IMG/VR virus record: IMGVR_UViG_3300025118_000053
Location: 1-38,239 of that record
Length of the DNA: 38,239 bases
Direction: 5' to 3' (one strand)
Source: a virus
Positions 1 to 38,239 of this stretch are shown one piece after another. The notes beneath the pieces are model-generated. The model saw only the letters and a program-made list of their open reading frames with translations. It was not told where the DNA came from and made no database searches. Each line of letters opens with the position of its first letter. Position 1 is the stretch's first letter. A program made the translations under genes and the position numbers.

Positions 1-649
1 GCATAGAAGGATCCGTGCAACCATATACAAAAGGTATACAAGAATTGTTATCAGCATTTGCTAGTGGGTTATAATTAAACATTGTGCTATCTGTACATCC
101 GTAAACAAAAGGTATACAATTACCGTTATCTATATTTGCTAATGGATCGTAATTAAACATTGTAGCATCCATACAACCATATACGATGTCTACACAACTA
201 TTATCCTCCACGTTAGCTGTTGGATCATAATTAAAAGCATTTGGATCCATACAACCATATGTGACACCTATACAACTACCATCATCTGTATTTGCTAATG
301 GATCGTAATTAAGAGCTATTGAACTCATACATCCATATATTATAGATATACAAGTGTCAGCGGTGTTAGCGTTAGAGTTATAATTAAAAGCAAGTGGATT
401 CATGCATCCTAATATAATAGGAATACAACCACCATTATCTACATTTGCCGTTGAGTTATAATTGAAAGCAGTTGTATCTGTACAACCCCAAACAGCTTGT
501 GTCAAACAAGAACCATCATTTGTGTCAGCTACAAAACCTTGGGTGTAATATTCTAAATAAGCAGAGTTTGTACAACCAGGATTATAATAACACGTATCAG
601 CGGTATTAGCCGTGTCAACATAATTAAAAGCTGAGGCGTCCATACATCC
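1..649 (-). repeat. Tandem Cys-rich GC(T/M)D...DDGSC protein repeats, secreted protein copy
   Basis: Within the secreted MAM gene, eight near-consecutive repeats of about 26 residues follow residue 653, and a ninth is cut at the window edge. Each starts GC(T/M)D or GC(T/M)N, usually has FNY(N/D)P in the middle, and ends with an Asp/Asn-rich stretch before a Cys. Two Cys per repeat suggest an intra-repeat disulfide, and the acidic residues could bind calcium; both are inferences. Four more dispersed copies lie between 2062 and about 1040. Confidence 0.85.
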
Positions 650-2605
650 TTCTATAAAAGGTTCGCAGTAATTACCACAAGAAGGCAAAGCACTGTATGT
701 TGTCCAAAATGGAGAGGAGAATCCTTGTAATGCTCCTAGTCCGTTATTTGAAAATGGATTAGTTCCTTCCTCTAATAATACAACTCCATCTGCATTTGTT
801 AATTTAAATGAATTTTGAAATGTTTGAAACGCAGTTTGTATTGGGTCTGGGTTTTGCGCGTTAGGAATCTCAAAGTAATAAACCGTAACCGGTTTGTCTG
901 TTTCTAAGTTTAATGGAAATGATTGAGAATAAAAACCTGGACCCATTGTATACGTCCAAGTGTTAGCTCCCTGCATAACTCCTAAATATGAATTACCCCA
1001 TCCATCAGCAGCATCATCTTCTATTACTAAAGTATAATTACACGTTGGTACTATATCCATTACAGTCGCGTTAGGATTGTAATTAAACATGGTATCATCC
1101 ATACAACCATAAACATGTAAGTTAGCACATGAGCTATCATCAGCAGTTGCTAATGGATTAAATTCTTGGTATGTTGGATCTGTACAACCAGGTACTGGAG
1201 GTGGTCCCGCGCAAGCTATTCCGTTTTGTGGAGTTGAATAAGCTACGTTGCCAAAATTAACACCCATTGGATTTTGATTTGCGTCTACCCAAGTTCCTGA
1301 TGTAAGATATGTTATAGTATCGCCATTGCAATCATAGATAACTACTTCACCAGCTGAGCCGGGAGTTCCATTACCCATCATTCCATCACCGTATGTATCG
1401 TTTAATATAAACTCAAAACCTGCAGTAGCAGATACACAGAAAGCGTAAGTATATGTTACGCCTATATCATTATAAGTATATGTCCCTGTTGGAGTATTTA
1501 CACCAGCGCCTGAATTAGTGACCATAGTCCAAGAGGTTTCTTGTGGCCAATTATCTAATCTAATTGTCATTGAGATTTGGTGCTCTGTTGCAGGATCACA
1601 ACTTGTACCTCCACAACTACCATCATCTTGAGTAGCCCATGGATTATATGATGCCGCTGTAGAATCCATACATCCTGTAATACAAGGATTTGGAGTATGA
1701 AATATAGTATCTGAAAATGATCCATCCGCGTATTCTAATACAGCGTAATGTTGCAGTGACCAGTTAGGTGGCATTTGTCCATTTCCAACAGATACCGCGT
1801 GTCCTTGCCAACCATTTGTAGCTGGCCAGTTACCTGGGAAGAATACAGTCCAACCATTCTCATCACCAGCGTGAACAGTAACAACATCACAGTTCTGGGT
1901 TGTTGTATCACTCTCCCATTCGAATTGTATTGCCGCTTGATTTCCCCAACACATTTGATATGATTGAGAATTAAGAAAACCACCACAAGGTGGGTACGCA
2001 CAAGAACCATCATCAGCTACCGCGCTAGAATCGTAATTTAATGCTATTACATCCATGCAACCTACAGTAAAAGGATCACTAACTATTATATCGTCTATAC
2101 ATATATCACTAGTGTAAAGAGATCCAGTAGTACCTTTAAATTGTATTTTAAATGAATCTGTTGAGTTTATTGGGAAATAAGCAAAATGCCATTCGTTGCC
2201 CTGATCACCAGATATAGTTTGTAATAAAGTATAACCATTATTATCTAGCACTCCTATTTCTAGATCTCCCATTGTGCCACCATACATATGGTACCAGAAT
2301 GATAAAACTTTACCAGGCGTAGCTGATACATCAAATGTAGGCGTATATGTTATAAATGTTTTATTAGGATAATTAGGATTTGATGACTCAACATAGTAAT
2401 ATTTACCACTACCAGTGGTGTGATCTCCAGTTGGCCCAGTATTATAACTATAAGTTGACCCTTGCCAAAAAGCCCAATCACCATCGTCGTTTGGATCTTC
2501 TTCTAAAGGAATATTATTTTCAAAATCATTAGTCCAAGGGAAAGTGTTAACTTGTCCAAAGACAAAAACAGGTAGTAATAATAATAGTAATAATATTTTT
2601 TTCAT
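1..2605 (-). CDS. Secreted MAM-domain protein with Cys-rich repeats (3' end cut by window edge)
   Basis: The reading frame is open from ATG at 2605 to the left edge (868 codons visible, no stop). Residues 1-17 are a signal peptide (MKK, a run of leucines, then VFVFG) with Q18 at +1. Residues about 22-177 form a MAM domain: a GPTGDHTTGSGKYYYVESS block at 57-75, LSFWYHMYGG at 101-110, and CIDDI at 169-173. From residue 182 come copies of a Cys-rich repeat starting GC(T/M)D, with a central NYD/NYN and ending DDGSC. Two beta-sandwich-like domains interrupt them: about 340-468 (DNWPQETSW, later DTYGDGM) and about 520-590 (DDAADGWG), both of types seen in secreted Bacteroidota proteins. From residue 653 the repeats are in tandem. 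The ATG lies 1 nt after the nuclease stop, so it belongs to that operon. Export is well supported; function (adhesion, receptor masking, matrix binding) is unknown. The C-terminus outside the window would show whether a T9SS sorting domain is present. Confidence 0.85.
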   Translation of the reverse strand, partial: MKKILLLLLLLPVFVFGQVNTFPWTNDFENNIPLEEDPNDDGDWAFWQGSTYSYNTGPTGDHTTGSGKYYYVESSNPNYPNKTFITYTPTFDVSATPGKVLSFWYHMYGGTMGDLEIGVLDNNGYTLLQTISGDQGNEWHFAYFPINSTDSFKIQFKGTTGSLYTSDICIDDIIVSDPFTVGCMDVIALNYDSSAVADDGSCAYPPCGGFLNSQSYQMCWGNQAAIQFEWESDTTTQNCDVVTVHAGDENGWTVFFPGNWPATNGWQGHAVSVGNGQMPPNWSLQHYAVLEYADGSFSDTIFHTPNPCITGCMDSTAASYNPWATQDDGSCGGTSCDPATEHQISMTIRLDNWPQETSWTMVTNSGAGVNTPTGTYTYNDIGVTYTYAFCVSATAGFEFILNDTYGDGMMGNGTPGSAGEVVIYDCNGDTITYLTSGTWVDANQNPMGVNFGNVAYSTPQNGIACAGPPPVPGCTDPTYQEFNPLATADDSSCANLHVYGCMDDTMFNYNPNATVMDIVPTCNYTLVIEDDAADGWGNSYLGVMQGANTWTYTMGPGFYSQSFPLNLETDKPVTVYYFEIPNAQNPDPIQTAFQTFQNSFKLTNADGVVLLEEGTNPFSNNGLGALQGFSSPFWTTYSALPSCGNYCEPFIEGCMDASAFNYVDTANTADTCYYNPGCTNSAYLEYYTQGFVADTNDGSCLTQAVWGCTDTTAFNYNSTANVDNGGCIPIILGCMNPLAFNYNSNANTADTCISIIYGCMSSIALNYDPLANTDDGSCIGVTYGCMDPNAFNYDPTANVEDNSCVDIVYGCMDATMFNYDPLANIDNGNCIPFVYGCTDSTMFNYNPLANADNNSCIPFVYGCTDPSM

Positions 2606-2606
2606 G

Positions 2607-2975
2607 TTATCTTTTTCCGCCGTGATACTCTACAGCATGTCCTTCTTTAATTAATAATTCATTCACATTTTCCAGTGTTAAACACTCTTTTCCATCTAAC
2701 ATGTCTATATGTAATTCACCTAGACATCTCCCATATTTTCCAACCCCATGAGATTTTAACTGTATTTGATTAGCTCCTTCTAATATAGTCTTTAATCTTT
2801 CTTTAGCTGCTAACCCTCTGGCCTTTTCCTCTAAATCTCTTGTTCTTGATTCTGGAGTATTAATCCCCATAAATCTAATTCTTTTTTTAACAGACACATC
2901 AAAACCTAAATCTATAAAAGCATCAATGGTATCACCATCAACAACCCTGTCAAGCTTTATTTTATAAGTATACAT
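2607..2975 (-). CDS. Staphylococcal nuclease-like (thermonuclease, SNase) protein
   Basis: This 122-residue protein matches the SNase fold of Ca2+-dependent, sugar-nonspecific nucleases. Seen: VVDGDT at 11-16 (D15 aligns with the Ca2+ ligand D21 of staphylococcal nuclease), RFMGINTPE at 34-42 (R34 and E42 align with catalytic R35 and E43), and KYGRCLG at 80-86 (R83 aligns with R87). The position of Ca2+ ligand D40 is N39 here, a substitution that may weaken metal binding. There is no signal peptide, so it should act in the cytoplasm unless released by lysis. Its ATG shares one base with the stop of the upstream holin-like gene (TAATG), implying translational coupling. Likely roles are host DNA or RNA breakdown or clearing DNA at lysis; which one is not shown. 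Confidence 0.85.
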   Translation of the reverse strand: MYTYKIKLDRVVDGDTIDAFIDLGFDVSVKKRIRFMGINTPESRTRDLEEKARGLAAKERLKTILEGANQIQLKSHGVGKYGRCLGELHIDMLDGKECLTLENVNELLIKEGHAVEYHGGKR

Positions 2976-3193
2976 TATTTCTTTTTTACTTTTTCAAACG
3001 AGCTAATACCAAAACATCCTAGCGTTACCCATACAAACGAATTATATACAACTTCATTTATAATTAAGTCTTTATCTGCTAATACACTAGTTAACAAATC
3101 AGCAACAGCAAATAATACCATTACCACAAAAGATGCAAATCCAACTACATTCTTTTCGTTAATATCGTTTTTGTCTTTAAATAAACTCCACAT
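2975..3193 (-). CDS. Small two-helix membrane protein, holin-like
   Basis: This 72-residue protein has two hydrophobic segments, about 16-38 (VVGFASFVVMVLFAVADLL) and about 48-65 (VVYNSFVWVTLGCFGISS). It has a charged N-terminus (FKDKNDINEK) and a basic tail (EKVKKK). Size, two membrane spans and basic C-terminus fit class II holins. No sequence family is recognised with certainty. It starts 1 nt after the stop of the thioredoxin-like gene and overlaps the nuclease start by one base, inside a cassette of membrane and exported proteins. No endolysin is seen in the window, so the lysis assignment rests on topology only. Confidence 0.55.
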   Translation of the reverse strand: MWSLFKDKNDINEKNVVGFASFVVMVLFAVADLLTSVLADKDLIINEVVYNSFVWVTLGCFGISSFEKVKKK

Positions 3194-3194
3194 A

Positions 3195-3557
3195 TTAAAA
3201 ATCGCTCATTAATTGATTATCTATTTCTTCTTGTACCTCTTCTCTTGTTGCTACCATTTTAAAACTAAGATCAGCTTGAAACCTAGCAACTTCTTCTCCA
3301 TCTTTAAATATTATAATAGTAGGTATAACTGCTATTTTATGTTCTTTAGCATCATCAGCTTGTGTGCTTATATCTACATAAGATATGGTTTTACAATCTG
3401 TTAGTTTTCCTACCCAGACAACTTCATTTGCAGAATTCCACCCAGCATTAAACTGAGATACAGATATTTGGCTAAAAGCATTTCCAGACACTAGTAAACA
3501 AACCAGCACCAATAAATACATACTAAATATTTTCCAAGTAATATCTACTTTTTCCAT
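3195..3557 (-). CDS. Exported thioredoxin-fold protein lacking the CxxC motif
   Basis: This 120-residue protein starts with a signal peptide or anchor (hydrophobic 10-25, cleavage after A27-F-S29, Q30 at +1). The mature part looks like a thioredoxin fold. FNAGWNSAN at 36-44 aligns with the FxAxWCxxC active-site strand and helix, and IPT at 78-80 carries the cis-proline P79, followed by IIIFKDGEEVARF, the usual central strands. Both catalytic Cys positions are Asn (N41-S-A-N44). One Cys remains in the mature protein (C55). It should therefore not act as a thiol oxidoreductase but could be a binding or chaperone-like protein in the periplasm. It starts 1 nt after the 92-residue gene's stop. If uncleaved it would be tethered to the inner membrane. 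Confidence 0.7.
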   Translation of the reverse strand: MEKVDITWKIFSMYLLVLVCLLVSGNAFSQISVSQFNAGWNSANEVVWVGKLTDCKTISYVDISTQADDAKEHKIAVIPTIIIFKDGEEVARFQADLSFKMVATREEVQEEIDNQLMSDF

Positions 3558-3558
3558 T

Positions 3559-3837
3559 TTATTCGTAAAGTTTGTTTTCTATTTTCTCAATAGATTTTTT
3601 AATTTCTTTAACATCTTCTTGAGTAGTCATAATAGTTTGTCTAATCATTTGATCTTTCATGTCAAACTCCATACGCGTAACCTCTGGATCTGGTGGCGCT
3701 GGCAGAGTTGCAGCTTCAGCAATATCAGCTTGTAAAACAAACCACATGCTAATTACAGTAGCCATTGCAGCTCCAATACCTATAAGTGTTTTTATGCTTA
3801 CTTGAAAACCTGTGTCTTCGTTTAATTCTTTTGCCAT
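3559..3837 (-). CDS. Single-span membrane protein with coiled coil (spannin- or holin-like)
   Basis: Ninety-two residues: a short polar N-terminus, one hydrophobic helix at about 17-36 (TLIGIGAAMATVISMWFVLQ), a Pro-rich stretch (LPAPPDPE), then a charged heptad-like coiled coil from about 57 to 91. The N-in, coiled-coil-out layout resembles inner-membrane spannins (Rz type), but no outer-membrane lipoprotein partner with a lipobox is seen nearby. A holin role is the alternative. The gene starts 1 nt after the stop of the outer-membrane barrel gene and heads the run of small membrane proteins. Membrane topology is a fair reading; the function is inferred. Confidence 0.55.
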   Translation of the reverse strand: MAKELNEDTGFQVSIKTLIGIGAAMATVISMWFVLQADIAEAATLPAPPDPEVTRMEFDMKDQMIRQTIMTTQEDVKEIKKSIEKIENKLYE

Positions 3838-3838
3838 T

Positions 3839-4918
3839 CTAAAATATAGTGTAATTCATTCCTAATTTAAAGTCGTACCATTCTCTATTCCAGTACTTGT
3901 TATATTTTCCTTCTATAAAATATCCTAAGTTTTTATTTTGCTTTATACCGTATATTAATCCCGCGGAGTAGTCATACCATTGGCCATCAACATAATTGTG
4001 ATATGAAAACTCACTACCATCATCATAATGATAAGGCATTAAACTTGCCCAAGCATGTGTCCAAGTTTTCTTAGTATATTTATAATAATCAAAACCTACA
4101 ACAAAAGAATGTTGTATTGTTTTCTTTAATTCGTTTCTTTTTCTTTCAGTATAATCTGCCAGTACTTGTGGTACAACTAACGCTTCCCATACCTCAGCAC
4201 TAGTAGCAACTAGTTCGCCAGCAGGGCTATAGTATTCGTTGCTATACACATCAACTTCATATCCCTCTTCCAAAGCCAAGTAAGTATAGTGAATATTATT
4301 ATTGTTTAACATCCATTCGTCCAGCGCATTATAGCCATATGGCTCTGCTAGTCTATGTGTTAGCCCAATATTCCATGATAGATTTCTACCTTTACGATGT
4401 CTATATCTCTCTGAGGCTTCAAAGTATTTGATATCCGCAAAACCATCCTCTAAGTATTCAAGTTTTAAAGCAAAGAAATTAATACATAATTCATCTGGGC
4501 AACCATCATCAGAACTGAATCTAATAAAGTGGTGTTGATCCATATAGTCTACACCTTCTTGTCTTTTGTAGTTTACCTCAAATAAGTATTCAACTCCTTT
4601 TACTTTACCTACAGTGGCCGCATCACTATAATTAGATTCCGTACCATCGTAGAAACTTTTGCCTTTGGTTTCATAACCAAATCTAGCAATTTTACGTAAA
4701 CCTATGGTAAAATTATAATCATAAGGAGTTGAAATAGTCTGTGTAGATAATCCGTTATTTACAGAAAATACATCAACATCAGACAGAGACGTTCCACCGT
4801 TTACAGCGGCATAGAACGTAGAGAACTTTAACAAGTCCTTAACCTCTTCTTTTCCAAACGTTTGAGCTACTGTTATATTAGATATAAGTAGTAGCAGTAT
4901 TATTAGTCTTTTCACCAT
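3839..4918 (-). CDS. Predicted outer-membrane beta-barrel protein with signal peptide
   Basis: This 359-residue protein has a clear signal peptide (MVKR, Leu/Ile run, then ITVA with Q19 at +1). The rest is rich in alternating aromatic/polar strands, for example YLFEVNYKRQ, HHFIRFSS, NLSWNIGLTHR, HSFVVGFDYYKY and KNLGYFIEGKYNKYW. It ends in FKLGMNYTIF, a C-terminal Phe strand like the beta-signal recognised by BAM. A Cys pair (GCPDELC) may form a loop disulfide. I read it as an outer-membrane barrel; no enzyme motif is visible. It starts 30 nt after the giant polyvalent gene and leads the exported-protein cassette. Possible roles are changing host surface properties, blocking superinfection, or aiding release. 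Function is unknown. Confidence 0.65.
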   Translation of the reverse strand: MVKRLIILLLLISNITVAQTFGKEEVKDLLKFSTFYAAVNGGTSLSDVDVFSVNNGLSTQTISTPYDYNFTIGLRKIARFGYETKGKSFYDGTESNYSDAATVGKVKGVEYLFEVNYKRQEGVDYMDQHHFIRFSSDDGCPDELCINFFALKLEYLEDGFADIKYFEASERYRHRKGRNLSWNIGLTHRLAEPYGYNALDEWMLNNNNIHYTYLALEEGYEVDVYSNEYYSPAGELVATSAEVWEALVVPQVLADYTERKRNELKKTIQHSFVVGFDYYKYTKKTWTHAWASLMPYHYDDGSEFSYHNYVDGQWYDYSAGLIYGIKQNKNLGYFIEGKYNKYWNREWYDFKLGMNYTIF

Positions 4919-4948
4919 CTTTATATTATCACTTATTTTTTGAATTGT

Positions 4949-7900
4949 TTAATTATTCTTTAAAAGAAACCTTTTATATCTAGCATCTATAATTTCACTA
5001 TCAGTTTTTTTCCTTGATTTTTTCTTTTTCTTTTTCTCAGTTTCAATACCAACACTATAAGGCGTCCAACCAGCTCCCATTAAAAACCTTTGCCATGTTT
5101 CATACTGGTCGCTCAAAGCGTGGCTCATATTAAATATGTTTTGGTATGGGGAATAAACAGGCGCGTTAGTAGTTGCTTGTACTGTCATTAATGAAGCTTC
5201 TAAAGATGGATTACCTAATTTAAATTTAAACCCTTCGCCTGTTTTATCCCATTTAAGTCTATCACCAGCTCTATCTAACATACCAAACTTAGAACCAATT
5301 GGTGGTGATATATTTAATAAATCTTCAGCAACCTCGCTGTAATCAGCAGTGTAACCCTTTGCGGATTGTTTAAAATATTCTTGTGTAGCATTTTTAAATG
5401 CCGATATAGTTGCTCCTGGTATACCAAAACCTCTCAACATAGAGTCGGTCGTTGTGTTTAACGCCATTGACTTTGTATTAGCTATTCTTTCTTCAGACAC
5501 ATCGTCATCATTCAATAACATGGCAAACAACGCTGATTGCAATCCAGCGAATACAGCTACTTGAGCCCCCATATAATAAGATATCTTACCTACTTTTTCC
5601 GTTGCCTCAATAGCATTTTTATATCTACCTTTAGATAAGTCAAGTATCTCTTTTACACCAAGCCTGTTCATTTGCATTGGAGTGTTAGCAAATGGTAATA
5701 AAAATCTACCTATTAACGATGTTTGTTCTTTAGATAATAAATCCGCTCTTGATGACTGCTGTGTTCTTTCTGCTATTACTTGAAAATCTAACCAAGCTTG
5801 TTTTTCAGCTTCCTTAGTTTTCATACCTTGTTTTTCGTACATTTTAATTCTATTTCTATAGAACGTAGCACCACCAAGTGATATTGCAAAACTATCTGCA
5901 AATTTAGTTGGTAAGTAACCAGCCTTAAGGACTTTAGCAATCATTCCTTGTATAGGATTTTTTGAAGAAGCGGCCGCAGAAGCAAGCTCAGCTTCAGTTA
6001 CGTTTATAGCCAAACCATCTCTTCTTTGCTTTAGCATATCAGAGTTCATTATAAACTTAAAATCCTTAGCAAACTGTTTTACGTTACCCATTGCTCTAGC
6101 AGCTGCAATAGGATTGTTCTCTCTCATATTTAAGAAGTTAACAGTAGATATAGTTTGTAGCGCGGCTGATCTAGTATTAAAATTCATAATAGTACCAATA
6201 CCTCCATTTAGATAGTTCATCATAGCAGCACTACCTCTATCTAATTTTAAAGATCTAGTTCTACCAGTTTCCATACGATCAAACATATCTTCAATATTCT
6301 CTCTCCATCGAGTACCTAACTTAGACTCCATCTTGTTTAGGTTCTCTTCGGTAAATATTTCGTTTTTTCTATCTATCCACTCTTGAAGATATTGTTTTCT
6401 ACTAACACCTCTATTTATATTAGTAACTTCTCCAGCCATTGTTTCTGCCCACCAGTTTTGCCCTGGTTCTTTTAATCCTTTTTCTTGCTTTGTTATTCTA
6501 GCAAATTGTTCTGCGTAAGCCTGTAGTTTTGGATTGTTTTGAATATGCTCAACTAATTTAGTCTCTGTTGATTTTGCTAAATCTGGAATTTTATAACCAG
6601 CTTTATTCCAAAGATAAACTCGCATTGCCATATCGTTCGTAAATGTAGTTCCTTCAACTTCTTTTGAAATTTCTTTAACTACATCTTTATTCTGCTTACG
6701 AAGGTTTAAATAATCGTTTTTAGCAGATTGTCTAGCTGTATTATAGTCTCTTATGCCTCTTTCAAATGGCATTACAAACTCTTCTTTAAACCATTTTTTA
6801 TTTTCAATACCTTTCTTACCCTTACCGTATAAAGGCTCTATAAGGAGCTCTAAATCAGCAGCGCTATCTCGCATAAATATTCTTCTACGCTTGATATCTT
6901 TACCTCTAACTTTAGCCTCTGCTTTTGAGAATACTTTTTCAGAACCTATATCTAAAGAGTGCTCCATTATTTTATTAATATCAACGTCTAGTTTTGTGCT
7001 AGCTAAAGCTTGTTGCACTTTAGATTTTATATCTAGTTGACTTAAAACATCTTTAACAGCTTTAACATTGGGCAAAGCATCGTCAACAAAATACATATCA
7101 TTGTATCCTTCCGAAAACTTCTTTAACATCCACATTGCTTTTGCTTCTCCAGTACTATTACCTAAACCAGTAATATTTTTCAAAGGTATATTTACACCTT
7201 GTGTTTTTAACCACTCATGTATTGCTGGGGCGCTTTCTTTAGCTCTAGCTGTTAGTATAAACACGTTATCTGGGCCATACTTCTTGATTTGATTTTTCAT
7301 CTTCTGCATTAATGGTCCTGGTTTTCCTTTTGTAACCTTATTAAAATCAGAGAAATCCATTTTCCAACCTTCTTTAATCATTTTATCTCCAACAAAAGGC
7401 CATTTATCAGATGCTATCTTTTTAGTTTTACCACCTTTAGTAGCGATAACAAAGTTTTCACTAACACCAACCGTTTCATCAAAATCAAATACGCTTGCGC
7501 CTCTTGCTTTTTTATTTCTTTTTCTACCTAGTTCTACAGCCTTATCACCTATTCTCATACTAGCTAAAACTTCAGATGGTTTAGCGTTTTTAACTATAGG
7601 TAAACCCCCTTGTTTTGCTATTTTTAAGTTTTGTTTTTCAACTAACTTTTGTTGTTTAAGTATTTTTTGAAGATTTTTAGGACCAAATATTTCTTTACCA
7701 GCTCTCTCCATTATAACTTCATATAGATTCTTCTTAATATTAGGATCTGTAGATTTAAAATCCATTAAAACCTCTGGGTGTAATAAAGCCATTCTATATA
7801 AACCAGCACTATTAAGTTTTCCACCAGAAAAATCAATAACATCTAGCATTGTTTTTGGAGCAGTTAACCCAATGAAATCAGAAGCTATATCTTTATTTAC

Positions 7901-10900
7901 GCCTTTAAACTTTCCACTAGCAACTAAATTAGCTGTCTCAATTGCTTGAGCGGCCATAGCTTTAACATGTTCTAGTTTTATTCTGTCTCCAACTGGTAAT
8001 TCTCCCTTGTATAACCATTTTACAGGAACTGTTTGCCTAACACCTTGTACTAAATTACTATTAGCTTTTGCTATAGAATACATCCAATCCATTCTTGATA
8101 AAAACTCCTTCTTGGTTTTGGCATCATATATATAATCTTGCTTTGCGGATTCTAAAGCGTGATACATATCAACTCTAGATTTATTATGAATTTGAGAAAA
8201 TACTTCATCTCGTAAAACGTCTCTTTCAACACCTTCTTTCATTTTAGAAAGTTTAGCATTACCATCTCTCATTTGCTTTTCGCTCTTAAACGCTAGTTTT
8301 AAACCTTTAAAAGCTTGGTTTGGATTTATACCTATTCTCTTTAATACTCTATCATAAGTAGTTGTAAATGGTTGTTCACCAATATAGTTGCCATCTGTAT
8401 CTTTAATTAAGCGCTTTACTTCTCCACCGCTCTCTTTAACCCAACCTTCATTTAAAAGTTTTTCACTAGTTTCAACCCACTTGTCGTAAGACATTTTTTG
8501 TGTTTCTTTCCCTCTTTTTACAATAACATTTTCAAAAACAGCTTCTCTAAATTCACCTAAAAAACTAGTTCTTTGGTGAAGACCTAGAACGTGTTGTAGA
8601 AACCCTTTTGCCTGGCCAGGTGTCATTACTGTTTCCAATTGTTTTAATAAATCTTTAGGCAAATACTCTGCAAATTTTTCCGAGTGAGCAGATCTTCTAT
8701 TTGCTTTACCTACATCAACGTAGGTATTACCATCTTTTACGTAAGAATTTGCTGATAAATCAACCCCTTTTTTAATATCTTTAAGTGTTACAACTTCTCC
8801 ATTTGGAAGAGTATAGCTTTTGAATTCTAACGCATCAAAACCTCTTTTAACTATATTGGCCTTAAGTCTACCTTCTTTACCCACTGTTTCTATAGCTGCC
8901 CATTTTGAAGCGTGGTCTTTATTTGCAAAATCTCCAACTTCAAAGCTTTCAATCCAATCATGATATTTTTTATCAATTTTTGCTCTATCACCTAAAGCAT
9001 GGTCTATAAATATATTTCTAGCTCCCTCCCAATCTTTTTTAAACTTAGGGAACTTTTGAATAAAGCCATCTAATAATTCACTTGCTAAACCTTCACTAAC
9101 ACCAGCTTTTAATTGCCTTTCGTGTTGTTGAGCTAGTTTATCAAATTTAAAATCAGGATGTGCTCTCATTGCAGATCTTACAGATTGATTCCAAATAGAA
9201 TAACCAACTTGTGACATTAATGCTTTATACATTTGAGAAGCGTTAGGATTATCTAGTGAAAATAAATCTAAAAAGTTTTGTTCAAACTCTGCCTTGTAAG
9301 TGGCATCACCTGTTCTCTTATATCTTAACAAAGCTTCAGCTTGCATATATGGAGCTAAACCAGCTGAGGTTCTTGCTCTCTCTGGTATCTTATCATATAA
9401 AGGTGTTTTTGTTTGCAGAACAGTTTGAACACCTGCAGCCTTACCTCTTACTACATCTGGAGCAACATCTATCATCTGTGTTTTATCAACAACAGTTTGA
9501 GCTCCTTTAGAAAACGCTTTAATTATAGTAGGTAAATACTTATAACTACCGTCTTTATTTTTAGTTTCTAAAACTTTTCTTATAGCCTCTAAATCAGGCT
9601 TGTTTAACTGTTGGGCCATAGCCGTTTTTAAAGGTTGCCCCTCTTTGCCAACTAAAGACATTTTATTATACATAGCCTCACTAACATTAAAAAACTTAGT
9701 TACAATGTGTTTTTCAATACTTTTTCTATATTGATCTATGGTGTTTTTATGGCTAACAACCCTCTTATTAAATTCTTTTTTACTTTCTCCTGGTTGTTTT
9801 GGAGAAAAATCTAAATCTTTAAGGGTTGATTTCGCTATATCAATAACATTGTCACCGGCTATCGTCATTCTATCAATACCGAGCTCTTTAGCAACTTCAA
9901 GCAATTCTCTTACTTCTACATATGACTCAGCTGTTTCTTCTGTTAAACCTCTATCTTCTAACCACTTTTTTCTTTTCATTTGGGCCGCTGGAGATATATC
10001 TTCGGTTTCAAATTTCTCCATCCAAGTATCTTCATACTTAATTTCTTTTGCCCCTTCTATATCAGTGCTTTTTTCAAATTCTTTTTTAGTAAATTTATCT
10101 ACAGACTCCAAAAATCTAACGTCAAATTTTCCCCCAATAAACTTACCCAACGGAAATGTTTTTGGGTTTATTTCCCCACTTTGCACTCGTCTATTATATT
10201 CAGCCGTTAAACCCTTGATACCACGTTTCCCGGTTAAAAAATCTCTTACAACATCGTCTTTTATAACTTCCCACCCAGGTATTCTACTACGCTTAGATAC
10301 AGCATTATAAACCCGCGCCGCGCCAGCATTACTACTTATAGCCGGATCATAAGAATTTATTATATCATAAATATTGCTACCAACTTCCAAATCTAAAATA
10401 TCTTTTTCAAGTTTTTCTTTCATTTCTGGAGAAACTTTAGAAGAATCAATCTTTTTTAGACTTTCTAATTTTTTAACATCTTTTGGATCTCTAGGTTTAC
10501 TATATATTTCTTGGAGTTTATCATTAAAAGTATTATCTTCTTCTTCTTTTATTTTTGTTAATATAGGATTTCCCTTTCCATCAACTAATACTTGTGAAGA
10601 CAAACCTTTTTCTTTACCTTTAGTTAAACTAGAGAACAAAGCGTCCATAGTAATAAAATCTCCTTTTGTAGAACCAATAAGTTTCGTTCCTATTTCACCC
10701 GGTTTAGTTGTTTCCATTTCCTTGCCATATGGCGTCCATTTATCAACTAATTCTGTTAACTTTTTAAAGTGTGCTAAACTAGGACCTCCTTCTCCAATGT
10801 TCTTATGATATTCTCCAAACCAATTTATAATGTCATTCTTAGTTCTTGTTTGAAGTTCTAGACGGGCTTCTTTTTTAGAAACCTCTCTACCTATACTTGA

Positions 10901-13900
10901 GTCTATCCATTTCTTTAGTCTATTCCAACCGTTACTTTTGTCTACTCCTTTAAGGCTTGCACCATCTCTTATAGATTGGGATATATAAGCAAACAATTCA
11001 GCCTCTTGTACTTTGGCTAAATCCATATCTTCTAAAGAAGCTATACCTTTATCTTTTATAGCATCATATAAAGAAAGATTTTCTCTTAATTTAATACCCT
11101 TAGTTAATTCTAAAAGCTTTTTAATCGAAGCGGCTTTGACATTTTTGTTTTTCATCGCTATTTTATATAGCGGATGATGAATCTCGTGAGAAACTAAACC
11201 AGGTGTTAAGTGATTAGGGTCTAATTCTATTTCAATTTTACCCGTTTTTTTGTTTATAACAAAACCACCACGTCTACCAGTTTCTCCTTCTGTTTTCCAA
11301 ACAACATCAATACCTTTAAGACCTTCTTCTTTTAAAATATCTTTATTTGCTTTTTCAACACCTTTAACTTCTTTTTTAGCTAAAGATGGTGCTAATAAAG
11401 GATTGTTATAATCAGCAAGACCATCTAATTCCCATATTCTTCTTTGTGCTTCTGTATGTAAGTCGTTCCATTTATCAAACTCTGCTTTTTTACCTTTTTT
11501 TATACTTGCGTTGCCATCAATATCGTACTCTACATATTCGTTTAGTTTTTCTGCAAACTTTCCCTTGGCATCAATTATTCCCTCGTAAGTCATTCTGTCA
11601 AAACCACCAGGGCCTCTAAGTTTTGCGTGAGGCACTGCTAACGCGGCCCCTAAAACATAATCAGTTATAAGACTGCTCATTATCATATCTGGATCGTCGT
11701 ATTTTTCTTTTAAAAATGTTTGCCATTCTTGATGACCAGAGACATCTTTTATTAAAGCATTAAACGCTTCCCCAGCTTGATTACCAACTACCATACGCAT
11801 ACCCATCGCGTTGCCATCATATATAAATTTCAACGCACTAAGCCTTTTTTGTATCGACGGTGCAAGCTTGTTAAAACCAGGTATGACTCCACCAGCTAAA
11901 TTAAAAGCCATACCTTTTGGCATACCTTCTATATCTTTTTCAACCATAGAAAAAACCGTACCCTCAGTTAGCATTGCGACAGCTTTTATTTTTGCTTTGT
12001 TAATAGTACTTGGGCCTACTATATCAATAACTTGTTTTCCTTTCTTTATATTCGCTGGAGACGCAATAAAAGCGCCTATAGTACTTAATTCAGTTGTAGA
12101 AAGATTTAAACCTTTACCTTCTATAGCGTCCATATTCTTTTTCTTAGCCCACTTATTTACTTTCTTTACAACTTTCGATTCATCTACAAGTTTTTTGCCT
12201 TGTTTATATCTAGACACGCCAAGGCCTTGTACCCACCTATTAAGACCAGTTAAATATTTAACTCCATTAACGAGTTTTCCATAACCCCCAAACTCTATCA
12301 CAACTTTTGGTAAACCACCTAATCCTTCAGCCACCATATCAGCCGTGTTTGTTTTAGAGTGTTCTCTAGCTGCTCTATTCAAAGGAATGTTCATCTCTGA
12401 ATATATATCTTTTATCGCGGCTACAGTTTGAGCCTCTGTAACACCATTATTAATTATAGCTGTATTTGGGTTGTCACCAAAAGAAGTTACAAAAGATCTA
12501 CCAGCTTGCTGGACAAGTCCTCCTAAATTTGATTTATCTACAGTTTCTAATCTTTCATTTAAAAGATACATTCTTTTTAAACCCTCCATTTTAGAAAGTA
12601 ATTCTGCTTTTTGAGCTAATAAAACATCATAATCATCTCTTTGATATTGACCAAATAAACCTTTATTGTATTTAGCGAATGGAGCGGCATATCTACCAGT
12701 TCCAGTTCCTTTTATCTCTTTTGTTTTGTCTTCAAATTCTGATAAAGCAGCGGCTGTTCTAAGAAACTCAAACTTTAGTTCTTCTCTTGTTAAACCCTCA
12801 TAATTAGCCATTTGATCTTGAACTAAATCCTTAAGATTTATTATATTCTCGTTTTTAGCGTCGGAAACGCTAGGAGCTAATTTACCAGTTTCCATATCAA
12901 ATAATATATCGTAATTAGCACCACCTTCTTCTACGTACTTTTTTACAAGTCCATCTAATTCTAATTGTAAACCTTCTTTTTCACTTTCTTCAGCTCTATC
13001 AATTTCAATTAATTTATTTTTGATGTCTTTCTCCTGAACAGAAAAACTAGCCGAGTGCTGTTTGTGATATATGTCTTCTACTTGTACCGGCGTATAACCT
13101 TGATCTTTTAATTGTTGAAGCTCTGTGTTAGCATCTTTTTTTGCAATAGCATCCCACTCAACACCCACATGTGAATCAACGACACTAGTAACTATTTCGT
13201 CAATATCTATATTAGTTAGATTATCGAAATTAGTTCTAGCTGTACTAAGAATTCCGCCTAAAGCGTTTTGATCAGATAATATATGTTGTACTAAAGCTTC
13301 TTTATTGTCTGGTGTAGCTATATTACTAAAGTTTGTTATGTTATTTTTTTCAAATATTTCGTTTAATTTAACTGGATTGTTTAAGTAGTTTTTATTAACT
13401 ATTTCAGTTATTTCTTTTTTATCTTTGTAATACTCTGGTGTATCCTCAAAACTTTTTTGTCCTTGAGTTAAAAATCTTTTTAAAGTATCGCTATAATCCC
13501 ATCCTTTAGCTACATTTCTACCAACTCTTATGTTTATAGAAGCTCCTTTTCCTTTATCCTTAGTAACAGTAAATTCATTTCCTAAAGTTCCAGATGTTTC
13601 TACAACATAATCTGAACCGAGTAATTTACCTAATTCTTCGGACATTAATTCTTCAGAATTCCATTTCGTAGAGTGCTCATCCCATATCCTATCAATTTCG
13701 CTTCCAACATTGCTATCTGGCGCGAAAAAAGTTTCTTGTTTGCTTTCTATATAATCAGCTATTTCAAATTTTAATTTAGCTAAACCCTCATCATCACTAG
13801 GAACCTTGAACGGTCGAGGTGATTTTTGTCCTGGTAGTTTAACCATTATAGTGCCACTACCAAGTCTAACTTTATTAAATTTAACCCCAGGATATTGTTT

Positions 13901-14341
13901 GTGAAGATCTTCAAAGCTTTCGTCACTCATGAAGTTATCTACAGTCTCTCTCCCGACGTCAAGTTTACTAGTATCAACAATTCTTGTTGACGCATTATCT
14001 ACAGCCGTTGGATTTATTTCTGTAAAGAAATTATCAAACTTAGATTCCACGCCTTTAGGTGGAGTAGTTTCTTTTTCCTCTTTTTCCACGGTTGCCTCAC
14101 CAATTTCATAATCATAATCCCCAGCTTCAATTCTGTCTAGTAATACCGACGAACCATCGTCCGACCCTGAAACCATAGCGTTTGACTCCGTCGTCTGGGT
14201 CTCTGTCGAGGAGTCGTCTGTCTTTTCCACCATCCCGGCTTTTTTCATGTTAGCCATGTAAGTATCAAAATCTAGATTGTTGTCTTGCGCATAACCTTGT
14301 AGATCTCCAAGAGTTAAGGGTTGACCATTTAATTCAAACAT
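4949..14341 (-). CDS. Giant polyvalent internal virion protein with zinc-peptidase and HAD phosphatase motifs
   Basis: At 3,130 residues this occupies the place of T7 gp16, after gp14- and gp15-like genes. It is probably packaged in the head and ejected with DNA. The N-terminus (LNGQPLTLGDLQGYAQDNN) and an acidic linker to about residue 110 lead into long helical stretches. A zinc metallopeptidase motif HEIHH lies at 1052-1056 (H1052, E1053, H1056), with E1113/E1115 in QEAELFAY as possible third ligand. A HAD-family domain spans about 2280-2440: DFDET at 2286-2290 (nucleophile D2286, general acid D2288), LTAR with T2364, and FVDDALPN with D2420/D2421. The C-terminal part has GRFLLPFANTPMQMNR, a membrane-like segment at about 2918-2940, and a lysine-rich tail. 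Multi-enzyme giants of this kind are called polyvalent proteins. What each enzyme acts on is unknown; helping DNA entry or countering host defences is inference. Confidence 0.8.
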   Translation of the reverse strand: MFELNGQPLTLGDLQGYAQDNNLDFDTYMANMKKAGMVEKTDDSSTETQTTESNAMVSGSDDGSSVLLDRIEAGDYDYEIGEATVEKEEKETTPPKGVESKFDNFFTEINPTAVDNASTRIVDTSKLDVGRETVDNFMSDESFEDLHKQYPGVKFNKVRLGSGTIMVKLPGQKSPRPFKVPSDDEGLAKLKFEIADYIESKQETFFAPDSNVGSEIDRIWDEHSTKWNSEELMSEELGKLLGSDYVVETSGTLGNEFTVTKDKGKGASINIRVGRNVAKGWDYSDTLKRFLTQGQKSFEDTPEYYKDKKEITEIVNKNYLNNPVKLNEIFEKNNITNFSNIATPDNKEALVQHILSDQNALGGILSTARTNFDNLTNIDIDEIVTSVVDSHVGVEWDAIAKKDANTELQQLKDQGYTPVQVEDIYHKQHSASFSVQEKDIKNKLIEIDRAEESEKEGLQLELDGLVKKYVEEGGANYDILFDMETGKLAPSVSDAKNENIINLKDLVQDQMANYEGLTREELKFEFLRTAAALSEFEDKTKEIKGTGTGRYAAPFAKYNKGLFGQYQRDDYDVLLAQKAELLSKMEGLKRMYLLNERLETVDKSNLGGLVQQAGRSFVTSFGDNPNTAIINNGVTEAQTVAAIKDIYSEMNIPLNRAAREHSKTNTADMVAEGLGGLPKVVIEFGGYGKLVNGVKYLTGLNRWVQGLGVSRYKQGKKLVDESKVVKKVNKWAKKKNMDAIEGKGLNLSTTELSTIGAFIASPANIKKGKQVIDIVGPSTINKAKIKAVAMLTEGTVFSMVEKDIEGMPKGMAFNLAGGVIPGFNKLAPSIQKRLSALKFIYDGNAMGMRMVVGNQAGEAFNALIKDVSGHQEWQTFLKEKYDDPDMIMSSLITDYVLGAALAVPHAKLRGPGGFDRMTYEGIIDAKGKFAEKLNEYVEYDIDGNASIKKGKKAEFDKWNDLHTEAQRRIWELDGLADYNNPLLAPSLAKKEVKGVEKANKDILKEEGLKGIDVVWKTEGETGRRGGFVINKKTGKIEIELDPNHLTPGLVSHEIHHPLYKIAMKNKNVKAASIKKLLELTKGIKLRENLSLYDAIKDKGIASLEDMDLAKVQEAELFAYISQSIRDGASLKGVDKSNGWNRLKKWIDSSIGREVSKKEARLELQTRTKNDIINWFGEYHKNIGEGGPSLAHFKKLTELVDKWTPYGKEMETTKPGEIGTKLIGSTKGDFITMDALFSSLTKGKEKGLSSQVLVDGKGNPILTKIKEEEDNTFNDKLQEIYSKPRDPKDVKKLESLKKIDSSKVSPEMKEKLEKDILDLEVGSNIYDIINSYDPAISSNAGAARVYNAVSKRSRIPGWEVIKDDVVRDFLTGKRGIKGLTAEYNRRVQSGEINPKTFPLGKFIGGKFDVRFLESVDKFTKKEFEKSTDIEGAKEIKYEDTWMEKFETEDISPAAQMKRKKWLEDRGLTEETAESYVEVRELLEVAKELGIDRMTIAGDNVIDIAKSTLKDLDFSPKQPGESKKEFNKRVVSHKNTIDQYRKSIEKHIVTKFFNVSEAMYNKMSLVGKEGQPLKTAMAQQLNKPDLEAIRKVLETKNKDGSYKYLPTIIKAFSKGAQTVVDKTQMIDVAPDVVRGKAAGVQTVLQTKTPLYDKIPERARTSAGLAPYMQAEALLRYKRTGDATYKAEFEQNFLDLFSLDNPNASQMYKALMSQVGYSIWNQSVRSAMRAHPDFKFDKLAQQHERQLKAGVSEGLASELLDGFIQKFPKFKKDWEGARNIFIDHALGDRAKIDKKYHDWIESFEVGDFANKDHASKWAAIETVGKEGRLKANIVKRGFDALEFKSYTLPNGEVVTLKDIKKGVDLSANSYVKDGNTYVDVGKANRRSAHSEKFAEYLPKDLLKQLETVMTPGQAKGFLQHVLGLHQRTSFLGEFREAVFENVIVKRGKETQKMSYDKWVETSEKLLNEGWVKESGGEVKRLIKDTDGNYIGEQPFTTTYDRVLKRIGINPNQAFKGLKLAFKSEKQMRDGNAKLSKMKEGVERDVLRDEVFSQIHNKSRVDMYHALESAKQDYIYDAKTKKEFLSRMDWMYSIAKANSNLVQGVRQTVPVKWLYKGELPVGDRIKLEHVKAMAAQAIETANLVASGKFKGVNKDIASDFIGLTAPKTMLDVIDFSGGKLNSAGLYRMALLHPEVLMDFKSTDPNIKKNLYEVIMERAGKEIFGPKNLQKILKQQKLVEKQNLKIAKQGGLPIVKNAKPSEVLASMRIGDKAVELGRKRNKKARGASVFDFDETVGVSENFVIATKGGKTKKIASDKWPFVGDKMIKEGWKMDFSDFNKVTKGKPGPLMQKMKNQIKKYGPDNVFILTARAKESAPAIHEWLKTQGVNIPLKNITGLGNSTGEAKAMWMLKKFSEGYNDMYFVDDALPNVKAVKDVLSQLDIKSKVQQALASTKLDVDINKIMEHSLDIGSEKVFSKAEAKVRGKDIKRRRIFMRDSAADLELLIEPLYGKGKKGIENKKWFKEEFVMPFERGIRDYNTARQSAKNDYLNLRKQNKDVVKEISKEVEGTTFTNDMAMRVYLWNKAGYKIPDLAKSTETKLVEHIQNNPKLQAYAEQFARITKQEKGLKEPGQNWWAETMAGEVTNINRGVSRKQYLQEWIDRKNEIFTEENLNKMESKLGTRWRENIEDMFDRMETGRTRSLKLDRGSAAMMNYLNGGIGTIMNFNTRSAALQTISTVNFLNMRENNPIAAARAMGNVKQFAKDFKFIMNSDMLKQRRDGLAINVTEAELASAAASSKNPIQGMIAKVLKAGYLPTKFADSFAISLGGATFYRNRIKMYEKQGMKTKEAEKQAWLDFQVIAERTQQSSRADLLSKEQTSLIGRFLLPFANTPMQMNRLGVKEILDLSKGRYKNAIEATEKVGKISYYMGAQVAVFAGLQSALFAMLLNDDDVSEERIANTKSMALNTTTDSMLRGFGIPGATISAFKNATQEYFKQSAKGYTADYSEVAEDLLNISPPIGSKFGMLDRAGDRLKWDKTGEGFKFKLGNPSLEASLMTVQATTNAPVYSPYQNIFNMSHALSDQYETWQRFLMGAGWTPYSVGIETEKKKKKKSRKKTDSEIIDARYKRFLLKNN

Positions 14342-14355
14342 ATTATATTTTTTTA

Positions 14356-15786
14356 TTATTGATTTCCAAGCGCTAAGGTCATCGCTTTTGCGTTATATTT
14401 TCCGCTACTACCACTTACGTGATTAACTATTAACTGGTTCGTATACTCATCTTTTTTAAATGGGATACGCTTCAAAACTTCACCCCCATTCATTAAAACC
14501 CACGACTCAGGCACTTCAATTGGTTCTTTTAGTTTTTTACCATCTTCATCCTCTGTAATTGTCATTGCTGGTTTATACTCAACGTGTTTCCCAGTAGTAT
14601 TTCCAATAATTTTAACCCCTGGAGTATTTAACAGTACAATAGCGTCTTTAGCCGCGTTGTCTTGATCTTGATTTTGCTGTATTGCAAATTGGGATAGTGC
14701 TGCTGATTTAGGAACTTGAGCCGCAGCATCTGCATCTGTTTTTATTTTTAACAATCTTTTATTTTCAACAAAATCTGTTCCAGCTAATTTTGTTGCGTAA
14801 AATTTTGATACTATTTTTTTAACTTTTTGAAAATCGTATCCAGGTTTGCCTAAATTAAATGAATCTGCTAACGCTATTGCATTATCACCAGTTATAAAAT
14901 CATGTTTATCAACTTTTCCATCAGCAGATCCACCTTTCCCACTAACATCAAACCCACCCATTTCTTCTAGTGTTTTATAAAGCTCTTCTGCTCCTATTCC
15001 TTTTGTTAAATACTCGTGAAAAGTATATGGTAAGCTACCTTGCTTTGTATGAATACTATCAGCCAAAGCCTCTTTTGTTGTAAAGCTAGTTTCATAAGAG
15101 TTTGCGGCACCATCAAAATCAAAATTTTGATCCACGCTGGTTGGTGTACCAAAGGTTTTTGTAGTTTCAAGAACACCTTTTTTTACTTCTGGATCGATTG
15201 GAACCAATGCTTTTTTTAATTGATGGCGGTCCATTTTAAACTCACCCTCAGCGCCAGTTGCAGACCAAAACACTTCCCCATTGTCTATACCCATTACAGC
15301 AGTGCCCTCTGCTATACCTTTTAATAATTGAACTTTGTTTTGATCAGAGGCATTGGGATTCCAAGAATCACTATTAACAAGCTCCTCTACATCATACAAA
15401 GTTTGCACCATACCATCTGTTGATTCTTTTAATTTTTTAAGTTCTCCTCTTAATTTGGCTCTTTCGAAATCTCCTTTTTTATCTTTAGGAAAACTTTTGC
15501 TAATAGCTTTTATTTTTTCAAGTTCATTGTTAAACAACTCCATAGCTTTAGTGTCATTACCTAAGTTGGCCATAGCGTAAGTTGTTGCTTCTTTTAGTTC
15601 GTCTTTTAACTTATTCGCATCAGCATGCGCGATATCAAAATGATCTTTAACAGCTGTTTGGATTTCTTTTTGAAAATCTGCTTCTTCTTTATATACATCT
15701 TTAAGGTCAGGTGTAACATCAGCCATTGCCTCTTTATAAGACATTGCTGCTAACGTTGAATCTGCTTTTCCTAGTAAACTTGCCAT
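14356..15786 (-). CDS. Internal virion protein, T7 gp15-like by position
   Basis: This 476-residue protein is mostly helical and charged in the first 200 residues, with KEEADFQKEIQTAVKDHFD and repeated Glu/Lys heptads. The middle has GGFDVSGKGGSADGKVDKHD, which resembles a degenerate EF-hand loop (DG, then V-D, then a terminal D, but no Asp at position 1). The C-terminus is more beta-like (WVLMNGGEVLKRIPF). It lies between a gp14-like gene and the giant gp16-like gene, 14 nt upstream of the latter, so an ejected internal-core protein is the best reading. The sequence itself does not match a family I can name. No signal peptide. Confidence 0.6.
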   Translation of the reverse strand: MASLLGKADSTLAAMSYKEAMADVTPDLKDVYKEEADFQKEIQTAVKDHFDIAHADANKLKDELKEATTYAMANLGNDTKAMELFNNELEKIKAISKSFPKDKKGDFERAKLRGELKKLKESTDGMVQTLYDVEELVNSDSWNPNASDQNKVQLLKGIAEGTAVMGIDNGEVFWSATGAEGEFKMDRHQLKKALVPIDPEVKKGVLETTKTFGTPTSVDQNFDFDGAANSYETSFTTKEALADSIHTKQGSLPYTFHEYLTKGIGAEELYKTLEEMGGFDVSGKGGSADGKVDKHDFITGDNAIALADSFNLGKPGYDFQKVKKIVSKFYATKLAGTDFVENKRLLKIKTDADAAAQVPKSAALSQFAIQQNQDQDNAAKDAIVLLNTPGVKIIGNTTGKHVEYKPAMTITEDEDGKKLKEPIEVPESWVLMNGGEVLKRIPFKKDEYTNQLIVNHVSGSSGKYNAKAMTLALGNQ

Positions 15787-15804
15787 ATTTTATATTTGTT
15801 TATT

Positions 15805-16545
15805 TTATTCGTAGATAGGTCCCCAATCTGAGGGCGGTGCATGATATTGTCCTCCTGAGGCGGTTGTTCCTGGTGGGGCATTTGGATCTACATAACCACC
15901 ACCACCACCACCACCAATACTAGCTAGAGATTTCATGCTATTCATCATCATTTGGTTTGCTTGTATATTAGCGTTTCTCTGGTTTAGAAGTGCTTGTTGG
16001 TAGTTTTTATTAGCACCAGCCGCTTGACCAAGTTGAATGCCAAGTATAGTGGCTTGTCTTCCAGACTCAGCTTCTTGAACCATTACATCACCACCTGCCT
16101 GTGCCATGTCTATAGCACTAGCACCTTTGGCCATTGCTAAAGCATTAGCCGCCTCTTGTCGTTGTAAATCCGCTGAAATTTGTCTTGCTTGTAACTGTCC
16201 TTGGTTAGCCATTGCCTGTGCTAAACCAGCTATACCACTACCACCAGCGGTGCCACGTAATTGGCTTAATATATTTGCTCTTTGCTGAGCGCCTTGTTCT
16301 GCTTGAAATTCAGCGGCACCAGTAGCTACGGTTAAATCTTCGAAAGGATTTTCTAGATCAGCATATGGATTAGTAAATTTCATAGCTTTATAATTAGCCG
16401 TTTCCTCGTCTACTCTTGCTTGCTGCTCTTTTCTTTCTTTTGCGGCTAAAGCGGCTTTTCGCCTAGCATCTCCACGCATTTTACTAGCGTTATTCATACT
16501 CATTAAAGCTGAACCTACCATTACTGCTGTTGTAATTGTTCCCAT
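15805..16545 (-). CDS. Internal virion protein, T7 gp14-like
   Basis: This 246-residue protein starts with a short hydrophobic helix (TTAVMVGSALMSM), then an Ala/Arg/Lys/Glu-rich helix. Next is NPYADLENPFEDLTV, and a long Gln/Ala-rich block with RGTAGGSGIAGLAQAMANQG around the middle. Such Ala/Gln-rich proteins beginning with a small hydrophobic helix are typical of podovirus gp14-type ejection proteins, which form the outer-membrane part of the DNA channel. The C-terminus carries a run of seven glycines followed by a Pro/Gly-rich tail ending WGPIYE. It starts only 1 nt after the GNAT gene's stop and is 18 nt from the next virion gene. The assignment is by composition and neighbours. Confidence 0.7.
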   Translation of the reverse strand: MGTITTAVMVGSALMSMNNASKMRGDARRKAALAAKERKEQQARVDEETANYKAMKFTNPYADLENPFEDLTVATGAAEFQAEQGAQQRANILSQLRGTAGGSGIAGLAQAMANQGQLQARQISADLQRQEAANALAMAKGASAIDMAQAGGDVMVQEAESGRQATILGIQLGQAAGANKNYQQALLNQRNANIQANQMMMNSMKSLASIGGGGGGGYVDPNAPPGTTASGGQYHAPPSDWGPIYE

Positions 16546-16546
16546 G

Positions 16547-16960
16547 TTATTTTAGTTTTTTCATTATTTCATAAGATGGGTTTTTATCTACGTTCCACCC
16601 TAGTTTACCGTGTGTTTCTATTAAATGTTTATTTCTACCTATACTAAACATATAATCACACCCTAATTCTTTACAAAATTCTTCCGCTGTACATATAAGA
16701 AGTTCTATTGCATATTTCCTATCTTTTTCTCTATAATCTGGATTAGATACTATAAACTCTAACATTGCACCAGTAGAATTTGTCATGTAAATAAATCCAG
16801 ATACTATTCTAACTCCATCTTTCTCTACCATCAAACCACTTAATCCATTTTCTGGTAGCATTTCTTTTGGTATAACTTTCCATCTCCACCACCTCCACCA
16901 CTTTGCTATAAAATTGTAATCATCTTTTTTTAGATTACGAACTACTAAATCTTTACTCAT
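16547..16960 (-). CDS. GNAT-fold acetyltransferase-like protein
   Basis: This 137-residue protein has a GNAT-like layout: an N-terminal strand VVRNLKKDDYNFI, central strands GLMVEKDGVRIVSGFIYMT and AMLEFIVSNPDYR, then a helix RKYAIELLICTAEEFCKELGC, and the typical late segment NKHLIETHGKLGW. The usual acetyl-CoA loop (Q/RxxGxG/A) is not clear: the region reads SNPDYREKDRKYA. Activity is therefore uncertain. Residues 21-27 form an odd tryptophan-rich string, WWRWWRW. It lies among virion genes, 54 nt after the 645-residue protein and 1 nt before the gp14-like gene, so it may be made late and may even be packaged. Substrate unknown. Confidence 0.7.
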   Translation of the reverse strand: MSKDLVVRNLKKDDYNFIAKWWRWWRWKVIPKEMLPENGLSGLMVEKDGVRIVSGFIYMTNSTGAMLEFIVSNPDYREKDRKYAIELLICTAEEFCKELGCDYMFSIGRNKHLIETHGKLGWNVDKNPSYEIMKKLK

Positions 16961-17014
16961 AATATTTTATTTAATTATAAGTATTATAGTCACAGTTTTC
17001 ACCGTTTTTTTACT

Positions 17015-18952
17015 TTATGCTGATGATAGGAGTCTTTCTACATCAAAGTATATTGTCGCGTCCGCGGTACCCGCTTTTAAAACTTTCATGTTTCCAGTTA
17101 TAGTAGCAACTTTACCAGCACCAGGAAAAGTTAATGTTATACCACTTTCTAAAGTTTGTGCGGCACTTAATACTACTGTTCCAGCCCCTGTTGCGCTAGC
17201 GCCACTATTTACAGTAGGTGCTGCAACAGATGGATCTATACCTATACCACTAACAGTACTAACTCCATTTAATATTCCATCTCTAGCTGCTAATACTACA
17301 CTAGTACTATTTTGAGACGCTGCTGTTGTTGTTGTTGTTATTGATGTTAATGCCACCGCTAAATCACTAAACTCTATTTCATATCCAAAAACATTTAGCA
17401 TGTGCTTAGTTCCATACCCACCAACCTTAATACTATCCCCGGCTAAAGGTAAAACCTGTTGCTTATTAAAAATGATATTACCAGGTTGTACCGTAACCAA
17501 TCCTTTTACTACAGTTGGTTTTTGGGCTTTTGTATTTTTAATAGCTGCCTTATTTTTTACTATTATTTTTTCATCTTCAGTGTCAGCAAACGTTGTTACT
17601 GTATCTTCGTATTTAGCGGTACGTGTATCTGTTGTAACATTTGTACTAGGTACTACTATCATACCAGATGTAATTTGATCAATATTATCTACAGGCCATT
17701 GGTAATTTTTTTGATTATAAAACGTTAGTGGTGCATTATCTCTAAATTGAATAGCTTGTGACATTGTAAAATCAGTGGCAACACCACTAGTTTCGACAAC
17801 TGTAACTGTTGTTAAACTTCTATTTATTTTAGAACTAAAAGATAGCGTTACACCATCAGAAATAGCAACGGCCTCTGATAAAGCAAAAGTTTTAACGTTA
17901 CCCCCAACATTTATAGTTGCTACGGTATAAATACCGGAATCAAGTCTCGCGTTACCTGTCACTTGATCTCCAACAGCCATTTTAGTTGCTACAGTGGAAT
18001 CCATAACTACGTTTACACCACTGGAAACGGCTCCATCAACAGTATCAGTCATTACTGTTGTAGTTATCTTATCTCCAACTTTAATCACCGCTGATAGATC
18101 CGTGTTATCCATTCTAACTACACTACCACTAGTGATAGCGCCATTAATATCATCTCCAGTAAAATCAGCCGTAGCCGTCGGATACGTGTTTTCTCCTGGT
18201 AAGGCTTCTGGAGCACTACCAACTGTTAAAATTGCAAATGATAATATATCATCTATCGTTGGTTGTTTTATAATCTTAAAAGATGCTCCAGATGCACTAG
18301 TACAAGATATAGTAAATGGAACTTTACCACTACTTCTACCTCTAGATATATCTAAAGTGTCAGTAACTGATGATGCAATAGTAAAAGCACCTGTTGGATT
18401 ATATGTGCCTAATATTAAAGTTAAATCTGTATACTGATATATAACTTTTTGTAACAACAAAGAATTGGATCCAGTAGAGGAGTTTATATCAATAGTTCCG
18501 TCTCCAAATCTTACTTCAGAGTATTGCGCATGTTGGGTATCATTGTCAGCAAATAAGTAGATATCATATTGGTCGTCATCTGTAACTGTTGGAAAAGTAA
18601 TTGAGCCTTTGTAAACTCCGTTGTCGATAACTTTATTATCTAACCTGGCCTTAGCCGCTTGAAATAAATTTGTAGTAAAATTATAGTAATAACTATCTTC
18701 ATTTTTTATTTCTAAACTAAAAGTAGCCCCTTTAGTTCCTCGTATTAAAAAGTCCCTACTTCCGCTAGACGCTGGTAAATCTGATAAATCTAATTTAAAC
18801 TCGTCTATTATTTTAGGGCCATATAGTCTAGCATGCTCTGCGTCTGACATTAAAGTTCCATCTGGCATATAATGAAATCCAACAGGCGCTACTTGACCTT
18901 GAGCATTCGTTCTGCTTTGTACTGCGCTACTAGGTGTATCGTGATATGACAT
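17015..18952 (-). CDS. Putative virion structural protein with beta-rich repeats
   Basis: This 645-residue protein lacks a signal peptide or membrane span and is dominated by Thr/Ser/Val-rich beta-type sequence. The N-terminal 150 residues look like one folded unit (DFLIRGTKGATFSLEI, then YDIYLFADND). Residues about 267-297 and 303-333 are two diverged copies of one unit, GAITSGSVVRMDNT...VGDKITT against GAVSSGVNVVMDST...VGDQVTG. More Val/Thr strands follow to the C-terminus. I do not recognise a named family. Its place between the giant tail protein and the internal virion proteins, and its composition, suggest a tail or fibre-associated structural protein. It starts 16 nt after the 138-residue gene. 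Confidence 0.55.
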   Translation of the reverse strand: MSYHDTPSSAVQSRTNAQGQVAPVGFHYMPDGTLMSDAEHARLYGPKIIDEFKLDLSDLPASSGSRDFLIRGTKGATFSLEIKNEDSYYYNFTTNLFQAAKARLDNKVIDNGVYKGSITFPTVTDDDQYDIYLFADNDTQHAQYSEVRFGDGTIDINSSTGSNSLLLQKVIYQYTDLTLILGTYNPTGAFTIASSVTDTLDISRGRSSGKVPFTISCTSASGASFKIIKQPTIDDILSFAILTVGSAPEALPGENTYPTATADFTGDDINGAITSGSVVRMDNTDLSAVIKVGDKITTTVMTDTVDGAVSSGVNVVMDSTVATKMAVGDQVTGNARLDSGIYTVATINVGGNVKTFALSEAVAISDGVTLSFSSKINRSLTTVTVVETSGVATDFTMSQAIQFRDNAPLTFYNQKNYQWPVDNIDQITSGMIVVPSTNVTTDTRTAKYEDTVTTFADTEDEKIIVKNKAAIKNTKAQKPTVVKGLVTVQPGNIIFNKQQVLPLAGDSIKVGGYGTKHMLNVFGYEIEFSDLAVALTSITTTTTAASQNSTSVVLAARDGILNGVSTVSGIGIDPSVAAPTVNSGASATGAGTVVLSAAQTLESGITLTFPGAGKVATITGNMKVLKAGTADATIYFDVERLLSSA

Positions 18953-18968
18953 TTATTATTATTTTTAT

Positions 18969-19385
18969 TTATTTACTACTTTCTGAAACTTCCGAACTAA
19001 TTGAAAACAATTCTACTGGGCTTGTAGAGTAATTTTTAAACTCTACTTCAGCATAATAACCTATTAAACTTGAAGAATTAACTTCTTTATTTTTAGCAAA
19101 CATAATATAATCATTAAGAGCAGGTGGAGAAACTTGAGTCTCATCATAAGCAACAACAATAGTATTAACCGGTATATTTGGTATACCATATTGTTGCTGC
19201 AATGTAAAATTCCCATTTAAAAATAAATCTGTAACAACACCAAATTTTACTATAGTCCCGTAATTGCTTACAGTTTTAAAATCACTATTAGTACCAGCAG
19301 ACTGAGTTGGTGAATAATATACCATATCACCTACTTGCAAACTAACATTAATTTTATCACTGAGTGTTAAATTTTCTAATATCAT
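18969..19385 (-). CDS. Small putative virion protein, unknown family
   Basis: This 138-residue protein begins LENLTLSDKINVSLQVGDMVYYSP in its first 30 residues. It is beta-rich throughout, with an SH3- or OB-like look (GDMVYY...GTIVKFGVVTDL...NTIVVAYD), and ends in a Ser/Glu-rich tail. There is no signal peptide and no catalytic motif. It lies 18 nt after the giant tail protein and just before the 645-residue structural protein, so it is probably a small tail component or chaperone made with them. I cannot name its family. Confidence 0.5.
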   Translation of the reverse strand: MILENLTLSDKINVSLQVGDMVYYSPTQSAGTNSDFKTVSNYGTIVKFGVVTDLFLNGNFTLQQQYGIPNIPVNTIVVAYDETQVSPPALNDYIMFAKNKEVNSSSLIGYYAEVEFKNYSTSPVELFSISSEVSESSK

Positions 19386-19403
19386 ATTTTATTTATTTAT
19401 CAA

Positions 19404-22400
19404 CTATAACTCATAAGTTGCACAACCACCATTCAAGCAAGATGCTGCGTCAAATCCAGTTTTTAATAGCCCTATTACTTCTATTGTGTGACCTGCATCA
19501 AACGCAACATCCGATTCGCTACTACCACTACCTATATACTGTTGAATATATCCAGTTCCATCACCAGAGGCTGTAGGATGATTAGGGAAATAAATTGCAA
19601 ATGCTGGAGAATCAGTAGTACCCGTAAGATGATTTGTAAGCACAGGATTGCCATTAGCATCAAGATGTCGCAAAACGCCCGGTGGTATTATCATCTTGCT
19701 AGTGCTAGCCCATTCTGGAGAACCTGGCCCTTTATTAGCATCTGTACTATTAAAAGCCATCCATCTAAAGAAGTTAATTGGACCACCAGTAGCAAAAGTA
19801 AGGCCAAAAGTAACGATTCCATAACCAGTTGTCGGGGATGTTAGCACGCTAGTATTGGCAACCGGGTAATTATATTGGTGATTACCGCCATAATTACATC
19901 CAAAAAAGCCAGTACCAGCAACAACAGTATTGTTATTTGCAGTGGCATCATAGTTACTTGCAGCAGGTACCATACAACCGTAAACACTAACTATACAAGA
20001 ACCATCATCTGCGGTTGCTAATGGATCATAGTTAGTGGCCGTTGAATCCGTACATCCTAAAACATCATATGTACATGAACCATCATCTACAACCGCGGAT
20101 ATATCGTAGTTATTTGCAGTAATGTCAGTACAACCTGCGGTTTGATTACCGTATGTATACAAACAACTTCCATCATAAATAGTAGCTGCTGAATCGTAGT
20201 TATACGCATTAGAATCTGTACAACCAGGTATACTACCTGAGACATTACCAGATAGCAGTGTAACAGTTTGAACTGGTCCAAAACCACCTACCGCTGGACA
20301 TTTTACTCTCCAATCTACATTTATAGATGGTGATTGTGGTGGTAGACTAACGCCAGAAGATACCGCTTGACACGGTGAAATACAAGAAAATCCGGGACCA
20401 ACACCACTATAGTGCACTGCATAACCATTAGTGGCACAACCTGGTACTTCATCCCAATATAATTCTGCTGAAAAATCCATGCCATTTGTAGCAGTATTTG
20501 AGGGATTAATTGTAGCCGTAGGAATTGCATAATACCCTGTATACGCACATGTGCTATCATCAACATTAGCATTAGGATCGTAGTTAGTAGCTGTTGGATC
20601 TGTACAACCAATGTATGAACACTGAGTAGCATCGTGACAAATATCCGCACTGGAATCATAATTAGCCGCTAAAGGATCAGCACACCCAAAGAATGATCCA
20701 CATGAATTATTATCATTTGTTGCAGTTGGATCATAGTTACAAAGAGATGCAGGGTCTGTACAACCATAAACTGGATACGTACAACTACCATCATCAACAT
20801 TAGCATTAGGATCATAGTTTAATGCTACTCCTCCATTTGTATTTGGATTATTATCCGTACATCCAGAATACAAACAAGTAGCATTATCAATGTTAGCAGT
20901 AGCATCATAATTGTCCGCAGCTGGATCTATACAACCTAAAACAATAGGGATACAAATACCTATGCCTGGATTTTCAGTTGTTGCTTCACAAGTAGCATTG
21001 GGGGCATAGTTAACCACTCCAACTCCTGCCTCATCCATACAACCATATATGCAAGCTTCACAATTACCATCATCTATAGTAGCCGCTGCATCGTAATTAA
21101 CAGCCGTTGGATCTGTACAACCCGCACATGACGTATATTCACAACCAATATTTACATTTGCGCTAGCACTATAATTACATGCTAAAGATTCCATACAACC
21201 TTGTTGAAACGCCGCACAACTTCCATCATCCATATTAGCGGTAGGATCATACCCAAACATTGTGTTATCTGTACATCCCCAAATTAACTCATCACAGCAA
21301 TCATTGTCACTAGCAGGATCGTAACCAGGATCACCTGGCATTCCAGTACTGTTACAAGGCACGTTATAAGTAGAACTATAGCTAGGACCATAATTATTAT
21401 TACCATCTGTTGTTGTATCCATACAACCTTGCCAAACGCATTGGTTACCATCATCGTAACAAGCTGTGCCATCGAAGTTATCAGCAGATGAATCCATACA
21501 TCCAGCATTATAACAGCAAGAACCATCATCATCATTTGCAGTAGGATCATAGGTACCACCTATAGCAGTAGAATCTGTACAACCAGACACAAACGGCACG
21601 CAACAACTAGCACACTGTGTGTTTGCATTTGAATTATAATTAAACATATTAGAATTCATACAACCATCTATAAATGGAACACATGAACCATCATCATAAT
21701 AAGCACTAGCGTCATAGTTAGAAGCAGTGGCATCTGTACAGCCATAATTAAATGTACAATTACCATCAGACGCGGTTGCTGTAGAATCATAGTTATTTGC
21801 ATTTGAATTCATACATCCATAAATGTATGGAACACATGCTAAAGGACCTACTGTTGGACTTGTGTTTGCAGTAGGATCATAGTTAGAAGCAGTGGCATCT
21901 GTACAACCTAGAGCAAGAGGTATACAACAGCAATTAAGCCCAACTTGCATAACCCCAAGCTCATCAGTAACACAAGCGGGACCATTACCTTCGTAACAAG
22001 GAGCAGTATATATAACGGTATTGCCACTACTATCGGTATTATAGTTAGTAGAGTTAGCGTATTGTATTCCATAATAACTTGTAAAAGTATTGTCTGTACA
22101 TCCATATTTAATTTCAGTTACACAACTCCCATCATCTAATGTTGCGTTTGAATCATATTCTGTATAACTGTCATTTGTACAACCAGGAACGTGAAAAATA
22201 CATGATCCGTTGTCAAAACATACTGTTGCGTCGTAATTAGAAGCTATAGGATTTGTGCAGCCAGCAGTATGGCAACATGAACCATCATCAATAATAGCGA
22301 GTGGATTGTAATTTATAGCACTAATATCCGTGCATCCTAAATTTTGGTAAGGTGTTGAGCCTGCTAGCATACCTAGCCCTTGAAAAGAACTGTCGGCACT

Positions 22401-25400
22401 ATCAAAGCCATTTTGACCAAACTCGCTCATAGTAGAAGGTGTTATACCTTTTATGTAGTTAAACCATTTTCCTTCTTTTTCTATAAACTCTTTTACCTCC
22501 CCCGTTTCTTTATTTGTTTGTATTCTTTCCGCATACCAACCTAATTTAGCTTGTAAATTATAATGTTCATTATTACTATAAGTATCTTGCACAACAGTAT
22601 ATTCAGTTCCGTCCCACGAACCTGGCTCATAAGTATTATATGCTAGTGATTGAAGAATATTAGATTGTGATCCTTCATAATTTAAAGTATGGAAAGTTTT
22701 AACAACACTAGGAGCATCATTTAAAATTACTTTTAAACTTGTTGGAGTAAACGCACCGTAAAATGTATTGTTATCACTAGTGATATAACCACTGTTTATA
22801 TAAAGACTTTGGTTGCTATGGTGAACCCATAAATTACCATCTTTAAAAGTATAATATTCATTAGCACAGCTAATAGCGTTTTCAGGTACAAAAGATTTAA
22901 AGCTAACCCATCCTTTTACATCTTCTTTAAACGAAACGGTCGTGGCAACATCAATTCCTTTTAAAGTTATATTATATTCACTCTTTTTATCGTCGTGACT
23001 ACCAATTAATCTGTGGCTTAATTTTAAGTTGGTTTTAAACCAATTTTTCATACCATGATCAGATATTGGAGTTAATCCATCTTTAGACAATCTCATGACC
23101 GCACCCCTAACTTTATCTGTAAAATAAACTCTATAAGCTTCCGATGCAAATGATTCAGGATTATTAGAAATACCATACTCACCGCTAAAAGGAACCGCTT
23201 GGCCTAGCACATTATCCGTTGCAGTTAACTGCGATTTACCATCAGCATTATACAAAGCGTCTTTATTTGCTAATATTTTTAAAACCCTATCTTCGCATAA
23301 AGCAATAAGATCTCCATCTGCTGTAGATCTTGAATGCAATTTCTGAATACTACCATAAGTAGAATTTATTTCTTTAGTTATTTTTTCAGCCGCTATAAAT
23401 TGATTTAAATTATTTATACCAGAAGTTGAATTATATATTCCGGAATATATTAAACCATATTTTCTTTCTTCTTCTTTATATAACTCAGGAAGAGTAGTGG
23501 AAGCTTTAACACCATTAGATATATATGTTTGGTTAAAACCATCTCTAACTCTATTTGATTCAACACCATTTCCAAAAGAATAACAATTAGACCATGATGA
23601 GATTATTTCTTGGTTTACTAAATTTGGTCTTAAAAATAAAACTGAACGCAAAGTACCATCATTAGCTGGACCTATAGCTTGAATTTCAACAGACACCGTG
23701 TCTCCATTTGCTTTTTTTACAATTAATTTATCTCCTGAATTAAGATTAAAATTAGCTAAATCTTCGCTTGCTATTATTCCTTGTGCAGTTGGTAAATGAG
23801 AAGATATATAAGCAGGCTGTCTAATAAAACTTGCGCCACCAGAAATTAGATCGTCTTCAATATCAACTTTTTGTATATCAAAAAAAGAACCAATAGGTAG
23901 TATTGATTTTATTGTATCAATATTTAAACTTGTTGGATTGTTATCGGTTATCTCATAATAAACATCCAGCTCTACAGCTTCTTTAGGTTCAGTTTCAAAA
24001 ACAGCTGGAAAACGCGGGAATAATGCTTCAGTAACAACAGGTTCTAATATTTCAATATCATAACCAACAGCACCTACTCCTGGATTCGTATTTTCAAAAC
24101 CACTAGCCTCATTCCAATAGTTAATATTTTTAACAGAATTACGACTCAAACCATTCATCGCCTGCTGACGGATGTGAATAACATCATCATCAGCCGCAGC
24201 TGGAAACGCTGTGTCATAGTTGGCTGGGTGGTAATGTTTTAAATATAATTTATTGCCATCAATTTTTGATATTATCGCTGTATTAGGGATAGTAGTACTG
24301 CCCCCAGCATCTGTATGTGTAATTTTCCATACACACATCCCAACTTCTACGCGTTTATTTCCATAAGTAGTCTCTGTCCCACCAGTCCCAATTAAACTAT
24401 CAACTGTTATTATGTTATTATGAGGCCCACTGCTCGCGCCATCTGCTACAAGCGTTGTTCTCACTCCGTTTAATATTTGTCCAATATCATATGGATTCCA
24501 ATTTATTGCTGCTCCCGGATTTAAAAAATCAGTAAATGTTAACTTATAATTTTTAGTATAATTATCGGGTCTGTAAAATGTCGATGTTCGATATACTCTT
24601 CCCCATGATGATGCTGGAGTAGGATCTGGCGCGGCGTACCCACTCATTTGCAGGCCTGGCGCTCTGTCTCCCGATTCGTGGCGCAAAAGATTAAAATCTC
24701 TAATATCGTTGATTACAAAAACTTGTTGAGTTGGATCTTGTTTCCATCTAAAAACAACTCCTAGTCCCAACTCCTCAGCTAAATTACTAGCAGTTCCATT
24801 ATAGTGATCATTATTGCTTAAATTATAAAAAGAACCACCAGCATCCTCGCGCCATCCCTCTTCCGACGCACTTACCATCCCATAACCCCAAAACCATGAA
24901 AATTCGCTCGCTTGATTGTTTTGCGGTTGTATACCACCAAAACCTAATTCTAAATAACCATTTCCAACATTTAGTCCAGATCCAATGTGATCGTTATCAG
25001 TGTAACTCTCACCCCACACTCCACTATGTTCTCCATTACTAATTTCGCCGTCAATAAACCAAACATCTTCAAACTCCCAATCTGCCGTTGTCCACGCGCT
25101 GTCTCCATTTGAATCGAGTACAGCTGATTCCGCGTGTAAATCCATAGTTTCAAAATCTTTTCTATGGTTTATTCCATGGGCTCCATGATTAAAATTATCA
25201 GAGTTAGAACTCATGGCTTTATGTATATTTATACCTCTAAAAAAAGCAGCATGTTCAATCCAAGAATCACCGGAGTTCCCGCCCAGATCCCAGTCAGTAC
25301 CCATTTCAGTTGTTTGCGTGAAATAGCCCTCCCAATTAGGAATAGTTGGCCAAGTTGAATCTGCTTCCCAAGGAGTATCAGTATAAGCCTTCTGATCTTC

Positions 25401-28400
25401 AATTCTAAAATCAACACCAGTCATATTAAGAAAAACTTTACCGTGTTTTGCTTTGTCGAATCTATAAATTTTTTGAGTAACTTTTATTGTAAAATCAGTT
25501 ACCGCTGCTGTAGAGTTATTTACAATATTTTCATCAAAAGTTTCGTCACGATAAATTTTGACAAAAAACCTTCCATCAAATTCTGGTGAATTTTCTTTTT
25601 TATAACTCCAAAATACAGCTCTATTCCCATTTTCAATTATAGTTCCATTACCTCCATCACTATTTGTAAATTGATCTATATCATTGCCAAAAGGTTCTTC
25701 TAAACGAATTTTCCAATTTACAAGATCACTAGTAAAAGATCCCTCCCCATCCTCATTGTTCCAATTATCATCTTCAATATCAATTTCAGCTATTTTAATA
25801 GGAGTAGATTGAGAAGTTTTAAGATTATTTTGCATTTGAAAATAAATATCTCCATCTTGAGAAGCTTTATTGTGTAAATTTTTTATAACAGAATTACTAT
25901 AAACATTCTTGCTCTCACCTCCATCCCAGTAAGCAATTGTAAAATCACTTTCACCAGCTTTTGGAATCTGTGATCCTCTAAAAATATTTGCTTCAGGATC
26001 ACTATCATAATGAACTATATCAGATATAATAGTTTTTTTAGTCTTAATAAAATCTGGAGCTTCATTTTCTATAGCTACTACTTTAAATTTAGCTTTTTGC
26101 GCAACACCTTTATTAGAATCAACTCCTTTTTTTAATATTAAAAATGAATCTATATCTATTTTATTTCTGTCAGTAGAAGCAAAGGATACCCAAACATTAC
26201 CATCTTCCGCATCCCAATATCTATCCATAGCCATATTGTAATATTCTCCAGAAGTTTCTTTTATATAAAACTTAAAATACTCCATATTTGGAGGAATTAC
26301 AGCGCTATTAATACTTAATTGTAATTTATTTTTATTAACACTTTGGTCTTTGTCAACTTTAAAAGTTCCTGTGCTATTTGATATTACTGGCGTTTCTCTA
26401 CCATATTTATCAGTAAAAACAACTCCAAGTTGATAATCTCTTAAAGATTTTATAGAGGTAACACTTGTTGGATGATGCACTAAAGTATGAGAAAAAGTAG
26501 GATTGTATTGCGCCGCTCCAATCTCCATATTATAGTTTTGTTTATAATTACCATAAACAATTCTATTTCCAGTAACCTCTTGCGCTAATGCTGTTCTCGG
26601 AACATTATCCCAAGGTCTAAGCAACTGGTTAGAAGGTAAGACAGATTTAAATAACTCTTTGTCAATTAAAAATTCATTTAATGACCAGTGATTCCATTTA
26701 ATCCCCGTATCATCAGTTATAGTTGGTTCTGAATTGGATTTAATAGTTTCTATTATATAAATGTTTGGAGATGATTCTTCTTTGTATAATAAATCAATTT
26801 CTACTACATCTAATGGAATGTCATCTGTAATAAAATCTTTAAGGTATAATTTACTTATTCTATTGGTCATACCTAAATTATAACCCTTTTTAGGATGATA
26901 ATCAAAACCACTAGAGAGAAAAGCTACATTACTCCAAGGTGCAAATGTTGAATATTCACCATCTTCGTATTTATATCTATAGGAAAATCTAGGAAATTTA
27001 AATTCAAACAATTTGTCTTCTGGATCATCAAACAAGTCAATACCATAATTTAACATTCCTGTTGTCGGATCAGCAGACTGTGGTGTTCTAGAGATACTAT
27101 TTACTTTAATTGAAACTTTAGCGCCATACACTTGGCCTGTTGAGACAAAGCGATTGACATCGGCAGTGACGCCTTCAGAATTTGTCCACTCCCATTTTAT
27201 AATTGTTCCTTTTATAGTATAGTCAGTAATAGGTATTGATGGTGGTTCACCATCTTTATCAAATTCTTTTAGAACAACTTTCGAACCTACTTTCCAAGTG
27301 TTTAATTCAAAAGGCACATTTCCATAAAGATCACTTTTTATAATTACTTTAAAAGTGTTACCTCCTTCTTCCGTGCTAATTAAAGAAAAATCATATGCCT
27401 TGTCCGCAAATCCTAAATTTGTATTACCATTAAGCCACGCTTGTCGTTGCCCCCAAAGAGTGGATTTTTCTAAGTTATCCGCGTCGGAAATAGTTATTAT
27501 ACCAGAATAATTTAAATCAGCGTCTCTTTGAGATATTAAATCCATAGATAAAGCGCTTTTAGGCCCTTTTTTAATAACAGTAACGTGTTCTTTTCTAACA
27601 GGATCTGAACTATTGGTAGTGCTGTTTATAAGTTTAGTATGAATATCTCCATTTTGATCAGTACCCTGTATACTACGTGGTATATTTATTTTCTTTGGCT
27701 CTGTAAAATTATCAGTCCAAAACAACATATCATCAATAATATTAACACCAGTAATCAAATTATCAGGATCAAACTCTAAAACTCTTTCAGATGTAAAACA
27801 AATTGCTCTCGCATCGTTTATATTTATATCGTCATGTAACCACACCGCGTCTATACCTCCACCACCACTTATACCAAAAGTTAGTGGTCTCCAAGAAGGA
27901 TTGTTATTAAACGGAGTAACGGCTGCGCCAGGATTAGCTCCCGCTAAACACTCAATTATATTAAATTCATTATCATATTGGAATGGCGGATTGAAATTAG
28001 CATCATCTATTACGGAGGCAGGATCAATACAAGAAAAATTTGGCCAACTAGATCCAGCACCAACACTATTATCAATTTGTAATTCATTACCTGTCAAGGC
28101 CCCGGTGCTATCATAAAGAATATTGTAAACGTCATTTAGCCAATTCTGTGAATTTGGTGATAAATGTATTGTGCTGTTTGGTATGAAACTATTTACACCT
28201 GGTGGGGTTATTGTAGCATCAAGACTTACGTAGGAATGAGCTTCCCCCGCAAAATTACCTTGAGATGGATGCACGTCTATAGTAAGATCTAGTGTAGCTA
28301 AGCCCCAGTAGTTCCCATTACCGTCAAGTCCTGTGTCAATAGTTAGCACATAAGCTTGAAAACAACCGCTATTACTGCCGTTGTTTGTACATATTGTGTG

Positions 28401-29369
28401 ATATTGAATATCAACAATAGTTGCATCTGGACCGTTTAAAATAGTATTTCCAGTTAAATTATTTGTAATATTTGTTAAAACGCTACCAACCACTATGCTC
28501 GCGTCCCAATCAGCATCGCTTATCCAAAACTGATTAAGATTTTCTGCCGGTAAATTTGGAAGATTAAACCAGTTATTACTTAAAAGAGTAGGGGAAGGAG
28601 CTATATGTCTGTATGAATGAGTATTATTAGTTTGACTTTTAGTTCCAAGATAAGAATCAAAAGTTCTAATATGAAGACCTCCAACTGCCTGACTAGTACC
28701 TCCTCCTGAAAAAATAACATCTGGTTGCGCGGTTAGCACTAAACTACCTCCAGATTGATAATTTATATGAGGAAGACTGCTTAGTTGTCCAACATGAGTT
28801 ACTAAACCGCTACCAACTGGTCCAATATTATCTCTACCACTAAACCCACCATAACTAGTAACTTGCATGCCAGGGGTAATATTAGAATATAAACTAGAAT
28901 CGTTAAAAGTTAAAAAACCTACCATAGTATTTCCAGCGACTAGTGGGTCAACACCAATACACCAACCATGTTTATCTACAAAAACGGGTTCACAACCAGT
29001 TGGATTTCCCACAGTAGTCCGCATAATCATGTCTTTCACAGTGACAACTTCGTCTATTGGTAATCCAGTTTGAGATCCAAAAAGCGAAAGCACGTCGTTT
29101 GCCCCTGTAATAAACCAATATAAAGAATCATTTTTTTCATCAGATACTGATCCCACTACAGTCGATCCAGTTGGTATTGGGTTTATACTACTGTCATAAT
29201 TACAACCAGGGAAATTACCTAATATATTTTGAACAGTACCAACGTTAGATCCCTCTGAGGTTGATACCTGTATATTCATTGCATCTCTATATTCACCATT
29301 TGGAACAAGTCTCTCGTCGAGATCTTTATTCATTTTACCACTGGTGAAAGTGCGCTTCATTTCTGGCAT
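19404..29369 (-). CDS. Giant tail protein (nozzle/fibre-like) with C-terminal Cys-rich repeat array
   Basis: At 3,321 residues this is the largest gene here. The N-terminal motif KRTFTSGKMNKDLDERLVPN, then EYRDAMNIQVSTSEG, and the later VNIIDDMLFWTDNFTEPKKIN, mark it as the tail protein that follows the connectors in T7-like modules (the place of gp12). Residues 1 to about 2340 are beta-rich. Residues 2345-3158 hold about 24 Cys-rich repeats (GC(T/M)D...NYD...DDGSC), broken by a fibronectin-III-like insert at about 2942-3047 (ELYWDEVPGC, GYAVHYSG). The last 160 residues are a separate domain, possibly for receptor binding. No signal peptide, so it is assembled in the cytoplasm and its Cys can be oxidised only after lysis. 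The start could be M1 (29369) or M4 (29360), where the conserved block begins. Confidence 0.8.
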   Translation of the reverse strand: MPEMKRTFTSGKMNKDLDERLVPNGEYRDAMNIQVSTSEGSNVGTVQNILGNFPGCNYDSSINPIPTGSTVVGSVSDEKNDSLYWFITGANDVLSLFGSQTGLPIDEVVTVKDMIMRTTVGNPTGCEPVFVDKHGWCIGVDPLVAGNTMVGFLTFNDSSLYSNITPGMQVTSYGGFSGRDNIGPVGSGLVTHVGQLSSLPHINYQSGGSLVLTAQPDVIFSGGGTSQAVGGLHIRTFDSYLGTKSQTNNTHSYRHIAPSPTLLSNNWFNLPNLPAENLNQFWISDADWDASIVVGSVLTNITNNLTGNTILNGPDATIVDIQYHTICTNNGSNSGCFQAYVLTIDTGLDGNGNYWGLATLDLTIDVHPSQGNFAGEAHSYVSLDATITPPGVNSFIPNSTIHLSPNSQNWLNDVYNILYDSTGALTGNELQIDNSVGAGSSWPNFSCIDPASVIDDANFNPPFQYDNEFNIIECLAGANPGAAVTPFNNNPSWRPLTFGISGGGGIDAVWLHDDININDARAICFTSERVLEFDPDNLITGVNIIDDMLFWTDNFTEPKKINIPRSIQGTDQNGDIHTKLINSTTNSSDPVRKEHVTVIKKGPKSALSMDLISQRDADLNYSGIITISDADNLEKSTLWGQRQAWLNGNTNLGFADKAYDFSLISTEEGGNTFKVIIKSDLYGNVPFELNTWKVGSKVVLKEFDKDGEPPSIPITDYTIKGTIIKWEWTNSEGVTADVNRFVSTGQVYGAKVSIKVNSISRTPQSADPTTGMLNYGIDLFDDPEDKLFEFKFPRFSYRYKYEDGEYSTFAPWSNVAFLSSGFDYHPKKGYNLGMTNRISKLYLKDFITDDIPLDVVEIDLLYKEESSPNIYIIETIKSNSEPTITDDTGIKWNHWSLNEFLIDKELFKSVLPSNQLLRPWDNVPRTALAQEVTGNRIVYGNYKQNYNMEIGAAQYNPTFSHTLVHHPTSVTSIKSLRDYQLGVVFTDKYGRETPVISNSTGTFKVDKDQSVNKNKLQLSINSAVIPPNMEYFKFYIKETSGEYYNMAMDRYWDAEDGNVWVSFASTDRNKIDIDSFLILKKGVDSNKGVAQKAKFKVVAIENEAPDFIKTKKTIISDIVHYDSDPEANIFRGSQIPKAGESDFTIAYWDGGESKNVYSNSVIKNLHNKASQDGDIYFQMQNNLKTSQSTPIKIAEIDIEDDNWNNEDGEGSFTSDLVNWKIRLEEPFGNDIDQFTNSDGGNGTIIENGNRAVFWSYKKENSPEFDGRFFVKIYRDETFDENIVNNSTAAVTDFTIKVTQKIYRFDKAKHGKVFLNMTGVDFRIEDQKAYTDTPWEADSTWPTIPNWEGYFTQTTEMGTDWDLGGNSGDSWIEHAAFFRGINIHKAMSSNSDNFNHGAHGINHRKDFETMDLHAESAVLDSNGDSAWTTADWEFEDVWFIDGEISNGEHSGVWGESYTDNDHIGSGLNVGNGYLELGFGGIQPQNNQASEFSWFWGYGMVSASEEGWREDAGGSFYNLSNNDHYNGTASNLAEELGLGVVFRWKQDPTQQVFVINDIRDFNLLRHESGDRAPGLQMSGYAAPDPTPASSWGRVYRTSTFYRPDNYTKNYKLTFTDFLNPGAAINWNPYDIGQILNGVRTTLVADGASSGPHNNIITVDSLIGTGGTETTYGNKRVEVGMCVWKITHTDAGGSTTIPNTAIISKIDGNKLYLKHYHPANYDTAFPAAADDDVIHIRQQAMNGLSRNSVKNINYWNEASGFENTNPGVGAVGYDIEILEPVVTEALFPRFPAVFETEPKEAVELDVYYEITDNNPTSLNIDTIKSILPIGSFFDIQKVDIEDDLISGGASFIRQPAYISSHLPTAQGIIASEDLANFNLNSGDKLIVKKANGDTVSVEIQAIGPANDGTLRSVLFLRPNLVNQEIISSWSNCYSFGNGVESNRVRDGFNQTYISNGVKASTTLPELYKEEERKYGLIYSGIYNSTSGINNLNQFIAAEKITKEINSTYGSIQKLHSRSTADGDLIALCEDRVLKILANKDALYNADGKSQLTATDNVLGQAVPFSGEYGISNNPESFASEAYRVYFTDKVRGAVMRLSKDGLTPISDHGMKNWFKTNLKLSHRLIGSHDDKKSEYNITLKGIDVATTVSFKEDVKGWVSFKSFVPENAISCANEYYTFKDGNLWVHHSNQSLYINSGYITSDNNTFYGAFTPTSLKVILNDAPSVVKTFHTLNYEGSQSNILQSLAYNTYEPGSWDGTEYTVVQDTYSNNEHYNLQAKLGWYAERIQTNKETGEVKEFIEKEGKWFNYIKGITPSTMSEFGQNGFDSADSSFQGLGMLAGSTPYQNLGCTDISAINYNPLAIIDDGSCCHTAGCTNPIASNYDATVCFDNGSCIFHVPGCTNDSYTEYDSNATLDDGSCVTEIKYGCTDNTFTSYYGIQYANSTNYNTDSSGNTVIYTAPCYEGNGPACVTDELGVMQVGLNCCCIPLALGCTDATASNYDPTANTSPTVGPLACVPYIYGCMNSNANNYDSTATASDGNCTFNYGCTDATASNYDASAYYDDGSCVPFIDGCMNSNMFNYNSNANTQCASCCVPFVSGCTDSTAIGGTYDPTANDDDGSCCYNAGCMDSSADNFDGTACYDDGNQCVWQGCMDTTTDGNNNYGPSYSSTYNVPCNSTGMPGDPGYDPASDNDCCDELIWGCTDNTMFGYDPTANMDDGSCAAFQQGCMESLACNYSASANVNIGCEYTSCAGCTDPTAVNYDAAATIDDGNCEACIYGCMDEAGVGVVNYAPNATCEATTENPGIGICIPIVLGCIDPAADNYDATANIDNATCLYSGCTDNNPNTNGGVALNYDPNANVDDGSCTYPVYGCTDPASLCNYDPTATNDNNSCGSFFGCADPLAANYDSSADICHDATQCSYIGCTDPTATNYDPNANVDDSTCAYTGYYAIPTATINPSNTATNGMDFSAELYWDEVPGCATNGYAVHYSGVGPGFSCISPCQAVSSGVSLPPQSPSINVDWRVKCPAVGGFGPVQTVTLLSGNVSGSIPGCTDSNAYNYDSAATIYDGSCLYTYGNQTAGCTDITANNYDISAVVDDGSCTYDVLGCTDSTATNYDPLATADDGSCIVSVYGCMVPAASNYDATANNNTVVAGTGFFGCNYGGNHQYNYPVANTSVLTSPTTGYGIVTFGLTFATGGPINFFRWMAFNSTDANKGPGSPEWASTSKMIIPPGVLRHLDANGNPVLTNHLTGTTDSPAFAIYFPNHPTASGDGTGYIQQYIGSGSSESDVAFDAGHTIEVIGLLKTGFDAASCLNGGCATYEL
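19896..22337 (-). repeat. Array of about 24 Cys-rich GC(T/M)D...DDGSC protein repeats, tail protein copy
   Basis: In the tail protein, residues 2345-3158 contain about 24 copies, counted by eye, of a 25-35-residue unit starting GCTD or GCMD/GCMN, with NYD in the middle and DDGSC at the end. Several copies are expanded or degenerate, for example those starting at GCTDNTFTSYYG and GCMDTTTDGNNN. A fibronectin-III-like insert separates copies 20 and 21. The copies differ in sequence, so this is an old array rather than a recent perfect duplication. Confidence 0.85.
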
Positions 29370-29372
29370 ATA

Positions 29373-30737
29373 CTAGTGTTTTATTTGTTTTGATTTGCCT
29401 CTTAAAATTTGAGTTAATTCTTCTAGTTTTATATTTGATAATCTTAATTTTGCAGTTCTAATAGCCGCGAATCTTTCTTTTTTAAATCTTCGCACTATAT
29501 ATTCTTGAACGTTAGCTCTTGTAGATAAAATAGCATATATAATAGATTTATACATTGCTTCCTCTGCAAACTTATGAACTTGCATATCTCCCTCTTCACC
29601 TAAACTATCACTTATGTAATCTAATATTAAAGTTTTCCCACTTATATTAGAACTAAAATGTATTTTACCAGATGCTTGATCTATATAAAAAGATCCATTT
29701 GCTTGAGCGTACTGTGGATCTAATCCATATCTCTCTCCATGAGCTGGCCAATAAGTATCGTCTTGGTAATCGTCTTGATTTTCCGATGGAGTTGTTGATT
29801 TATAATTTCCCCATGTTTTATTCGGATTCTCATCACCAACTCTTACGATAGAAATATTGTCTATTACTACGTTACCATTATCATCGCTGTCATTTCTAAA
29901 AAACACAACATTCGGTGGATAAGCAGCTGCGGTTGATCCAGCTGTTATTGTTTCAGTATAAGTTCCATTAGCAGTTCTTTCTGTTGTGGTTGTTCTATCT
30001 CCATTTTCATCTATTATATAAATCGCCCATGATCCAGAAGTATATCCACTTAAAGTATATGTTATTTTATATTCTTCATTACTTATTATTGGTATACCTT
30101 CTTGCCGAATACCCCAACGTTTCGGCACGTCATAAGCTCCAATAGCATTACCATTAAAACCGTAAAAATAACCTTTTAAAGGATCTCCTAGAGTAGCAGT
30201 GTCTACTGTTTCTGATTCTTGTACGTTAGGGATTACAACACCATCACCATAATTCGCTTCATTTAAAACCCAACCACCGCTACCTCCGTGAAAATTACCA
30301 TTTCGAACTAACTCTCCAGAAGATATTAGACGCCCGTTATTGTCGGTAAATAAAAACTCACCATCTGAATCAACTTGATATCTAGAAGGATTTGAAGTTT
30401 TACTTGTAGGATATAATAAATGTTTTATTCCGGATGAATCCACCCAACTAATTTTAGTATAATTGACATAATCTTGTGGTAATGTCATTTGCAATGTAGC
30501 TGGAACTGTAATTTCTTGAGCTTTAAAAGATTTAAATGTATCAAAAGACAGTTCTTGTATTGCTCTATAAGCGTGGAAGGCTACATCCACTCTTTTGACC
30601 TTGGATATAGTTTTACCTTCGCCAACATATGCTACCATAAATTGATTTATTATATCTTTTAAAGATGTAAACTGATAATTACCATGATTTTGGCTTGCGG
30701 CATAATAGTTTTTTGGCGGCGTCGTTATATATCCCAT
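29373..30737 (-). CDS. Head-tail connector (adaptor/ring) protein with inserted CBM-like domain
   Basis: This 454-residue protein has helical ends. Residues 20-75 (SLKDIINQFMVAYVGE, then VDVAFHAYRAIQELSFDTFKSF) and 380-445 (MQVHKFAEEAMYKSIIYAIL, then many Arg/Lys helices) look like a podovirus adaptor or ring protein that packs against the portal. Between them, about 141-300, is a beta-sandwich: NGNFHGGSGGW at 146-156, YKITYTLSGYTSGSWAIYII at 223-242, and VVIDNISIVRV at 290-300. This is the layout of a carbohydrate-binding (CBM4/9-like) module. It starts 4 nt after the previous connector's stop and ends 3 nt before the giant tail gene. The connector role comes from position and helix pattern; sugar binding is inferred. 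Confidence 0.65.
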   Translation of the reverse strand: MGYITTPPKNYYAASQNHGNYQFTSLKDIINQFMVAYVGEGKTISKVKRVDVAFHAYRAIQELSFDTFKSFKAQEITVPATLQMTLPQDYVNYTKISWVDSSGIKHLLYPTSKTSNPSRYQVDSDGEFLFTDNNGRLISSGELVRNGNFHGGSGGWVLNEANYGDGVVIPNVQESETVDTATLGDPLKGYFYGFNGNAIGAYDVPKRWGIRQEGIPIISNEEYKITYTLSGYTSGSWAIYIIDENGDRTTTTERTANGTYTETITAGSTAAAYPPNVVFFRNDSDDNGNVVIDNISIVRVGDENPNKTWGNYKSTTPSENQDDYQDDTYWPAHGERYGLDPQYAQANGSFYIDQASGKIHFSSNISGKTLILDYISDSLGEEGDMQVHKFAEEAMYKSIIYAILSTRANVQEYIVRRFKKERFAAIRTAKLRLSNIKLEELTQILRGKSKQIKH

Positions 30738-30741
30738 TTAT

Positions 30742-31422
30742 TTATTGTTTTTCTTGTTGTACTTGACTTTGTTCTAATGCAGCTCCAACTTGTACCATTT
30801 CTTTGTTTTTAAGAGTTATACCAGCATATTTTAATATTTTGTAAATTAATTCAGTTTCTTCTGCTGGGTGTAATTCAAAATCAATCTTGTTCGAAGGATT
30901 ATACATGGCCTTGCCATTAACAACTACATAACCCCAATTAGGTTTTAAAGGTTTTTTTATGTAAGTGCAAGTGCCCGTGAAACTATACGTTGAGGGATAA
31001 AAATCCATAGTATTTAACCCTGTTCTAACATATACCGGGCGAGATGAAGTTGGTTTTGTTAGATATGACATATTCATTTCTAAAATGTCATCTTGCTGAA
31101 CCTCCTCTACTATTGTGCTGCCATTAGCAATCACAGTTCCTAATCTATATACATCATCAGCAAGTATAGAGCCATAACTAATCGAAGCATTAGTAACTTC
31201 AAATATAGCTATTTTTTCATTTATATTATGTACTATATCGCTGTATTCTTCAGAGTTACCAGGAACTCTTAAAAATTGATTTAAATCATAAAAATACTGT
31301 TCAAATATTTCTAATTGAGCTTGGTCAGCAAATAGATTAAACTCTTGAGGAGTAATATAACCTCTTTGTTCTTTATTAGCGAACGCTAAAACTTTTTGAT
31401 ATACTGTATCTATACTAACCAT
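30742..31422 (-). CDS. Head-tail connector (adaptor/ring) protein
   Basis: This 226-residue protein has an N-terminal helical part (VYQKVLAFANKEQRGYITPQ, then EFNLFADQAQLEIFEQYFYD), a beta-rich middle (RPVYVRTGLNTMDFYPSTY), and a C-terminal helical part with HPAEETELIYKILKYAGI before a Gln-rich tail. This helix/beta/helix layout, and its place just before a second connector and the giant tail gene, fit a gp11-type adaptor or ring protein. It ends 4 nt before the next gene and starts 9 nt after the stop of the small Cys-Gly-Cys gene. No enzymatic motif or membrane segment. I assign role by architecture and neighbours, not by a named family. Confidence 0.6.
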   Translation of the reverse strand: MVSIDTVYQKVLAFANKEQRGYITPQEFNLFADQAQLEIFEQYFYDLNQFLRVPGNSEEYSDIVHNINEKIAIFEVTNASISYGSILADDVYRLGTVIANGSTIVEEVQQDDILEMNMSYLTKPTSSRPVYVRTGLNTMDFYPSTYSFTGTCTYIKKPLKPNWGYVVVNGKAMYNPSNKIDFELHPAEETELIYKILKYAGITLKNKEMVQVGAALEQSQVQQEKQ

Positions 31423-31431
31423 AATTTTTTT

Positions 31432-31596
31432 TTAATTGTTATAAGGAAATAATCTATTTAAAGTGTCTTGTCTTTTATCACAGCCACAATCTTTTTTTAC
31501 AGTTTTAGCAACTGTATTTACAACGTTTTTTATTCCAGTTGCTTTTGTTATTTTAGCTATAGTATCACCTAAACCTTTAGATTTATTTTTTTCCAT
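31432..31596 (-). CDS. Small basic protein with Cys-Gly-Cys motif
   Basis: I choose the ATG at 31596, giving 54 residues (MEKNKSKGLGDTIAKITKAT...). A longer reading would need a TTG at 31620, inside the hairpin described separately. The protein is basic and helical (GLGDTIAKITKATGIKNVVN) and ends with DCGCDKRQDTLNRLFPYNN. The Cys-Gly-Cys-Asp-Lys-Arg string followed by LNRLFPY looks like a conserved functional tail, perhaps metal- or nucleic-acid-binding. I recall similar small proteins in phages but cannot name the family. It sits between the 289-residue gene and the first connector. Confidence 0.6.
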   Translation of the reverse strand: MEKNKSKGLGDTIAKITKATGIKNVVNTVAKTVKKDCGCDKRQDTLNRLFPYNN

Positions 31597-31615
31597 ATAA
31601 TTTAATTTTGTAGTT

Positions 31616-31641
31616 TGCAATCGCCCCGTAGAGCGACTGCA
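31616..31641 (-). other. Very stable RNA hairpin with UACG tetraloop between two genes
   Basis: On the minus-strand transcript an 11-bp stem (two G-U pairs, no mismatch) closes a C(UACG)G loop, one of the extra-stable UNCG tetraloops. It begins 12 nt after the stop of the 289-residue gene and ends 19 nt before the ATG of the 54-residue gene. No U-run follows, so it is not a standard terminator. It may stabilise an mRNA end, mark a processing site, or tune translation of the next gene. Confidence 0.7.
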
Positions 31642-31653
31642 TCTACAGTTAGA

Positions 31654-32523
31654 TTAATTTAATCGTTTTTCAATATTGGAGTAAATCTCCATTCCTTCGT
31701 CAGTTTTAAACCAAGCGGCTAAAGCTGAATAAGGGTGTTCATCAAAAGGAACATTCATTAGTTTTCTATCATTAGAACCCCATGAAAAAGTTCTTTGGTC
31801 TGAAGATAATTTTAATACTCCCATTTCAGTTGCTCTAATACCAAAGTTTCTAAGTTGAACATCATCGTCATTAGCTAATTCTAAAAGCAATTTAGGGTTT
31901 TTCTTAGCAAACACTAGTAAATCACGCTTGAGTTCCTTAGAACTCATTCTAGATACTTTAGAACCAATTTCAGCGCGCATAACTGCTTCAGCCATATCAA
32001 TATCCATGTTTCTAGCCGCGATTAAAGCGTCTACTTCTAAATTCATGTCTTCTAGTTCATCTTGTGCTATAACTTGTGGTTTTAACTCGTAATAAACTTT
32101 ATCTTTATGGGGATGGTATAGAGAAAGAAATTTCTGTAATGTTTGTTTATTTTTAGGAACAATCAACGCACCGTTTCTAAAAATAACGTGAGACAATCTT
32201 TGTTCACCTTTCATTTCATCGACAAAACAAGTTTGTTGATTTTCACAGTATTTTAATTCTCTTTCATATCCTTTTTTTTCATCAAAAAAGTATATACCAG
32301 CAGATCTTATCATTTTACTTAAAGGTCTTTTGTTTCCTTTTAGCAAGTATGTTCTTGGTTTTATTGTCCAATCATTTTTTTCTTTTTTTGGTAATATTTT
32401 TTCCAAAACCGGTGTTTCAACTTTTGGTTGATCTACAACCGGTGGAGTTTTAACTACCACTTTTTCTACATGCTCATCTCCAGGATTTGCCTGTGGTGAG
32501 ACTTTTGTTTGTTTTTTTGCCAT
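31654..32523 (-). CDS. Virion-module protein, unknown function
   Basis: This 289-residue protein has a Lys/Pro/Val-rich, probably disordered N-terminus (1-50), then a folded part with KPRTYLLKGNKRPLSKMIRS, YFFDEKKGYERELKYCENQ and LSHVIFRNGALIVPK (about 56-125). A helical C-terminal half follows, with DALIAARNMDIDMAEAVMRA and SSKELKRDLLVFAKKN. No signal peptide, membrane span or catalytic motif. It lies directly after the terminator that follows the capsid gene and before the connector genes, where small head-completion or capsid-associated proteins often sit. It is flanked by two strong hairpins, so its mRNA level is probably set separately from capsid. I do not recognise its family. Confidence 0.55.
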   Translation of the reverse strand: MAKKQTKVSPQANPGDEHVEKVVVKTPPVVDQPKVETPVLEKILPKKEKNDWTIKPRTYLLKGNKRPLSKMIRSAGIYFFDEKKGYERELKYCENQQTCFVDEMKGEQRLSHVIFRNGALIVPKNKQTLQKFLSLYHPHKDKVYYELKPQVIAQDELEDMNLEVDALIAARNMDIDMAEAVMRAEIGSKVSRMSSKELKRDLLVFAKKNPKLLLELANDDDVQLRNFGIRATEMGVLKLSSDQRTFSWGSNDRKLMNVPFDEHPYSALAAWFKTDEGMEIYSNIEKRLN

Positions 32524-32539
32524 AATATAATATATAATA

Positions 32540-32582
32540 AAATTAATAAAAATAAAAGGCCGAGGCCGAAGCCCCGGTCTTT
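32540..32582 (-). terminator. Rho-independent terminator after the capsid gene
   Basis: On the minus-strand transcript a 12-position stem, with one A-C mismatch and one G-U pair, closes a C(UUCG)G tetraloop (32555-32582). It is followed by a U-rich run (UUUUAUUUUU, down to about 32548). It starts 15 nt after the capsid stop. This is a textbook intrinsic terminator at the place where T7 has Tphi, just downstream of the capsid gene, which lets capsid mRNA exceed that of later genes. Confidence 0.85.
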
Positions 32583-32596
32583 AATATAATAAGTGC

Positions 32597-34111
32597 TTAG
32601 TTCATTAACATGAAGTTATTAGCACCTTGTGTAACTAAACATCTTTCTGAAAGCATATGTATTTCCATTGCATCTAAATCAGATGTAGTTGCCCCAACAG
32701 ATCCAGTAACCCAAGTTTTTAATCTTCGATTGTCTGTTTGAGAAGCTCTATATCTAACGTGTAAGAAAGGACGTTTAAGATTTGTACCCAACGTATTGTC
32801 ATATACTGTGCTTACACCAGCTGGAATCATAACGCCTCTAACAGCATTAACAGAATCAGTAGCATTAATACCACCTCTACCGTCAAGTTGATTTAAGTAT
32901 TTCCAATCAGATTTATAGAAATCATAAGAACCTCTACGGAATCCAGAAAAACCTAAGTTTAAAGCCATGTCTTCAGAGTTATCGAATACTCCATAAGAAG
33001 TACCACCAGCTCCGTAAGAATTCATTGAAGCTAACATGTCATCAATAGCTAGAGATGTAGCTCTATTTAAAAACATCATATTTTCTTCAATAGCACCGTT
33101 TTTATCAAACTCAGCTAAGATAGCATCAAACTCAGCTAAATCAGTAGCAGCGTTAACACCAGTAACACCAGAAGTTTGATTACCTCTAGTTTTAATAGCA
33201 TCAAATAAACCTTGATGACCAGTAGTAGCGTCAGCACCAGCTGTAAATCCGAAGTAAGAATCAACAAGAGATTCTGAAGAATCAGTTGGAACTGTTTCAA
33301 TCATAGACATCTCTAAATAATCTGTAAATCTCGCTCTAGTTTCAGCTTCAGCTTTCATGTACCACAAGTAACCACCTGGGCCCTCGTCTCCAGAAACTTC
33401 TACCCAACCAATTGCCGAAGCATCAGAACCTGATACAGCATATTTATCTTTTAAGATAATTGGTTTGTTAGAATAAGTTTTGTGAGATGGTTCGTTTTGT
33501 CCAGTTCTACCATTATCTCCTTTTCCAAATTCAGAACCAATAACTAATATAGTTAAATTAGTATCACCATCAGATCCTTGGGCGAAGCCCATGTTTGCTA
33601 AAGTTGAAGTCGAGTTTCCAGCGTCATAAGGAACTACATCAAAAGTTTCTGAACCAACTGGATCACTAACAACTAACACAACGCCTGTTGCGCTTTCATC
33701 AGCGATTAATAAAATATCGTTGATTCTAATACCATGAGTAGTAGTAATTGTTCTACCATCGATATCTTGTTCGATTTCTAAACTACCACCCGCGTTTGTT
33801 GCAGAAACACCACCAACTGTAGCTCCTGTGTCGTCATCGTGATTTACGTGACCTTTATATGCAAGGTGTAATCTACCTTGCTCTGACCAAATAACTTGGT
33901 CTGACGTCATTGACTCCTCAGCTCCTACTTGAGCTAAAAAACCTGACATCGTTCTTTTACCATAAGCTTCAGCCTCTCCGACTATAGTATCTGGTAAATA
34001 TTGCTGTGCCCATGTATCTGTGCCTCCAGCAAAATCTAAATAATTGCTAGCTAAAGCTTGTTTCACCGGTGAAGGTGTCAAGTTAGCAGCTGTTGCACTT
34101 GTAATTGCCAT
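32597..34111 (-). CDS. Major capsid protein
   Basis: This 504-residue protein follows terminase, portal and scaffold and precedes a terminator, the usual place and size of an HK97-fold capsid protein in podoviruses. It starts MAITSATAANLTPSPVKQAL and has few Cys. A helix-rich spine-like segment (DLAEFDAILAEFDKN, FLNRATSLAIDDMLASM) is followed by beta-type stretches and a C-terminal LSERCLVTQGANNFMLMN. The middle has Asp/Gly/Thr-rich loops (HDDDTGATVGGVS, SDGDTNLTILVIGSE) that could be surface insertions. No protease-cleaved leader is obvious. Assignment rests mainly on order and architecture; the fold was not tested. Confidence 0.8.
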   Translation of the reverse strand: MAITSATAANLTPSPVKQALASNYLDFAGGTDTWAQQYLPDTIVGEAEAYGKRTMSGFLAQVGAEESMTSDQVIWSEQGRLHLAYKGHVNHDDDTGATVGGVSATNAGGSLEIEQDIDGRTITTTHGIRINDILLIADESATGVVLVVSDPVGSETFDVVPYDAGNSTSTLANMGFAQGSDGDTNLTILVIGSEFGKGDNGRTGQNEPSHKTYSNKPIILKDKYAVSGSDASAIGWVEVSGDEGPGGYLWYMKAEAETRARFTDYLEMSMIETVPTDSSESLVDSYFGFTAGADATTGHQGLFDAIKTRGNQTSGVTGVNAATDLAEFDAILAEFDKNGAIEENMMFLNRATSLAIDDMLASMNSYGAGGTSYGVFDNSEDMALNLGFSGFRRGSYDFYKSDWKYLNQLDGRGGINATDSVNAVRGVMIPAGVSTVYDNTLGTNLKRPFLHVRYRASQTDNRRLKTWVTGSVGATTSDLDAMEIHMLSERCLVTQGANNFMLMN

Positions 34112-34131
34112 TTTAAATTTGTTTTAAATTG

Positions 34132-35322
34132 TTATTTATTTTTGTTTTTAATTTTAAACTTAAAATCATTAGCATCCTCACCCAACACTTTAAACTTCAA
34201 ACCACCTGCTTCAATTTTTCCATGACTTTGTCTTGGATTCATATCCACATTCTTGGCTTTAGCGATACTATTTTTCATGGCATCAGCTTTTCCTTGTTCA
34301 TAAAAGTGTTTTGCAACAGCATCTGCATTCATCGCTGTATATAGAGATTTATGATAACCCTTAGCATCTGATAATGTAGAATTTTTATCCAAAAACTTTT
34401 TGGTAAAATTATTTATATCGCTCTGAGTATTTTTAACCTCTTCAGCATTGTTTACGTTAAACCTATATTTTTTGTCACCGACATTATATTCAAAACCTTT
34501 GAACTTATCATTGAAAACACTATTTGTTTTCTGTGTAAAAATATCAGAGTTCTTTTTGACTGTTTTTTGAGTTGCTTCTGACTCCTTGTTATATCTATTA
34601 AAGAAATCAACTGCTTTCTGTTGCTCGTTAGTGAGTTTACTTCCAGCTTTGATATCTTCATAGTATTTGGACTTTTGCCCGTCCAGATGGGCCCTAGCGT
34701 TGGCAACTTGCTCTTTTAACGCTAATTTCTTTCTTCGTATGTCTCTATCTTCATCTACTTCTTCATCGTAAGAGAACGAATCTTCCATAAGGAAGTTAAT
34801 TTCTTCATTGTTTAAATGAGGTTTTGTTTGCTTGTAATATTCATATAATAGATTTGAGTCATCTAATTTTGAATAATCTTGATTAAGTTTAACATAGTCA
34901 CTTAAATCCCCTCCAGTTTCTTCCATAAAGTCCATTAACTTCTGGATATTTTCTGGTATTGGTTTTCCGGTTGCTTCGGCTTCTGCCACAGCTTCTTCTA
35001 TTTGCTCTTCTGCTTCAGTAATTTCTTCTTCAGTAGAATCTTCAGTTATTTCTTCTAATACTGGAGTTTCTTGTGCTTCTGCTTCCGGCTGTACTTCTTC
35101 TTGTTTTTCTGTGGTGTCGGCATTTTCAGGCTCTGCAACCACTCCGCTGTCGTCAGCGTTATCTTCTTTAGTTTCATTTTCTTCTTCTTTTGGTGTTGGT
35201 GGTTTATTTAAATCTACTTTTATAACGCTGTCATCACCAGCAGACTCAAATTTACTTTCGTCAACTTGTTCAGTTGTTTCTTGGTTGGTCTCTTCGACTA
35301 CTTCTTCTAATTTTTCTTCCAT
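34132..35322 (-). CDS. Scaffold-like capsid assembly protein
   Basis: This 396-residue protein has a strongly acidic N-terminal half (Glu/Asp/Thr runs to about residue 120), then helical segments with many Lys/Glu (IRRKKLALKEQVANARAHLD) and a basic C-terminus (VLGEDANDFKFKIKNKNK). An acidic start, coiled-coil middle and basic tail between portal and capsid genes is the hallmark of phage scaffolding proteins, which bind capsid through a basic C-terminus and leave the mature head. Residues 25-32 (FESAGDDS) nearly repeat portal residues 786-793 (FESAGNDT). It begins 27 nt after the portal stop and ends 20 nt before the capsid start. Confidence 0.75.
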   Translation of the reverse strand: MEEKLEEVVEETNQETTEQVDESKFESAGDDSVIKVDLNKPPTPKEEENETKEDNADDSGVVAEPENADTTEKQEEVQPEAEAQETPVLEEITEDSTEEEITEAEEQIEEAVAEAEATGKPIPENIQKLMDFMEETGGDLSDYVKLNQDYSKLDDSNLLYEYYKQTKPHLNNEEINFLMEDSFSYDEEVDEDRDIRRKKLALKEQVANARAHLDGQKSKYYEDIKAGSKLTNEQQKAVDFFNRYNKESEATQKTVKKNSDIFTQKTNSVFNDKFKGFEYNVGDKKYRFNVNNAEEVKNTQSDINNFTKKFLDKNSTLSDAKGYHKSLYTAMNADAVAKHFYEQGKADAMKNSIAKAKNVDMNPRQSHGKIEAGGLKFKVLGEDANDFKFKIKNKNK

Positions 35323-35349
35323 AATATAATATAATAATAATTAATAATT

Positions 35350-37770
35350 CTAACTAGGGTCAAACGCTCCTAAATCGAATCCCCCGCCTAATGTATCATT
35401 ACCTGCGGACTCAAAGTTTTTAGGTGGTTTTCCACTATTTCTTTGTTCAATCATTTCTGATTGTTGTGTAGCTTGTATTTTTGTTCTTTCGTCTTTACGA
35501 TCTTCTTTTTGTTTTTCTCTATTTTTCATTCCATCAACCTCAACTCCTTTGAGCTGCATGTTATATTGAAATTCTAAGGCCATAAGTTCTTTTTTAAGTT
35601 GAACTTCTTGTTGCATTTTTTGTGCGTCAACTTGGGATTGTATTTGCATTAATTCAACTTTACCAGCATTTAATGCTTGGTTTTTCTGCATATCAACTTG
35701 AGCGGCTGCTTGAGCGGCCTGAGTATTCGATTGAGTTTGAGCTTGAATATTTTCTAATTGTAACTGCCTGTCTTTTTCTTGCTTTTTAACTCTTCTTATT
35801 TTAAGCAATTGATTAGCTAACTTTATATTTCTTATTTCTCTAAGATCAATAGCGTCTTCAAGTTCTATGCTTTGTTGTTGTAAAGCCATTTGAATATTGT
35901 TTTCTAAAATAGCTTTTTCTTCTTCATCTGGTTGAAGCGAGAGAAATATACCAAAATCATAAAGATGTAATTTAGATATTTCTTCTAATGTTGCCATATT
36001 ATGAACTCCTATAGCTTGAATAAAAGCATCTTTTGTTGGAGAGTATTCTATAATATCAGATATTCTAAGAGATAAACACTCACACGTCTCAGTTGTTAAA
36101 TATAATCCAGCTTGTAATATATGTCTAGTTGCAGTATTTGAATTTGCCGCTGCTAGTTTTTGAACTCCTACTAAAGCGTTTTTATCTGGCATACTACCGT
36201 CTCTAGCTTCATTAAGACCGGTTGTATCCCTAATCATTTGTAAATAATAATTATAATTACCAATAAGAGCTTGCATTTTATTACCACCAGATCCCGATGT
36301 AATTTCTTGAATTGGAACTTTACCTGGATTCACATCACCATCTTGGGTAAATGATCTACCTATAACACTACCAGTTTGAAAAAACATATTTAAAGCCTCT
36401 TGTGGATTATAGTTTGTTCCATTACCTAAATCAACCTCAGCTAAACCATCTGCGTCTAAATAAACTCCATCCGGAACCATTCTAGCCATTACTTGTTGTA
36501 GTTTTAAATGTGTCAACTGTATCATGTCAGCAAAACCGGTTATTCGTTTTACTAATGAATCAATTTTACCATTATACATTCTAGGCGCAACAATAGCATA
36601 ATTCATTTTAACTTTAGTGTAGTCACTTTTAGGACGCATCATATTTTTAGACATTTCCCATTTAAGTAATTTATCAGTACCAAGAATCATAGCTCCATCA
36701 TATAAACACTCTATAGATTTTGATAATTTTGAATACCCACCTTCCTTATCTTTAGGTGGATTAAATTTATCGTCTTTAGGTATAATTTTATCAGCACCAG
36801 TACCAGTCTCTTTAACTTTGTAAACTTCATTCATATAGGTTTTATAATTAAAATATAAAACCTGGATAGTGTTATTATCTTCTTTATCAATAGAAAATCT
36901 GGTACTATTATTATTTCTATTAAAAGATTTATTTTTCATGATGTCTTCAAGATCACTTTCTGTTAAATGAGGAAATTGTTTTACAAGTTCATTAACTGGA
37001 ATGGATTTAACCTCACCAACATAATATATATCTTCAAAATAAGGAGAATCCGTATAAGAATAAACAAGATTAGCTGGATCTACATAGTCGATAACAACAC
37101 CTTCTGATGTGTTAAATGAGGTTTTAACTGCACCAATTCCAAGAACTGTCAAATCATAGTAAAAACGCTTTTTGATTAATTCATAATTATTTCCTTCCAT
37201 TAAAACGGCCAAAGCTTGTTCTTCTGCAATTTCTACAGCTTGCTTGTAGGTTAACTGCATATGTAATTGCAATTCCTCTGTTGTTTCTGGTAACTCTTCT
37301 ACCTCGCTTTCCTTGGTATCTACTCCAAAGTTTTCCATAGCAAATTGATCAAACTCTCTAAATTCCATGTCATCTATAACTGATTGCATGTACTTAGTCC
37401 TTTCTTCCATGCCGTAAGAATCTTGGGAGAAAGCTTTTATGTCATACGTTCTTTCGGCTATTCCATTTACTACAATATCTACAAATTTAGATATAATTGG
37501 AACTGGTTTCCAATCTAAATTTAAATAGGACAAATCACCGTTTATAGATAATTCATCCTTATATTTTTGTATAGATTGCTCGCCTCTAGCATACAATCTT
37601 AAGTTGTGAAAGTTGTTGTGGTTACTTTTATATCTATTAAGACTTCTATCATTATTAAACCACTCTGTCTCTATTGCTTTACCTACTTTTAAACCATATT
37701 CTTCGCTCAACTTTTCAGTATCACTTACGGTTTGACTCGGAAAATAACTTTTAATGCCAGACTCTGCCAT
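35350..37770 (-). CDS. Portal protein
   Basis: This 806-residue protein is a podovirus-type portal, the 12-subunit ring through which DNA enters and leaves the head. Supporting stretches are LMEGNNYELIKKRFYYDLTV and GIGAVKTSFNTSEGVVIDYV (stem and wing region) and RDTTGLNEARDGSMPDKNAL (crown-side helix region). The last 150 residues are a long Gln/Lys-rich coiled coil with a Gly/Asp-rich end (FESAGNDTLGGGFDLGAFDPS split as FESAGNDT then a Gly/Phe tail). It is longer than T7 gp8 (536 residues), mostly through this extension. It starts 5 nt after the terminase stop, the standard order. Confidence 0.85.
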   Translation of the reverse strand: MAESGIKSYFPSQTVSDTEKLSEEYGLKVGKAIETEWFNNDRSLNRYKSNHNNFHNLRLYARGEQSIQKYKDELSINGDLSYLNLDWKPVPIISKFVDIVVNGIAERTYDIKAFSQDSYGMEERTKYMQSVIDDMEFREFDQFAMENFGVDTKESEVEELPETTEELQLHMQLTYKQAVEIAEEQALAVLMEGNNYELIKKRFYYDLTVLGIGAVKTSFNTSEGVVIDYVDPANLVYSYTDSPYFEDIYYVGEVKSIPVNELVKQFPHLTESDLEDIMKNKSFNRNNNSTRFSIDKEDNNTIQVLYFNYKTYMNEVYKVKETGTGADKIIPKDDKFNPPKDKEGGYSKLSKSIECLYDGAMILGTDKLLKWEMSKNMMRPKSDYTKVKMNYAIVAPRMYNGKIDSLVKRITGFADMIQLTHLKLQQVMARMVPDGVYLDADGLAEVDLGNGTNYNPQEALNMFFQTGSVIGRSFTQDGDVNPGKVPIQEITSGSGGNKMQALIGNYNYYLQMIRDTTGLNEARDGSMPDKNALVGVQKLAAANSNTATRHILQAGLYLTTETCECLSLRISDIIEYSPTKDAFIQAIGVHNMATLEEISKLHLYDFGIFLSLQPDEEEKAILENNIQMALQQQSIELEDAIDLREIRNIKLANQLLKIRRVKKQEKDRQLQLENIQAQTQSNTQAAQAAAQVDMQKNQALNAGKVELMQIQSQVDAQKMQQEVQLKKELMALEFQYNMQLKGVEVDGMKNREKQKEDRKDERTKIQATQQSEMIEQRNSGKPPKNFESAGNDTLGGGFDLGAFDPS

Positions 37771-37775
37771 ATTTA

Positions 37776-38239
37776 TTATTTGATTATTTGTGAATTGGTT
37801 CCAGTATTACTATACTTAGAAACATTTATATTTAGTTTAGGTTTTTCAACCTTTGCGTTTGGAGCATATAGATGTCTATTGTTAGCCATTATGGCTAACC
37901 CAGAACTTATTGTTGCATCAAACTTTGTTCTTTTATTTATGTCGAATCTACTCCAATCATTTAGCAAGTTATTAAAGTATAAATCTCCAAATGTCCCATC
38001 TCGCTTCATACCAACATGATCCTGTATATACATTTCGATCGCAGCTGCATGAGCTTGTTTTATGTCTTCCGAGGAATTGGGTATTCCACCCACTTCTTTT
38101 TCTGCCACAGATAATTTATTCCACACTTTATCTGGTCGATTCATAGAAAATCCTCTATATCCTCTTCTTCTTAAATAGTATAATAGTCTTGGTTTATTAT
38201 TCTCTGCAAGTATCGGCATTCCATAAAATACTAATGCCA
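37776..38239 (-). CDS. terL: Terminase large subunit, C-terminal nuclease part (5' end cut by window edge)
   Basis: The frame is open to the right edge: six codons (ALVFYG) precede the internal ATG at 38219, so that ATG is not the start. The visible 153 residues look like the end of the RNase H-fold nuclease domain that cuts packaged DNA. They include GMPILAENNKPRLLYYLRRR, then RGYRGFSMNRPDK, KRDGTFGDLYFNNLLNDW, and a late acidic residue in KFDATISSGLAIMANN (near 37917), the usual place of the last catalytic Asp. The ATPase domain is outside the window. Portal starts 5 nt downstream. The Lys-rich, Asn-rich end (PKLNINVSKYSNTG) is probably flexible. Confidence 0.8.
   Translation of the reverse strand, partial: ALVFYGMPILAENNKPRLLYYLRRRGYRGFSMNRPDKVWNKLSVAEKEVGGIPNSSEDIKQAHAAAIEMYIQDHVGMKRDGTFGDLYFNNLLNDWSRFDINKRTKFDATISSGLAIMANNRHLYAPNAKVEKPKLNINVSKYSNTGTNSQIIK

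What the first reader, a model, noticed from the sequence alone, without database searches (positions are those of the whole stretch)
1..22337. One Cys-rich repeat family in two phage proteins: tail and secreted
Seen: the unit GC(T/M)D...NYD...DDGSC occurs about 24 times in the tail protein (residues 2345-3158) and at least 12 times in the MAM protein (residues 182-868, continuing past the edge). The tail protein has no signal peptide; the MAM protein has one. So the same module seems to be built into the virion and also sent out of the infected cell. Inference: the exported copy could occupy or mask the surface target of the tail copy, or both could bind the same host glycan or adhesin. The repeats may also recombine and swap specificity.
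Basis: partly seen in the sequence, partly recalled or inferred. Interest (0 to 1): 0.85.

Follow-up and report, generated by a model that had tools for sequence, protein, structure and literature searches.

The report
Host surface repeat borrowed twice by phage
A marine crAss-like phage carries the same kind of small cysteine-rich repeat, common in its likely hosts' surface proteins, both on the tip of its tail and in a protein that the infected bacterium is made to export; the exported protein turns out to be part of a widespread, phage-specific gene set, while the tail copies are optional.

Summary
A 21-residue unit, GC[TM]D....NY...A..DDGSC, starts 24 times in the tail protein (residues 2345-3158) and 13 times in the left, truncated protein; shuffles give under 1. 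The tail protein is a Crassvirales muzzle with the array after its C-terminal domain. The left gene is a phage gene. Its closest relatives end in a type IX secretion (T9SS) sorting domain, so it is a phage-encoded T9SS cargo, and it closes a conserved cassette: outer-membrane barrel, small membrane protein, exported thioredoxin-fold protein, secreted repeat protein. The barrel is in at least 580 viral stretches but only 1 of 246 Flavobacteriales genomes, that one on a contig carrying the cassette. The unit itself is a host module: 74 of the 246 genomes carry it. In the window the tail units resemble host units more than the phage's own secreted units, and the secreted units resemble other phages' secreted units most. 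Only 17 of 67 complete muzzles have arrays, while 47 of 50 cassettes have the secreted protein. The modules look independently acquired; a shared target or mask is possible but not indicated. Surface coating by the exported protein is the likeliest function, untested.

The parts
2..2605 (-). secreted repeat protein (signal peptide-like start, MAM domain, beta-sandwich-like middle domains, at least 13 repeat units); truncated at the contig edge, so its C-terminal T9SS domain is not in the window
   Evidence: T9SS domain in the closest relatives L007, L008, L009, L025, L032
2081..2506 (-). MAM domain (residues 34-175)
   Evidence: PF00629 E 4.9e-24; Foldseek to solved MAM domains, e.g. 8yt7, 33% identity
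2..2062 (-). repeat region of the secreted protein (residues 182-868): spaced units first, then a tandem array
   Evidence: DNA period 78 at 113-339
2607..2975 (-). SNase-like nuclease, optional member of the cassette
   Evidence: PF00565 E 1e-11; present in part of the related contigs
2975..3193 (-). 72-aa membrane protein, holin-like by eye, optional
   Evidence: sequence
3195..3557 (-). exported thioredoxin-fold protein without a CxxC motif (TrxSP), core member of the cassette
   Evidence: PF00085 E 5e-5; alignment of relatives; 67 of 80 barrel-anchored loci
3559..3837 (-). 92-aa membrane plus coiled-coil protein (TM2), core member of the cassette
   Evidence: 71 of 80 barrel-anchored loci
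3839..4918 (-). outer-membrane beta-barrel protein (OMP), core member of the cassette
   Evidence: AlphaFold2 model with 14 strands, pTM 0.71; Foldseek hits are outer-membrane barrels, low TM-scores; at least 580 viral stretches, 1 of 246 Flavobacteriales genomes
4949..14341 (-). 3130-aa protein, conserved next to the cassette in most crAss-like relatives; no repeats
22440..29369 (-). muzzle core (residues 1-2310), tail-tip protein of crAss-like phages
   Evidence: phrog_14478 E 1.1e-125; PF25729 at residues 2199-2307, 26.4 bits vs cut-off 27; homologues in Cellulophaga and Flavobacterium phages annotated structural
19896..22337 (-). C-terminal array of the muzzle: 24 repeat units, with one inserted domain of about 107 aa before the last units
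19404..19895 (-). distal C-terminal region of the muzzle after the array (residues 3159-3321)
   Evidence: tips differ between phages
35350..37770 (-). portal protein, places the contig among crAss-like phages
   Evidence: phrog_6547 E 2.1e-154

Best explanation
The repeat is an extracellular spacer or adhesion module of marine Flavobacteriales surface proteins that phages have taken up more than once. In this phage it occurs in two separately evolving contexts. (1) In the secreted protein, the last gene of a phage-specific envelope cassette (outer-membrane barrel, TM2, thioredoxin-fold protein, secreted protein), it makes up the body of a type IX secretion cargo: the signal peptide takes it to the periplasm, the host's T9SS moves it through the outer membrane, and it is displayed on or shed from the infected cell, which it coats with a host-like layer. 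The most likely benefit is that the coat, together with the barrel, keeps other virions or the phage's own progeny from adsorbing to the producing cell or its debris. (2) On the muzzle, the array is an optional, length-variable, C-terminal fibre-like appendage that reaches for the cell surface. Shown: architecture, phage ownership, T9SS signal in the closest relatives, conservation of the cassette, host occurrence, separate relatedness of the two arrays. Inferred: surface display, coating, exclusion, and the fibre role of the muzzle array.
For: T9SS type A domain above the curated cut-off in the five near relatives tested, and in 20 of 30 full-length relatives at E<=0.01. Cassette order conserved: of 50 barrel loci with at least 4 kb downstream, 47 have a signal-peptide-like repeat ORF; TM2 71 of 80, TrxSP 67 of 80. 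Barrel in 1 of 246 Flavobacteriales genomes, on the contig L047 that holds barrel, TM2, TrxSP and secreted gene; the repeat in 74 of the same 246; 14 of 16 repeat-bearing genomes have SprA, a T9SS marker; host repeat proteins L049 and L051 also end in T9SS domains. Muzzle arrays begin shortly after muzzle homology ends in nearly all array-bearing muzzles (L161 and L164 read differently in that count), with varying unit number, inserts and tips. Repeat genes also lie beside short tail fibre genes in a Kyanoviridae record (L126) and near a baseplate wedge gene in L177. Perforin-2 holds one unit, apparently in its EGF-like hinge (PMC6989145). The crAss001 muzzle is at the tail tip and varies in length by insertions (PMC10172136).
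Against: No functional data. The window copy of the secreted gene is truncated, so its own T9SS domain is not seen. Ten of 30 aligned members (the truncated window copy among them) do not reach E 0.01 for the sorting domain, though many C-termini look alike by eye. Gene position beside structural genes suggests late expression, while superinfection exclusion is usually early (own knowledge). For the six muzzle phages, own muzzle-secreted similarity is slightly above that between phages (0.526 vs 0.517, permutation p 0.006), which hints at some shared pressure or composition; the v1500 set shows no such effect. The barrel- and muzzle-anchored samples are the 80 best matches, not random draws.
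Confidence: 0.5

Rival explanations
1. Matched pair: the secreted copy occupies or masks the surface target that the tail copy binds, or both bind the same host glycan or adhesin.
For: Same superfamily in both genes; repeats in both genes in six contigs where muzzle and secreted gene are both seen (window, G010, G011, G013, G023, G032); slight within-phage excess of similarity in those six.
Against: Units of the two genes fall in different groups; the secreted gene is kept where the muzzle has no repeats (G002, G006, G025, G026, G027); only 17 of 67 complete muzzles carry arrays.
Confidence: 0.15
2. Pure spacer: the repeats are neutral, disulfide-stapled rods in all these proteins, and the binding function lies in the non-repeat domains (MAM, inserted domains, muzzle tip).
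For: The perforin-2 unit appears to lie in the EGF-like hinge between two domains (PMC6989145); two fixed Cys per unit; very variable unit number (3-23) with inserts between units.
Against: In some muzzles the array runs to within 2-21 residues of the C-terminus, with no further tip domain (L164, L191, L197, G013).
Confidence: 0.3
3. The cassette serves lysis or virion release: barrel, TM2, holin-like and thioredoxin-fold proteins disrupt the envelope late in infection, and the secreted protein helps shed or disperse progeny.
For: The cassette follows the structural genes and sometimes includes a holin-like protein.
Against: No endolysin recognised in the cassette; a T9SS cargo of about 1,000 aa would be an unusual lysis protein.
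Confidence: 0.2
4. The left gene is a host gene or a binning artefact beside the phage contig.
For: Contig ends inside the gene; host genomes carry similar repeat proteins.
Against: Same gene and order in dozens of viral contigs, 19 of 33 tested with a crAss-like portal.
Confidence: 0.02

Closest known systems
crAss-BACON tandem repeats in gut crAss-like phages (PMC6949934)
   Same: Tandem repeats of a Bacteroidetes-associated extracellular domain in phage ORFs near tail or structural genes; in one cluster T9SS-sorting ORFs lie nearby and one repeat ORF also has a T9SS domain.
   Different: Different domain (BACON); no constant cassette with an outer-membrane barrel and thioredoxin-fold protein seen in the passages read.
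Phage-encoded T9SS cargo of Cryophage (PMC7468147)
   Same: Phage genes that carry T9SS type A sorting domains and would use the host's secretion system.
   Different: Those are an endoglucanase, a glycoside hydrolase and a PA14 protein, described as variable genes; here it is a repeat adhesin-like protein present in 47 of 50 cassettes with enough downstream sequence.
Crassvirales muzzle protein gp44 of crAss001 (PMC10172136)
   Same: Homologous tail-tip protein; known to vary in length by insertions.
   Different: Here the extension is a C-terminal array of Cys-rich units after the muzzle core, not an insertion in the crass or IG2 domain.
Perforin-2/MPEG1 EGF-like hinge (6u2j, 6sb3; PMC6989145)
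   Same: One unit, [21 protein letters not shown], with identical spacing, E 2.8e-4.
   Different: Single copy in an animal pore-forming protein; no tandem array.
Repeat-rich T9SS surface proteins of marine Flavobacteriales
   Same: Same unit, signal peptide-like start, T9SS domain.
   Different: Cellular proteins without the phage cassette.

Membership tests
Crassvirales (crAss-like phages) | crAss-like portal and muzzle homologues in the expected gene order | tested here: met
   portal phrog_6547 E 2.1e-154, muzzle phrog_14478 E 1.1e-125; gene order shared with related contigs
Crassvirales (crAss-like phages) | whole-genome placement (terminase, capsid, polymerase genes) | not tested
   window is a 38-kb fragment; no tree was built
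Crassvirus muzzle C-terminal domain (PF25729) | score above the curated cut-off | tested here: inconclusive
   26.4 bits against 27, E 9.6e-6
T9SS type A cargo | C-terminal sorting domain TIGR04183/PF18962 | tested here: inconclusive
   the window copy is cut before its C-terminus; met above the cut-off in L007, L008, L009, L025, L032 and in 20 of 30 aligned members at E<=0.01
T9SS type A cargo | N-terminal signal peptide | tested here: inconclusive
   typical sequence by eye and AF2 helix 2-16; no predictor available
T9SS type A cargo | export through T9SS observed | not testable with these tools
   needs expression in a T9SS-positive strain and a T9SS mutant
MAM domain proteins | PF00629 above cut-off and MAM fold | tested here: met
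   85.4 bits vs 26.4; solved MAM domains found by fold
EGF-like module of perforin-2 | sequence match over the whole unit | tested here: met
   profile A4 to 6u2j_A 332-352, E 2.8e-4
EGF-like module of perforin-2 | same fold and disulfides | not tested
   the AF2 model of the repeats has pLDDT of about 60-75 and coordinates were not compared
Superinfection-exclusion or receptor-masking proteins | blocks adsorption of phage to the producing cell | not testable with these tools
   function inferred only
PorP/SprF-type T9SS partner barrels (for the OMP) | match to the family model | tested here: not met
   no such family reported for 3839-4918 in Pfam or NCBIfam

The most novel reading that the evidence does not exclude
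Marine crAss-like and related phages carry a dedicated, phage-specific surface-takeover cassette (barrel, TM2, thioredoxin-fold protein, T9SS cargo) that re-coats the infected flavobacterium with a host-mimicking repeat layer, while tails of some of the same phages use the same host module to engage that layer or its host counterpart.
Probability: 0.25. Interest if true: 0.85.

Novelty: new variant of a known kind. Interest (0 to 1): 0.62.

Why it matters
It indicates that phages exporting proteins through the host's type IX secretion system is not a curiosity (PMC7468147 calls its case a unique occurrence) but a constant feature of a large group of marine phages, with a phage-specific barrel and periplasmic partner. 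It gives a concrete, testable system for how phages of uncultured marine Flavobacteriales remodel the cell surface, and points to an uncatalogued repeat (no Pfam or NCBIfam match to the units of these two proteins) shared by hosts, tails, exported phage proteins and animal perforin-2.

Tried and rejected
Left gene as a host neighbour: rejected by the conserved cassette. Gene conversion between the two genes: no support, units group apart; DNA matches between the two genes are short (best 79% over 72 bases; 96% over 24 bases) and there is no tandem array at DNA level in the muzzle. Repeat-number variation in near-identical contigs: a 23-bp probe before the array found no other contig, so it could not be tested. 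Search of annotated phages: the repeat was found only in Marine virus AG-345-P14, and barrel and thioredoxin-fold proteins in none. PDB sequence search of the muzzle, the 3130-aa protein and the barrel profile: nothing. Literature search for the repeat motif found nothing relevant; the 'cysteine-rich repeat' paper PMC7379824 concerns another repeat.

Full report
Observation. The window is a 38,239-base virus record. Repeat units GC[TM]D....N[YF]...A..D[DN]GSC start 24 times in the 3321-aa protein at 19404-29369(-) and 13 times in the truncated protein at 2-2605(-). Shuffling gives less than one start on average and at most five. Across 673 distinct 21-residue units from viral ORFs, G1, C2 and C21 are fixed (they are part of the search pattern), and A14 (96%), N9 (92%) and Y10 (90%) are nearly so.

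Identity of the tail protein. Residues 1-2310 are a crAss-like muzzle: phrog_14478 E 1.1e-125, crAss_MUZ_C E 9.6e-6 but 0.6 bits below its cut-off. The portal is phrog_6547, E 2.1e-154. In crAss001 the muzzle sits at the tail tip and its crass domain is thought to contact the cell (PMC10172136). The array follows the muzzle core. In nearly all array-bearing muzzles examined it starts within about 75 residues of the end of detectable homology, and unit number, inserts and tips vary. In the window the core homology was cut at residue 2310 by the query itself. In a muzzle-anchored sample, 17 of 67 complete muzzles had two or more units. L196 has a repeat-free muzzle followed by a separate 1008-aa repeat gene.

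Identity of the left protein. It has a signal-like start and a MAM domain, supported by fold. Thirty-seven viral loci encode relatives. Of 30 aligned members, 20 match TIGR04183 or PF18962, the T9SS type A sorting domain; the five near relatives tested singly all pass the curated cut-off. The window copy is cut before this point.

The cassette. Whole-contig maps show barrel, TM2, thioredoxin-fold protein and secreted protein side by side in muzzle-type phages and in phages with an unrelated repeat protein of about 1,500 aa, called v1500 here. Of the 80 best barrel-anchored viral loci, 71 have TM2 and 67 TrxSP; of the 50 with at least 4 kb downstream, 47 have a signal-like repeat ORF, and one of the three others (L335) shows a repeat ORF whose start was probably misread. 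In 246 Flavobacteriales genomes only one has the barrel, on a contig that also holds TM2, TrxSP and the secreted gene. No barrel or thioredoxin-fold relative is in 50,697 annotated phage records at the limits used. The barrel model has 14 strands and pTM 0.71, with low-TM hits to many outer-membrane barrels.

Host side. The repeat profile matches 74 of the 246 genomes at E<=1e-10, mostly genomes of 0.8-2.0 Mb; one 2826-aa host ORF holds a long run of equally scoring units. Two host repeat proteins tested have T9SS domains, and 14 of 16 repeat-bearing genomes have SprA. Outside this group, the unit sits in a gene beside short tail fibre genes of a Kyanoviridae record and near a baseplate wedge gene in L177. 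One unit is present in solved perforin-2 structures, apparently in the region between MACPF and P2 that the authors call an EGF-like hinge (PMC6989145); that placement rests on sequence position, coordinates were not inspected.

Are the two arrays a pair? Secreted units are a recognisable group: 85% of units from other genomes and 7 of 8 from the window are called secreted when their genome is left out. Muzzle units are not a group of their own: 25% are called muzzle, 34% host, 26% v1500. Window muzzle units score 0.632 against own secreted units, 0.690 against host units, 0.692 against other muzzles; window secreted units score 0.667 against own muzzle units and 0.731 against other secreted units (best of eight). 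These are descriptive scores on 21-residue units, not a tree. Within-phage similarity is very slightly above between-phage similarity for six muzzle phages (p 0.006) and not for nine v1500 phages. Five crAss-like contigs keep the secreted gene with a repeat-free muzzle. I conclude that the arrays were acquired, or have evolved, separately.

Mechanism. Best supported: the secreted protein is a T9SS cargo displayed on or shed from the infected cell, part of a phage cassette that modifies the envelope; coating against adsorption is my first choice, lysis or release a real rival. The muzzle array is best seen as a variable fibre-like extension. The steps from T9SS domain to surface display and from display to exclusion are inference.

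Comparison. Phage T9SS cargo (PMC7468147) and crAss-like repeat ORFs with T9SS links (PMC6949934) are published; the constant cassette and this repeat were not found in the papers searched, which cover only open-licence PubMed Central.

Noticed in passing
window 3195-3557(-) and the other 48 copies: Exported thioredoxin-fold protein that lacks CxxC and in most copies shown ends in a highly conserved RFQADLSFKM.AT..EVQEEI...LMSDF; function unknown.
   Followed up: partly
L138, L140, L141, L144, L153 (barrel) and L027 (secreted protein): Several barrel proteins, and the secreted protein in L027, start with a lipobox-like C..PK.CC.Q segment instead of a plain signal peptide.
   Followed up: no
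G232:C6:16596-18764 (L316): A Flavobacteriales genome holds a long run of equally scoring tandem units in one 2826-aa ORF, suggesting recent amplification.
   Followed up: no
L126:3598-5142 (MH319765.1): A Kyanoviridae record carries three units in a gene beside short tail fibre genes, so the module also reached phages of presumably cyanobacterial hosts.
   Followed up: partly
L009:899-5254, L011, L013, L014, L027, L041 and about 30 more: A second, unrelated non-secreted repeat protein of about 1,500 aa (v1500) lies upstream of the cassette; no PHROG match for the L009 copy; possibly a tail protein.
   Followed up: partly
L161:10896-11861, L196:9959-12982, G025 10032-11381: Stand-alone repeat genes directly next to the muzzle, as if the array can be fused or separate.
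   Followed up: partly
window 20001-22000 and 1-2000: GC content is raised (0.38-0.40 against about 0.32-0.37 elsewhere) over the repeat-coding parts, probably from Gly/Cys/Thr/Asp codons.
   Followed up: no
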